The notes under the pieces: generated by a model
What the model was told of the DNA's origin: nothing
Seen by the model: only the letters and a program-made list of their open reading frames with translations
Databases searched by the model: none
Shown here: positions 1-64,000 of the stretch, one piece after another
How the letters are laid out: each line of letters opens with the position of its first letter
Position numbering within the stretch: the stretch's first letter is position 1
From: Omphiscola glabra
Lineage: Eukaryota; Mollusca; Gastropoda; Lymnaeidae
Assembly (NCBI GenBank): GCA_964017045.1
Contig: OZ024794.1
Location: forward strand, 1,319,501-1,383,500
Direction of reading: 5' to 3'
Length of the DNA stretch: 64,000 bases
Program-made: the position numbers and the translations under genes

Positions 1-56
1 AGAGAGAGAGAGAGAAAGACAGAGAAAAAGAGAGATAATGGGAGAGAGAGAATATT
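1..56. repeat. GA-rich simple repeat
   Basis: agagag run with interruptions at the window edge. Confidence 0.8.
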
Positions 57-127
57 AGGGATTCTAGGAAAGTATTATAAATGTCATTAAGTATATTCCA
101 TGACGTCATTATCTGACCACTCTCTAG

Positions 128-291
128 GGGAAACAGAGACGGACAGCTTAAACCTTACTACCAGTGTCCATTCTTTTGTGGAACTGGATCTGGCGATGAC
201 CTGGAAGATGTTCTGTCACTCTGAGGACCCAATTAAATGCGAACTTGTTGAAATCATGAGCCGTAGGCAAACCATCATTACAGTAGATCAG
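128..291 (+). CDS. RPTP exon 1 in window (extracellular)
   Basis: The acceptor tctctag ends at 127 and the donor gtgagt starts at 292. Encodes about 54 extracellular residues with Cys residues and an NLT glycosylation site, ending TIITVDQ. The frame is closed upstream by a stop at 88-90, so a start between 91 and 128 is forced unless the first exon is here. The frame stays open past the donor to 534 because the adjoining array has a 27-bp unit. Confidence 0.7.
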
Positions 292-3200
292 GTGAGTACA
301 GGCAATGTTACAGTGTCCATAGTGGCAGGTGGTGGTACAGTGTTCATAGTGACAGGTAGTGGTACAGTGTTCATAGTGACAGGTAGTGGTAAAGTGTTAA
401 TATTGACAGATAGTGGTACAGTGTTCATGGTGACAGGTAGTGGTACAGAGTTCATAGTGACAGGTAGTGGAACTGTGTTCATAGTGACAGGTAATTTTAC
501 AGTGTTCATAGGGACATGTAGATACAATGTTTAAAGTGACATGTAGTGATACAGTGTTCATACTGACATTTAGGTACACATAGCAACACCTATAAACAAA
601 AATTAAACTGTTCACACATTATATGTTGGGACGAAGTCGTCTTGCACTCAACATCTGAAGTGTTAGATTGCTATTTACTAAAGAAATAGATTGGTGGTGT
701 TTTCTTCTCGGACTCTCTGGGACTCTCTGGAGTGAAGGACTTGATAGCGTTCAGCCTTTCTCTTGGAGTGAAAGTAAAACATGACAGATTTCTCCTAAAT
801 CCTTTGTTGATTCTGTATAGATCACAGATAAGGTCATCCTTAGAGATCACAGATAAGGTCATCCTTAGAGATCACAGATAAGGTCATCCTTAGAGATCAC
901 AGATAAGGTCATCCTTAGAGATCACAGATAAGGTCATCCTTAGAGATCACAGATAAGGTCATCCTTAGAGATCACAGATAAGGTCATCCTTAGAGATCAC
1001 AGATAAGGTCATCCTTAGAGATCACAGATAAGGTCATCCTTAGAGATCACAGATAAGGTCATCCTTAGAGATCACAGATAAGGTCATCCTTAGAGATCAC
1101 AGATAAGGTCATCCTTAGAGATCACAGATAAGGTCATCCTTTCCCTAAAGTTTCAAGTTCTTTTCATTAATGTGGGATGTGATGTCGACCAAAAAAGACA
1201 ACTTTGACAGACAGGTAGGATCTGACAGCCAGGTAGGAACTGAAAGATGTGGATCAGCTGTATCTATATGGTAAGAGCTTGTAAAAATAAAACAGGACTT
1301 GACCGCAGCCGAGCCACCTCACTGCTGTGTGACAAGGCAAGTCAGAGCCACCTCACTGCTTTGTGTTGAGGCAAGTCAGAGCCACCTCACTGCTGTGTGT
1401 TGAGGCAAGTCAGAGTCACCTCACTGCTGTGTGATGAGGCAAGTCAGAGCCACCTCACTGCTGTGTGATGAGGCAAGTCAGAGTCACCTCACTGCTGTGT
1501 GATGAGGCAAGTCAGAGTCACCTCACTGCTGTGTGTTGAGGCAAGTCAGAGTCACCTCACTGCTGTGTGACAAGGCAAGTCAGCGCCATGTCACTGCTGT
1601 GTGACAAGGCAAATCAGAGTCACCTCACAGCTGTGTGATAAGGCAAGTCAGAGCCACCTCACTGCTGTGTGATGAGGCAAGTCAGAGTCACCTCACTGCT
1701 GTGTGTTGAGGCAAGTCAGAGTCACCTCACTGCTGTGTGACAAGGCAAGTCAGCGCCATGTCACTGCTGTGTGACAAGGCAAGTCAGAGTCACCTCACTG
1801 CTGTGTGACAAGGCAAGTCAGCGCCATGTCACTGCTGTGTGACAAGGCAAGTCAGAGTCACCTCACAGCTGTGTGACAAGGCAAGTCAGGGCCACCTCAC
1901 TGCTGTGTGATGAGGCATGTCAGAGCCACCTCACTGCTGTGTGACAAGGCAAGTCAGGACCACCTCACTGCTGTGTGATGAGGCAAGTCACAGAATTCAG
2001 AATCAATTGTCTCCAAGAAAAGCCTGGAACTCACGGTGATTGACTGCATGTCCCCGACTGAAGTTCATAGCAGAAACGACTGGTGTCAGTACACAAGAAA
2101 CATCGAAGTCTGCCCCACACAGTGTACGAAGTGTGTGACATGTTTTTTTCTCCATTTCCTGTAACCCATCGAAGCTGATTCCACTGAGAGTTATTGTGTT
2201 CATTACATTTTTGAACCTACATGAAAATGTCTTTTCCAGTTGTTGTTCCATGCATGCTGCAAACGGATGCCAACTCTTCCGTTATCTGAAAGTCCGAATG
2301 AACACTATAAGTAAACACGAGAAGCTGTAACGTACTCGAGAGGTCAGTAGACTCATCCAGCGGCAGAGATTACCACTGCAAGTTCCTTTAGCTTTCTCAC
2401 GTATCTGTAGCGCTATGTTTTCTCCAAGTTCTTTTTTTCCGCACAAATGAACTTGCCGAAAGGCTGATAATTTCAACCGCGGCGAGTACACTTTTAATAC
2501 CCCCGTATGTTTCCGACACTCCTCTTTCTTTCACCCATTTACAGTTTGTGGTTGTTATCAGACAATAATATATTAGGGGGAATAGGATTCATGGTTATTG
2601 ATTCCTATTTTATTACTCTTTAAACCAGCTTTTCCTTTAAAAAAAAACGACCTCAAATTACTTGGTAGGTTTTTAAATAATGTCATCATTCGTTAACTAA
2701 TTCATATTTTAATATAACTTGTTTTATGCTGATCTGACTTCGAATTTGAACCACATTAAATTTCACCAGTTAATTTATTTTTACCAGTGACAGAATGTGA
2801 TCTGTATGTCCACTCAATATAAATTAATATCTATAGCAAATTAAACTTCGCAAAACAAATTGATAGTAGAATGCAACATAAACGTCGGTCATCTACTTTT
2901 AGAGGTTAACATTTTTGACACCAGCTTAACTCGATCCTACTGGGCACTGCGATGCGAGTAGTTATTGTATTCATCATATATAATTTAAAGTGGATAGCAG
3001 CCAGGAGGTCTCCGAAACTGTGTAGATCTTCTAGTATTCTAAACATAAAATTTAAATTGCATCACAACGTCTAGTGTTCCACACATTTTATCAAGCAAAT
3101 GCAAGTACCATCGGCGGGCCGGATCCTGCTCGCTGGCCGTAGTTTGGTGACTCCTGGTCTAGCGGATATTTCTTTCAGCTTCAGATGTTATCGCAACAGC

Positions 3201-6200
3201 AGAGTGATCAAATTGATAAAAAATGTGATGAGGTCAACCAAAGAGAGAGCTAGTTATCTGACATATTTATGAGGTCAACCAAAGAGAGAGCCAGTGACCT
3301 GACATATTTATGAGGTCAACCAAAGAGAGAGCCAGTGACCTGACATATTTATGAGGTCAACCAAAGAGAGAGCTAGTTATCTGACGTATTTATGAGGAAA
3401 ACCAAAGAGAGAGCTAGTTATCTGACCTATTTATGAGGTCAACCAAAGAGAGAGCCAGTTATCTGACATATTTATGAGGTCAACCAAAGAGAGAGCCAGT
3501 TATCTGACCTATTTATGAGGTCAACCAAAGAGAGAGCTAGTTATCTGACCTATTTATGAGGTCAACCAAAGAGAGAGCAAGTGACCTGACATATTTATGA
3601 GGTCAACCAAAGAGAGATCCAGTGACCTGACATATTTATGAGGTCAACCAAAGAGAGAGCTAGTTATCTGACCTATATATGAGTACAACCAAAGAGAGAG
3701 CTAGTTATCTGACCTATTTATGAGGTCAACCAAAGAGAGAGCTAGTTATCTGACATATTTATGAGGACAACCAAAGAGAGAGCTAGTTATCTGACATATT
3801 TATGAGGTCAACCAAAGAGAGAGCTAGTTATCTGACCTAATTATGAGGTCAACCAAAGAGAGAGCTAGTTATCTGACCTATTTATGAGGACAACAAAAGA
3901 GAGAGCTAGTTATCTGACCTATTTATGAGGTCAACCAAAGAGAGAGCCAGTGACCTGACATATTTTTGAGGTCAACCAAAGAGAGAGCTAGTGATCTGAC
4001 CTATTTATGAGGTCAACCAAAGAGAGAGCTAGTTATCTGACCTATTTATGAGGTCAACCAAAGAGAGAGCCAGTGACCTGACATATTTATGAGGACAACC
4101 AAAGAGAGAGCCAGTTATATGACATATTTATGAGGTCAACCAAAGAGAGAGCTAGTTATCTGACCTATTTATGAGGACAACCAATGAGAGAGCTAGTTAT
4201 CTGACCTATTTATGAGGTCAACCAAAGAGAGAGCCAGTGACCTGACATATTTATGAGGTCAACCAAAGAGAGAGCTAGTTATCTGACCTATTTATGAGGT
4301 CAACCAAAGAGAGAGCTAGTTATCTGACCTATTTATGAGGTCAACCAAAGAGAGAGCCAGTGACCTGACATATTTATGAGTTCAACCAAAGAGAGTGCCA
4401 GTGATCTGACATATTTTTAGGTCAACCAAAGAGATTGCCAATGATCTGACCTATTTATGAGATAAACCAAAAAGAGATGCAGTGATCTGACCTATTTACC
4501 AGGTCTTCCAAAGAGAGAGCCAGTGATCTGACCGTATTAAGTATCGATTCTCTTTTGTCTAGGAAGCTGAAGTTTTTCAAAGATCATTGAGTGAAAAACA
4601 CAAAGATCAAGAAGAGCGCATTTTGCAACGTTTGTTTAAAGTATAATTTGTCTCAAACTCACGAAACATTTGATCCCATTATTTTGAGTAGGGGTTGCAA
4701 GGCTTAGTCAGATTAGTCATACATTGAGAAAGTTTGGAAAAGTTAGTCAAACAATTAGGGGGTGGGGGCCAATATAAAAAGGATGGAAAGCCCTGATTTA
4801 GAGGAGGAATAAGAGAAATTCTAAGTCATCTGTGCATATTAAAGTCATATGGACATATTAATGTCATCTGGGCATATTAATGTCCTCTTGGCATATACAA
4901 GTCATCTTGGTATATTAATGTCATCTGGGCATATTAAAGTCATCTGGGCATATTAAATCATCTGGGAATATTAAAGTCATCTGAGCATATTAAAGTCATC
5001 TGAGCATATTAAAGTCATCTAGGCATATTAAATCATCTAGGAATATTAAAGTCATCTGAGCATATTAACTTCATCTGGGCATATTAAAGTCATCTAGGCA
5101 TATTAAATCATCTAGGAATATTAAAGTCATCTGAGCATATTAATGTCATATGGGCATATTAAAGTCATCTAGGCATATTAAAGTCATCCAGGCATATTAA
5201 AGTCATCCAGGCATATTAAAGTCATCTAGGCATATTAAAGTCATCCAGGCATATTAAAGTCATCCAGGCATATTAAAGTCATCCAGGCATATTAATATCA
5301 TGCAAATTATAAGTTGTAGATTGCTTGCAATGATTGCTGAATTGTATTTACCATATTTGTGACTATTGCATTAAACACATTTGTGACTATTGCATTAAAC
5401 ACATTTGTGACTATTGCATTAAACACATTTGTGACTATTGCATTAAACACATTTGTGACTATTCTATTCAACATATTTGTGACTATTGTAAATATTTACC
5501 ATTCTTGTAACAATTTTTTAAACAATATTTGTGACTATTTTATATACCATAAATGGGATGATTATTTTTACTATCTATTTGACTATTTTAAATATTTACC
5601 AAATTAGTGACTATTTTACTCAAACTCAACCTATATGTCTATTGTATAAACCATATTAGGGATCACTAATTTACAATATTTGTAACTATTGTATTTATCA
5701 TATATATGTGACTTTTGAATGAACAATCTTTGTGACTATTGAATGAACAATCTTTGTGACTATTGAATGAACAATCTTTCTGACTATTGAATGAACAATC
5801 TTTGTGACTAATGAATGAACAATCTTTGTGACTATTTAATGAACAACATTTGTGACTAATGTCTCTCTCAGATCAAGATCCTCAACAAAGAAGGGCAATG
5901 TTCAGAGCGTACACAAGAGATCCAAGTACATGTGTATTTGATGGACAGATACAACCATTACGACAAAAAACTAACACAGACTTGCTACCTTCTTTTGAAT
6001 GAGTCCAACGGCCTGGCTGAAGAATCTATCATAAGGAGTACGGTTAGTTGACCTAATTATTATGTCCAATGTAAGGAGTATGGTTAGTTAACCTAATTAT
6101 TATGTCCATTATAAGGAGTATGGTTAGTTGACCTAATTAGTATGTCCTTTATAACGAGTATGGTCAATTGACCTAATTACTATGTCCAATATAAGGAGTA

Positions 6201-9200
6201 CGGTTAGTTGCCCTAATTATTATGTCCAATGTAAGGAGTATGATTAGTTGACCTAATGATTAGGTCCATTGTAAGAAGTATGGTTAGTTGACCTAATTAT
6301 TATGTCCATTATAAGGACTATGGTTAGTTGACCTAATTAGTATGTCCTTTATAAGGAGTATGGTTAATTGACCTAATTACTATGTCCAATATAAGGAGTA
6401 CGGTTAGTTGCCCTAATTATTATGTCCAATGTAAGGAGTTTGGTTAGTTGACCTAATGATTAGGTCGATTGTAAGGAGTATGGTTAGTTGACATAATTAT
6501 TATGGCCATTATAAGGAGTATAGTTAGTTGACCTAATTATTATGTCCTTTATAAGGAGTATGGTTAATTGACCTAATAATTAGGTCCATTATAAGGAGTA
6601 CGGTTAGTTGACCTAATTATTAGGTCCGATGTAAGGAGATTATTATTATTAACCAAGAAACTGTTATTGCTGTACAAAGCCTGATAAGAAAGGCAAAACA
6701 ATAAATTCAAATGAAATCTGATGAAAACAAATCAAAGCAAATGGTGGTAATAATTATCAGCATGTCTTGTCCAGTGTATGTTGATATCCTCTTGTTAGTT
6801 ACAATTTTTTGTGTGGGATTGGGATGTCATTGTTTAGGGGATTGGGATGTCCTTGTTTGTGGGCTTGTGATGTCCTTGTTTGTGGGACTGTGATGTCCTT
6901 GTTTGCGGGATTGGGATGTCCTTGTTTGTGGGCTTGTGATGTCCTTGTTTGTGGGACTGTGATGTCCTTGTTTGCGGGATTGGGATGTCCTTGTTTGTGG
7001 GCTTGTGATGTCCTTGTTTGTGGGATTCTGATGTCCTTGTTTTTGGGATGTCCTTGTTTCTCAGTTTGAAATAAACATTTTAATTAGAGGATAATTAATG
7101 TAACATTTTTCACACACCACCACACACAACAGCACACCCAACCAAACATCAATCCACATAGCTACACAAGCCGACCCACCAAGCCACACACCAACCCATC
7201 CAGCCACACACCAACCCATCCAGCCACACACCAACCCACCTGGCCAGATACACCAACCCACCAAGCCACACACCAACCCATTTGGCCAGATACACCAATC
7301 CACCAAGCCACACACCAACCCACCTGGCCAGATACACCAACCCACCAAGCCACACACCAACCCATCCAGCCACACACCAACCCACCAAGCCACACACCAA
7401 ACCACCCAGCCAGACACACCAACCCACCTAGCCAGATACACCAACCCACCAAGCCACACACCAACCCACCTGGCCAGATACACCAACCCACCAAGCCACA
7501 CAGCAACCCATCCAGCCACACACCGACCCATACAGCCACACACCAACCCACCCAACCAGATACACCAACCCACCTGGCCAGATACACCAACCCACCATTC
7601 CACACACCAACCCATCCAGCCACACACCAACCCACCCAGCCAGATACACCAACCCACCTGGCCAGATACACCAACCCACCATTCCACACACCAACCCATC
7701 CAGCCACACACTAACCCACCCAGCCAGATACACCAACCCACCTGGCCAGATACACCAACCCACCAAGCCACACACCAACCCACCTGGCCAGATACACCAA
7801 CCCACCAAGATGCCAAGAACTCACACAGCCAAAAAGATACCCAAACACAATGTTAATTATCAAACAACAAAACACGATCAATTTAATGCAACATCCTTAC
7901 CCTAACTATAATTTGCTTGACAAAGGAAAAAGACCATTTCATCACGAAATTTTCAGTTAAAGAATGTGCGCATCCGAGACCCTCCCATGAGACCAGAGAC
8001 CACGCCCCCTTCTGACGATGAGCCTCCAGCTATAGCGACAGACCAAAGCTTGTTCTCAGATCCGGGTGTAACCGTGGCACTGGTTCTCTCCCTGGTAGGC
8101 GGTTGCTGCTGTGCTGGACTTATTACCTTACAGGTGATGGCCATTACTTGACCGAATTAACATAATGCAGGTCATTATCCTACCTTGACCCTAATTAACA
8201 TAATGAAGTTCATAGTTATACCTTGACCTAATGAACATAATGCAGCTGTTGTCATACCTTGACCTAATTAACTTATTGCAGATGATGTCATACTATGAAC
8301 TAAATAACATAATGCACATGATGGTCATACTATGACCTAATTGACATAATGCAGGTGATGGTCATACTATGACCTAATTAACATAATGCAGGTGATGGTC
8401 ATCAGAATACATTGATGAATACATTTTGAATATGGATTCATTTTTTTCAAATTTTTCAAATTTATTTTAAGTTATTACACAGGAAATGAACTAATGAGGA
8501 TTTGTCCCATTTTAGACAAAGGAAAAATGTAAATACATGTATTAAAAAGATGAATTAACTTTTTTTACAGGTGATATTCCGGCGCCGGAACAGAGAACGT
8601 CACAATTTTAATCCAACATTTAACCGTTCGCACAGTGCCTCTAGCCTTGACTCTATTCAGTTGTCATCTGTCACCAAATCGAGACCCAACAGTGGATTGT
8701 TTAACCCAGGTCTTGACCTGACTGACTCTGTAAGTCTTTGAATACAATTAATTCCCTAGCTTCAGAGTATTAATCTCTAGTGACCAATACCTATACTGAC
8801 CAGTAAATATAATGACTAATAACTGTAATGACATATACCTGTAACAACCAATAACTGTATTGACAAATGCCTGTAGTCACCAATATCTGTTAAGACCAAT
8901 TAGTGTAAATACAAATAATTTTAATGAGCAATAACTGTAACAATTTTCAAACGGATTGATCCCAAATTTGTAGAGATTTAGTTTCTGGAAGAAGGAACAA
9001 TTACCTATAATATTGTACCTGTCATGTTGTACCATAATATTAATATTGTACCTGTATATTGTACTATGATATTATTTATATATTACCTGTAATATTGTGC
9101 CTGTAATTATTTATGAACTTGTAATAAATGTGTTTTTACTTACCTTTCCCTAGCTCCAACCAAGCCATCCACTTAATTTCATGCAGTTGTCCAACTTTTG

Positions 9201-12200
9201 TGCTAATGAAAAACGTATCAGTGAAGAATTCCAGGTAACAAAATAGATATATAAATATAAGTATATAGATCTGTAAATAGATCTGTAAATAGATCTTTAA
9301 ATAGGTCTGTAAATAGATATGTAAATAGATCTGAAAATAGATCTGTAAATATACCTATAAATAGGTCTTAAAAGAGATCTATAAAAATATCTATAAATTG
9401 ATATGTAAATAGATCAGTAATGTTCCATTTAATCTGTTTCTAGATTTAAGATGTTCCATTTAATCTGTTTCTAGATTTAAGATGTTCCAATTAATCTGTT
9501 TCTACATTTAAGATGTTCCATTTAATCTGTTTCTAGATTTAAGATGTTCCATTTAATCTGTTTCTAGATTTAAGATGTTCCATTTAATCTGTTTCTAGAT
9601 TTAAGATGTTCCATTTAATCTGTTTCTACATTTAAGATGTTCCATTTAATCTGTTTCTAGATTTAAGATGTTCCATTTAATCTGTTTCTAGATTTAAGAT
9701 GTTCCATTTAATCTGTTTCTAGATTTAAGATGTTCCATTTAATCTGTTTCTAGATTTAAGATGTTTCATTTAATCTGTTTCTAGATTTTAGATGTTTTAA
9801 TTAATCTTGCATTTCATCCATCAGCAACTGCCAAGTCGAATGCCACGTCTATCTGTTGTACCGACAGGAGAGGAAGATAAAAACAGATACGCTAACATAT
9901 TGCCGCGTAAGGCCAACAGATTTTTTTCTAGAATTTCTAATGAATGAGGAAATGTAGTTAGTTAAATAAAATTTAAAAAAGAGTACCAGTAATAGATGTC
10001 TTTAAAAATAGGCTAGAAAGAATATACAGTAAATATAGGACAATACATTGTTTGTCCAGTAACTATAGGACAATACATTGTTTGTCCAGTAACTATAGGA
10101 CAATACATTGTTTGTCCAGTAACTATAGGACAATACATTGTCCAGCAACTATAGGACAATACATTGTTTGTCCAGTAACTATAGGACAATACATTGTTTG
10201 TCCAGTAACTATAGGACAATACATTGTTTGTCCAGTAACTATAGGACAATACATTGTTTGTCCAGTAACTATAGGACAATACATTATTTGTCCAGTAACT
10301 ATAGGACAATACATTATTTGTCCAGTAACTATAGGACAATACATTGTTTGTCCAGTAACTATAGGACAATACATTATTTGTCCAGTAACTATAGGACAAT
10401 ACATTGTTTGTCCAGTAACCATAGGACAATACATTGTTTGTCCAGTAACTATAGGACAATACATTCTTTGTCCAGTAACTATAGGACAATACATTGTTTG
10501 TCCAGTAACTATTGGACAATACATTGTTTGTCCAGTAACTATAGGACAATACATTGTTTGTCCAGTAACTATAGGACAATACATTCTTTGTCCAGTAACT
10601 ATAGGACAATAAATTCTTTGTCCAGTAACTATTGGACAATACATTCTTTGTCCAGTAGCTATAGGACAATACATTCTTTGTCCAGTAACTATAGGACAAT
10701 ACATTCTTTGTCCAGTAGCTATAGGACAATACATTCTTTGTCCAGTGACTATAGGACAATACATTCTTTGTCCAGTAACTATAGGACTATACATTCTTTG
10801 TCCAGTAACTATAGGACAATATATTCTTTGTCCATTAAATATAGGACAATACATTCTTTGTCCAGTAACTATAGGACAATACATTCTTTGTCCAGTGACT
10901 ATCGGACAATACATTCTTTGTCCAGTGACTATAGGACAATACATTCTTTGTCCAGTAACTATAGGACAATACATTCTTTGTCCAGTAACTATAGGACAAT
11001 ATATTCTTTGTCCATTAAATATAGGACAATACATTCTTTGTCCAGTAACTATAGGACAATACATTCTTTGTCCAGTAACTATAGTACAATACATTCTTTG
11101 TCCAGTGACTATCTGACAATACATTCTTTGTCCAGTAACAATAGGACAATACATTCTTTGTACAGTAACTATAGGACAATACATTCTTTGTCCAGTAACT
11201 ATATGACAATACATTCTTTGTCCAGTAACTATAGGACAATACATTCTTTGTCCAGTAACTATAGGACAATATATTCTTTGTCCATTAAATATAGGACAAT
11301 ACATTCTTTGTCCAGTAACTATAGGACAATACATTCTTTGTCCAGTAACTATAGTACAATACATTCTTTGTCCAGTGACTATCTGACAATACATTCTTTG
11401 TCCAGTAACAATAGGACAATACATTCTTTGTCCAGTAACTATAGGACAATACATTCTTTGTCCAATAACTATAGGAAAATTCATTCTTTGTCCAGTGACT
11501 ATCGGACAATACATTCTTTGTCCAGTAACTATAGGACAATATATTCTTTGTCCAGTAACTATAGGACAATGCATTCTTTGTCCAGTAACTATAGGACAAT
11601 GCATTATTTGTCCAGTAACTATAGGAAAATGCATTCTTTGTCCAGTAACTATAGGACAATACATTCTTTGACCAGTGACTATCGGACAATACATTCTTTG
11701 TCCAGTAACTATAGGACAATATATTCTTTGTCCAGTAACTATAGGACAATGCATTCTTTGTCCAGTAACTATAGGAAAATGCATTAATTTGTCCAGTAAC
11801 TATAGGAAAATGCATTCTTTGTCCAGTAACTATAGGACAATGTATTCTTTGTCCAGTAAGTATAGGACAATGCATTCTTTGTCTAGTAACTATATGACAA
11901 TGCATTCTTTGTCCAGTAACTATAGGACAATGCATTCTTTGTCCAGTCATTAAATCTGTTTCTGTCCCTCATACAGTGGCCCAGACAAGAGTTACACTAT
12001 TACAAGATGGACCTGAGCCAAGACCCACTTACATAAATGCCAATTACATCACAGTGAGTATGTTATAAATGCCAATTACATCACAGTGAGTATGTTATAA
12101 ATGCCAATTACATCACAGTGAGTATGTTATAAATGCCAATTACATCACAGTGAGTATGTTATAAATGCCAATTACATCACAGTGAGTATGTTATAAATGC

Positions 12201-15200
12201 CAATTACATCACAGTGAGTATGTTATAAATGCCAATTACATCACAGTGAGTATGTTATAAATGCCAATTACATCACAGTGAGTATGTTATAAGTGTCAAT
12301 TACATCACAGTGAGTATGTTATAAGTGCCAATTACATCACAGTGAGTATGTTATAAGTGTCAATTACATCACAGTCAGTGTGTTAGACACATAAACTATT
12401 TTATGTATTTATTTAACATCCTGGCACATTTAAAAGTCTAACACAATTTCATTGAAGTTTTCTCACTATCTTAACTTTACAATGTGGACAAGACATTCAT
12501 TCATGTTGCAACTTAATCATACTAATCAGTTGTATTGAATTATACCAGTAAGTTTTACTGAGCTAAACCAATAATTTTTACTGAATTACATTTGTAAATT
12601 TTCCTGAATTATACCAATACTTGACATAAAATATTTTACATCTTACTTTCATTTACCTATAAAATTATTTTTTGGTCAAAGTTGTAACCTTGAAATGACC
12701 ACTAAATTGACCACTGAAATGACCCGTCGACCACTAGCAATTGATTAAAATCTCAGTATGAACTAACTCCCAAATTTGTTGAACAGGGTCCGAACAACAA
12801 GGGTCAGTATTACATAGCTACCCAAGCACCAACGCAAACAACCATTCATGATTTCTGGACCATGGTGTGGCAACAGAACTCAAGGGCCATCATCATGTTG
12901 ACACAGATGGAGGAAGATGGCCAGGTAATCATTAACATTTTATAGTAATATTGAAACTGAGGGAATTCTTTGAAAATAAAATTTGTAAAATATTGAAACA
13001 CAGGGATCTATGTGATCCCAATGAGATTTAATAAATTTATTGCAAGAAAGTTGTTCATTTCATTTTTTGCAAGAAATTTGTTCAGTTCCTCTTATGCAAG
13101 AAATTTGTTCAGTTCATTTGATTGAAAGATTAGGTTGTACTTTTTTAACAGAGTGCTCTCTCCTGACTTCAAATTTAATTTTGACTGAAAGATACTATTC
13201 CAGATAAGTTAAGCGATAAATGTGGAGGCCCCCTTCCACTTGTTGTTTCCTGGCCAGTTTAACCTGTGACCTTCTATTTTACCTCTATTAAGTCCAAATG
13301 TGCCAGCTACTGGCCAGAACTTGTGGGGAAAAGTGCAGCACAAAAGTTTGGTGACTTTTTGATAGAACTGAAGCAGAAAGATGTGCAACAAGAGTACATC
13401 ACCTCACAACTTGAAATCCACCATCTGAGAGTAAGTCAGATACAAGGCTTCTATTTAGCTGTGTTTATCATCCTTTGGTTGTGTTTATCATCCTTTGGTT
13501 GTGTTTATCATCCTTTCCACATTCCATTTCATGTTTGTTTATATTTTGGTAAGTAATACTTTCATTTCATAATCAAGAGGTGCGTACTTATGAAGCAGCT
13601 CACTAAAATGTCATGTGGCATCAAATGACACTTTATTTAAAAAGCAGTTCACTTAAAGTTAAGGCAATCATACGAATTAAACTACAGATGTCATCTGGCA
13701 ATCATATGAATTAAACTACAGATGTCATTTGGCAATAATATGCATTAAAATACAGGTGTCTTCAGGCAATTATATGAATTAAACTACAGGTGTCATTTGG
13801 CAATTATATGAATTAAAATACAGATGTCACTGATTCAAAGATGGCAAACATTTAGCAAATATATCTACTTTTTCCTTGTTTAAAAATCTCCTTTTCTTAT
13901 ATAAATAATCTACTTTTTTTCCAAATATAAATCCCACTTTATTAGATTATAAAAGTATAATACTACTCATCAAATCTCATTATCTTCAGAAAATCGAAAA
14001 AAGAGAAGTGTATCATTTCTGGTATACATGTTGGCCTGCTCACGGTCTGCCAGAGCCAATCTCATTGGTCAAATTAGTTTTGGATACAAGGCCCAAGTAT
14101 GAAGGCAGTGGAACACCTTTAATTGTGCACTGCAGGTAGGCATGATGAAACACCTTCTGCAGGTAGGCTTGATGAAACACCTTCTTCAGGTAGGCTTGAT
14201 GAAACACCTTTTGCAGGTAGGCTTGATGAAACACCTTTTGCAGGTAGGCTTGATAAACACCTTCTGCAGGTAGGCTTGATGAAACACCTTTTGCAGGTAG
14301 GCTTGATAAACACCTTTTGCAGGTAGGCTTGATAAACACCTTCTGCAAGTAGGCTTGATGAAACACCTTCTGCAGGTAGGCTTGATGAAACACCTTCTGC
14401 AGGTAGGCTTGATGAAACACCTTCTGCAGGTATGCTTGATGAAACACCTTCTGAGGGAAGGCTTGATGAAACACCTTCTGCAGGTAGGCTTGATGAAACA
14501 CCTTCTGCAGGTAGGCTTGATGAAACACCTTTTGCAGGTAGGCTTGATGAAACACCTTTTGCAGGTAGGCTTGATGAAACACCTTCTGCAGGTAGGCTTG
14601 ATGAAACACCTTTTGCAGGTAGGCTTGATAAACACCTTCTGCAGGTAGGCTTGATGAAACACCTTTTGCAGGTAGGCTTGATAAACACCTTTTGCAGGTA
14701 GGCTTGATAAACACCTTCTGCAGGTAGGCTTGATGAAACACCTTCTGCAGGTAGGCTTGATGAAACACCTTCTGCAGGTAGGCTTGATGAAACACCTTCT
14801 GAGGGTAGGCTTGATGAAACACCTTCTGCAGGTAGGCTTGATGAAACACCTTCTGAGGGTAGGCTTGATGAAACACCTTCATACACTAAAAATATGACTC
14901 TTATTCTTTCTAAGAATTGTGTAAGGATTTTTACAAATAATTATATAACATAAAAAGTTTTGACAGTTAACAAAATAAGCTTGGAATGAATTTTAAACAC
15001 AATTAGAGATTATATGTTTTTATAATCTTGAGCTGTTCATTCTAAAATTTGTGGTTGGAATGATTATTATCTTAAGATGTTGGTACTAAACTTATGGTTC
15101 AGATAATAATTATCTAGCTAGCTACATAACACCTGTGTTAAAGTCACGCTGACAACTGTGTATCATTGACACCTGTGTTATAATACAAGTACTTTTTATT

Positions 15201-16911
15201 AAACAAAATTCTGTTTTTTTTCCTTCTTATTTTCTCAGTCCTGGAACTGGAAGAACAGGCACATTTATTGCCCTTGACCTTTGCATGAGGCAGTTTGAAG
15301 AACGCAGAATTGTTGATGTCCTCAAGACAGTGTATTTAATGCGGCAGGAAAGAGCTGGTGTCATTCAGAGCAAAGAACAATATTCCCTTCTTTATAACGT
15401 AAGTAGGTTAAGTAATATAACTAGGCCATGTAAGTAGGTTAAGTAATATAACTAGGCCATGTAAGTAGGTTAAGTAATATAACTAGGCCATGTAAGTAGG
15501 TTAAGTAATATAAATAGGCCATGTAAGTAGGTTAAGTAATATAACTAGGCCATGTAAGTAGGTAAAGTAATATAACTAGGTCATGTAAGTAGGTTAAGTA
15601 ATATAACTAGGCCCTGTAAGTAGGTTAAGTAATATAACTAGGCCATGTAAGTAGGTTAAGTAATATAACTAGGCCGTGTACGTAGGTTAAGTAATATAAC
15701 TAGGCCATGTAAGTAGGTAAAGTAATATAACTAGGCCATGTAAGTAGGTAAAGTAATATAACTAGACCATGTAAGTAATTTAAGTAATATAACTAGGCCA
15801 TGTAAGTAGGTTAAGTAATATAAATAGGCAGTGTAAGTAGGTAAAGTAATATAACTAGGCCATGTAAGTAGGTTAATTAATATAACTAGCTGGTGTTAAG
15901 TTAAGAGAGTATGAAGAAGGTTCTATAGAAATCGAACTAAGCCCAAACAGGAAGTGCAATCTTTGGAAGTCTCGGATTATAAAAATGTGATAATATTAGA
16001 AGTGAAATAGGGTTTCATCATTTTTGTGTAAATAAGTGGTTCTCACAGGATGCAACCAGTGCACAATGAGTTATTTCAAATAAAAACATGGTTCCCTCAT
16101 CCCAAAGCTGCTTCCTTAACTGACTTGAGTGTTGCTTTCTCAAAAGTTCAAGGCATTCTATGAACTATATTTAATCCCCCCACCCCCTTCGCCCAACCAC
16201 ACAGGAAATAGTGGTCCTCACATTTTACTTCGGCTATCCACTCAGCAGATGAAAAATGGCTTAAAACCACTGGTTTAAATTATTCAGCAAGTTTACCTGA
16301 TGAAGTGTATTTGGGTTTTTACTGTATACATACATATATTTACACCTAATAATATTTTAAATACACAATTTAACGCTTAAGACATTGGTTCTGTCATTTT
16401 ATTTAATAATCTATAAACCTATCTAATGTAATATTTGAAGACCTTAGTGCTAAAAGTCACAAAATACACATTTTGAGATAATCAAGTTCAAATATTTTTT
16501 TCGTCTATAAAATGTGATCATTTTAATATGGTACTTAGGCACATTTTAATGTGTTCAAATTTTTGCAGTGCACTTGGCTCAACCATATAAGAAAAGGTCA
16601 CAGTTTAGATTTTGACAAAAATGTGACTTACGTATTTTAGCTTTAAGGTCTTCATTTGTAATTTAAAAACACAAACGTCATGTCACAAATGTGATGGGGA
16701 TGCAGGTAGTAATGTCACTCGGTGGTAGAGTCACTCTGGATGATAGCAACACCAGTGATGCCACTATCTGCAGCATTTAGTAGTCTTTTTTGCCCGTTAA
16801 AATGTTTTAATATGTTTTCAGGCCATGAACGAATATGCAACAATAGTTGTGAGTCCAGTTGTATCTGCAGCCTCATCAGCAACAACATTACATGCATTGT
16901 TGTCAAGTTGA
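128..16911 (+). CDS. Receptor-type protein tyrosine phosphatase, 3' part, 12 exons, WPD-loop variant
   Basis: Exons joined by hand: 128-291, 5872-6042, 7957-8133, 8571-8729, 9154-9234, 9825-9906, 11977-12053, 12787-12924, 13293-13430, 13990-14135, 15239-15398, 16822-16911. All phases agree and all junctions are AG/GT, giving about 526 residues to a TGA. The 5' end lies outside the window. In order it shows extracellular sequence with NLT and NES N-glycosylation sites, a proline/acid-rich stalk, a transmembrane helix (VTVALVLSLVGG), a basic RRR stop-transfer, and one PTP domain (KNRYANILP, YINANYI, ATQAPT, DFWTMVW, HCSPGTGRTG), then a short tail. PTP enzymes remove phosphate from tyrosine using Cys and Arg of the P-loop, both present, plus the Asp of WPD. 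Here that Asp is Ala (WPAHGLP), so activity is probably weak or absent, as in IA-2-type pseudophosphatases. I cannot name the orthologue. The gene faces the TPMT-like gene tail to tail. Confidence 0.88.
297..600. repeat. 27-bp array at RPTP exon 1 donor
   Basis: Unit ggtacagtgttcatagtgac + aggtagt, about 11 copies, starting within 10 bases of the donor. Each unit carries acag/gtagtg, resembling the real junction tcag/gtgagt. In frame with exon 1 to 534. Confidence 0.9.
819..1140. repeat. 25-bp array, near-identical copies
   Basis: Unit agatcacagataaggtcatc + cttag, 13 copies with essentially no differences, so recently expanded or homogenised. Confidence 0.95.
1313..1990. repeat. 34-bp array
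   Basis: Unit gccacctcactgctgtgtga + tgaggcaagtcaga, about 20 copies with point variants. Confidence 0.95.
2003..3165 (-). mobile_element. Decayed hAT transposon with broken transposase
   Basis: Reading on the - strand from about 2400 down, one frame gives LPLDESTDLSSTLQLLVFTY and ITEELASVCSMHGTTTGKDIF. Another frame gives NFSRGHAVNHREFQAFL at 2003-2080. These match the DESTD...MHGTTTGKDIF core and the NHRQFxxFL segment of ZBED/GTF2IRD2-type hAT transposases. Several frame changes and stops break it. Near 3110-3165 the sequence (gtttggtgactcctggtc) resembles a hAT terminal segment. The 34-bp array at 1313-1990 truncates it. Confidence 0.72.
3225..4535. repeat. 41-bp array
   Basis: Unit tgaggtcaaccaaagagaga + gctagttatctgacctattta, about 32 copies. 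Two subtypes (ctagttatctgacc and ccagtgacctgaca) are interspersed. Confidence 0.95.
4536..4824. other. Intron spacer, nothing recognised
   Basis: Unique AT-rich intron sequence between two arrays; I see no coding or RNA signal. Confidence 0.6.
4825..5310. repeat. 19-bp array
   Basis: Unit agtcatctgggcatattaa, about 25 copies. Confidence 0.92.
5345..5865. repeat. 24-bp arrays (two subfamilies)
   Basis: catttgtgactattgcatta + aaca at 5345-5480, then decayed units, then tgaatgaacaatctttgtga + ctat at 5700-5865, ending at the exon 2 acceptor. Confidence 0.88.
5872..6042 (+). CDS. RPTP exon 2 (extracellular)
   Basis: Acceptor tctctctcag, donor gttagt. 57 whole codons, phase 0 at both ends, one NES N-glycosylation site, two Cys. 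The last bases of the exon (aaggagtacg) are part of the 40-bp tandem repeat that follows. Confidence 0.8.
6031..6640. repeat. 40-bp array covering the RPTP exon 2 donor
   Basis: Unit ataaggagtacggttagttg + acctaattattatgtccaat, about 15 copies. The first unit contains the last 12 exon bases and the donor gttagt, so every unit carries a copy of the exon-intron junction. Confidence 0.93.
6800..7070. repeat. 22-bp array, GT-rich
   Basis: gatgtccttgtttgtgggct-type units, about 12, with a 66-bp higher-order pattern. Confidence 0.9.
7120..7805. repeat. 21-bp array, CCAACCCA-rich
   Basis: Alternating cacctggccagatacaccaa and caccaagccacacaccaac modules, about 32 units. Long frames on the - strand are period artefacts. 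Confidence 0.92.
7957..8133 (+). CDS. RPTP exon 3 (stalk and transmembrane helix)
   Basis: 59 codons. Acceptor taken as ttttcag ending at 7956; an alternative AG at 7962 would drop two residues. Encodes the stalk (RDPPMRPETTPP) and the hydrophobic VTVALVLSLVGGCCCAGLI segment. Donor gtgatg at 8134. Confidence 0.82.
8134..8405. repeat. ~36-bp array at RPTP exon 3 donor
   Basis: Begins with the donor itself (gtgatggccattacttgacc). Later units carry gcag/gtgatgg, copying the exon 3 junction tacag/gtgatgg. Confidence 0.9.
8571..8729 (+). CDS. RPTP exon 4 (juxtamembrane cytoplasmic)
   Basis: 53 codons in phase 0 between ttttttacag and gtaagt. Starts VIFRRRNRER, the basic stop-transfer after the membrane helix, then a Ser/Asn-rich linker. 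Confidence 0.85.
9154..9234 (+). CDS. RPTP exon 5 (PTP domain N-terminal helix)
   Basis: 27 codons between tttccctag and gtaaca. HPLNFM and EKRISEEFQ match the HPI...S.EF wedge helix that precedes PTP domains. Confidence 0.87.
9240..9420. repeat. 12-bp array
   Basis: agatctgtaaat, about 14 units, beginning a few bases after the exon 5 donor. Confidence 0.88.
9421..9795. repeat. 31-bp array
   Basis: Unit gttccatttaatctgtttct + agatttaagat, 12 copies. Each holds a tttctag acceptor-like motif. Ends just before the exon 6 acceptor. Confidence 0.93.
9825..9906 (+). CDS. RPTP exon 6 (KNRY motif)
   Basis: Acceptor catccatcag, donor gtaagg, ends in phase 1. Contains the family motif KNRYANILP. Confidence 0.9.
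10020..11947. repeat. 30-bp array, about 64 copies
   Basis: Unit tttgtccagtaactatagga + caatacattg. Because the unit is a multiple of three, frames of about 550 codons are open on both strands, but these are not genes. Contains a duplicated 9-unit block (see findings). Fills the intron between RPTP exons 6 and 7. Confidence 0.97.
11977..12053 (+). CDS. RPTP exon 7 (YINANYI motif)
   Basis: 77 bp, completes a split Leu codon from exon 6. Contains YINANYIT. Its last 17 bases are copied in every unit of the following 32-bp array. Confidence 0.9.
12037..12380. repeat. 32-bp array covering the RPTP exon 7 donor
   Basis: Unit gccaattacatcacagtgag + tatgttataaat, about 11 copies. The first unit is the exon 7 end plus donor. 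Confidence 0.95.
12381..12786. other. Intron remainder before RPTP exon 8
   Basis: AT-rich unique sequence; no feature beyond the acceptor region seen. Confidence 0.6.
12787..12924 (+). CDS. RPTP exon 8 (ATQAPT motif)
   Basis: 46 codons, GPNNKGQYYIATQAPT then DFWTMVW and IIMLTQMEEDG, all standard PTP core motifs. Donor gtaatc, with no repeat array at this donor. Confidence 0.92.
12925..13292. other. Intron between RPTP exons 8 and 9
   Basis: The only well-resolved intron of this gene whose donor lacks an array. A weak two-copy repeat (gcaagaaatttgttcagttc) lies at 13065-13110. Confidence 0.6.
13293..13430 (+). CDS. RPTP exon 9 (KC..YWP motif)
   Basis: 46 codons between tattaag and gtaagt. 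SKCASYWPE is the conserved K-C-x-x-Y-W-P segment. Confidence 0.9.
13455..13520. repeat. 20-bp repeat, 3 copies, near exon 9 donor
   Basis: tgtgtttatcatcctttggt three times, starting about 25 bp after the donor. Looks like an array in its early stage. Confidence 0.85.
13645..13830. repeat. ~34-bp array
   Basis: gcaatcatatgaattaaact-type units, 5 copies, diverged. Confidence 0.85.
13990..14135 (+). CDS. RPTP exon 10 (altered WPD loop, start of P-loop)
   Basis: Acceptor tatcttcag. Encodes HFWYTCWPAHGLPEP, where the general-acid Asp of WPD is Ala, then PLIVHC and two bases of the next codon. The intron splits the catalytic P-loop directly after the nucleophilic Cys. Confidence 0.92.
14131..14882. 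repeat. 27-bp array covering the RPTP exon 10 donor
   Basis: Unit gtaggcttgatgaaacacct + tctgcag, about 28 copies. Each unit joins an acceptor-like ccttctgcag to a donor-like gtaggc. Starts at the donor directly after the catalytic Cys codon. Confidence 0.95.
15239..15398 (+). CDS. RPTP exon 11 (P-loop Arg, Q-loop)
   Basis: Completes Ser of HCS, then PGTGRTGTFIALD, holding the phosphate-binding Arg. Ends with ERAGVIQSKEQYSLLYN, the conserved Q-loop. Donor gtaagt is repeated in every unit of the following array. Confidence 0.92.
15399..15895. repeat. 31-bp array starting at the RPTP exon 11 donor
   Basis: Unit gtaagtaggttaagtaatat + aactaggccat, 16 copies. Each starts with a near-consensus donor gtaagt. 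Confidence 0.95.
15896..16821. other. Intron remainder before the terminal RPTP exon
   Basis: AT-rich, no gene seen. Short aagtggttctcaca and aaaaccactggttt stretches at 16033 and 16263 could be an old TIR element, but the match is too short to call. Confidence 0.5.
16822..16911 (+). CDS. RPTP terminal exon
   Basis: Acceptor atgttttcag. In phase after LLYN it reads AMNEYATIVV and ends LHALLSS at TGA 16909-16911. The short Ser/Ala-rich tail leaves no room for a second PTP domain. Confidence 0.85.
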   Translation, partial: AMNEYATIVVSPVVSAASSATTLHALLSS

Positions 16912-17299
16912 AAGAAAAGATCAACTTTGGTGACAAGCTAACATACAGAAGTGCATCTTACTGTCAGCCAAAACTCAAAAAAATTTACCTTATAAGAGAA
17001 GGTATCAAACAATGTTGCTCCACATATTAACTTGATTTTATTTAATGATTTGAAGACAGGTCTGAAGGTCCTTGAAGCTTTGTAATTAAACTTAAAATGA
17101 TCAAAACATATCCTGCTTCAAGGCAGTGAGTTTTATGAGGATATGTCATGTGTTTTAAATTAAAATTTCTTCTCTATCTTCTGAAAGTGGCTACAATACA
17201 GTTTTAAACATAGCTGAACAATTTATATTAAAACTTTATTTGTCATTGCAACCTCAACAGCTTAAAAAAAAAAAAAAAACAAAAAAAAAACCACATTAA

Positions 17300-17600
17300 A
17301 CTTAACCTAATGTTAGGGCCTTACTACTGCCAGGGCACTGCTACTGTCAGGGCATTGCTACTGCCAGGGCACTGCTACTGCCAGGGCACTGCTACTGCCA
17401 GGGCACTGCTACTGCCAGGGCACTGCTACTGTCAGGGCATTGCTACTGCCAGGGCACTGCTACTGCCAGGGCACTGCTACTGTCAGGGCATTGCTACTGC
17501 CAGGGCACTGCTACTGCCAGGACATTGCTACTGCCAGGGCACTGCTACTGCCAGGGCACTGCTACTGCCAGGGCACTGCTACTGCCAGGGTATTGTTTTC
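17300..17600. repeat. 17-bp array
   Basis: Unit ggcactgctactgccag, about 17 copies, probably in the RPTP 3' UTR or just beyond it. Confidence 0.93.
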
Positions 17601-17869
17601 CCTATAACAATATCTCAACTGATTTGACTCTAGTCACAAATTTTCTTACATTACTCAACACAATTTTTTTAAGTAAAAAAAAAAACAACTAAATTATTTT
17701 ACATGAGAATCATTTTATGAAGAGTTTTCCTTGGAGCATTTTCATTTCTTTGTGGATTTTAAGAGTTTTATATCATTTCTGTTTTTGTTACAAGAAATGT
17801 TTCTTGAAAGACTGATAATCCTAACTGGCAATTATGCACTGCTGATTTGTACTGTGATATTAAGTGTAC

Positions 17870-18035
17870 TCTTAACATGTTGTACTGCTGTTTTCAAAAC
17901 ATGTTGTACTGCTGTACTGTAAACATGTTGTACTGTTGCATTATAAACATGTTATACTGCTGTACTCTAAACATGCTGTACTGCTGTACTCTAAACATGC
18001 TGTACTGCTGTACTCTAAACATGCTGTACTGCTGT
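17870..18035. repeat. 23-bp array
   Basis: aacatgctgtactgctgtac + tct, 7 units. Confidence 0.88.
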
Positions 18036-18374
18036 CATTTATCTTATCAATTTTGTTGTTTTAAATATTGTGTCAATGTTATTTTGATAATCAACTATGC
18101 AATGTAAATATTGTATTTATGAAGATTTATTTTAATATTATGTGCAATTTATTTAGTGTTGAACTGCTATACTTATGTTATATGTAGGTGACACATTGGA
18201 TCAATTGTAAATTATGTTATAACTGGAATTTTATTCTTATAAGACTGAATTAAACATAAAAACAGACCAGAGTATTTTTAAATAAATTTTATCATTTATA
18301 AAGTGCAAAAGATCGTGTGAGTTTGCTGCCAAATCACATGAAAAATAAATAAATAAAGATGGCAGCTTTGATAT

Positions 18375-18465
18375 CTATAACAAGTTTATACAACAAGTTT
18401 ATACAAAGTGTATACAACAAGTTTATACAACACGTTTATACAACACGTTTATACAAGTTTATAAG
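18375..18465. repeat. 12-14-bp array
   Basis: caagtttatacaa-type units, reaching the stop codon of the TPMT-like gene. Confidence 0.75.
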
Positions 18466-18640
18466 AATAAAATGTCAAGTTTAGGCTGAATTAAGAAATA
18501 AGTAGTTCCCGTGATCTCGGGATAAACCTCACCACTGCTGGACATTTCTTCACATCTCTGGCCATTGGTCAGTTCATGTGGTATATCGTCAGCATATGGA
18601 TCTGGACCCTCATCAATCTTTTCCACTTTACAGTCATTCC
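18459..18640 (-). CDS. TPMT: TPMT-like exon 7 with stop
   Basis: Acceptor caattctag. Starts GNDCKVEKIDEG and ends LDILFL at TAA (complement of 18459-18461). YFLIQPK matches the C-terminal strand of TPMT. Confidence 0.82.
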
Positions 18641-21600
18641 CTAGAATTGCAGAAATTTTTTGAAAATCAAATAATTTTTTGGTTATTGATACAAAGTGAT
18701 TTAATAATTTTGTTGTGGTGCTTACTGATACAACGTTACATAATAATTCTGTATTAGAAATGAATGAGTTGGAAATTATTGAATAGTGAAGATTTTCAAC
18801 TAAATTCATTTTGATGAAGAGATGTAAGGATGATATCTCTATTAATTACTTCCTGTTGAAGAGTCTCTCTGCACATGGTCTCAGTGTGTTAAAATTATTT
18901 TTATTGTTTTCATAAATTGTAATTAAAAAAGGAAAAGTTAATAGAAGTAATGAAAATATGGAGATGTGTGGTATTAAAAAATTATGGCCCAATCAAACAA
19001 GGGAAGTAACTGGAGATCAAATTAACAAAACATGCTTCATGCTATTCTAGTTAAAGTTCATGAAAAATCTAGAAAAGAGACACAGAATGTTTTGCTTAAA
19101 ACCCTGGTACGAGATTAACAAATTCTGGTATGAGATTAAAAATTCTGGTACGAGATTAACAAATCCTGGTACGAGATTAACAAATTCTGGTATGAGATTA
19201 ACAAATTCTGGTATGAGATTAACAAATCCTGGTACGAGATTAACAAATTCTGGTACGAGATTAACAAATTCTGGTACGAGATTACCAAATTCTGGTATGA
19301 GATTAACAAATTCTGGTATAAGATTAACAATTCTGGTACGAGATTAACAAATCCTGGTACGAGACTAACAAATTCTGGTATGGGAATAAAAAAATTAATT
19401 AAAGTTGTGATTTGTATATGAATAGAATTAAATTAAATATGCAATGCATCATTCGAGAATAAAAAGATTTTCCTCATGTAAAGACAACTAATAAAGAACA
19501 ACACAAAAAGTTATATATTAACAGCTTTCATTAAATAATAATAATTAACCGAGTCATATCCAAAAGGTGGATGACAGTTTAAAAACAATAATTTGATAAC
19601 AAATTTGAGATCAAATAAAAAGAAAAATAATTATAAAAAATCTGGCACCAGCCCATTAAAAAAAAAGGGAAATTTTTTGACCGATCCCTTGCGCAAAGAG
19701 AAACTTATTGATTAGTATGCCAAACTTAATAGTTTGAGAAACGCTGCTATAAAGGATGAAAAGTTTCTAGTTCATTAAATTCTGTGAGAAATAATAATAA
19801 AAATCTTGTTTACCGAACAATTGTTGGAGAAGTTCCAGTGTTAAACAGATGGGCTGTGATTCTGTAGACATGAGATATATTGAGACATGAGACATCAGAT
19901 AGTGAGACACAGAAAAATGAGATATAGAGACAAGAGACACTACATATAGAGACATGGTATATTGAGACATGACATAAGGATATGAGATAGAGAGACACGA
20001 GATATAGAGCCATGAGATATTGAGACATTAGATATTTCTTACTTGAATATTTACACATTCAGCTGAACATTTACACATTTCTCACCTGGACATTTACACA
20101 TTTTACACCTTGTATATTTACCTGAATATTTACATATTTCTCATCTGGATATTTATATATTTCTCACCTGTTTATTAACACATTTTACACCTTGTATATT
20201 TATCTGAATATTTACATATTTCTCATCTGGATATTTATATATTTCTCACCTGTTTATTAACACATTTCTCACCTGGATATTTGTGGACGTCATAAACAAA
20301 GGATTCTAAAATATGTCTACAATCAGGGGCCATTAACTGCTTCATCATATCAGCGTAACTCTGGAGCTCCCCCCTGGTTAGGGCGCCCATGGCTCCGAAG
20401 TCAACGATAACATCAAAGTTTCCCTCTACAGAGCTATGTGGGCGGAGACAAAACATAACAGATAGAGGACAGACATAAAATTCTAATCTTAAATTTGATC
20501 AGTAGTGAGCAGAGTGTTGAAATCTATGCAGCAATATGAAATACTTATTTGTAACACTACAGTTATTTGTAACACTACAGTTATTTGTAACACTACAGTT
20601 ATTTGTAACACTACAGTTATTTGTAACACGACATTTATTTGTAACACTACAGTTATTTGTAACACTACAGTTATTTGTAACACTACAGTTATTTTTAACA
20701 CTACAGTTATTTGTAACACTACAGTTATTTGTAACACTACAGTTATTTGTAACACTACAGTTATTTGTAACACTACAGTTATTTGTAACACTACAGTTAT
20801 TTGTAACACTACATTTAATTGCCAAACTTTTGACACCTTAGCAGCTGAATTATGTTGCTTGCACAGTTGGGGAAACTGCTAGTTTTAATTTAAATATTAT
20901 ATTATATACTTCATAACTCGATCAAGATGCCCCATCTCGGATAAACACTACCCACAATGGCTAAACACTGCCCGACCTGGTTAAACACTGCCCACGCTGG
21001 TTAAACACTGCCCACCCAGGTTAAACACTATCCACCCACGTTAAACACTGCCCCACCCAGGTTAAGCACTGTGTACAATGGTTAAACACTGTCCCACCCA
21101 GGTTAAACCCTTCCTACACTGGTTAAACACCGCCCACCCAGGTAAAACACTGCCCACCCAGATTAAACACTGCTCCGCCCAGGTTAAACACTGTGTACAA
21201 TGGTTAAACACTGTCCCACCCAGGTTAAACCCTTCCTACACTGGCCAATAAATATAGAAAAATTAACCAAACCATCAAAAAGGGTATGAGAAGGGCAAAG
21301 AAGAACTGGATTGAAGAGCAATGCTACGACATTGAAAATTGCTTGAAGAAAAACAATAGCAAAAAGGCATACCAGTTGGTGAAAGAACTAACCACTGCAA
21401 AACAAGGGCGTAGTACTACCATACAAGATAAAAATGGCAAATGTTTGATCGAGGAAAATGATATCCTAAAAAGATGGACTGAATACTGCTCAGAGCTGTA
21501 TAATGAAAATATAAAGATAGACTCAGAGATCCTTAATGTCCCCCCAGCAACGGGCAATGAAAGCTTCCCCATTCTCCGTGCAGAAGTAGAAGCAGCAGTC

Positions 21601-24600
21601 CAAGCACTCCAAATAGGAAAGGCCGCAGCAGTAGATAATATCCCTGCCGAGTTAATGAAACAGGGAGGAGAAACAATGATAAATGCCCTAACCAATATTT
21701 GTAACAAAATATGGCTAACAGGGGAATGGCCCAAAACATGGACCCAATCTCTCATCATCACCCTCCCCAAGAAAGGTAACCTACAGCTATGCCAAAACTA
21801 TCGCACCATTAGCCTAATAAGCCACCCAAGCAAGGTCATGCTCAAGGTCATACTGAACCGACTAAGACCGTATGCCGACAGAATCATTGCTGAAGAACAG
21901 GCGGGCTTTAGGCAAGGCCGTGGCACTACTGAGCAGATCCTAAACCTCCGGATACTATGTGAGAAATATGCTCAACACCAACAAAACCTATACCACGTCT
22001 TTGTGGATTTCAAGAAGGCATTCGACAGGGTTTGGCATGCTGCTTTATGGGCCACCATGAGGCACTACAACATCAACACAAACTTAACAAGAATGATAAG
22101 AAGCCTTTATGATAAGGCAACCAGTGCAGTCTTCTTCAACAATAACATCGGAGAATGGTTCAAGACCACAGTTGGAGTACGACAAGGCTGCTTGCTCTCC
22201 CCCACCCTGTTCAACATCTTCTTAGAGAGAATTATGTCATATGCACTAGAAACGCATGTAGGGACAGTCAGCATTGGTGGCAGAACGATCACCAATCTAC
22301 GTTTTGCGGATGACATAGACGGACTGGCGGGAAGCGAGGAAGAGCTAGCCAACCTAGTAAAGAGTCTCGACAAGACTTCATCGACCTTTGGCATGCAAAT
22401 CAGTGCAGAAAAGACAAAAATGATGACGAATAGCACTAATGGCATCACCACTGAAATTAAGGTCGGAGAGGAAAGATTAGAGACAGTTGGCAGCTTCAAG
22501 TACCTCGGAGCAATAGTATCGGAACAAGGCTCCAGGCCCGAATTAATGGCCAGGATTGCGCAGACCACGACAGCACTAAAGAGGCTCAAGAAAATATGGA
22601 GCGACAAAAATATAGCCCCCAGCACCAAAATCAGGCTGATGCGCTCATTAATCCTCTCCATTTTCTTATATGCCTGTGAGTCCTGGACATTAACAGCAGA
22701 ACTTGAAAGGAAAATAGAGGCGATGGAGATGAGATGTTACAGAGGCATTCTTGGCATCTGCTATAGAGACCACATCAGCAATGAGCAAATAAAAGAAAGG
22801 ATACGGCAGGCAATTGGGCAATACGATGACCTCCTGACGTCTGTTAAAAAGCGCAAACTTGAGTGGTATGGCCACGTGACCAGAAAACAAGGGCTCGCCA
22901 AAGAGATCTTGCAGGGCACTACTAGAGGAGGGAGAAGAAGAGGAAGACAAAGAAAAAGATGGGAAGATAATTTCAAAGAATGGACTGGATTAACTAGGCG
23001 ATGCTATGCGTAGGGCAGAAGACCGAGAGGAATGGAGAAGAATAGTGTACATGTCATCTGTGGCGCCCCAACGGTCGAAGGAATACGGGACCTGATGATG
23101 ATGATGACACTGGTTAAACACCGCCCACCCAGGTAAAACACTGCTCCACCCAGGTTAAACACTGCTCCACCCAGGTAAAACACCGCCCACCCAGGTTAAA
23201 CACTGCCCCACCCAGGTTGAACACTATCCACCCAGGTTAAAGAATGTCCCACCCAGGTTAAGCACTGCCTACAAATTTGTTAAACACTACCCCACCCAGG
23301 TTAAACACGGTCTACAATGGTTAAATACTGTCTATGGTTAAACACTGCTACATCCCGGTTAAAATCTGCCCACAATGTTTACAAACTTCCCCACCCAGGT
23401 AAGAACTGCCCAAACATGTTTAAGAGTTGCACCACCCTGGACATAAAGACTGCCTACCAATTATTCTTTCACCGTCAGGAATACTAAAGAGTTGCTTTCC
23501 CACTTAAAGAAATCAATGTAAAACTCTTACGTCTTGAAGTCAAAGAAATCACAGCAATAGATCTTGTAGGTCTTGTCCTTGCTCTGAGAACAGACAACAA
23601 TTATATCATCAAATATCTCCGTGCTCAGAAAGCAAACAATAATTGTATCATTAAATATCTTCTTGAGTCAAACTATAAAATGTATGTTCAAATTAAAAAA
23701 AAAAAATTCATTTAAAGATCTCTGTCTTTGATTTGATTAATTTATAGCTTTATAAAAGAACTGATGGTTACAAAAAAGCAAACAAATTATTGAATCTAAT
23801 TTAGACATTATATTATTTAATATAAGAGTTCGTAGGACTAATTTATGAGAAACATTTATTGATATTGTAAGTATGATGAATAAAAGAATTAATTTTAAGA
23901 GATATATGTAAAAAGTTTGAGGCTTTACATGTGCTTATTTTAAAAAATTAATTGAATAATTGTGTCGTTAATTGGGTGGGGAATTGTGTCATGAATTGCG
24001 TCACACATTGTGTCATAAATTGCAAGGACACACGTACTTGATATAAAGTCCCTTTTACATCCGGGCACGATTCTTTAGTAAAAGAAATATTGTGTTTTCC
24101 GTAGAAGGATCTAACTGCCAAAGCTGAGCACTCAATTCCTACGACTTCATGCCCCATATCACCGAAGCTGTTAGAGAAGACACAAACTTACAAAACAACG
24201 AGCACAACGTGGATTGCTTCTAGTTGTTTTTTTTAATATTTAAGATTGATGATACACTGTAAACAAAAGACAATCTTAAATATGGATAAATTCAACACAT
24301 ACAGAACATAAATTCATAGCACATGTGTTGTATGGTGCTGTCTCTCGAAAGCAGAGCTCCTCAACCGATGTGCTGCGACACGATGTTAGATGTGCTGTGA
24401 CACGATGTTAGGTGTGCTGTGACACGATGTTAGGTGTGCTGTGAGAAGATGTTAGGTGCGCTGTGACACGATGACAGGTGTGCTGTGAGACGATGTTAGG
24501 TGTATTGTGACACCCTGTTGGGTGTGTTGTGACATGATGTTAGGTGTGTTGTGAAAAGATGTTAGGTGCATTGTGACACGATGTTAGGTGTGCTGTGATA

Positions 24601-25668
24601 CGATGTTAGGTGTGTTGTGATGTTATGTTTGTTGATACACGATGTTAGGTGTGTTGTGACAGGCTGTTAGGTGTGCAGCGGCCGAATCCCCCCAAAGAAG
24701 AATAGGAAGGGGGGTACAAACTCGTGGAGACTATTTAAATTGGTTAAAGCAAGGTGGTCAATGAATGGTAAATGAATGGTTAATAACAAGCTGTCAATTA
24801 GCTGAGCACATTCGGATGTTTACATTTGGTGAGTCAAGTGACAAAGTCATCATCTTGTGAAGCCAAGAAGAAAATATGTCTCATTTGCTTTGGTCTTTGA
24901 CCGCATGCTTTTCATGACTGTATTTTTTAATACTTGGACCAAGTGTTGATTGTTTGCTGGTTCAAAATTATTTGTCTAGTCTGTCGTCGAACCCAAGCCA
25001 ACTAAGACACATCCTGTCAAAATAGAGGGACACAAACCAAACACAAACTAGGACACATCCTGTCAAAATAGAGGGACAAAAACCCAAAACAAACTAGGAC
25101 CCATCCTGTCAAAATAGATGGACACAAACCCAACACAAACTAGGACCCATCCTGTCAAAATAGAGGGACACAAACCCAGCACAAAGTAGGACCCATCCTT
25201 TCAAGGCAGAGGGACACAAACTATTTCATCTGCTTTGTTAACAGCGTCCAACATATTGGTTGACCTTGCAACATTTTAAAATCATTTTTTGCTCCCCCCA
25301 CACCCATTTCCACCCGCCACCCCCCCCCCTAAAAAAAGAACACAGTAATAATGTAGGTACGTGTAATCAACAGTAAACCATTATTTCTTTCTTGGTTTAG
25401 CGTTTTAATCGTGGTATGCCACAAAAGTCTGGAATGATCTTGGTGTGCCGTGAGGGCATAACGTTTGCGGACCCCTGCTCTAAAGAATCCTTTCATTGAT
25501 TCAAAACACCACTGACTCTAGCAAATTGAATCAAAACACCACTGACACTAGAAACTTGAATCAAAACACAACTGACACTAGAAACTTGATTATTTAAAAA
25601 ATTCACATACATCTTTTTTAAAAGTCATGGACCGAACAAAATTCAAACATGCTTTACAACAATGACTT

Positions 25669-25700
<32 letters not shown>

Positions 25701-28700
25701 TGTATGTATGTATGTATGTATGTATGTATGTATGTATGTATGTATGTATGTATGTATGTATGTATGTATGTATGTATGTATGTATGTATGTATGTATGTA
25801 TGTATGTATGTATGTATGTATGTATGTATGTATGTATGTATGTATGTATGTATGTATGTATGTATGTATGTATGTATGTATGTATGTATGTATGTATGTA
25901 TGTATGTATGTATGTATGTATGTATGTATGTATGTATGTATGTATGTATGTATGTATGTATGTATGTATGTATGTATGTATGTATGTATGTGTGTATGTA
26001 TGTGTGTATGTATATATGTATGTATGTATGTATGTCATCTTTCCGTCTACGAGAGACGATAGATTTATCTTTTCTGATTGCAGCTCTTGGTGTGGCTAGT
26101 GAGACCGATCCTCGTGTGGCAGTCTCTTTTGCATGTCCCACACACGAATGCGGTGGAGCAGTGTCTTCTTGCCTTTCTCTGCGCTCTCTTTACAGCTGCT
26201 TCCGCCCTGTAGAGCTCCTCGGCACGTAGCGGTCCTTCCTTCACGATGCCCCGCCATGTGGAGCGATCCTCCGCCAGGTCCTCCCAATTTGAGTTGTTGA
26301 TGTTGGCCGCCTTCATGTCTCTTTTGCATATGTCTAACTATCTGAGACGAGGCCGTCCAACTGACCTTTTCCCTGTCGCCAGCTCGTTGTACAGCACGTC
26401 CTTAGGTATGCGACCAGGTTGCATTCGCTTGACGTGCCCAAGCCAGCGGAGGCGTCTTTGGATTAAAATGGCTGGGACGCTGCACATATATACAATCTGT
26501 TGAAAGGGTGGAATTGACGTCATTTAGAATCGACAGTGGAAGGGTATAAATGACGTCCTTTAGAGACGACCAACGGAAGCGTGTAAATGACGTCATTTAG
26601 AGACGACCAATAAAAGAGTAGAAATGACGTCATTTGAAACGTAAATTAGTTTCGTGTAAATACAATCATTAAGAGGCGTAAATAGAACGGATGTAAAAAA
26701 CGTCCTTTAGAGACGATCAATGAAATGATAGCAATGACGTCCTTTGGGGAGGACCAGTGAAAGGGTAGAACACCAAAATTACGTGTAAATGTCAAATGAG
26801 TTTCCACACATCGGTAAAAGAATCTTCGCCCTCGTCTTGCCTTGGATGTACTTGTCTAAATGTTCTTGGAGTTTGCTGAAACAACATGGTCAATGAATCA
26901 ACATGTCAATTAAACAACATGGTCAATGAATCAACACGTCAATGAAATAACATGGTCAATGAATCAACACGTCAATGAATCAACATGGTCAATGAATCAA
27001 CATGTCGGTCTTTCTAGCAAAGATTCTAAATTAACATTATTACTGGCTACGACAGACTCAAATAGACGACGGCAGAATAGAAAGACTAGGATAGACTAGA
27101 ATAGATCGGACTAGACTAGAAGACTAGAATATACTATGATAGACTAGGACAGACTAGGATATAATGGAATAGATTATGATAGACTACGACAGACTAGAAT
27201 ATTCTAGGACAGACTAGAATAGCCTAAAATAGACTAATATCGACTAGAATAGACTAGGATAGACCACGAAAGACTAGAATAGAATAGGACAGACTAGAAT
27301 AGACTAAGACAGAATAGAATAGATCAGAAGGATCAGAATAGACTATGATAGACTACGACAGACTAAAAGACTAGAATAGACTATTATAGACCATGACAGA
27401 CTAGAATAGATTAGGACAGACTAGAATAGACAAGTACATGCTAGAATAGACTAGTACATACTAGAATAGACTAGTACATACTAGAATAGACTAGTACATA
27501 CTAGAATAGACTAGTACATACTAGAATAGAGTAGTATAGACTAGAATAGACTAGTACATACTAGAATAGACTAGTACAGTCTAGAATAGACTAGTACAAT
27601 TGGAATAGACTAGTACATACTAGAATAGACTATTACATACTAGAATAGACTAGTAAAAACTAGAATAGATTAGTACAGACTAGAATAGACTAGTTCAGAC
27701 TAAAGTTGACATTTTGTCTAATTGTCTAAATTTGATATTTTTCTAATTTCCTAAAGTTAATATTTTGCCTAATTTTCTGAAGTTGATATTGTGGCGTGTC
27801 CAGACCTGTAGTCTGTGTAGGTAGTGTCCAGACAATAGTCAACCCGTAAGGGATGATGGCGTTGGTTTTATGACCTAAGACCAACTGACCAAACAAAGTG
27901 TCAAGCTTGTCAGATTGCCCGCGACGGAATGGCGGCGTTGGTTTATGACCTATTACGCGGTGTGTTACATAAGAAGGGGATTGGGGCCCTGTGAACTTGG
28001 GACCTATAAAAGGGACAGTAGGACGGGACTAAGGGAACTCAGCCGGGGAGAACTCAGCCGGGCAGGCAGGTGGACGGACGGGAGTTAGAGAGGGACCGTG
28101 ACAGTCGGAGCGGAGTACGACAAAGAGAGTGAGAGAAAGTGAAAACAAAGGATAAGACAAATAAATGTTCAAAGACTATAACGATCATTGAGTTGTCATA
28201 TTGGTGCAGACGAGAGACAGAGTGAATAAGGTTGCAAACTAATTAGAGTGCAGAGACGACGAGGGTTCACTACAATGGTGGCAGCGGTGGGATTGTAACC
28301 TTGCAACGACTCTGAAGAGACACAATTTTTAGCCTGAGATGAAAAGTACAAGGAGCGGAACAACTACATCAAGAACAATGAATTCACAGTACTTAAACAA
28401 CCTCCCGACATACAGTGGCACTTCAACATGGCACACGTTCATCATCCAGTTCGAAATGTCTGCGAATTTTTTCAAGTGGAGTGAGGAAGAGAAACTCTTT
28501 TATCTCAGCTTTGCATTGAAAGACGCTGCGGCTGAATTTGCTTTCAGTGAGTTAGGTGAAGCTGAGAGAGAGAGACGTACGTCGAATTTAAAGATGCCCT
28601 GGCGAATCGATTCAGAGACCACAGAACGCCAGCATTTTTCCAAAATGTTTTGGAAAAACGCACATTTCTGAAATCCGAGACTAGTACAGAGTATGCTACT

Positions 28701-31485
28701 GACATCAAGAAATTGGTAGCGAAAAGTTTTCCAACGGCAGACCAGGCTACACGAGATGCCATTGGGTTCAAACAGTTTCTTCGTGGACTGCCTGACCAGT
28801 CTATGGTGACACAAGTTGGCACTATGTCAGTTCCTCCCACAGTAGACAAGGCGAGAGCTGCCCTTGACCAGATAATAAATCTCAGGGACAATGTGTGTGT
28901 ACCTGGACAGCAAGTGGCGTCAATGGGTACAGACCACTTGACAAGAGAAATAAGTGGCCTGAGACAGGACTTTAGAGCATTCATCACATGGCAGAGGGAG
29001 TCAGTCAACCAGTCGGCAAGAGAAACGGGAGGTGTTCGGAGGGCGGAACCCAGGTGTTTCGTGTGTGACCGAATCGGTCATATTGGCCTTACTTGTCCAA
29101 ACAGGAAGAAAGGAGGAGAAATTACTGATCGGCTGAAACTAAACCACATTTCATCAAATGGTCAAAACATTCGTCCTAGTGCTGTGTTCGTGCCTGTGAA
29201 AGTGTGTGGTGTTAGGACAGAATTTCTAATGGACACGGGTGCGGCGGTGACCGTTATTTCGAGAAAACGATTTTTTGAAATTCCACGACATCAGCGACCT
29301 AAGATTCATCACCATTTCTCACCCGTGAATCTACAGACAGCAACTGGAGCACCAGTGAATCTTTGTGGGGTGAGTGACGTTAAATTATTGATTGGAGATG
29401 AAGTGTATCCCTGGACAGTGTATGTGGCAGATATAGCAGAAGACGGTTACCTGGGTTTTGACTTTTTGAGTCATTACAATTTTTCTTTCTCAGTCAGCAA
29501 AGGTCTGAGCTTGGATTCTCACAATGTGCCGATTGTGGCTAAATATCCGAGTGCAAAGAATACGCCAGATCAAAGGTATTTTAGTATCTCCAAACGTCCC
29601 CAGTTCTCAGCACCATTCAGTGTGAGAGTGAACACGGTCACTACACACAACAAAAGACAGCGTCCAGGTAAAAGCCAGTGGACAAGCATGGCTCCTGTCC
29701 AGGATAACGTGTTACCCCGTCCTGAGATGCCATCCATGAAGCTCAGGAATGTGGGTAATAAATCAATCAAGTTGTGTGGTGAGGTAAATTCTAAGTGGGA
29801 GAAAATGGAGGCAATTCCAGATAGACCGGTGAAGCGACAGAAAAGTGACCCTGATGCTCGAGCAGTAGTGCGCCCTTTTAACGTGGGTGACGTAGTCCAG
29901 TGTTCAGACTCAACGAACAAAGTGAGTCCAAACCAGAAGTTGAGCACAATTAATAAGTGGTGTGGTCCTCGTGTCATCAGTCGAAAGCTACGTAATAATT
30001 TATTCGAGATTCAAGGAGAGGGAAGAATGACATGCAAAATTATTCATCATGAAGGCCACTATAGGATGAAGCATTATGACAATGATCCACCAGACTGGAT
30101 TTTAAAGTTACAAACAGCTTGCCTAAGAGACAATTTGATGGAAACCACTCCTGAGCTTCCACGAGTTCTGCAGGAAGCGTAGTGTGTTCTGGGACACTTA
30201 GATTCATCTTATAGCATGACATTTATTGTATAAATAGATTTATAGTGAATTAATGTTGATGGTTATTTCTCGTGGCACCAGATGGTGACGGTTGGATAAA
30301 TGGATACATGGATAATGTTCTAATCATGTAATGATTAATTTTAATTTGCGGTCGAAAGATTGTTTAATTTTATAACATGTTTTTCTTGGTGACCTCGTAT
30401 GAACTTTAAGAATGAAGGGTTTGAGTTAGTTTAAAGTGTTTTTGTAACCAACATTTATTTTTCCTGCATTTGGAACTTTAGTCGGTTCTGACATTATACT
30501 TGACATGTTTTCATTATGATTTTTGATTAGCTGGATAATTTAGTTTTCAACTTTATGTAATGTGCTACTGCCTGTTAATGTATTTTCTAAATGTTTTACT
30601 TTCCGTTGATTCTCGAAGTTTTGTCTTATTCCTTGTTCTACCATAATTGTCTGATTGTGTGAATGTAAAAATGCTCCGACTGTGACCCAAGCTGACTCTG
30701 ACCTTGACCAGGAGTTAGGAGACCGTAAATGGGATGACGTAGCGTGCATTACTTTGTACTGTTTCTAATTGAACGCTGAAGGTCTAAGTCACTTAAAGCC
30801 ATTTAGAGATCAGTCACCCGTAATTGTAGTGAGGATGTTACGTAATGTCGGGACGACATTTTTTTGTAAGATGGGGGTATTGTGGCGTGTCCAGACCTGT
30901 AGTCTGTGTAGGTAGTGTCCAGACAATAGTCAACCCGTAAGGGATGATGGCGTTGGTTTTATGACCTAAGACCAACTGACCAAACAAAGTGTCAAGCTTG
31001 TCAGATTGCCCGCGACGGAATGGCAGCGTTGGTTTATGACCTATTACGCGGTGTGTTACATAAGAAGGGGATTGGGGCCCTGTGAACTTGGGACCTATAA
31101 AAGGGACAGTAGGACGGGACTAAGGGAACTCAGCCGGGGAGAACTCAGCCGGGCAGGCAGGTGGACGGACGGGAGTTAGAGAGGGACCGTGACAGTCGGA
31201 GCGGAGTACGACAAAGAGAGTGAGAGAAAGTGAAAACAAAGGATAAGACAAATAAATGTTCAAAGACTATAACGATCATTGAGTTGTCATATTGGTGCAG
31301 ACGAGAGACAGAGTGAATAAGGTTGCAAACTAATTAGAGTGCAGAGACGACGAGGGTTCACTACAATATTTTGGTCTAATTGCCTAAAGTTGATCTTACG
31401 GGTGCGGTTTGTTGACATAAAATTGTGCCATTGATCCGGAGTCCCAATGCTGTTGCCATAGGACAACTCTGTCAGAGGCGGCCAT
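18459..31485 (-). CDS. TPMT: Thiopurine S-methyltransferase-like protein, complete, 7 exons
   Basis: Exons in transcript order: 31485-31400, 26875-26783, 24167-24038, 23583-23531, 20433-20273, 19861-19814, 18640-18459. Together 753 nt, 250 residues plus stop, close to human TPMT (245). All phases agree. TPMT enzymes move a methyl group from S-adenosylmethionine to a thiol in the cytosol. Visible motifs: N-terminal WQQHW, ILLPMCGNSFDI (the PLCGK-type SAM-binding segment, with the Lys replaced), GHEVVGIE, IYCCDFFDF, FDVIVDFGAMGAL (family FDxIWDRGAL, here D-F-G) and ELLQQLFG. The D-R-G to D-F-G change and the loss of Lys leave substrate open. No TATA box is obvious upstream. Introns 1, 2 and 4 host transposable elements. 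It converges on the phosphatase gene. Family call firm, substrate not known. Confidence 0.87.
19105..19385. repeat. 21-bp array
   Basis: Unit tggtacgagattaacaaatt + c, about 13 copies. TPMT intron 6. Confidence 0.92.
19814..19861 (-). CDS. TPMT: TPMT-like exon 6
   Basis: 48-bp exon, acceptor gtctacag, donor gtaaac. Encodes SQPICLTLELLQQLFG, like the EEVRRLFG helix of the family. An alternative AG eight bases inside gives a frame that does not match the family. Confidence 0.8.
19870..20035. repeat. GAGATA-rich array
   Basis: gagatatagagacatgag-type units of about 17-18 bp, diverged. Confidence 0.8.
20040..20285. repeat. Array covering the TPMT-like exon 5 donor
   Basis: On the - strand, units such as tatccagatgagaaat and aacaggtgagaaat repeat the exon 5 end and donor (tatccag/gtgagaaat). 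About 10 units. Confidence 0.85.
20273..20433 (-). CDS. TPMT: TPMT-like exon 5
   Basis: 161 bp, acceptor cccacatag, donor gtgaga. Encodes FDVIVDFGAMGALTRGE and CRHILESFVYD. The final TATCCAG is repeated in the array downstream of the donor. Confidence 0.9.
20545..20816. repeat. 18-bp array
   Basis: Unit cactacagttatttgtaa, 15 copies, very uniform. Confidence 0.95.
20930..21245. repeat. ~20-bp array, left part (split by LINE)
   Basis: ggttaaacactgcccaccca-type units. The same array resumes after the LINE at 23108. Confidence 0.9.
21246..23108 (+). mobile_element. 5'-truncated non-LTR retrotransposon (LINE)
   Basis: The element enters in mid-coding sequence at about 21246, lacks the endonuclease, carries the RT frame 21286-23013, and ends in a GATGATGATG tail. 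It is inserted inside a minisatellite whose units continue on both sides. Flanking acactgg before and after suggests a 7-bp target-site duplication. It lies antisense in intron 4 of the TPMT-like gene. Confidence 0.85.
21286..23013 (+). CDS. LINE reverse transcriptase (575 codons, endonuclease missing)
   Basis: The reverse transcriptase copies its RNA at a nicked target. Visible RT blocks: NYRTISLISHPSKVMLKVI, EEQAGFRQGRGTTEQI, HVFVDFKKAFDRVWH, GVRQGCLLSPTLFNIFLE, then NLRFADDIDGLAG, where the YxDD box is FADD with both Asp kept. After that come the thumb (FKYLGAIVSEQGS) and the C-terminal KRKLEWYGHVTRKQG with a basic RRRGRQRKRWED run. No internal stop. A one-base slip near 22995 ends the frame early: the family's C-terminal DAMRRAEDREEWRR continues in the next frame. 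The start shown is simply the first Met after truncation. The clade resembles the endonuclease-RT elements common in lophotrochozoans and cnidarians; exact clade uncertain. Confidence 0.9.
   Translation: MRRAKKNWIEEQCYDIENCLKKNNSKKAYQLVKELTTAKQGRSTTIQDKNGKCLIEENDILKRWTEYCSELYNENIKIDSEILNVPPATGNESFPILRAEVEAAVQALQIGKAAAVDNIPAELMKQGGETMINALTNICNKIWLTGEWPKTWTQSLIITLPKKGNLQLCQNYRTISLISHPSKVMLKVILNRLRPYADRIIAEEQAGFRQGRGTTEQILNLRILCEKYAQHQQNLYHVFVDFKKAFDRVWHAALWATMRHYNINTNLTRMIRSLYDKATSAVFFNNNIGEWFKTTVGVRQGCLLSPTLFNIFLERIMSYALETHVGTVSIGGRTITNLRFADDIDGLAGSEEELANLVKSLDKTSSTFGMQISAEKTKMMTNSTNGITTEIKVGEERLETVGSFKYLGAIVSEQGSRPELMARIAQTTTALKRLKKIWSDKNIAPSTKIRLMRSLILSIFLYACESWTLTAELERKIEAMEMRCYRGILGICYRDHISNEQIKERIRQAIGQYDDLLTSVKKRKLEWYGHVTRKQGLAKEILQGTTRGGRRRGRQRKRWEDNFKEWTGLTRRCYA
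23108..23455. repeat. ~20-bp array, right part
   Basis: Continuation of the array at 20930-21245. In TPMT orientation it begins about 75 bp after the exon 4 donor. Confidence 0.9.
23531..23583 (-). CDS. TPMT: TPMT-like exon 4
   Basis: 53-bp exon, acceptor ctgttctcag, donor gtaaga. Encodes SKDKTYKIYCCDFFDFK, the family YCCxxFDF strand. Confidence 0.87.
24038..24167 (-). CDS. TPMT: TPMT-like exon 3
   Basis: 130 bp, acceptor tctctaacag, donor gtacgt. Encodes FGDMGHEVVGIE and FYGKHNISF, matching the GHxVVGVE strand of TPMT. Confidence 0.9.
24370..24680. repeat. ~21-bp array inside the hAT element
   Basis: gatgttaggtgtgctgtgac units, about 14, derived from the sequence next to the left terminal repeat. 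Confidence 0.88.
24990..25225. repeat. ~46-bp array inside the hAT element
   Basis: actaggacccatcctgtcaa + aatagagggacacaaacccaac, 5 units. Confidence 0.88.
25667..26035. repeat. TATG microsatellite, about 90 units
   Basis: Almost uninterrupted tatg for about 370 bp with a few tgtg and tata changes at the right end. Abuts the LINE 3' end on the - strand. Confidence 0.97.
26040..26523 (-). mobile_element. LINE 3' end with C-terminal zinc finger, degenerate
   Basis: On the - strand: LRWLGHVKRMQPGRIPKDVLY and SVGRPRLR, one in-frame stop, then DICKRDMKAANIN, WEDLAEDRSTWR and FVCGTCKRDCHTRIGLTSH, a C2H2-like finger. This is the C-terminus of a LINE RT protein. It is followed directly by the TATG microsatellite, which looks like its expanded tail. 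Confidence 0.8.
26500..26760. repeat. 37-bp array of CRE-like sites
   Basis: Period about 37 bp, unit begins tgacgtcatttagagacg. Exact TGACGTCA (CREB/ATF palindrome) at 26515, 26588 and 26625, with variants (TGACGTCC) at 26551 and further on. In TPMT intron 2, downstream of exon 2. Confidence 0.75.
26783..26875 (-). CDS. TPMT: TPMT-like exon 2
   Basis: 93 bp, acceptor gtttcag, donor gtaatt. Encodes KLQEHLDKYIQGK and the SAM-site segment ILLPMCGNSFDI. Confidence 0.87.
26880..27005. repeat. ~19-bp array upstream of TPMT-like exon 2
   Basis: catggtcaatgaatcaaca-type units, 7 copies, reaching the acceptor of exon 2. Confidence 0.85.
27040..27710. repeat. 10/20-bp array
   Basis: ctagaatagactagtacata and shorter relatives, more than 30 units. 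Confidence 0.92.
27711..27789. repeat. ~30-bp array split by the LTR element
   Basis: Units like aagttgatattttgtctaat continue at 31366-31399 up to the exon 1 donor of the TPMT-like gene. On the - strand the array starts gtaagatcaactttaggc, that is, at the donor. Confidence 0.82.
27790..28274 (+). repeat. 5' LTR
   Basis: Starts tgtggcgtgtcc, ends gttcactaca. Carries TATAAAAG at 28005-28012 and AATAAA near 28160. Matches 30881-31365 except at one base. Confidence 0.95.
28005..28012 (+). promoter_or_regulatory. LTR TATA box
   Basis: tataaaag inside the 5' LTR, repeated at 31096-31103 in the 3' LTR. Places the U3/R border about 25-30 bp downstream. Confidence 0.7.
28276..28294 (+). other. Primer-binding site, tRNA-Leu
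   Basis: tggtggcagcggtgggatt, one base after the 5' LTR, is complementary to the known 3' end of animal tRNA-Leu (ATCCCACCGCTGCCACCA). Confidence 0.85.
28339..28671 (+). CDS. gag N-terminal frame, broken by a frameshift
   Basis: Starts at the first ATG after the primer site. LPTYSGTSTWHTFIIQFEM and EEKLFYLSFALKDAAAEF match the capsid region of Ty3-type Gag, which packages element RNA. The Gag sequence leaves this frame at the GA run around 28563-28576 and resumes in the frame of the next ORF, consistent with a two-base slip. The last ~30 codons here are out-of-frame. Confidence 0.75.
   Translation: MKSTRSGTTTSRTMNSQYLNNLPTYSGTSTWHTFIIQFEMSANFFKWSEEEKLFYLSFALKDAAAEFAFSELGEAERERRTSNLKMPWRIDSETTERQHFSKMFWKNAHF
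28650..30182 (+). CDS. gag C-terminus, CCHC knuckle, protease, GPY/F-like module; RT and integrase core absent
   Basis: The 510-codon open frame continues Gag. A zinc knuckle CFVCDRIGHIGLTC (C-x2-C-x4-H-x4-C) lies near residue 137. An aspartic protease follows, with FLMDTGAAVTVIS near 190 and GYLGFDFLSHYNF near 270. After a linker, residues 420-490 read FNVGDVVQC, KWCGPRVISRKL and IIHHEGHYRM, like the GPY/F module at the integrase C-terminus. RT (YxDD), RNase H and integrase HHCC/DDE should lie between protease and GPY/F but are absent, though the frame is open. The element must depend on a relative for copying. The true translation start lies upstream, beyond the frameshift. Confidence 0.83.
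   Translation: MEKRTFLKSETSTEYATDIKKLVAKSFPTADQATRDAIGFKQFLRGLPDQSMVTQVGTMSVPPTVDKARAALDQIINLRDNVCVPGQQVASMGTDHLTREISGLRQDFRAFITWQRESVNQSARETGGVRRAEPRCFVCDRIGHIGLTCPNRKKGGEITDRLKLNHISSNGQNIRPSAVFVPVKVCGVRTEFLMDTGAAVTVISRKRFFEIPRHQRPKIHHHFSPVNLQTATGAPVNLCGVSDVKLLIGDEVYPWTVYVADIAEDGYLGFDFLSHYNFSFSVSKGLSLDSHNVPIVAKYPSAKNTPDQRYFSISKRPQFSAPFSVRVNTVTTHNKRQRPGKSQWTSMAPVQDNVLPRPEMPSMKLRNVGNKSIKLCGEVNSKWEKMEAIPDRPVKRQKSDPDARAVVRPFNVGDVVQCSDSTNKVSPNQKLSTINKWCGPRVISRKLRNNLFEIQGEGRMTCKIIHHEGHYRMKHYDNDPPDWILKLQTACLRDNLMETTPELPRVLQEA
30183..30880 (+). other. LTR element 3' noncoding spacer
   Basis: About 700 bp between the stop and the 3' LTR. AT-rich, no coding similarity seen, ends in the purine run that would prime plus-strand synthesis. 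Confidence 0.7.
30881..31365 (+). repeat. 3' LTR
   Basis: Same length and ends as the 5' LTR, preceded by the purine-rich aagatgggggta. Its end is 34 bp from the TPMT-like exon 1 donor. Confidence 0.95.
31400..31485 (-). CDS. TPMT: TPMT-like exon 1 with start codon
   Basis: ATG is the complement of 31483-31485. Encodes MAASDRVVLWQQHWDSG. The WQ..W motif is the usual TPMT N-terminus. Donor gtaaga is only 34 bp from the 3' LTR of the inserted retrotransposon. Confidence 0.85.
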
Positions 31486-31725
31486 CTTGGCCGTCCTTAC
31501 ACGATAATCTCTGTGGAGAGATGGGGTGGGATAAAGACTGACATAGAACACATAGAACATTAGATCTGAACTGCTTACATCTATTCTAATCTATGTCTCT
31601 CACTGCAGCGCTGATGGGTTAAATGTTAGGAAGGGGGGGGGGGTGAACTCTAGGAGAGGATGTCAGGGTTGATGCGGCAGGGTTGATACGACAGATGAGG
31701 ATCGGTGTTACAGGGTTGAGGAGTT
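31486..31725. other. Upstream region of the TPMT-like gene
   Basis: Should hold the - strand promoter and 5' UTR. No TATA box recognised. A G-run lies at 31633-31643. Confidence 0.4.
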
Positions 31726-31920
31726 AAATGGTGAGAACTGTGAGGCGGGTTGGTCACGGGGTGAGAACTATGAGGCGGGTTGGTCACGGGGTGTGAACTG
31801 TGAGGCGGGTTGGTCACGGGTGAGAACTGTGAGGCGGGTTGGTCACGGGGTGGGAATTGTGAGGCGGGTTGGTCACGGGATGAGAACTGTGAGGCGGGTT
31901 GGTCACGGGATGAGGGGTAG
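31726..31920. repeat. ~30-bp array
   Basis: gaactgtgaggcgggttggt + cacggggtga, 6 units. Confidence 0.9.
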
Positions 31921-32084
31921 GAAGTGAGAGGGGGAGGTTATGGAGGGAGGTGTTTCTGTGAATGGTGAGAAGGCTGGGGAAAGTGAAAAAGTGAGAACCA
32001 TTATTTTTGACGTGTGATAACCAGTGTACATTTCTATGCATGGATAGTCTCCCCTTGGTAAATGATGTGTCGAGAATGTATGGA

Positions 32085-32195
32085 TAACGGGAGGGCAACA
32101 GGTTGGGGGGTGGGCAACAGGTTGGGGGTGGGCTACATGTTGTGGGTGGGCAACAGGTTAAAGGGGGGGGGGAGGGCAACAGGTTGGGGTGCGGT
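32085..32195. repeat. ~19-bp G-rich array
   Basis: gggcaacaggttgggggtg-type units, 5 copies; G-quadruplex potential. Confidence 0.85.
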
Positions 32196-32284
32196 CTGGA
32201 CATCTGGATTTCTACTACACGGACATCATGATTTAAGGTGAGATAGAATACAAATGTAGAACTTCTGTCATAATGATCACTTTC

Positions 32285-32465
32285 TGTCCCAGCCCCATGG
32301 CGTGCACCCCAGGTTGGTGGCGGCCCCATGGCAGTGCGGCGTGCACCCCAGGTTGGTGGCGGCCCCATGGCAGTGCGGCGTGCACGCCAGGTTGGTGGCG
32401 GCCCATGGCAGTGCGGCGTGCACCCCAGCTTGGTGGCGCCCCATGGCAGTACGGCGTGCACTCCG
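32285..32465. repeat. ~41-bp array
   Basis: ggcgtgcaccccaggttggt + ggcggccccatggcagtgc, 4 units. Confidence 0.9.
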
Positions 32466-33014
32466 TTGTCTTGTCTATATTATAAGAAACCTAACAAGCT
32501 AATATATTTTTCACATTTTAACCAAAGTTATAACAAAATAATCCCAACTGAATTGAACAATCGATCTCTTCCAGTTCAGACATATTTTTGTGCAAGTCTT
32601 TTCCTTTGTCACATAATTTCTATTTAATATTTACCTGGAGTATACTGCCTATAAGTATATTATCACTACACCTGTGTTTTCATCTAGGCAGTCTCTGTTT
32701 ACATCGCGGCTGTCTCTGTTCACATTGAGGCTGTGTGTCAAGCACCAGTTGTCTCTAGCACAGACGTGTCCGTTGGTTTATTAGAACACATGGAATGTGT
32801 CGCTGTGTTGCTGTGTTTCCTAATCGTGAGTGTGCTCTTCTTTGGTCCACTAACACGTCTGCTCAAGCACGACCTATTAGAACTCTAGTGGGTCATGTCT
32901 CAAGTGAACAAATCGAGTAGTAATCAACACGACACACATTCCTGACATATCTACCGTTGAAATGAAATACAACACAAAGTAGACATAGTCCCTCACAGTA
33001 CTCCACAGTCCTTC

Positions 33015-33122
33015 AAATCATGCCACAGTGTGACCACATCATGCCACAGTGTGACCACATCATGCCACAGTGTGACCACATCATGCCACAGTGTGACCAC
33101 ATCATGACACAGTGTGACCACG
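33015..33122. repeat. 21-bp array
   Basis: catgccacagtgtgaccaca + t, 5 copies. Confidence 0.9.
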
Positions 33123-33274
33123 TCACAATGGCGGGGACTGCAAAACAAAATGGGATTGGGTCTGAACAAATGTTCATCCCTGAATTAGCACAACACTGTT
33201 CAGGTTTTGCCCCTGTGAACTAATCTGTAGTGACACAATGACACCAGACTGATGATTGCACATGTGGTGAAATG

Positions 33275-33380
33275 ACTTCTATTGGTAGGTTTAAGTGGGA
33301 TAACTCTCGCATATTGGTAGGTGTAAGTGGGATAACTCTCGCATATTAAGAGGTGTAAGTGGGATAACTCTCGCATGACC
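33275..33380. repeat. 33-bp repeat, 3 copies
   Basis: ggtgtaagtgggataactct + cgcatattggta. Confidence 0.88.
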
Positions 33381-34950
33381 TTTTTCACCTGCTCGTGTCT
33401 ATGGGTTTTATGTTCGACCAAATTCACCCACTAAGGGACATAACCTAATCAAATACAGTTACACCTGAAAATCAAAAGAATCCAGAACAAATTTTCATAA
33501 ATTATAAGAACTCATTTATTTACATGGAGTTACACAGAAGTTATAACAGTTAAAGATGTGAGAAACTTTGCATATGATTTATTTCTAGATTCTATGCTCT
33601 AGGTCTCCCTTCGTGCCTTGCATTCAGCATAATAGCCGATTGCATTGTAACAGAATTCTGCGTGATCAGACCGTTAAGACTTAACTATATAATCGTAAAA
33701 TGGTTTTGATGACCTGGCTAGGTCAACTAATTTAGGATGTCACTTCAGTGCTGGAAGTGAGTTGTCCGGGCCTTTCCTTAGTGGCGTCTCAGGGCGGGAA
33801 CGAAAGTGGACGTCACAGGGGTACGTTGTGGAATAGCTCTTCCCTTGTACCTTGTCATGTGTATATGTGTGAAATTCCCCGCGATGTGTCTGTCGTGGGT
33901 GTAAAGTCCTTTCAGCACGCGGTCCTATCGATGCAGGCTGACGACCTTGTTTTCGGACAGTACTTGGCGGAGTTCTTTGAATTCCGCCCGCAGAGAAATG
34001 ATCCTCAATCCAGCTGCTAGGGTGCAGTGATTTCTTGCACTGGGGCAATACGACAACCTGGTAGGCTAGAATTGGCCGACTTCAGACTCAAGACGTAACA
34101 ATCTTTGGTAGCTATGACGTGAAAATCTTGAAAAAATAATTCTAAATTTTACCTGGGTTGTTTTTGTTGATTTAATGTAATGCCAAAAAATTTCTTGCGG
34201 TGTGAATTCATACGCCATTTTTGGCTTGCTCCTGTGTTTTAAGAGCCAAAGGCGTAGCTAGGGTTGGTGCCACACTGGGCCGGCAAAGCCTTTTGTTACC
34301 CTCTACCATGAAATTACTCTGCAGTTGGCCGAAAATGCCACACTTATATACAAAATGCCGCCCTCCGCAAGCCCCTCTTTTCTGCGCCACTGAGAAGAGT
34401 GCTTTCTATTTTCAGCTTTCTTCCACTATTTGTGACATTCTGAAGAGTTATGTGGTCATCCTCCCAATTCGTTAAAAGGGTCTCTCGATCCCTCTAGCAG
34501 TTTCTCGGCTAAATTAAATGTGATGATTTTGTCTCTTGGTGTCTTCCACTACGACTGGTAGACTTTGTCGTAAATCATTAAGGTCTTAAGGCGCAGTTAA
34601 AATGGCATCTTTTCTTACGGATCGTTTAGTTAAGACATTACGTACATTAATTCTTTATTATAAAATCTGCAACCAAAAAAAGTAAATCGCGCGAGTTGGC
34701 AAATTTTTCTTCTTTTCCAATAGGAACTTTATAATCGATGGCTTCCTTGTTCGATACGATTTCTACATACAAATGTTCCAAATGGTCATTGTTTCTTGAT
34801 AGCCCAGATCCAAGTATAGCAAACATCAAACATTTGTCAAATACAACAAAGTAAAACTCTTGGAACTTGTTTTAACTTGTATGGTATAAATGTACAAATT
34901 GAAAAAGGTGGTCATTATGTATATATGTTTACAAAACTACACAATAACTA
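33381..34950. other. Unresolved unique region
   Basis: No gene I can support. At 33740-34030 on the - strand a coding-like patch (AEFKELRQVLSENKVVSLHR, then a stop and TRYKGRAIPQR) suggests a decayed element. A MITE-like fragment lies at 34247-34395. Confidence 0.4.
34247..34395. mobile_element. Possible related MITE fragment
   Basis: Begins aaaggcgtagctagggt and ends ctgcgccactgag, so the termini resemble the CAGTGGCGTAGC family, but the inverted repeat is imperfect and no duplication is seen. A left end only (ggggcgtaactagggtt) also occurs at 42729. Confidence 0.35.
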
Positions 34951-34954
34951 ATAA

Positions 34955-35128
34955 CACCAACAGAACACACCAACAGAACGCACCAAAAGAACACACCAAC
35001 AGAACACATCAACAGAACACACCAACAGAACGCACCAAAAGAACACACCAACAGAACACATCAACAGAACACATCAACAGAACACATCAACAGAACACAT
35101 CAACAGAACACACCAACAGACTTTTGAG
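34955..35128. repeat. 13-bp array
   Basis: aacacaccaacag, 13 units, some aacacatcaacag. Confidence 0.92.
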
Positions 35129-35294
35129 TTGCAACACTATGAATTTTTCTAGCTCAAATTATGTACATAAAAGTGATCTGTTACGATAAAATGGCTACAA
35201 GGGTCGATAAATGGAACTATTTAGTCTAATCATTATACTCAATTATTTCCCTTGCAATAAGTTTTTGCCTCGCTGTCGGGGTTACATTTCTTGC

Positions 35295-35445
35295 TTTGTG
35301 TCAAGTGTTTAAGCCAATGTGTCAAGTGTTTAAACCAATGTGTCAAGTGTTTAAACCAATGTGTCAAGTGTTTTAAACCAATATGTCAAGTGTTTTAAAC
35401 CAATGTGTCAAGTGTTTTAAACCAATGTGTCAAGAATTTAAAAAT
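35295..35445. repeat. 22-bp array
   Basis: tgtgtcaagtgttttaaacc + aa, 7 units. Confidence 0.9.
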
Positions 35446-35945
35446 CGAAAACTTGGACATTAATTTGATGACAGAGATTCAATCAAAATTAAATTTAACT
35501 TTTATAAAACTACACAAATTCTGGCTAAGTTAACAGTTGTATAACCTAGACAAGGATGTTTATCTCAATTGGTGATTCCAAAATCTCTGAGAGGTGTAAC
35601 AACATTCTAAATTTCTTCTTCTATGACATATTTATTCTAAATGTACTGAATGCCAAGAAACATGACCTCAAGACATGATTACCAATGTATGGTCACTGAA
35701 TGACAAATAACAAACTCATTACCGCAAGACATGATTACCAATGTATGATTACTGAATGCCCAGTAAAATAATCTTTAGATTTGGAACAAAAAGCTGCTGT
35801 CATCTGTGTCACCAGCATTTCAACATTGGTTTGGACAGCATGCAAAAGTCTATGAAATGAATTACAACGTTCAATTAATTAACAATTTAAAAATATGTGT
35901 TTAAAAAATTTACAGAACAATTTCACAAGTCACTTAAATATATTA
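35446..35945. other. Unique spacer
   Basis: AT-rich. A two-copy stretch (gacatgattaccaatgtatg) at 35674 and 35729. Nothing else seen. Confidence 0.5.
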
Positions 35946-35949
35946 ATAG

Positions 35950-36995
35950 CGGAGTTGGAGGATAGGGATGGAGGGAGGTTAGGAGGATAGGGATGGAGGG
36001 AGGTTAGGAGGATGGGGGATGGAGGGAGGTTATGAGGATGGGGGATGGAGGGAGGTTAGGAGGATGGGGGATGGAGGGAGGTTAGGAGGATGGGGGATGG
36101 AGGGAGGTTAGGAGGATGGGGGATGGAGGGAGGTTAGGAGGATGGGGGATGGAGGGAGGTTAGGAGGATGGGGATGGAGGGAGGTTAGGAGGATGGGGAT
36201 GGAGGGAGGATAGGAGGATGGAGGATGGAGGGAGTTTAGGAGGATGGGGGATGGAGGGAGGTTAGTAGGATGGGGATGGAAGGAGGTTAGGAGGATGGGG
36301 GATGGAGGGAGATTAGTAGGATGGGGATGAAGGGAGGTTAGGAGGATAGGGATGGAGGGAGGTTAGGAGGATGGGGATGGAGGGAGGTCAGGAGGATGGG
36401 GGATGGAGGGAGATTAGGAGGATGGGGATGGAGGGAGATTAATAGGGTGGGGATGGAGGGAGGTTAGGAGGATAGGGATGGAGGGAGGTTAGGAGGATGG
36501 GGGATGGAGGGAGGTTAGGAGGATGGGGGATGGAGGGATGTTAGGAGGATGGTGATGGAGCGAGGTTAGGAGGATGGGGATTGAGGGAAGTTAGGGGAAT
36601 GGGGACGAAAGGAGGTTAGGAGTATGGGGATGGAGAGAGGTTAGGAGGATGGGGGAGGATATGAGGTCAGCAGGATGGTGGATGGAGGGAGGTTAGGAGG
36701 GTGGGGATAGAGGGAGGTTAGGAAAATGAAGGGAGGTTAGGAGGATGGGGGATGGATGGATGTTAGGAGGATGGCGATGGAGGGAAGTTAGGAGGATGGC
36801 GATGGAGGGAAGTTAGGAGGATGGGGGATGGAGGGAGGTTAGGAGGGTGGCGATGGAGGGAAGTTAGGAGGGTGGGGGTGGAGGGAAGTTAGGATAATAG
36901 CGATGGAGGGATGTTAGGAGGGTGGGGATGGAGGGACGTTAGGAGGGTGGCGATGGAGAGAAGTTAGGAGGATGGTGAAGGAGTGTGGGAAACGA
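35950..36995. repeat. ~26-bp polypurine array, 1 kb
   Basis: ggatggagggaggttaggag + gatggg, about 40 units, the + strand almost entirely purine plus T. Strong strand asymmetry. Confidence 0.95.
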
Positions 36996-38005
36996 GGACC
37001 GGCGAGGAGGATCGGAAAAGAGGACATTGAAGGAGGGCCGGGGTAGAGGACGGGGAGGGGGGTAGGGAAGGGGCATGTGACCTTGAGAAATATTTCCGTT
37101 CTACCGAGTCTTGATATATGAGTCTTGATATATATAAACATACGCGTGAAGGTCAAGGGCACATGCCAAAAAAAATGTCACAGATAAGAAGAGTAAACTA
37201 TCAATGACGACTTTGAAGACAATTCTGCTCCTCGGAAATAAAATGTTCCCCCTTTTGTCCTGCAATGGTCGATACTGCCTAAAAATCTGGTCCAAATCGA
37301 AATCTTATCTTCCCGTCTGCTAACAGATGAAAGTGATCATCATTTTAATATCCAAACCACTCTTTCCCTGCTCACCACTCGCCGGAAGTAACCTCAAAAG
37401 CGAAACAACTAAAATGAACATGGCGTCTGCCAACAGCTGAAACTGGGATCGTATGGACAGCCTATTTCCGTTTAAATATTACTTCCGAGTCAGCGACCAG
37501 ACGTGGCCCAGATTTGCCTGGTAGAGCTTTACATTAATCTAATGTGTCCAATAATATTATTGATTGATTGACTATTGGTGATGTTTGGCCAGTGACTGGA
37601 CTCGTCGTTCGCTATCAGTTCCATCTTCTGACTTTGCTCTGCTGACCGAGTATTCATTCTGTCCAGTTGACTGTCAGACACTGGGAGCATTATGCCAAAA
37701 AACAAAGATTCACATTTTGAAATTAACATTTCTAGTTGTTAAAATAACTGAGAAAAAGGGGGGGGGGGGAGGAGAAATACATTTAATAATGAATTTGTTT
37801 TTAAAAAAAATAAAATACAACATAAAAAAAAAAAATAAAAAAAAAAAGCTTACTTTCCTAAATTGTAATGACATAGCGTTGTCAGCCCAACATAGGAACA
37901 TTCGTAGGTAAAGCTAAAGCTGATTAAATTAAAAGGATTCAACTATTTTATAATTGTAAGGTATTTTGGGTGTCTTTGAGATCGATGAAATGTGGAAATG
38001 GTTAA
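36996..38005. other. Unique spacer with G- and A-runs
   Basis: No gene supported. A-rich patch at 37800-37850. The small frames on both strands lack family resemblance. Confidence 0.5.
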
Positions 38006-38009
38006 GGAT

Positions 38010-38220
38010 TGTGTAGTGAAATAGCTAGGATGGTGTGTAGTGAAATAGCGAGGATGGTGTGTAGTGACATAGTGAGGATGGTGTGTAGTGAAATAGCGAG
38101 GATGGTGTGTAGTGAAATAGCGAGGATGGTGTGTAGTGAAATAGCGTGGATGGTGTGTAGTGAAATTGTGAGGATGGTGTGTAGTGACATAGTGTGATCG
38201 GTGCGTATTGAAATAATGTG
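38010..38220. repeat. 24-bp array
   Basis: gtgtagtgaaatagcgagga + tggt, 8 units. Confidence 0.92.
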
Positions 38221-38339
38221 GTTGGTGTGTAATTTTTGTAGTGAAGATATAACGGATGTTTTGTAGAAAAATAGAGAGGATATTGAGGATATTGTATAGT
38301 GAAGACAGTGATGAGGACATAGTGAAGATAGTGAGGATA

Positions 38340-38630
38340 GTGTGCATTAAAGATTATGATGATAGAGTACTTTTATAGCGCTTGTCTCCATGCTATTTTA
38401 AAATGCTCACAACGTTCTCATCTCCTAAATTCTATTTAAAGAAAAAAATCTTTAAATTGTGATTAAATGACTTTTTATCAGTTTTAATTTCTCTCTAAAA
38501 TTGAGGCAAACTGTTCCATAATTTAGGCGCAAAAGCTTCAAAAGAGCGCACTCCGTACCATCCACACTGGGAACTCTCAGTTAGGAGTGTGTTGAAGAGC
38601 ACAGGGTCTGGATGAATAGAGAGGATGGTG
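38340..38630 (-). mobile_element. LINE 3' end (CR1/L2-like), degenerate
   Basis: The - strand reads VRSFEAFAPKLWNSLPQF, the typical LINE C-terminus, then a 3' region ending near the ATCATCAT-like tail with cgctataaaagtactc. A second copy lies at 56930-57132. Confidence 0.72.
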
Positions 38631-38724
38631 TAATGAAGTAATAAAGATAGGCAGGATGGTGTAATGAAGTAATAAAGATAGAGAGTATGGTGTGTGGTGA
38701 AATATTGTTTGAACTTTTTGTTTG

Positions 38725-39385
38725 CCATCAACATCTCTGTGCATGAACATCTCTGTGCATGGACATCTCTGTGCATGGACATCTCTGTGCATGGACATCT
38801 CTGTGCATAAACTTCTCTGTACATGAACGTCTCTGTGCATAAACGTCTCTGTACATGAACGTCTCTGTGCAACAAAGTCTCTGTGCATGAACGTCTCTGT
38901 GCAACAACGTCTCTGTGCATGAACGTCTCTGTGCATGAACGTCTCTGTGCATGGACATCTCTGTGCATGAACGTCTCTGTGCATGGACGTCTCTGTGCAA
39001 CAACGTCTCTGTGCATGAACGTCTCTGTGCAACAACGTCTCTGTGCATGAACGTCTCTGTGCATGAACGTATCTGTGCATGGACATCTCTGTGCAACAAC
39101 GTCTCTGTGCATGGACGTCTCTGTGCATGAACGTCTCTGTGCATGAACATCTCTGTGCATGAACGTCTCTGTGCAACAACGTCTCTGTGCATGGACGTCT
39201 CTGTGCATGAACATCTCTGTGCATGGACATCTCTGTGCATAAACTTCTCTGTACATGAACGTCTCTGTGCATAAACATCTCTGTGCATGAACGTCTCTGT
39301 GCAACAACGTCTCTGTGCATGAACGTCTCTGTGCAACAACGTCTCTGTGCAACAACATCCCTGTGCAACAACATCTCTGTGCATG
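38725..39385. repeat. 16-bp array, about 41 units
   Basis: gtctctgtgcatgaac with variants cat/aac/ata. Long - strand frames (48-base super-period) are artefacts. Confidence 0.95.
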
Positions 39386-40250
39386 ATGTCCATTAAAATT
39401 ATTGGAACCTTCCTGCACAGCTCTATAACTATTAAAAGGAGTTGAGCATTAAAATCTCTCTATCGCATTCAATCAAAAACTAATCACAAAGAGTTAATCC
39501 TTATTCCTCGCCATTGTTACTTGTAGCGTAACTTCCTCCCTGGTATTCGAAGAATCTAATGCATTCTAAATCAAGTGCAATTTTAAAAAAAAAAATTAAA
39601 AATGTTTTCAAATATTTTTAGTTTTTTAAAATCTCTTTTCAAATAAATATGGGATATTCTCAGGAAACGAAGGAGAAGTGTGTTGAGAAGGGGAATGGGG
39701 GAAATTGTGGAAGAGAGTAGATGGGAAGAGCATAAGGATGGGAGGTTGGAGGACGGGTGGAAGGGAGGATCGAAGGGGAGGGAAGGAGGTTGAAGATAAC
39801 GGAAGGTAGAAGGGGAGGGTGTAGGGAAGGTGGAAGTCGAAGGGGAGATTGGAGGAGAGGGTGGATTGACGTTGTCAAATATACAAACATTTAAAGAGAG
39901 ACTACTCTAATAAACTAGATATATGACAGGTTATGTTTTTTTCAAGGATAGACTTGGAGGTCAAGTTTAGGTCGGACACGGATTTATTCATTGTCCAACT
40001 ACTTGTCAACTTGAGGATTTTTTTATGTAGTAGACGTGTTTTGATGCACGCTTTCCCCGTGCATGACCTCTTGTAGTCAACACACTCGAGACCGTTTTGG
40101 GGTGTGGCTAGCGAAACAATAGTCTCCCGTTTAACCTTGTTTACAACAAGCTTAGTACAGTCAGTTGCAGTCGAATATTGTCGAATGATCTGGAGTACGC
40201 TGGAAGCAGTTACAATGCGTATTCAGTTTTCTGGAATGATCTGACAGGAA
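39386..40250. other. Unique region with purine-rich patch
   Basis: 39660-39870 is GGA-rich on the + strand. Otherwise nothing recognised before the candidate promoter at 40257. Confidence 0.5.
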
Positions 40251-40256
40251 CTGACT

Positions 40257-40431
40257 ATATATATAAAAAGGCTGAAGATTGAAAGAGCGAGAGAGATCCT
40301 TTATCACGAGACTGGGAGCGTGTGTTATTATTGTACTACTAGACAATGCTTTGTTGTGTGTTGATTCTCATTCATTGTACACATTTTGATCATTGTATTT
40401 TTATTATCACAGTACCGGTACCAGCCAAACT
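40257..40431 (+). promoter_or_regulatory. Candidate TATA promoter and signal-peptide-like first exon
   Basis: TATATAAAAAGG at 40257-40268 is followed about 90 bp later by an ATG at 40346. The frame runs 28 codons (MLCCVLILIHC...TVPVPAKL), is hydrophobic, and reaches a consensus donor gtaagt at 40432. A TTCTGGAA inverted pair, resembling a heat-shock element, lies just upstream. No second exon was found, and the block may instead be a solo LTR promoter. Unrecognised; low confidence. Confidence 0.3.
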
Positions 40432-40644
40432 GTAAGTCGATAGTTTTAATCATATTCTCTTGCTTTTGTAATTCATTGAAATTAACACATTAAAAATTAT
40501 TAATTGTAATTAGCCCTGGTTTTTGAGTATCGTATTATTTGTTATTGTATTTAAACTTTGGTATCGTCTTTTTTATGGACTGTTTTGGAACGAGCCATAG
40601 ACTTTAGTAAGAGATTAAATTCTCCATTAATAACTGCCCATAAT

Positions 40645-40908
40645 AATATGCATAGCACCAATGAAACTTGCCAGGTGCATTATGAAACATAGCACCCATG
40701 AAACTTGCCAGGTGCATTATGAAACATAGCACCCATGAAACTTGCCAGGTGCATTATGAAACATAGCACCCATGAAACTTGCCAGGTGCATTATGAAACA
40801 TAGCACCCATGAAACTTGCCAGGTGCATTATGAAACATAGCACCCATGAAACTTGCCAGGTGCATTATGAAACATAGCACCCATGAAACTTGCCAGGTGC
40901 ATTATGAT
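40645..40908. repeat. 37-bp array, 7 near-identical copies
   Basis: catagcacccatgaaacttg + ccaggtgcattatgaaa. Confidence 0.95.
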
Positions 40909-42225
40909 TAAAGTTAATTCGTCATCTATTACCCACAATTCGTGCTAACACGAGTTTTACAGTAAGAGAAATTGTCATACGCCCAACAAAGTTTGAACCA
41001 AGATCATCGCTAAGTAACGCATTCTACAACATAACATTGTGCTTCATTTGTCAAGTGTGTCTTTGTACAGCATAACATTCTACTTTACAGGTCAAATGTG
41101 TCTTTGTATTTGTAGTTCTCTTAGGAGAAACTTTACAAAAGTGATGTATCATTAATCCCTTAGTGAAACAAAGCATTTGTATCATTATTTTCATTTTTTT
41201 AAATTTGTGACTGGCACCTGCATGCTATAAAATAAATTCATCGAGTTCTGGACAATAGGGTCAGATAAACACTAGCGGTCAATCGATACAGTTTAGGGTT
41301 TCATGGATCAATTTTTCTGTCAATGAATACATTTTTTGTGATCAATGAATACATTTTAGGGGCCGTTTAGTACATTTTAGGGGCCAATTAATACATTTTT
41401 GGGGTCATCATGTTTTAAAACATGGAATTTTATTAACATCAAACTGAAACACATTATTTTTGTAATTTTATCCACATCATCGTGATCAAGGGGTCCACTT
41501 GCACACCATAGGATGAGAACCAATTATTATTTTTGAAACATTAATTAAAAATACTATTTTGATAATATTTTCAAGAAATTGTCCTTCCACACTAAGGGTT
41601 AAGAACCATTGTATTCCAAAATTTCAAACCAGGCGGCTCATTTTAAGAGAAAAAAAGTTATGTTTTCAATGTCCAATCAGATTATTCTACATTTAGATCT
41701 CAGCATTTCAGCTGCACATTATATAATTACTTGAGCTACAATTAAAAGGAACCCCCACCCCACCCTCATTCCCCTTCCTGGGTTTCCAATGATGCATTAT
41801 GTTAATGAAGACCACAACAAAGAGAATTTGTTTTTATTGTTCCACTACGCCACAAAAAGATTCTTGAAGTTTCAAACAACAGACCGGAAGTAATAAATCT
41901 TCAATTTTTTGGGTCCGCGCTATCACGGTACATTCTATAAATAGAACATATCTCATAAGACTGACTCATTGCCGCAGACATTATTGGAGACAGAAGGTTT
42001 AGACCTTGGACTCAAACAGGTCTAACACTTGTTGTCTACAATGGTTAACCATAGTTGAGGTCACATTTAGCGATAGTTGGATTATTACGGCTAACATTAC
42101 AATGATTATAGCTAGCGTTAAAAATACTCCAGTTAAACTTGAATGTTACAAAATTATTACTTTGTTTATGAGAATGTTGAAGTTAAACCGGTTAGGAAAA
42201 TCGTATTTCCGGTTTTGAGTTTTTA
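40909..42225. other. Unique region
   Basis: No gene supported. A weak 30-bp repeat (tgaatacattttaggggcc) at 41320-41410. Confidence 0.5.
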
Positions 42226-42229
42226 AACA

Positions 42230-42375
42230 GATAATCGTTTTTCGATCTTCGCAAACCGGTTTTCGATCTTTGCAAACCGGTTTTCGATTTTCGCAAACTG
42301 TTTTATCGATTTTCACAAACCAATTTTCGATTTTCACAAACCAATTTTCGATTTTCACAAACGGGTTTTCGGATA
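42230..42375. repeat. ~26-bp array
   Basis: gcaaaccggttttcgatctt-type units, 6 copies. Confidence 0.88.
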
Positions 42376-42915
42376 AGTTTTATCATCGTAGTAAAAAAAA
42401 AATCGAGATATAAAAACCATTAGAAAATGTCTTTCTATTACTATTTAATAAATAGAATACTTCATAACGCATACAATTAGTGGGCTACTCGCTCATATCA
42501 CGCCCACCTGGGCGAACGACCCTCTACGTGTACCCCGACCCCCTCCTGTTCCAGCCCCTGTCCCAATCGAAGTAATATGTATTTATTCTTCTTCAAACTA
42601 AAGGTACAGGAACGCTGTTCCCAATGCGTGCCTGCGAGACACGAGCCCTAATTGTAAAAAGCAAAAAAAAAACAACAAAAAACGGTTTAAACCAAGATGT
42701 CTAAAACTGTTAACCTGTTAGCCGAAACAGGGGCGTAACTAGGGTTAGTGACGCCCAGGGCGCATCAAGATTTCTGACGCCCTCCTCCAAATAACATTTC
42801 TAACAGCTATAAAGAAAAAATGGGCGCCAGGGGCTGACCGACCATCTCCCAACCCCATCAAAGAGGAATTTTTTTTATTAACATATCTATATTTAGTTTG
42901 CCCTTCGCACGCGAA
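42376..42915. other. Unique spacer
   Basis: A MITE-like left end (ggggcgtaactagggtt) at 42729 followed by GC-rich gacgcccagggcgc. Nothing else seen. Confidence 0.45.
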
Positions 42916-42919
42916 AATG

Positions 42920-43355
42920 ACCAAGACCTTGACTTGAATAGTGACCTTGACTTGAATAGTAGCCTTGACTTGAATAGTAGCCTTGACTTGAATAGTGACC
43001 TTGACTTGAATAGTAGCCTTGACTTGAATAGTGACCTTGACTTGAATAGTAGCCTTGACTTGAATAGTGACCTTGACTTGAATAGTAGCCTTGACTTGAA
43101 TAGTGACCTTGACTTGAATAGTGACCTTGACTTGAATAGTGATATTGACTTGAATAGTGACCTTGAATTGAATAGTGACCTTGAATTGAATAGTGACCTT
43201 GACTTGAATAGTGACCTTGACTTGAATAGTAGCCTTGACTTGAATAGTGACCTTGACTTGAATAGTAGCCTTGACTTGAATAGTAGCCTTGACTTGAATA
43301 GTAGCCTTGACTTGAAAAGTGACTTTGCCTTGAATAGTAGCCTTGACTTGAGCTG
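42920..43355. repeat. 18-bp array
   Basis: gtgaccttgacttgaata, about 24 units. DLNSDLDLNSSL and SSQGYY frames are artefacts of the period. Confidence 0.95.
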
Positions 43356-43689
43356 TATTTTGTTTTAAATGCGCGAGATTTGCTCATTTCGTCAGCCTCA
43401 CACTCTGGTCATTGCCTAATTGATCCAATGCCAAGACTTGGTCAAGATGACTGCAAAAAGACCAGGATGCAGTACATGACCAGCAGTATGTGTGTGTTTG
43501 TGTGTATCAGTGCTCTTTATGCGTTACACTTCGCAGAAGTTGTCGAACATTTTCATCGTGTCAATATCATACCGCCTACGGGACTCCATAACCGGTTTTG
43601 ATTTCAGAGTTTGCCTTCTCTTAGAGGAGCTGCCATCCAGGATTAATGTGTCCCATCCACCGATACCATATCTACATTAGACTGATGAT

Positions 43690-44125
43690 GCCTCATATGT
43701 CACGAGGCTTGAGGATAATTGAGGCTGCCAGGTTACTGATGTGATGAGGCCTCCAAAGCTTCAATCTGAGGCTGCTAGGTTACAGATATGATGAGGCCTC
43801 CAAAGCTACAATGTGAGACTGCTATGTTACAGATCTGATGAGGCTCCCAAAGCTACAATGTGAGGCTGCTAGGTTACAGATCTGATGAGGCCTCCAAAGC
43901 TTCAATCTGAGGCTGCCAGGTTACTGATGTGATGAGGCCTCCAAAGCTTCAATCTGAGGCTGCTAGGTTACATATCTGATGAGGCACCCAAAGCTACAAT
44001 GTGAGGCTGCCAGGTTACAGATCTGATGAGGCCTCCAAAGCTTCAATCTGAGGCTGCCAGGTTATTGATGTGATGAGGCCTCCAAAGCTTCAATCTGAGG
44101 CTGCTAGGTTACAGATTTGATTGGG
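43690..44125. repeat. 47-bp array
   Basis: gaggctgctaggttacagat + ctgatgaggcctccaaagctacaatgt, 9 units in two subtypes (acaatgt and tcaatct). Confidence 0.93.
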
Positions 44126-44865
44126 CACCAAAAGCTATATTTCTGACCGGGAATAAGTGAGTGTTAAAAAGATTATGAAAATCACATTTTTAATTTGAAA
44201 ACCAATAGAATTGGGCAGTGGATCAAGTGACTACTGATTTTATACATTGGAAACCAAAAAAACAGCGATATCGGTTAGCCGGTGGTCGACCCTGGTGATG
44301 AAGAAAAGATCAATAACTCCCAGCAAACTAAGTCATTAGTGATGGAAACTAGCAACCCAAAGCAGCCAGGGCACACAACTCGGCCACTCATATATGAACA
44401 AGAGTTATGTTCCCACGGCAGCCCCTGTTTAATGTTCTTGTTTTGTTTTTCCTCAACGTCTTGGGTCCAAAAATAATCAAGTTTATCAACGAACTCAAGG
44501 CCATGATTGATCTATCAAAAGCCATAACTGACTCGCAATCGACCACACACGACCACACCAAACTGTCCGGTCTCACGCCCACCACTACTCACAGCTGGAC
44601 AGGGGCTGACCGGTCAGTGACCCGACGGAAGTAGGGGTTCAGAGGGATCTATTTCATGGCGGAGCGGATGGTCGCCGGGACTTAATGCTTGATGACCAAG
44701 ACGAGAAAAGAATGCGGCATCTCGTTCGCTGAAAGCCTCAAAATCTCGTGGATGACGTGACCTCAGTTACCTTAACCTCTGTTACAGCAATATGGATGGG
44801 AGAGTAGCGTGTTGGCCAGAAACAGTGTGATTGGAGAGTAGAACATTAGCGTGTCTGTGACAACG
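44126..44865. other. Unresolved region with coding-like patch
   Basis: A + strand frame at 44407-44634 reads GPKIIKFINELKAMIDLSKA and SGLTPTTTHSWTGADRS. I do not recognise it. No splice context found. Possibly a transposon C-terminus. Confidence 0.3.
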
Positions 44866-44869
44866 TCCC

Positions 44870-45445
44870 ACAAGTGGGGTGTCTGTACTTAAGGTTTTTG
44901 GGTGTCAATATTCAAGGATTTGGGGCGTCAGTATTCATTGACATGGGGTGTCCGTATTCAAGGACTTAATGTGTCAGTATTCAAGGACTTAGGGTGTCAG
45001 TATTCAAGGACTTAGGGTGTCAGTATTCAAGGAATTGGGTGTCAGTATTCAAAAACTTAGGGCGTCAGTATTCATTGACATGGGGTGTCAGTATTCAAGG
45101 ACTTAGAGTGTCAGTATTTATTGACATGGGGTGTCAGTATTCAAGGACTTGGGGTGTCAGTATTCAAGGACTTAAGGTGTCAGTATTCAAGGACTTAGGG
45201 TGTCAGTATTCAAGGACCTAGGGTGTCAGTATTCAAGGACTTAGGGTGTCAGTATTCAAGTACTTAGGGTGTCAGTATTCAAAGACTTAGGGTGTCAGTA
45301 TTCAAGGACTTAGTGTGTCAGTATTCAAAGACTTTAGTGTCATTATTCAAGGCCAAGGGTGTCAGTGTTCAATGACTTGGGTGTCAGTATTCAATGACTT
45401 AGGGTGTCAGTATTCAATGACTTAGGGTGTCAGTATTTAAGGTTA
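44870..45445. repeat. 23-bp array
   Basis: gtgtcagtattcaaggactt + agg, about 25 units. Confidence 0.93.
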
Positions 45446-45539
45446 GTTAGGTGTTGAGAAGCTTTGTTTCTTGATTTATGCATATAAATAGTCAGCTTTA
45501 TACGTATCTATATGGTTATCTCACTATTCTTTATATCTA

Positions 45540-46340
45540 TACTAGCGAGAACCCGGCATGCGTTGCAATGACACTCAAAGAAATAAAGTGTTTGTGTTTA
45601 ATTCTGTTTTTTAAAAGTACTTTTTTTATAGACATTTTTTTTCTTTGTTTTTACCGTCTGGTGCGTACTCGAATAAATTGTATAATAAATGTAGTCCACA
45701 CACTTGTAGCGATTGATCCACCCATGCCATAGCTATGTTTGAATTTATTTTATATAGCCCATTTAGTACATATAAACAAAATTAGGGCCCCCGGCCCCAA
45801 ACAAAATAATGGAAAATAGATGTACTAATTCAGAAACATATTTATGTCACATACAAAATGAAATGTCGCAGCTTGTATTTGATTCAATGCCATCCACCCA
45901 TCCAATAGCTCTGTTGGAAATTATATTTATATAGCTCATACAAGAAATAAAACGAAAATAGGGCCCGCAGCCCCAAAACGGAATATTGTAAAATTGTTGT
46001 ACTTATTCAGAACCTACTAAATTATGTCACACACAAACGAAAAAAATCGTTGTTTGTAATTGATTAAATTCCATCCGCCCATGCATTAGGTCTGTTCAAA
46101 ATTATATTTTTATAGCTCATATAATAAAAAAAATATAGGGTCCCCGACTCAAAACGGAAGATTGTCAAATCGTTATACTAATTCATAAACCTACCTATTA
46201 TGTCGCTCTTTGTATTTGATTAAAGTTCTATCCCCCCATGCATTAGCTCTGTTTGAAATTGTATTTATATTGTTCATATTAGACAAAAAGAACATAAGGT
46301 TCCTGGTTCAAAACGCAATATTTTAAAATGATTAATATAA
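45540..46340. repeat. ~185-bp tandem family with CCGGCATGCGTTGCA lead
   Basis: Opens with gagaacccggcatgcgttgc, then units at about 45720, 45900, 46085 and 46240, each with catgcattagctctgtttga, agggcccccggccccaaa and attatgtcacac segments. Diverged, 3.5 copies. Confidence 0.75.
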
Positions 46341-46376
46341 TTCAAAAACCTTTGCGGGCGTGCACGCAACATCTCA

Positions 46377-46800
46377 CTAAATAATGGTATAGGGTTTGAT
46401 ACGGGTAAGTGTTCCATGGTCAACAGTGTCAAAGGCCGCACCGAGATCTAAGAGGATCAGGACGGAGACATTACCGCTGTCCATTGCGAGCAAGAGGTCA
46501 TTGGTGACTCTCAAGAGAGCTGTCTCTGTGCCGTGGAAAGGTCTATAGGCTGACTGATTAGGACTGAGAAGAGAGTGGTCGTTTAAGTAAGCAAAAAGTT
46601 GTTTTAGAACTAGTTTTTCAATGACTTTAGATAAAAATGATAAGTTAGATACAGGTCTGTAGTTTTTCAATGACTTTAGATAAAAATGATAAGTTAGATA
46701 CAGGTCTGTAGTTTTTCAATGACTTTAGATAAAATAATAAGTTAGATACAGGTCTGTAGTTTTTCAAGTTATTTTCGTCCAAACCAGGCTTCTTAAGCCG
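46377..46800 (-). mobile_element. CR1/L2-like LINE reverse transcriptase fragment with internal triplication
   Basis: The - strand reads KNYRPVSNLSFLSKVIEKL, NQSAYRPFHGTETALL and LILLDLGAAFDTVDHG, RT blocks 1-3, then ends. The block-1 segment (gataagttagatacaggtc...) is present three times in tandem at 46636-46790, period about 50 bp. Confidence 0.82.
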
Positions 46801-47095
46801 TGTCACACCTTTACTTACCTGTGTCAAACCTTTACTTACCTGTGTCAAATCTTTACTTACGTGTGTCAAACCTTTACTTACCTGTGTCAAACCTTTACTT
46901 TACTGTGTCAAACCTTTACTTACCTGTGTCAAACTTTACTTACCTGAGTCAAACCAATACTTATCTGTGTCAAACGTTTACTTACATGTGTAAAACCTTT
47001 ACTTTCCCGTGTCAAACCTTTACTTACCTGTGTCAAACCTTTACTTACCTGTGTCAAACCTTTAGTTAGCTGTGTCAAACCTTTACTAACCTGTG
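46800..47095. repeat. 21-bp array
   Basis: cctgtgtcaaacctttactt + a, 14 units, abutting the LINE RT fragment. Confidence 0.93.
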
Positions 47096-47154
47096 TAAAT
47101 GTTTGGTGCCAACCAAGTCAGCAAGTACATAGCCAAAAAACAAGTCACTTGGTT

Positions 47155-47330
47155 TGTCCAACTGGTTATAGTGCCTGTCCAACTGGTTAGAATGCTTGTC
47201 CAACTGGTTAGAATGCCTGTCCAATTGGTTAGAATGCCTGTCCAGTTGCTTAGAATGACCGTCCAAATGGTTAGAATGACCGTCCAACTGGTTAGAATGT
47301 CTGTCCCACTGGTTAGAATGTCTGTCAAGC
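47155..47330. repeat. 21-bp array
   Basis: tggttagaatgcctgtccaa + c, 8 units. Confidence 0.92.
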
Positions 47331-47374
47331 AAACTGGATTGCAAGTTTAAAATATAGGACACTCTGGTACTATG

Positions 47375-47672
47375 ATTGTTGTAACAAACAAGTGTTCCAT
47401 AAAGGTAACATCTCACTGTAAACGGTAGATTGTTGTAACAAACAAGTGTTCCATAAAGGTAACATCTCACAGTAAACGGTAGATTGTTGTAACAAACAAG
47501 TGTTCCATAAAGGTAACATCTCACAGTAAACGGTAGATTGTTGTAACAAACAAGTGTTCCATAAAGGTAACATCTCACAGTAAACGGTAGATTGTTGTAA
47601 AAAACAAGTGTGCCATAAAGGTGACATCTCACAGTAAACGGTAGATTGATGTAACAAACAAGTGTTCCATAA
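47375..47672. repeat. 54-bp array
   Basis: ttgttgtaacaaacaagtgt + tccataaaggtaacatctcacagtaaacggtaga, 5.5 copies. Confidence 0.95.
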
Positions 47673-47919
47673 TGGTCACTTGAGACGAAACGTATGTGTG
47701 CCATCAACACAAAAACAGTCATGTTGACGTCAGACTTCCAAAAAAACCATACCACCCCCACACACACCTTCATATTTTCCCTACCGTAATTTGCTGTCTA
47801 CTTTCAGTGGTCCATAACGTACTCAATTTAATGGAGATAATATGTACACAAGTATACACATTTTGTACAATCACCCCCCCCCCCCAATAAACACATAGTA
47901 GTGTAAAATCCAGACTAAA

Positions 47920-48015
47920 TTGTGACATCTTGTTGTGACTACTCGAGTGACATCTTATTGTGACTACTCGAGTGACATCTTATTGTGACTACTCGAGTGA
48001 CATCTTGTTGTGACT
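47920..48015. repeat. 25-bp repeat, 4 copies
   Basis: gtgacatcttattgtgacta + ctcga. Confidence 0.9.
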
Positions 48016-48171
48016 ACTGGCGTGGCATCCACCTTCCATGGCAATGTTATAAAATTGCACAAAAGCAACTACAATGTATTTTTAAAACAGCTTTAGCCAA
48101 GGGGACTGTACTCTTATTTTTGTTTGTGTTTTACTTCTGTATCATTAAAAAAATGTCCTTTATTCCATGAT

Positions 48172-48270
48172 AGTTTTCATGATTAATTTCATGATTAATT
48201 TCATGATTAATTTCATGATTAATTTCATGATTAATTTCATGATTAATTTCATGATTAATTCATGATATAT
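48172..48270. repeat. 13-bp array
   Basis: tttcatgattaat-type units, 8 copies. Confidence 0.92.
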
Positions 48271-49140
48271 ATTTTGTTATATATTTAATGATTTTTAAAT
48301 GATTTATTTTGCTACTGCAATAACTGAGGTATCATGTAATTGAAAGTGTAAGTGTAAATGATACAAATGTATTTTTGAACGCGTTACAAAACACGCCGTA
48401 TATGGTATTTGATCTAAAACATCAAATATGACCGTGCGTATTATCTCAAGCATACATCTTTATCTGGCCCCTGAATAGATGATCCCTGGTGATTACTTCA
48501 ATATCCACTCATGCCCCCCCCCCTTCCCTGTCCCGCAGTTTAATTTGGTGCAGTTTAAAAGACCAGCATTTATGCATTTGTATTATGATTATGTTAATCT
48601 CTGCTATTGACCGCTTAGGACTCAAGGACAAAATGTCCTTATGTTATTTTGATGTCTCTTCCAGAAGGTCAATTACACGTTCTTATACTTTAGATAATAC
48701 ATGAATTGGTGCTCACTGAGCACTTTATAGCTCGCAATCAATTTTATGACCCTAGGGTTCGTACTTTTAGGTTTGACTTTATCTCGAAAATAACGTGACT
48801 AGCTCAATATACGACAATCTTTTATTGGCCTGCTGAACAAAATCCACAATTTCTTAAACTCTCATACAAATTTTCATTCAACTATTGCCCCACCCCCAGT
48901 CCCCTCCCCCGTTTCAAAACATCTAACGCTCATTTCACGCCCACAGTTTCCCCAATAAACTACCAAGCTGTTTTCATTCAACATATTTTGCTTAGCACGT
49001 TAGCCACCATTGCCTTGCTGCAGGGAAGAATTTTTATCTTAATTTGTTCTAGCATTTCGTCCCCCTCAAATTATAACTGAGTGTACACCAACAAAAGGCA
49101 CCGTCTCTTATACACACACGCCAGAGGCGATCATTAACAT
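48271..49140. other. Unique region
   Basis: No gene supported; AT-rich with C-runs. Confidence 0.5.
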
Positions 49141-49142
49141 GC

Positions 49143-49219
49143 CGTATGATTCGTGCACGACGCAGAGTATATTTTTTATTTATTTACAGTTATACTCTGC
49201 ATCGTGCACGAATCATACG
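49143..49219. other. Perfect-stem hairpin, 29-bp arms
   Basis: Arms 49143-49171 (cgtatgattcgtgcacga...) and 49191-49219 pair at 28 of 29 positions around a 19-base AT-rich loop. The size suits a pre-miRNA, but a palindromic transposon remnant fits equally well. Confidence 0.6.
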
Positions 49220-49639
49220 TCAAGACAATAAGCCAACTATCATGGCAAGTACCATTCCAATTGCCATAATATATGAGACATGCTGATGAGATTTTTGAAA
49301 TTGAAACATACATTAAACAGCTTCCCTTTTAGTAACCAATAAGGATAGCCCTTTGCAAAGCAATACATCCTCAGAAAGGATATTTCCCAAAGTGAAGGCA
49401 ATCACTTGCTTCTGACGAACATTTTACAATGTCCTTGTAGAATGTACTAAGCAGCTTCTGGATCTGGGTGAGAATGGAGGCCACAGACGAAAACCTCGAA
49501 TAACCATGGTGATGAAGACAAAGAGAAATGCATCCGAGCTTGGGCGTCGCCTCGTCTATCAGGCCGAGCGTTGCTTGGCAGCACCCAGGGCGGCTTCGAA
49601 AAATCCGCTACTGAGACAAACACATTTAAATATCAGGCA

Positions 49640-50040
49640 CACCAAAGTCTGCTGGGTATCAAACAGAAAAATTAGAGAACTCCCACCTCTTGGAAATGAA
49701 ACAAGTACATCTAGTATTATTACAAGAAACTTTACACTACAACACAGACCCACACGTTACAGGGTATACTCATAACACTTGCAAGTGCCGTGACTGTAGG
49801 GACATCACCGCCTACAAAAGAAATAACATCCAAAGTGAAATTGAGGCAATCCCCACTGTTCAGTTCACACGTGTCCAAAAAATAGAGTGTTTGCTGTGCT
49901 ATCATGCTACAAATAAACAGTTTTTAACATATACAAATCCCCAAAATAACTTCAACTTTGAAAGCAAATACTCCAAGACCGTGCTTTCAGGCGATTTTAA
50001 TGGCCACTTCCCTCAATGGGGGATACCACAATTACAACAA
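49640..50040 (+). mobile_element. LINE endonuclease (EEP) fragment
   Basis: HLVLLQETLHYNTD, VTGYT, CKCRDCRDITAYKRNN and VLSGDFNGHFPQWG match the apurinic endonuclease of non-LTR elements (QE..., SGDFN-H...WG). Frames break around it. Confidence 0.72.
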
Positions 50041-50369
50041 CACTTGAAGGGTAATAGAAGAAATATGTTATAATTCTAAAAAAGTTATTCACTCTACAGA
50101 ACAAATAGTCGACATCCACTCTTCTCCACAGAGCGCATACCTCACACAGCAGGTCTAACTCTTCAGATTTACTAAAGATATACACATATGAGTTGCTGGT
50201 AGGAATAGGTAGTAGTGGCCACAGACACAATCTGACAAAACTAACAACTCCAAATAAAAAAACACGCCGGAAATTTAAAAAAAATAAATAAAAAATGTGG
50301 ATTTATATAAATCAAGAAGGAATGAACTTCTTACTTAGTGACATCAGCCAAAAACAAAACCAAAGCTTA

Positions 50370-50725
50370 AAGTCTGCCAACAAATCCCCAGAGCCATTTT
50401 AGGAGCAGACTGCCATGACAGACAGCTCCGGCTCATACCAGCGAGAAGCCAGTACAGGAACTGCTCATTCCTGCCATAGACAATCAGTGACTGGAACAAG
50501 CTTCCAAAAGGAACAGTTGAGGCGACAACAATTGACTCATTTGCGTCTATTGCCTCAGGCCCTCCAACCCCCAGTGCATGATACCCTCACGCAGTTACTC
50601 TTGTAACAATTGAAATATCCTCATCAACACCAGGCACAGAAACATTGAAAATCCCCTCTACAAGCATAGGAGTCAGAATGATCAATAAATTGATCGAGGC
50701 CCCTTAATATATAGACGAAGAAGAA
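50370..50725 (+). mobile_element. LINE 3' end with GAA tail
   Basis: RQLRLIPARSQYRNCSF and TISDWNKLPKGTVEATTIDS(F) match LINE C-termini. The sequence ends in a gaagaagaagaag tail. Probably part of the same decayed element as the endonuclease at 49640. Confidence 0.68.
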
Positions 50726-51254
50726 GAAGGTTGCAGGGAGAAAATATAAGCCTTTGTGGGGCAAAAATATAGAAGACATGATAAAAAAGCATAATACAGA
50801 AAGATCTTGAGAAAATAATTAGAAGTGAGTAATCTTTAACAAACACTTTACCTCAATACACAAGGCCAACAAATAAAGACAGGGCCTTGTCCCTAATAGA
50901 TGACCTAAAGGCCAGAGAGAGATCAACTTGGATATGTGAATCATTATAAACTAACGTAGGATTTATCAGGTCAATACACAGATACCAAATTTTTTATGTG
51001 AATATTTAGAGGCAGCTATAAGATGTGCTTTGGGTAAAAGATTCGAACTTAAAGGTTTGAAGCTCATTAATGTAAAGGAATGTCACTTTTCACATTAACT
51101 TTGTTTAAAATCTTAAACAACTTATTGATTCATTAAATTTGATAGAGTATTCCATGATTTATATATAGTGCGTTAGCGGGACGGTGGGCAAATTTCGAAA
51201 GTGCCCAAAGCGGGCCAGAGACAGATCTATTTATATATATATTCTTCTGATCTG
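50726..51254. other. Unique region upstream of the protease
   Basis: No gene supported. Confidence 0.5.
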
Positions 51255-51335
51255 ACCATAGTATGTTCTGAGGCCCGGCTCACGGACTAGCACCGGTCCG
51301 CGGACCGCCATTTAGGGGACGCTGCTATAAATCAT
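51255..51335 (-). mobile_element. hAT terminal fragment
   Basis: On the - strand cagcgtcccctaaatggcgg and gtccgcggaccggtgc resemble the GC-rich end of Charlie-type hAT elements. Other end not found. Confidence 0.45.
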
Positions 51336-51574
51336 TTAACTATTCTATGTTGTTTTATGTTGTAAAGTATACAGTTGTGAATTTGTCGGGGAGAAAACTA
51401 ACACCTGATCTATAGATATAGAAGCTATAGGCAATAAACCGTCATCAGAACAACGTGTGTTATGCTGTCTTATGCAAGTACTAAATGAAGGCCACTATGC
51501 AATAAAATTTGGTTGAAGAGGATCGCCCTTGAAAGAAGAACAGATGGGCCTGATGGATGGTCCAGCACCACATG

Positions 51575-51583
51575 TATATAAGG
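51575..51583 (+). promoter_or_regulatory. TATA box of the serine protease gene
   Basis: tatataagg, about 110 bp before the ATG. Expected transcription start near 51605. Confidence 0.65.
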
Positions 51584-51688
51584 TCTGTTAAGCCATGGAT
51601 GTGTTACCCCCATGACCACCTTGGTCCAATCTTGAATTTGTCGAGGCCAACGTCTCGCACTGTAGAGATTCCACCAAGGTCAATTAAA

Positions 51689-51722
51689 ATGCTCGCACTG
51701 ACGGTTATTTTCACTCTGATTG
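51689..51722 (+). CDS. Protease exon 1 (signal peptide)
   Basis: First ATG after the TATA box at a sensible distance. 34 bp encoding MLALTVIFTLI, donor gtatgt. An earlier ATG at 51594 lies only about 11 bp past the TATA box and should be upstream of the transcription start. Confidence 0.82.
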
Positions 51723-54700
51723 GTATGTGCTTTTATTTTGTTTCATCTAAAAAATTATGTGGTTTGAATTTTAAAATAAGAACACCAATGTAATGTTGTA
51801 AGGTTTACTCCTATTCGTGGAAGACATTTCGCAGATACCCCGCCACAAATGTATTAATTTGATAAATAAATATTCTCAAACTTTCATGTAAACCATTAAA
51901 TACATTATTCCAATATCAGTTTTAAAAAATCATTTAAACAAAAATCTAAATAGCCACCAATCAGGCCCTGACGGAGCAGCAGAGTAAACTAATGAAGAGA
52001 ATCGTCAACGGCCAACCAACCAAGCTATTTGAAAGACCATACCAGGCGTCTCTGCAAGTCCTGTACTTAGGCAACTGGTACCACATATGTGGTGCCAGTA
52101 TCATAGATTGTGATAGGGTGAGTACCCGTCAAGAGAGTAGCACGGTAGCACGGTAGGGTTATGTTCTTATTATGCAATGAAAAGAAAAAAACGATAATGG
52201 AAACATTGTTGTAATATGATTGGGGAAAGCTAACTTTTTAAACGCGCCGACACACAATCTAATCGATTTTACCATTTTTAAAATGATTACACCAGCCAAC
52301 ATACCCCGTCTCGCTCGGGTTTGTATTGGAGACAAAAATTATATGGAATTGTATACGTACACGTAGCTTTTTGGGCCCTGTCAAATAACACATCGCTAAA
52401 GTGCCAATTCCAATTGAAAATTTTCTCCTTTTGAAAGCCATATTTTTAACAACTCTTGCGAATATTAAATGTGACGCCTGTTCAGTTTTATTAATATTAA
52501 CAATGGGCACGAGCCAAAAATCCATGTTTTGAAGACAAATCTAACATTTAAAAGATGTCTAATCTAAAAAAAAAAGGTCAATTATCAATTAAAACAAAAT
52601 TGAAAACCTCCTACAGGAAACGATTCCAAAAGGGTCCATTTTAGTTTTCCTTAAGATAGGTTGACTTTAAAAACCATTCCGATTAATATTCAAATTAGTT
52701 TATCAAAGTATCAAACTAAATTTGGAAGCAGATTTTTGCAAATACTTTTCCATTTCCATTTTTTTTTACAATCAGGGCCCACGGTGCCAATAGAATTTAA
52801 TTTTAATGTTTTATCGCAGGCAATGGCAAAGGTTGGATATAGAACAAACTTTAAAACAAAAAGTATCCCATTAAAATAGGTTGTAAATTAACCTCCCCGT
52901 GCACCAAATAAGAAGTAGAAATTAGTTTGAAATCCACCGATATTATTATAAGCATGATGAAAGGTTTGTACACCAAAAATGGCCTAGACGTCACAATTTT
53001 ACGCAGAAGCTGACATTGTAGACCGAAACTTCTTGTATAGCTTTGGCTGTATATCTAATGAAAATATTTATAGATTCTCCTAGACTCACTTGGATCTTTC
53101 TAGAAACTTGAAAAAAATGTTAAAATCTATTTTATAACATTTGAGAACAATCCTAGAGACTAATAGGTGTAATAGAACCAGTGGCGTAGCGAGCTTAACT
53201 CGCGCCTGGGGCACAATACATTTTTAGCGCCCCCTTAATACCTTTTTAGCGCCACCCCTATTCGAAAACCATACAATATTATAGTAAAATATACCTTTTG
53301 GCGCCCCTTTGTGAGTAGCGCCCGGGGCATGATGCCCCCCTTGCACCCCCCTCACTGCGACACTGAATAGAACAGTTAAAGGACACTGATATAATTCTAA
53401 AAAGCCTTATTTAAAAGAAGAAAACCTAAGAATCCAGAATGTGGTAGAAAATTCAAGAAACTTATAAAAGATAATATATTCTACTATGGCAAGGAAATTC
53501 ACAGGAAAAGTCAAGAAATCTGTAAAATTAAACTAAAGTATGCATTAGATCGCATTTAGACACATCTTTATATCTACGTGCAATAATACTGAACTGGCTG
53601 GCACATTCTACAACATTAAAAAAAAAAAAAAATTCAAAAAACTTTACAAAATTCTCCTTATAGGAAATCATTTTTTAATATACTACAACATCTAAAAGAA
53701 AATTCCGTAGCTCTTTGAGTTTTCCATTACTGTTAAAATAAAGGACTTGGTAGGGAACTCTTCTATAAGGAAACTTTTTATTTATATATAAGGTAGAGAC
53801 CCAGAGTAATTCATCGGATAAATTGTCAAGTTAAAATTTAAAAGCTTGTCCCATTACAAGCGGTTGAAAATTGCAAGAGGTAGAGCCACTAAAAGGATAA
53901 CAAAACGGTTGTACGTGGCCTCGACTGCGGTAAATATTATGAACTAAAAACAGTCAGTTTTTTTAATAAATGTATTTAGTTGCATTTGTGTTAAATATCG
54001 CAGTTTAATGATGTAATATTAGGAAATGGCGACAGCGGGCTGTCGAGCTGTTGCTCCGTATGCTTATGCCCTCCCCTAAAGCACCCCATCTAAGCCCGAA
54101 AATCAGGCCACGAAGCGGCACGCTGGAAATGTCCCTTTGACAGTTAACTGATGACATTATTTCAGCGGTGACCGCATCATGATTCATGTCAATAATCATT
54201 TTTGTGATGAATGAATACATACTTCTTCGTGATAGCTACATAAGGTCATTACCCGGATGTTTCTGTTGCTCATCCCCAGCTTCTGACGGCTGCCCACTGT
54301 TTGATTTTCCCGGCCGAGACCATGAGAGTTCAAGTTGGGCTGCTCGACCTCACCGCACCACCGAACGAATACAAGCAGACCCTCGAGATAAGAGCCTTCA
54401 AGGCCCACGAGGATTTCGTTGATAGCATCGCACTTGGTGAGCCCAACGACATCGGCCTACTCTACACGAAGACACCGTTTCGGTTCAATGCAAACGTTCA
54501 GGTGAGTGGCACACTCGACAGTTTTAATTTGAGGACGTGGTTATCATCTCTAGACAGTACTTACATAAGCATATATGATATTGAAGGAACTATCAGTTCT
54601 TCATTAATAAAAAACATGTTGAGTAGGGGGGAGGGCCAGTTGTATAAAGAAAGCGGTCACACCACAAGCAAAAATATATTATATTAGAGATTCTTGGTAT

Positions 54701-57700
54701 TCGACACCCTGGGACATAGCGAGTTTAAAACATAAGAAAAGATTCTTGGTATTCGACACCGGGGGACATAGCGAGTTTAAAACATAAGAAAAGATTCTTG
54801 GTATTCGACACCCTGGGACATAGCGAGTTTAAAACATAAGAAAAGATTCTTGGTATTCGACACCCTGGGACATAGCGAGTTTAAAACATAAGAAAAGATT
54901 CTTGGTATTCGACACCGGGGGACATAGCGAGTTTAAAACATAAGAAAAGATTCTTAGTATTCGACACCCTGGGACATAGCGAGTTTAAAAAAACAAGAGG
55001 CCCCCCCCCCCCGCAACCCTGACAAATGTTTAACAAAGACATGTTTGGTATTAATTTATTTTTGGGTGGGTTGTGTGTGATGGGTTGTAAGTGGTGGGTT
55101 GTAAGTGGTGGGTTGTGGGAATGGTTTGTGTGGGATGGGTTGTAGGTGATAGGTTGTAAGTGGTGGGTTGTAGGTGATAGGTTGTAAGTGGTGGGTTGTA
55201 AGTGGTGGGTTGTGGGAATGGTTTGTGTGGGATGGGTTGTAGGTGATAGGTTGTAAGTGGTGGGTTGTAAGTGGTGGGTTGTAAGTGGTAGGTTGTAAGT
55301 GGTGGGTTGTAGGTGATAGGTTGTAAGTGGTGGGTTGTAAGTGATGGGTTGTAAGTGGTAGGTTGTAAGTGGTGGGTTGTAAGTGGTGGGTTGTAAGTGG
55401 TAGGTTGTAAGTGGTAGGTTGTAAGTGGTGGGTTGTAAGTGGTGGGTTGTAAGTGGTGGGTTGTAAGTGGTAGCTTGTAAGTGGTGGGTTGTAAGTGGTG
55501 GGTTGTAAGTGGTGGGTTGTGGGAATGGTTTGTGTGGGATGGGTTGTAGGTGATAGGTTGTAAGTGGTGGGTTGTAAGTGATGGGTTGTAAGTGGTAGGT
55601 TGTAAGTGGTAGGTTGTAAGTGATGGGTTGTAAGTGGTAGGTTGTAAGTGGTGGGTTGTGGGGAATGGGTTGTAAGTGGTCGGTTTGCGTGTATAGGTCG
55701 TTACAGATTTCCATCTGTTTATTAAAATACTGGATACGAGATCTTGAAAATTATTCCTTTTATTTGTTCTTAGAGAACTTTAAAAACAATGAGGATTAGA
55801 GAAAGGGAAGAGAGAAGACCAAGATTAAAAAAAAAAAAAAAAAAAAATTGCATTCACAAAACTAGTTATTTAAAGTGGCAAACACTAAGGTATACACAAC
55901 AAAGCAATAACATGTTGGGTTACTATGGATAAGGATTCTTTTACAGGATATCCATAGTGTGACCATCATTAAATAAGCTCCGAGTAAAACTCTGTATTTT
56001 GTATGCTGTTCCAACCGGGCCAAATATACATACCTAGTAATAAACATATTTTACATAGCCATCAACAATCATATTTAACATAACTGTCAATGAACACATT
56101 TAACATAACTGTCAATGAACACATTTAACATAACTGTCAATGAACACATTTAACATAACTGTCAATGAACACATTTAACATAACTTCAATAAACTTGAAA
56201 TATGATCAAAACTTTAGTGCGCCGTAAGTCGTGGTGTTCAGCGATTCCTTCAAATCGGCTGAACTTTCGACTCGTGTTTAATTTCTTTGTTATAATCCCA
56301 ATAAAATCAAATAACCCACATTAATAAAACGTGATTTCAACTAAAAAGTGATTTATTGCTACTAACACTAACATAGATAGGACCATTCAGAAGACTGAAC
56401 TTGTAATTCACATGTAATTAATTTGTTTTACTTCAGTCTACAAGCTGGATATTTTAAACTCAGCCTAAACATGGTGCCTCGTCTTAATGGTGGAAAACTC
56501 ATATTTTTCCACAATCTTGCCTACTGTCTTCTTTTACAATTATTGTTATCAGAATTAGGTTTTCATCATTTAGATTTTAATACTTCATTTTTACAGTTAT
56601 TTCATACGCATATAGACAGTTAAAAAGGGATGACATTATAAATGTGATCATATTAATTGTGTTCAATATTAGAATTAAATTTATATTTTGCGTTGTAAAA
56701 TACTAAAAATAGAATAATATGAATCTGTAATATTTACATAAATTATTTTGACATAATATAAAATTAAAAATTAGAAAGTTGTCTGTATAATTTGATTTAA
56801 AACCTATAACTATAAGTTAAAGTGGGAAATGACTACTTTAATGTTCTGAGAGTGAAAATTAAGCAGACATCGTTAGGTCGAAGAAAATTTCAAATTAGTA
56901 CGCCGAACTTTCTACAATGTTGAATATGATCATGATGATTGAATACTTTATAGCGTTTGTGTTCATGCTGTTTTAGCACGCTCACAGCGCTCTGATGTCC
57001 TAAAATCTAATTAAAGAAAAAAAGGCTTAACATTTTTTAAAATGATTTTTTATCATTTTAAAATTCCCCTCAAAGATTAAGGTACATTTTTCCATTAAGA
57101 AAAAGCATTTCAATGTATTGTGTACCGTTCTTTATTTTTATTTTTTAGCCGGTAAAAATAGCACCAGGTGGCTTGACGTTTGACAACTCAAAGTGCGTCA
57201 TTTCCGGATGGGGGAAAACCTCCGGTACTGGAGTTGGCTCACCAATCCTTATGGAGGTGGCTATGACGAAGATCACGCTCAAGGAATGCCAGGCGCAATT
57301 TGCACCATATGGTGTAAACGTTACAAAAAACGCCATCTGTGTTTTTGATGGAGATAGTACGTATAAAAATAATTTGTTTTTATAATATATTTCTCATTGT
57401 CATTAAGAAATCAAAAAAAAAAAAAAAAACCTCAAAGTATAATTGTTTGATACGTTAAAAAATATTTTTTATTAATCTACGTGTGCTAATAATGGATACA
57501 TTTGAATGATATGTTTAAAAAACGTATTGCTATTTTTCTCACCTATTTACTATATTAACGGTAGTACAGCTTCTTTTAAATTGTATACATTTAACAATAT
57601 TAATTGAAAAAAAAAAACAACTGAACTACAAAATTGATAGCAATAAATATTTTGTGGTCATGCCATCTGACCCTAAGAAGTTTCCTTTAAAATTTAACCA

Positions 57701-60435
57701 AAATACACTTGCACCCTAAGCTGTCTTGAATTTAATTTTTTGAGATAGAATTCCCTTCCATTTTGTATTTTTCAAACGGTTTGCTTTTTCAGCAAAAAGT
57801 TTGAATAAGGCTGTAGTTTTGTTCACAGAATGGTGAGATTTTTTTTAAAAATATTAAAAAACCAACCCCCCCCCCCTTAACTTTAGATGCACGATTTAAC
57901 AGAATAAAGTTTAAACAATTAAATATATGGAAATACGAGTTAGGAATTAAAAAAACAACAATTCAGGTCATCGAGTGTTAGAGAGAGGTGTGATATTATA
58001 ATAGAAAAGTCATTTAAGTAAAGTTTGTGTAATAATGAAGCGTGTCCTAACAGTGGGGTTACGGTCCTGTAGGCTTTTTTTATTTTATTAGTGTTCATTT
58101 TCAACATTTCCTCATATGATATCGTGTGTGTGTGATGGGAGGGATGAAACGAAATGGCGTACTTTGCCTTTGGCGTGGGTTTAGTAGAGTTTCGGGAAAC
58201 GCCAGGACGGTGGAATGGTGCTAAGTGACAACAAGGTTAAAAGGAACAGCTCAGCAGACGGAGCTGTTTGCCAATGTACTAGCCGGCACAGCTCAGCAGA
58301 CGGAGCTGTTTGCCAATATACTAGCCGGCACAGCTCAGCAGACGGAGCTGTTTGCCAATGTACTAGCCGGCACAGCTCAGCAGACGGAGCTGTTTGCCAA
58401 TTTACTAGCCGGCACAGCTCAGCAGACGGAGCTGTTTGCCAATGCTAGCCGGGAGTTTTAAGAGCGCAAGCTGAAAACTTTATCAGAATATGATTATTAG
58501 TTGGTAGAAAAATACGCTTTGAGTGAATGTTGTGAACTTAGCCATATTCAAAGACCAAAGATGTTGGAAAAAGAAAAATTCGTTTGCAGATCATTTTTAA
58601 AAGTTTGAAATTGTAACAGGCGAGGAAAAACTGTAAATAGATTCGTCTTCAAATATCATAATTCTGTGTATTAATTATTTTTGGAACAGATAGTTCAAGG
58701 GCGGTCAAATGGTGGTTGTTCATTTTTAACGAAAAAACCAGTATATCAATATCCATTTATGTTACGTATATCCTTAATGTATAAATATAGCTGTGTTGTA
58801 AAACATGGAGTTGAAGAAAACACTAGAACACACACAAGAAAGACATCGCATTGACGTGTACCAGAATATAGCTTCCACTTGTTACCCGGGTAACAACGGG
58901 CCATATTCGCTAGTTTTATATTTAAATTTCAAATGTATGTACTTGGGGGTTTGTTGCAAAAGTGGCCAGTAGGCGTGCAAAATGCAATGAAGAGTAGCTG
59001 CACAGAGTTTAATTCTTTGAAAACATGGCAAATGTATTCCAAAAAAACGAAAAAATAATAATTTAAGAGGTAACTAGAGTCTAATTGAAACAATTTTTAG
59101 AGGAGATAATACTTTGCAACAGTGGCGTAGCGAGTTTAACTCGCGCCCGGGGCACAATCCTTTTTAGCGCCGCCCCCCATTCGAAAACCATACAATATTA
59201 TATGTAAAATATACCATTTGGCGCCCCTTTGTGAGTAGCACCCGGGGCATGATGCCCTCCTTGCCCCCCTCGCTACGCCACTGACTGTCAAATGACACAG
59301 TAAATGCCTGCTTCTTAAATAACACTTCTGCCTATTGACGAATTGTATTTGCAAGAAGATTAAAGGATTTCAAAATAAAATATTATTTGGAGTTAATGCA
59401 ACGTTTGTTGAAAATGAAAAATAATAAAAATCATAATAATGATTACAGCTGTTCATACCATGCAATATTTTGGTGACTGAAATTCTTCCACAGATCCACC
59501 AGGAGAAAATCCCAGTTCCTGCGCTGGAGACAGTGGTGGTCCCATGCTGTGCAGTCATCATAGAAGAGACTACCTGGCAGGAATCACCAGCTATGGCCTG
59601 GCTAACTGTGGAGGTAAAACACACTGTACATTGATTACTATCTTTTAAAAAAAAATAAGATCACGAAATTCGGTAGATACTCACAAGGTATGGGTTTTAT
59701 GAATACACCAACAATGTATGAGTTTTAAGAACATCAGCAGAAAATTGGGGGGGGGGGGGGAGGGGGAGGTATACAATTTGATTTGCACCTCAATTTCTAT
59801 ACGACAGTACTGCAGGCTGAAATTTATATATACATATATAAAATAAGGTACTGCATATTTTACCATTTAACCGAAATAAATTCCAAGGGCGTTAAAAATG
59901 TTTTGGATCATTTGTAATAAGATATTACTATACAGAGGATACAGGCGTGTGAGATTTTGTGCCCATGTACCAGAGCAAAAGTGAATTAAGGAGCGCTCAT
60001 AAAATCAAATTCAGCAAGTCTGCAGTAGTCGCTGCTGTCGCATAAACCTGGGATGAAATCTCTTTAAAATTAAAAGAAATTGTTGCTAGTAATAAGACGA
60101 CATGCTAAACTGTATGCTGTTTTAAAGGATAACAATAAACAGGCAAGCACAGTCATGACCAACAGCCAGGATAGGTTTAAAGACGGACAATGTCCCCTCA
60201 AACTTTAATCCTCAATCTCATTTGTGACTTTTTAGACTCTTCCTTCCAAAGCCAGCCGTTTGTCCGTGTATAAGGCACTCAAAACAACAGATGAATCTAG
60301 AACAGATTTAAATATTATTTTTTTTGTCTGTGTCAAGGATATCTCCCAAGTGTGTACACACGAGTGGCCCCGTACATCTCCTGGATCCACAGAAACAAAC
60401 GTCCACCCAAAACTCAAATGCAGTTGGAGCCCTAG
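51689..60435 (+). CDS. Secreted S1 (chymotrypsin-like) serine protease, complete, 6 exons
   Basis: Exons 51689-51722, 51954-52117, 54280-54501, 57149-57356, 59494-59613, 60338-60435; 846 nt, 281 residues. It has a signal peptide (MLALTVIFTLIA), a short propeptide ending MKR and the activation site R/IVNG. The catalytic triad is present: His in LLTAAHC, Asp in NDIGLL, Ser in GDSGGP. The four core disulphides are also visible (HICGAS/AAHC, KCVISGWG/MLCS, KECQ/AICV, SSCAG/ANC). Position 189, six before the active Ser, is Ser, and 216 and 226 are Gly and Ser, so an aromatic or large hydrophobic P1 preference is expected rather than Arg/Lys. Position 215 is Tyr instead of Trp. It probably acts outside the cell as a digestive or regulatory zymogen. 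A TATA box lies at 51575. Two MITEs and a LINE tail sit in its introns. Confidence 0.92.
51954..52117 (+). CDS. Protease exon 2 (propeptide, activation site)
   Basis: The acceptor aaatag at 51953 is chosen because the stronger-looking AG at 51964 breaks phase with exon 1. Encodes TNQALTEQQSKLMKRIVNG and HICGASIIDCDR. Confidence 0.85.
52118..53170. other. Protease intron 2, first part
   Basis: AT-rich, no repeat at the donor, in contrast to the RPTP and TPMT-like genes. Nothing coding seen. Confidence 0.6.
53179..53365. mobile_element. hAT-like MITE, copy 1
   Basis: 187 bp, starts CAGTGGCGTAGCGAG and ends ...CGACACTG. Flanked by a perfect 8-bp duplication aatagaac (53171-53178, 53366-53373), the hAT signature. 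Protease intron 2. Confidence 0.85.
53374..54279. other. Protease intron 2, second part
   Basis: AT-rich unique sequence to the exon 3 acceptor; no feature seen. Confidence 0.6.
54280..54501 (+). CDS. Protease exon 3 (His and Asp of the triad)
   Basis: 74 codons between catccccag and gtgagt. LLTAAHC at the start, NDIGLLYTKTP near the end. Confidence 0.95.
54685..54990. repeat. 62-bp array, 5 copies
   Basis: gattcttggtattcgacacc + ctgggacatagcgagtttaaaacataagaaaa. Copies alternate between ccctggg and cgggggg. Confidence 0.95.
55060..55690. repeat. 14-bp array, about 45 units
   Basis: gtgggttgtaagtg with a longer variant (gtgggaatggtttgtgtggg) recurring four times as a higher-order marker. 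Confidence 0.95.
56070..56190. repeat. 28-bp repeat
   Basis: aactgtcaatgaacacattt + aacat, 5 units. Confidence 0.9.
56191..56929. other. Protease intron 3 remainder
   Basis: AT-rich; nothing recognised. Confidence 0.55.
56930..57132 (-). mobile_element. LINE 3' tail, second copy of the same family
   Basis: Shares gatgattgaatactttatagcg, the stretch around cacgctcacagcgctctgatg and the following A/T block with 38355-38540. Ends about 20 bp before the protease exon 4 acceptor. Confidence 0.65.
57149..57356 (+). CDS. Protease exon 4
   Basis: Acceptor attttttag, donor gtacgt. Encodes KCVISGWGKTSGTG and the C168/C182 loop, with an NVT glycosylation site. A LINE tail ends about 20 bp before the acceptor. 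Confidence 0.93.
57357..58220. other. Protease intron 4, first part
   Basis: AT-rich with A- and C-runs; nothing recognised. Confidence 0.55.
58245..58455. repeat. 42-bp array, 5 copies, open in two frames
   Basis: gcagacggagctgtttgcca + atgtactagccggcacagctca. Codes TAQQTELFANVLAG repeats if read in one frame. More GC-rich than its intron. Confidence 0.92.
58456..59119. other. Protease intron 4, middle part
   Basis: Unique AT-rich sequence; nothing recognised. Confidence 0.55.
59120..59283. mobile_element. hAT-like MITE, copy 2
   Basis: 164 bp with a perfect 15-bp terminal inverted repeat CAGTGGCGTAGCGAG. Inside it matches copy 1 closely (ttcgaaaaccatacaatat). No clean target duplication visible. 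Protease intron 4. Confidence 0.82.
59494..59613 (+). CDS. Protease exon 5 (active Ser)
   Basis: Acceptor cttccacag, donor gtaaaa. SSCAGDSGGPMLC holds the active Ser and Ser189. ITSYGLANC forms the specificity wall. Confidence 0.95.
59614..60337. other. Protease intron 5
   Basis: AT-rich with a G-run at 59748-59762; nothing else recognised. Confidence 0.55.
60338..60435 (+). CDS. Protease exon 6 with stop
   Basis: Acceptor gtgtcaag. Encodes PSVYTRVAPYISWIHRN, the usual C-terminal helix, then a basic tail to TAG 60433-60435. Confidence 0.9.
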
Positions 60436-60660
60436 GATAGATGAGACTTCAACAGACAAGGGAATTAGCGCTGGAAAGGAAATCTCAGGGATCTTAAAGA
60501 ACACCGGAGATGAAATCATTCAACACAGTGACACTTACAGTTTCCTCTTCGGTGTTTTGTTTTCTGTCTATTGTTCAAATGTTTAAATGTCATTAATTTT
60601 TGTGTGTGATTTTTTGCTTTGAAAATTACAGCATTGCACAAAATAAAAATAAAAAATAAA
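60436..60660 (+). other. Protease 3' UTR and poly(A) signals
   Basis: Overlapping aataaa motifs at about 60641-60660 (aaaataaaaataaaaaataaa) are the likely cleavage signals. Confidence 0.6.
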
Positions 60661-60944
60661 GATGCAACTGCGTCCTTGTCAGTTTTTAAATGATAAAATA
60701 ATGACAATTTTGTTGTCATACGCTCCTACATTTTTAATTGAAACATTGAAAGTTTTAACAATTTGTTGAAGACGCTTAATAATTATTTAATGAATTAGAA
60801 TTATATAGATTGCATTGTCCACCTAGTTTCAATCATCGTTTTTCGGTTGATAAGGTGCATTTTAATTTTCAATATAATCTATCGTGATTGTGTAGTTCTT
60901 GAAACGACCACATTTTTTTAGCATGGTGAAATTATGCCACCACT

Positions 60945-61480
60945 TCCATCGCCAACCCTCCCATCGCCACAATTCGCATGAGCACCATTTCCATCATCAC
61001 CATACCCATGGCCACCATTCCCACCGCCACCATTACCACCACCACCACCACTCGCATCACCACCATTCCCATCGTCACGATTTCCACCGCCACCAATCCC
61101 ATTACCAACATTCCCATTACCACCAATCCCATCACCACTATTCCCATCACCACCATTCCCATCATTACTACTGCCATCACCACCACTCCCACCACCCCCA
61201 TCACCACCATTCCTATCGCCACGATTTCCACCGCCACCATTCCCATTACCAACATTCCCATTACCACCATTCGCATCGCCACTATTCCCATCACCACCAT
61301 TCCCATCGCCACCACACTCATCACCACTATTCCCATCACCACCAGTCTCATCGCCACCATTCCCATCACCACCATTCCCCTTGCCCCCATTCCCAGCGCC
61401 ACCATCCCCGTCACCACCACTCCCATCGCCACTACTACCATCGCCTCCACTACCATCGCCCTCACCATAAAGTCAAGAAT
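60945..61480. repeat. 15-bp CAC-rich array
   Basis: caccattcccatcgc-type units, about 36. A 247-codon His-rich + frame and Met/Val-rich - frame both arise from the period. Confidence 0.92.
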
Positions 61481-61900
61481 TTTAATCCTCACTCTCCCAC
61501 AACAATCCTTCCGAGCCCCTCCCCCACTGAATTCAGATTTGGACCGCTGAATTCACCACTGGACCGTATCATCACCAGTTCTGTCTTAGCTCCATGGCAA
61601 CCATCAGATAACACACTTATTACTTTATGTGGCAAGTATTAATGAAGTACGCTGAACCTTTACAGATCTGAGATTCCGCCTTTTAAAGAATACACCCTAC
61701 CTGCGGCTTGAAAAATGTTTTATTGGCAGATATAATTTATAAAAAAGCGATTTACTCGAAGAAGGTTGCTGGCCCCCGATTTAAAACATCGGTTTCTACC
61801 GAATATTAGTTGCCCATTATCTTTATCAGTGACATATTATTATTGAGCATTCCCTGTATGTAATTAAACTTTTAATACGCATGTAATATTGTAATGCAGA
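61481..61900. other. Unique region
   Basis: Nothing recognised. Confidence 0.5.
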
Positions 61901-62165
61901 ACACAGTTCAGGCTGCCATGATATCACCAGCAGAGCCGACCCATGCGGTTCAAATAACACCGGCCGATCTGACCCCCAAGGGGCCCAAATATCACCGGCT
62001 TTGAGCCCAGGCGGCCCAGATATTACCAGCAGACCCGGTCCAGGCACCCAAAATATCACCAGCAGAACTCACCCAGGCGGCACAAATATCACGAGCAGAT
62101 CCGGTACAGGGGCCCAAATTGCACCGGCAGTCGGGTCCAGGTGGCCCAAATCTCTCCGAACCACC
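61900..62165. repeat. ~35-bp diverged array
   Basis: ggcccaaatatcaccggcag-type units, about 7, GC-rich. Confidence 0.8.
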
Positions 62166-62461
62166 TGGGTTGTTCCTCGTGTCCAGACCACCAATGGCTG
62201 GAAACATGCTCCATAATAAACGACTCCAGTCTGCTGAAGAAGGCATCTAGCCGAAACGTCCGCTTAACTGTCTTGTCTCTTGTTCCAGTCGGCAGTTACT
62301 TTAAATGGCTCGAAAGCAGTACCTAATACAATCCTACTTAAAGTAGCTATTTTTATTTAATTTGAGCAGAAATTGTAACATGTGACTATCAACAAGCTCT
62401 AAATATTATCATGTCGTAATTCATTGAAGAGCTCTCTCAAGTTAGCAGTAATCAGGCATTG

Positions 62462-62858
62462 GGGGCTGTCCATTAATTATGTCAACAAATTTTTGGCAAT
62501 TTTTACCCCCCCCCTTTGTCAACAACTTGTCAAACTTCCAGAGACCCCCCCCCCCCCCCCCTATAAAATTACGTCAACATTTGATTACCCCCGCCCAAAA
62601 TAAAGATAAAATGGGGAACAAAAATAATATTTTAAATAGACTCGTTTACAACTACAACAAAAAAGTGAATAAAAGTAAAATGTTTAGGAAAATAAAGTTT
62701 AATAAATTCTAAATTATGAAATTAAATTTATTTTAAAAAAGTAACATTGTTGACGTAAACTTTTCTTGACCTCCCCCCCTCCCCCTTGTCAACAATTGTC
62801 AAAAATGTTCAGACCCCCCCTCCCCCCTATTTTGTTGACATAAATTATGGACAGCCCC
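62462..62858. mobile_element. TIR element GGGGCTGTCCAT, non-autonomous
   Basis: Ends GGGGCTGTCCATTAATTATG and, reversed, GGGGCTGTCCATAATTTATG: inverted repeats continuing as TCAACA. A TTG triplet flanks both ends. Internal C-runs occur in mirrored positions. No transposase. Confidence 0.75.
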
Positions 62859-63616
62859 TTGTATGCGAATACACAACTTTCATAGGGATATTCGTTGATT
62901 GCGAGCACCATTTGGTTTCTCTAATGCCACTCGTCCCAACTACTATTTATAATTAAATTATATCCTTAAAGTGTATGCGTTTCTTACATAGTGTTTAATT
63001 TTTCTACTAAATGCCAGAGTCACAATTTCTGAAAATCCGAGAGAACTGACATTTAACGGTTTAACTGACATTATCGACCAGTTATATCAGTGGCTCATCA
63101 CTGACTTAATCATTACAAATTATATTTAGCAAGTACATTTATAAATTTTACTTTATGATGAAATGCATGCATAAACAAATTAAAAAAAAACAAAATTCCA
63201 TTCAATTTAACCAAGTCATTATACTGGCATTTAACTGACGACATTACTTCAAGATGGCAATGAAGGGTCATCAAAAAATATATTATACCAAAGTGTTAAT
63301 GCTTTTTTTTAATTGACAAGTTTTGATACGTTTTAGCTTCTGAGACATTTCATTATTTTATCGTCAGTTAATTTTGAAAGATTTGAAAAGATAACTTTGT
63401 AACCCAGATGGCTGATAAATAGAGTTAAAGGACTTGCTGTCAAGGGGGGGAAAAAAATTAATTACCATTTTGATTGCGAAGAAAATGATTTTTTAACATT
63501 TTGAAAAATTCACAACAACACGATTGCATTTAATTAATAAAGTTAAAAATAGTTTTTTTCCCTTTCTTTTTATATTTTATTTAATTTAAATCAGTATCAA
63601 AATTAAAATATTTACC
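62859..63616. other. Unique region
   Basis: AT-rich; nothing recognised before the protease exon relic. Confidence 0.5.
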
Positions 63617-63757
63617 CTAAAGCAAAGTCTCAATCGATATTAATGATGCTAGCACCACAAATGAGGTACAAGTTCCCAAAATACTACACTTGTTGAGATG
63701 CCTACTATGGTCTGGAGAAGAACGGTTGGTCGTTGATGATTCTCTTCATCGGTTTAT
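63617..63757 (-). pseudogene. Decayed inverted copy of the serine protease exon 2
   Basis: The - strand reads MKRIINDQPFFSRP, two stops, ASQQV, stop, YFGNLYLICGASIINID, aligning end to end with the live exon at 51954-52117 (MKRIVNGQP..., GNWYHICGASII). At least three stop codons, including both positions of the Tyr-Gln pair. No other protease exon was found on this strand down to 60600. Confidence 0.82.
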
Positions 63758-64000
63758 TGTGCTAATGTTTAAACCTTAAATCGCCTTAAAACCTGTTAAT
63801 CATTAAAACAAAAAGACTTTTATGAAGACAAATAAATATTGTTTTTTTTATAGAGGTCCGAAAACGATGCCGCGCTCTATGCGGGCAAAGCTTTGTCAAC
63901 GGGAACATTTTAATAAACGGTTAGTTCAGTATTATCAAACCCTTTATATGAGCTGTTTAGATTTAATATGAGGTGAATATATTTTATATGAAGTAAATAT
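63758..64000. other. Window end
   Basis: AT-rich; no feature supported. Confidence 0.5.

Follow-up and report, generated by a model that had tools for sequence, protein, structure and literature searches.

Minisatellite arrays repeating the donor junction in introns of the snail Omphiscola glabra, and their likeness to the mirages of amphioxus

Three genes in a window rich in tandem repeats

The stretch of DNA analyzed here (the window; 64,000 nucleotides, C1:1,319,501-1,383,500) belongs to an assembly of the snail Omphiscola glabra of 744.8 Mb in 37 contigs. Tandem arrays called by TRF make up 36% of the window, and tandem repeats account for 47% of the sequence of its 21 introns. Three genes have been modelled in it:

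128..16911, plus strand: RPTP gene, 12 exons found (Pfam Y_phosphatase, open frame, spliced alignment)
18459..31485, minus strand: TPMT gene, 7 exons (Pfam TPMT, open frame, spliced alignment)
51689..59613, plus strand: serine-protease gene, 5 exons found (His and Ser motifs read by eye)

The RPTP gene likely extends leftward past the window edge. The domains Y_phosphatase and TPMT were found in preliminary translations of the RPTP and TPMT genes, and the joined exons of RPTP, TPMT and the serine protease give one uninterrupted reading frame per gene. The TPMT protein has only two matches, the closer one in Lymnaea stagnalis (87% identity, 89% query coverage) and the other in Biomphalaria glabrata (57%). 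The phosphatase protein was matched, in order, by a best match at 60%, by Candidula at 55%, by Bulinus at 78% over 59%, and by a pearl oyster. Of the 17 introns of RPTP and TPMT, 14 were recovered by spliced alignment with the proteins of relatives, each at its modelled coordinates; the script used took its splice-site weights from these very introns. RPTP introns 1 and 2 and TPMT intron 5 were not recovered in this way and are based on frame and on the relatives' proteins as read by eye; the start of RPTP exon 8 (12787) was likewise set by the relatives' proteins. No insertion was seen in the relatives' proteins at the aligned junctions.

The distance from the window to the end of contig C1 is 1.3 Mb. 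The first 10 kb of this contig (C1:1-10000, L001) are marked as tandem repeat throughout and start with ACCCTA units of the telomere type. Many tyrosine-phosphatase exon matches, representing an expanded family, lie on contig C3 at ~9.2-12.8 Mb and at 26.8-27.5 Mb. Of five C3 loci examined, four have 0-3% tandem repeat and one has 17.5%, compared with the 36% of the window.

Array starts and junction copies at donors

Array starts were placed on a TRF scale on which +1 is the first intron base and the size of a negative value is the number of exon bases included minus one. An earlier note on this DNA had linked arrays to RPTP donors 1, 2, 3, 5, 7, 9, 10 and 11. All eight were confirmed to start within 30 nt of the donor, at +7, -11, -2, +27, -20, +30, -5 and +1, respectively; RPTP4, RPTP6 and RPTP8 start at +52, +121 and +111. 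Thus 8 of 11 RPTP donors carry such an array, and for RPTP alone p is 0.0005-0.004. TPMT donors 1 and 5, also named in that note, are array-linked at +6 (after an LTR element is excised) and at -9, and TPMT donor 3 adds an array at +16. The 37-bp array said to lie close behind the TPMT2 donor starts there under relaxed scoring (+13) and farther away under default TRF (+148). Taken alone, from whole-window calls with the insert left in, TPMT has an array at 1 of 6 donors and no excess. Whole-window TRF lost three features, namely the stub at TPMT1, the array at TPMT3 and, at TPMT2, the part of the diverged array nearest the donor. Per-intron TRF runs, relaxed scoring and the empty-site sequence were therefore added and were applied alike to donors and acceptors. 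The serine protease, described earlier as lacking donor arrays, has 4 complete introns; by default no array starts within 30 nt of their donors (0/4), and under relaxed scoring one does (1/4; SP1, +11).

Expected counts were obtained by re-placing arrays at random inside their own introns. Under default settings, 11 of the 21 window donors have an array within 30 nt against 5.0-6.1 expected (p 0.001-0.005) and 6 of 21 acceptors against the same 5.0-6.1 (p 0.35-0.63), these p-values, like those for RPTP alone, being post hoc because the region was chosen by eye. Relaxed scoring gives 13/21 donors and 7/21 acceptors, each against 6.1-7.5 expected.

Several arrays have units that take in exon bases:

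12033..12385, plus strand: RPTP intron 7 donor array, 32-bp unit x 11, donor 12054
14130..14880, plus strand: RPTP intron 10 donor array, 27-bp unit x 28, donor 14136
6031..6645, plus strand: RPTP intron 2 donor array, 40-bp unit x 15, donor 6043
8131..8402, plus strand: RPTP intron 3 donor array, 37-bp unit x 7.4, donor 8134
20034..20282, minus strand: TPMT intron 5 donor array, 23/82-bp units, donor 20272

In the RPTP7 unit, 21 exon bases encoding ...INANYIT (a motif conserved in PTPs) are joined to 11 intron bases. Its 11 junction copies all carry GT, 10 of the 11 match 15/15, and 8 of the 11 are identical across the whole 32-bp unit; the intron holds an exact 31-nt copy of the junction. 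The same exon end reads TYINANYVTG in Bulinus and SYINANYITG in the protein P0003. The RPTP10 unit consists of 6 exon bases, CTGCAG (the end of the exon for the VHC-S active site), plus the donor, and GT is present in 27 of its 28 junction copies. The VHCS motif is present in most solved PTP domains compared. The RPTP2 unit combines 12 exon bases with the donor, and GT is kept in 14 of its 15 junction copies; the TPMT5 unit combines the 10 exon bases AAATATCCAG with the donor. The RPTP3 unit takes in 3 exon bases (CAG) and did not pass the strict exon-copy test described below.

Junction arrays are also found outside the window. One lies on C5 near 26.588 Mb (L015 ~1,630-1,890) with a 59-bp unit of 52 exon and 7 intron bases; another lies in a phosphatase gene on C13 near 33.502 Mb (L024 ~7,925-8,130) with a 39-bp unit of 27 exon and 12 intron bases. 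The C5 array belongs to a different phosphatase gene, where it occupies the active-site (HC-S) intron that corresponds in position to RPTP intron 10. The C13 locus is ~24 kb from the end of its contig. The exon-inclusive units straddle the donor with 3-52 exon bases, which are protein-coding, and 7-34 intron bases. Unit lengths of 23-59 bp are in the minisatellite range, and GT is kept in most junction copies, AG not always preceding it.

The other donor-linked arrays of the two genes, and an element inserted into one of them, are as follows:

298..568, plus strand: RPTP intron 1 array, 27-bp unit x 10, +7 after donor 292
9261..9420, plus strand: RPTP intron 5 array, 12-bp unit, start +27
13460..13516, plus strand: RPTP intron 9 array, 20-bp unit x 2.8, start +30
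15399..15889, plus strand: RPTP intron 11 array, 31-bp unit x 15.8, starting exactly on the donor GTAAGT
26501..26770, minus strand: TPMT intron 2 diverged 37-bp array, +13 after donor 26782 under relaxed scoring (default TRF, 26504-26635)
23958..24022, minus strand: TPMT intron 3 diverged 12-bp array, +16 after donor 24037
31366..31394, minus strand: stub of the TPMT intron 1 26-bp array, +6 after donor 31399, severed from the rest (27700-27790) by an LTR retroelement
27786..31365, minus strand: LTR retroelement within the TPMT1 array, bounded by long direct repeats (LTRs), aspartyl protease matches

The RPTP1 units hold CAGGTAG-like words and have no significant exon copy, and the RPTP11 array has zero exon bases and did not pass the strict test. 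In the reconstructed empty site, the TPMT1 array runs from +6 to +120. The two LTRs of its retroelement agree over ~480 bases with few differences (not counted exactly), so the element probably entered recently, after the array had formed. Other repeats and mobile sequences were noted in the TPMT introns. A reverse-transcriptase ORF (RVT_1, 21229-23010) lies between similar blocks of 20-41 bp repeats (20928-21244 and 23112-23308), and so was likely inserted into that array of intron 4. Intron 2 holds a TATG tetranucleotide array of 91 copies (25671-26035), adjoined by a minus-strand frame (26068-26337) that, by eye, reads like a transposon protein.

Junction recurrence and array proximity in 70 introns

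The observations in the window were compared with a held-out sample of 240 kb around 15 phosphatase loci, hand-picked from 32 matches. These loci were chosen by protein similarity and not by repeats; they represent one gene family and are not a random genome sample. They gave 52 spliced alignments, of which 3 low-scoring ones were removed to leave 49 introns. The earlier note had predicted a peak of arrays 0-30 nt after donors, which did not appear in this sample. By default, an array lies within 30 nt of 2 of 49 donors, or of 3 if one that starts at -52 is included, where 2.8-3.8 would be expected; 5 of 49 acceptors have a nearby array against 2.9-3.8. Under relaxed scoring the counts are 2/49 donors and 9/49 acceptors against 5.4-7.4 expected. 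The acceptor p is 0.05-0.32 (5 against 2 donors by default, 9 against 2 relaxed). For all 70 introns under default settings, arrays are found at 13 donors against 7.9-9.9 expected (p 0.01-0.13) and at 11 acceptors against 7.9-9.8 (p 0.10-0.37). Array proximity alone was rejected as a signal because it fails in the held-out introns.

A strict test was set on the junction rather than on the array, counting an intron only when its own junction recurs within it with a score above those of all 300 dinucleotide shuffles. Donors passed in 6 of 70 introns and acceptors in 0 of 70 (one-sided Fisher p 0.014); exon-interior controls passed in 1/70 and 0/70. The six positives are RPTP2, RPTP7, RPTP10 and TPMT5, precisely the junctions whose amplification had been proposed from the letters of the window, plus the C5 and C13 loci, so that 2 of 6 lie outside it. 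A count on 60 introns before the low-score filter likewise gave 6 donors and 0 acceptors. An exon-copy match of TPMT1 sits within the LTR element and was left out of the count. Junction arrays are thus real, linked to the junction and present elsewhere in the genome. The asymmetry between donors and acceptors rests on 6 versus 0.

The pairing of exons with their own introns was also permuted. Exon tails are more like the start of their own intron than other introns in the window (p 0.0002, n=21), in the held-out introns (p 0.004, n=49) and in all 70 (p 0.00005, the lowest value that 20,000 permutations can give). No such likeness links exon heads to the end of the intron before them, whether in the window (p 0.87), the held-out introns (p 0.96) or all introns (p 0.97). 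What survives of the directional, junction-linked repeat birth first proposed for this region is a directional start of some arrays from the junction itself; a general proximity of arrays to donors does not. When the six strict positives are removed, the excess is gone (p 0.88, n=64). There is therefore no diffuse background of older cases at this sensitivity, and the event is all-or-none, at under a tenth of donors. Exon tails are also slightly more similar than expected to the far end of the intron they adjoin (p 0.048, n=70), which a duplication model does not predict.

Acceptors had been described as seldom covered by arrays, and two arrays of the TPMT gene bear on this point:

23576..23660, minus strand: array overlapping the TPMT intron 3 acceptor and 8 exon bases, 42-bp unit x 2, 81% matches
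26877..27006, minus strand: 17/33-bp array ending 2 bases before the TPMT intron 1 acceptor, zero exon bases

Acceptors get nearby arrays at the chance rate; what they lack is exon-inclusive units (0/70 by the strict test). The description holds for such units, to which the TPMT3 acceptor array is a weak exception, and not for array proximity.

These results bear on an explanation by ordinary repeat density, in which introns that are about half tandem repeat have arrays that abut or overlap donors by chance and expand to the exon edge. The repeat content of the window and its introns is in its favor, as is the lack of a proximity excess at held-out donors (2/49). Furthermore, the spanning of donors in the window is not extreme when arrays are allowed 25 nt of exon overlap (p 0.06-0.08). 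However, chance abutment cannot place the tail of an exon in its own intron, which is what was found at 6/70 donors, 0/70 acceptors and 1/140 controls. Repeat density is thus largely refuted for the six junction-copy arrays and stands for others like RPTP1, RPTP5, RPTP9 and TPMT3; as an account of the whole, it is quite unlikely.

Probable mirages, their proposed origin and the fate of donor copies

The junction arrays are probably mirages, in which minisatellite units repeat the donor junction within its own intron. Slippage-like tandem duplication at the exon end is the likely source of the copies, with expansion of the array coming later. The exon part of the units codes for residues conserved in relatives, so the exon is likely the source and the intron copies its derivatives. 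The mutation itself would be either slippage or an unequal exchange, in a genome where tandem repeats already abound. Splicing would then use the first, exon-proximal donor, and donor duplications would be kept probably because this donor stays intact. Acceptor duplications would be purged because they offer an upstream AG and because most unit lengths shift the frame; the near-absence of an acceptor counterpart may reflect such purging. Acceptor duplications have been published in amphioxus, and therefore cannot be harmful in every case.

Human minisatellites mutate in a polar manner, with variation concentrated at one end of the array that is set by a flanking recombination hotspot. The donor-linked arrays of the snail may be similar in that their variation tends to gather toward one end. 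They differ in that the polar end would be the constrained exon, and the snail data consist of copy divergence only. Polarity was scored in arrays of at least 4.5 copies, a set that excludes the C5 and TPMT1 arrays and includes arrays without exon copies. The exon-side copies of donor-linked arrays are nearest the consensus (n=10, mean difference 0.032, p 0.027), whereas other intronic arrays have no such polarity (n=34, p 0.35); the two groups differ at p 0.044. No clear polarity was seen in the RPTP2, RPTP3, RPTP10 and L026 arrays. Identity to the exon copy drops with distance in RPTP7 (1.00 to 0.88), in the C13 array (0.97 to 0.90) and over the copies of the C5 array (0.97, 0.90, 0.80, 0.73), and does not fall in RPTP2 and RPTP10. 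That donor-linked arrays are most homogeneous by the exon, as if growing from the exon outward, is suggestive only. It hints that new copies may arise beside the exon, which, being constrained, would remain an unchanging template. A bolder form of this idea holds that the exon is a permanent template: coding constraint would fix the exon end while arrays are re-seeded and grow into the intron, a one-way process that would carry exon sequence into introns, spare acceptors and lengthen introns across an animal lineage. This bolder form is tentative and, in our judgment, unlikely.

The same polarity could be read as the work of a donor-directed mutator, through which transcription-linked breakage, R-loops or U1-bound RNA-DNA hybrids would duplicate 5' splice sites specifically. 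Such a process would fit the restriction of junction copies to donors in the strict test and the peak of homogeneity at the exon end. It would also fit the G-richness of the sense strand in 8 of 9 donor-linked arrays (p 0.016), but this skew is not significant once the donor words are deleted (p 0.21). Arrays are common elsewhere (36 other intronic and 34 non-genic, against 9 donor-linked), and the purging of acceptor duplications would give the direction without any special mutator. A donor-directed mechanism is thus very unlikely.

Selection for extra donor copies was another suggestion of the earlier note, in which spare or decoy donors would buffer donor mutations or tune splicing. GT is kept in 14/15 copies of RPTP2, 11/11 of RPTP7 and 27/28 of RPTP10, the GT pair alone is slightly above the unit-average conservation in 4 of 5 arrays, and most RPTP11 copies fit U1 better than the real donor (8/9 versus 7/9), as such selection might produce. 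However, in the 5 arrays the nine donor columns show no more conservation than the rest of the unit, and their ranks among cyclic unit shifts are mid-range in all five (28/40, 15/32, 18/27, 18/31 and 23/37). Of 72 repeat donors examined, none gave an in-frame open extension; 2 were stop-free but out of frame. This selection is disfavored and highly unlikely. Because the donor columns are not specially conserved and 0/72 copies are open in frame, the copies look like by-products that splicing must ignore. Since 8 of the 11 RPTP7 copies are identical over the 32-bp unit, local sequence cannot mark the real donor there. If the genes are functional, as the intact frames suggest, the exon-proximal donor would be chosen by position or by exon definition.

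The earlier note knew of no name for such structures. One exists: the "mirages" of amphioxus, described in two papers as minisatellite-like tandem duplications across exon-intron boundaries (PMC3087553; PMC3902484). Mirages are reported in Adh3, the globins BflGb6 and BflGb9, PGBD5 and TnC; the Adh3 units are cited as 10-72 bp with many copies bearing AG/GT signals, and copy number is unstable between haplotypes or somatically (PMC3087553; PMC3902484). The globin paper places duplications at both 5' and 3' boundaries and gives RT-PCR that suggests splicing is undisturbed (PMC3087553). As compared with these accounts, the snail units similarly span the exon-intron boundary, are of minisatellite length and have many GT-bearing copies. 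The snail is a mollusc and not a cephalochordate, and its arrays reach 28 copies, against 6 and 3 in the two BflGb6 haplotypes. By the strict test they occur on the donor side only, whereas the amphioxus mirages are on both sides. The snail arrays are known from one genome assembly, those of amphioxus from RT-PCR and haplotypes as well.

Among the matches listed, no mollusc mirage was found by title and abstract opening. A paper on gastropod hemocyanin introns discusses proto-splice sites without words beginning "repeat" or "minisatellite" (PMC7931591), and the text examined of an earthworm paper describes first-intron minisatellites with no junction link (PMC12783039). In two other papers, the Rogers model derives intron gain from tandem duplication at AG|GT proto-splice sites (PMC2891723; PMC4974935). 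The snail arrays resemble that process as set out there, being local tandem duplications that include a splice junction, but their copies sit in an existing intron and no new intron was seen. The snail arrays are therefore a known kind of structure in a phylum that is likely new for mirages. The new parts, donor restriction and growth at the exon end, are supported and rest on few cases.

To conclude, mirages are extended past cephalochordates to a snail, and are either widespread or arise wherever minisatellite birth is intense. With up to 28 copies of a donor in one intron, the arrays offer natural experiments on how the spliceosome selects a single one. For RPTP7, a wrong choice of donor would shift the frame or meet a stop. 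Junction arrays may also lengthen introns and supply sequence from which new splice junctions could form.
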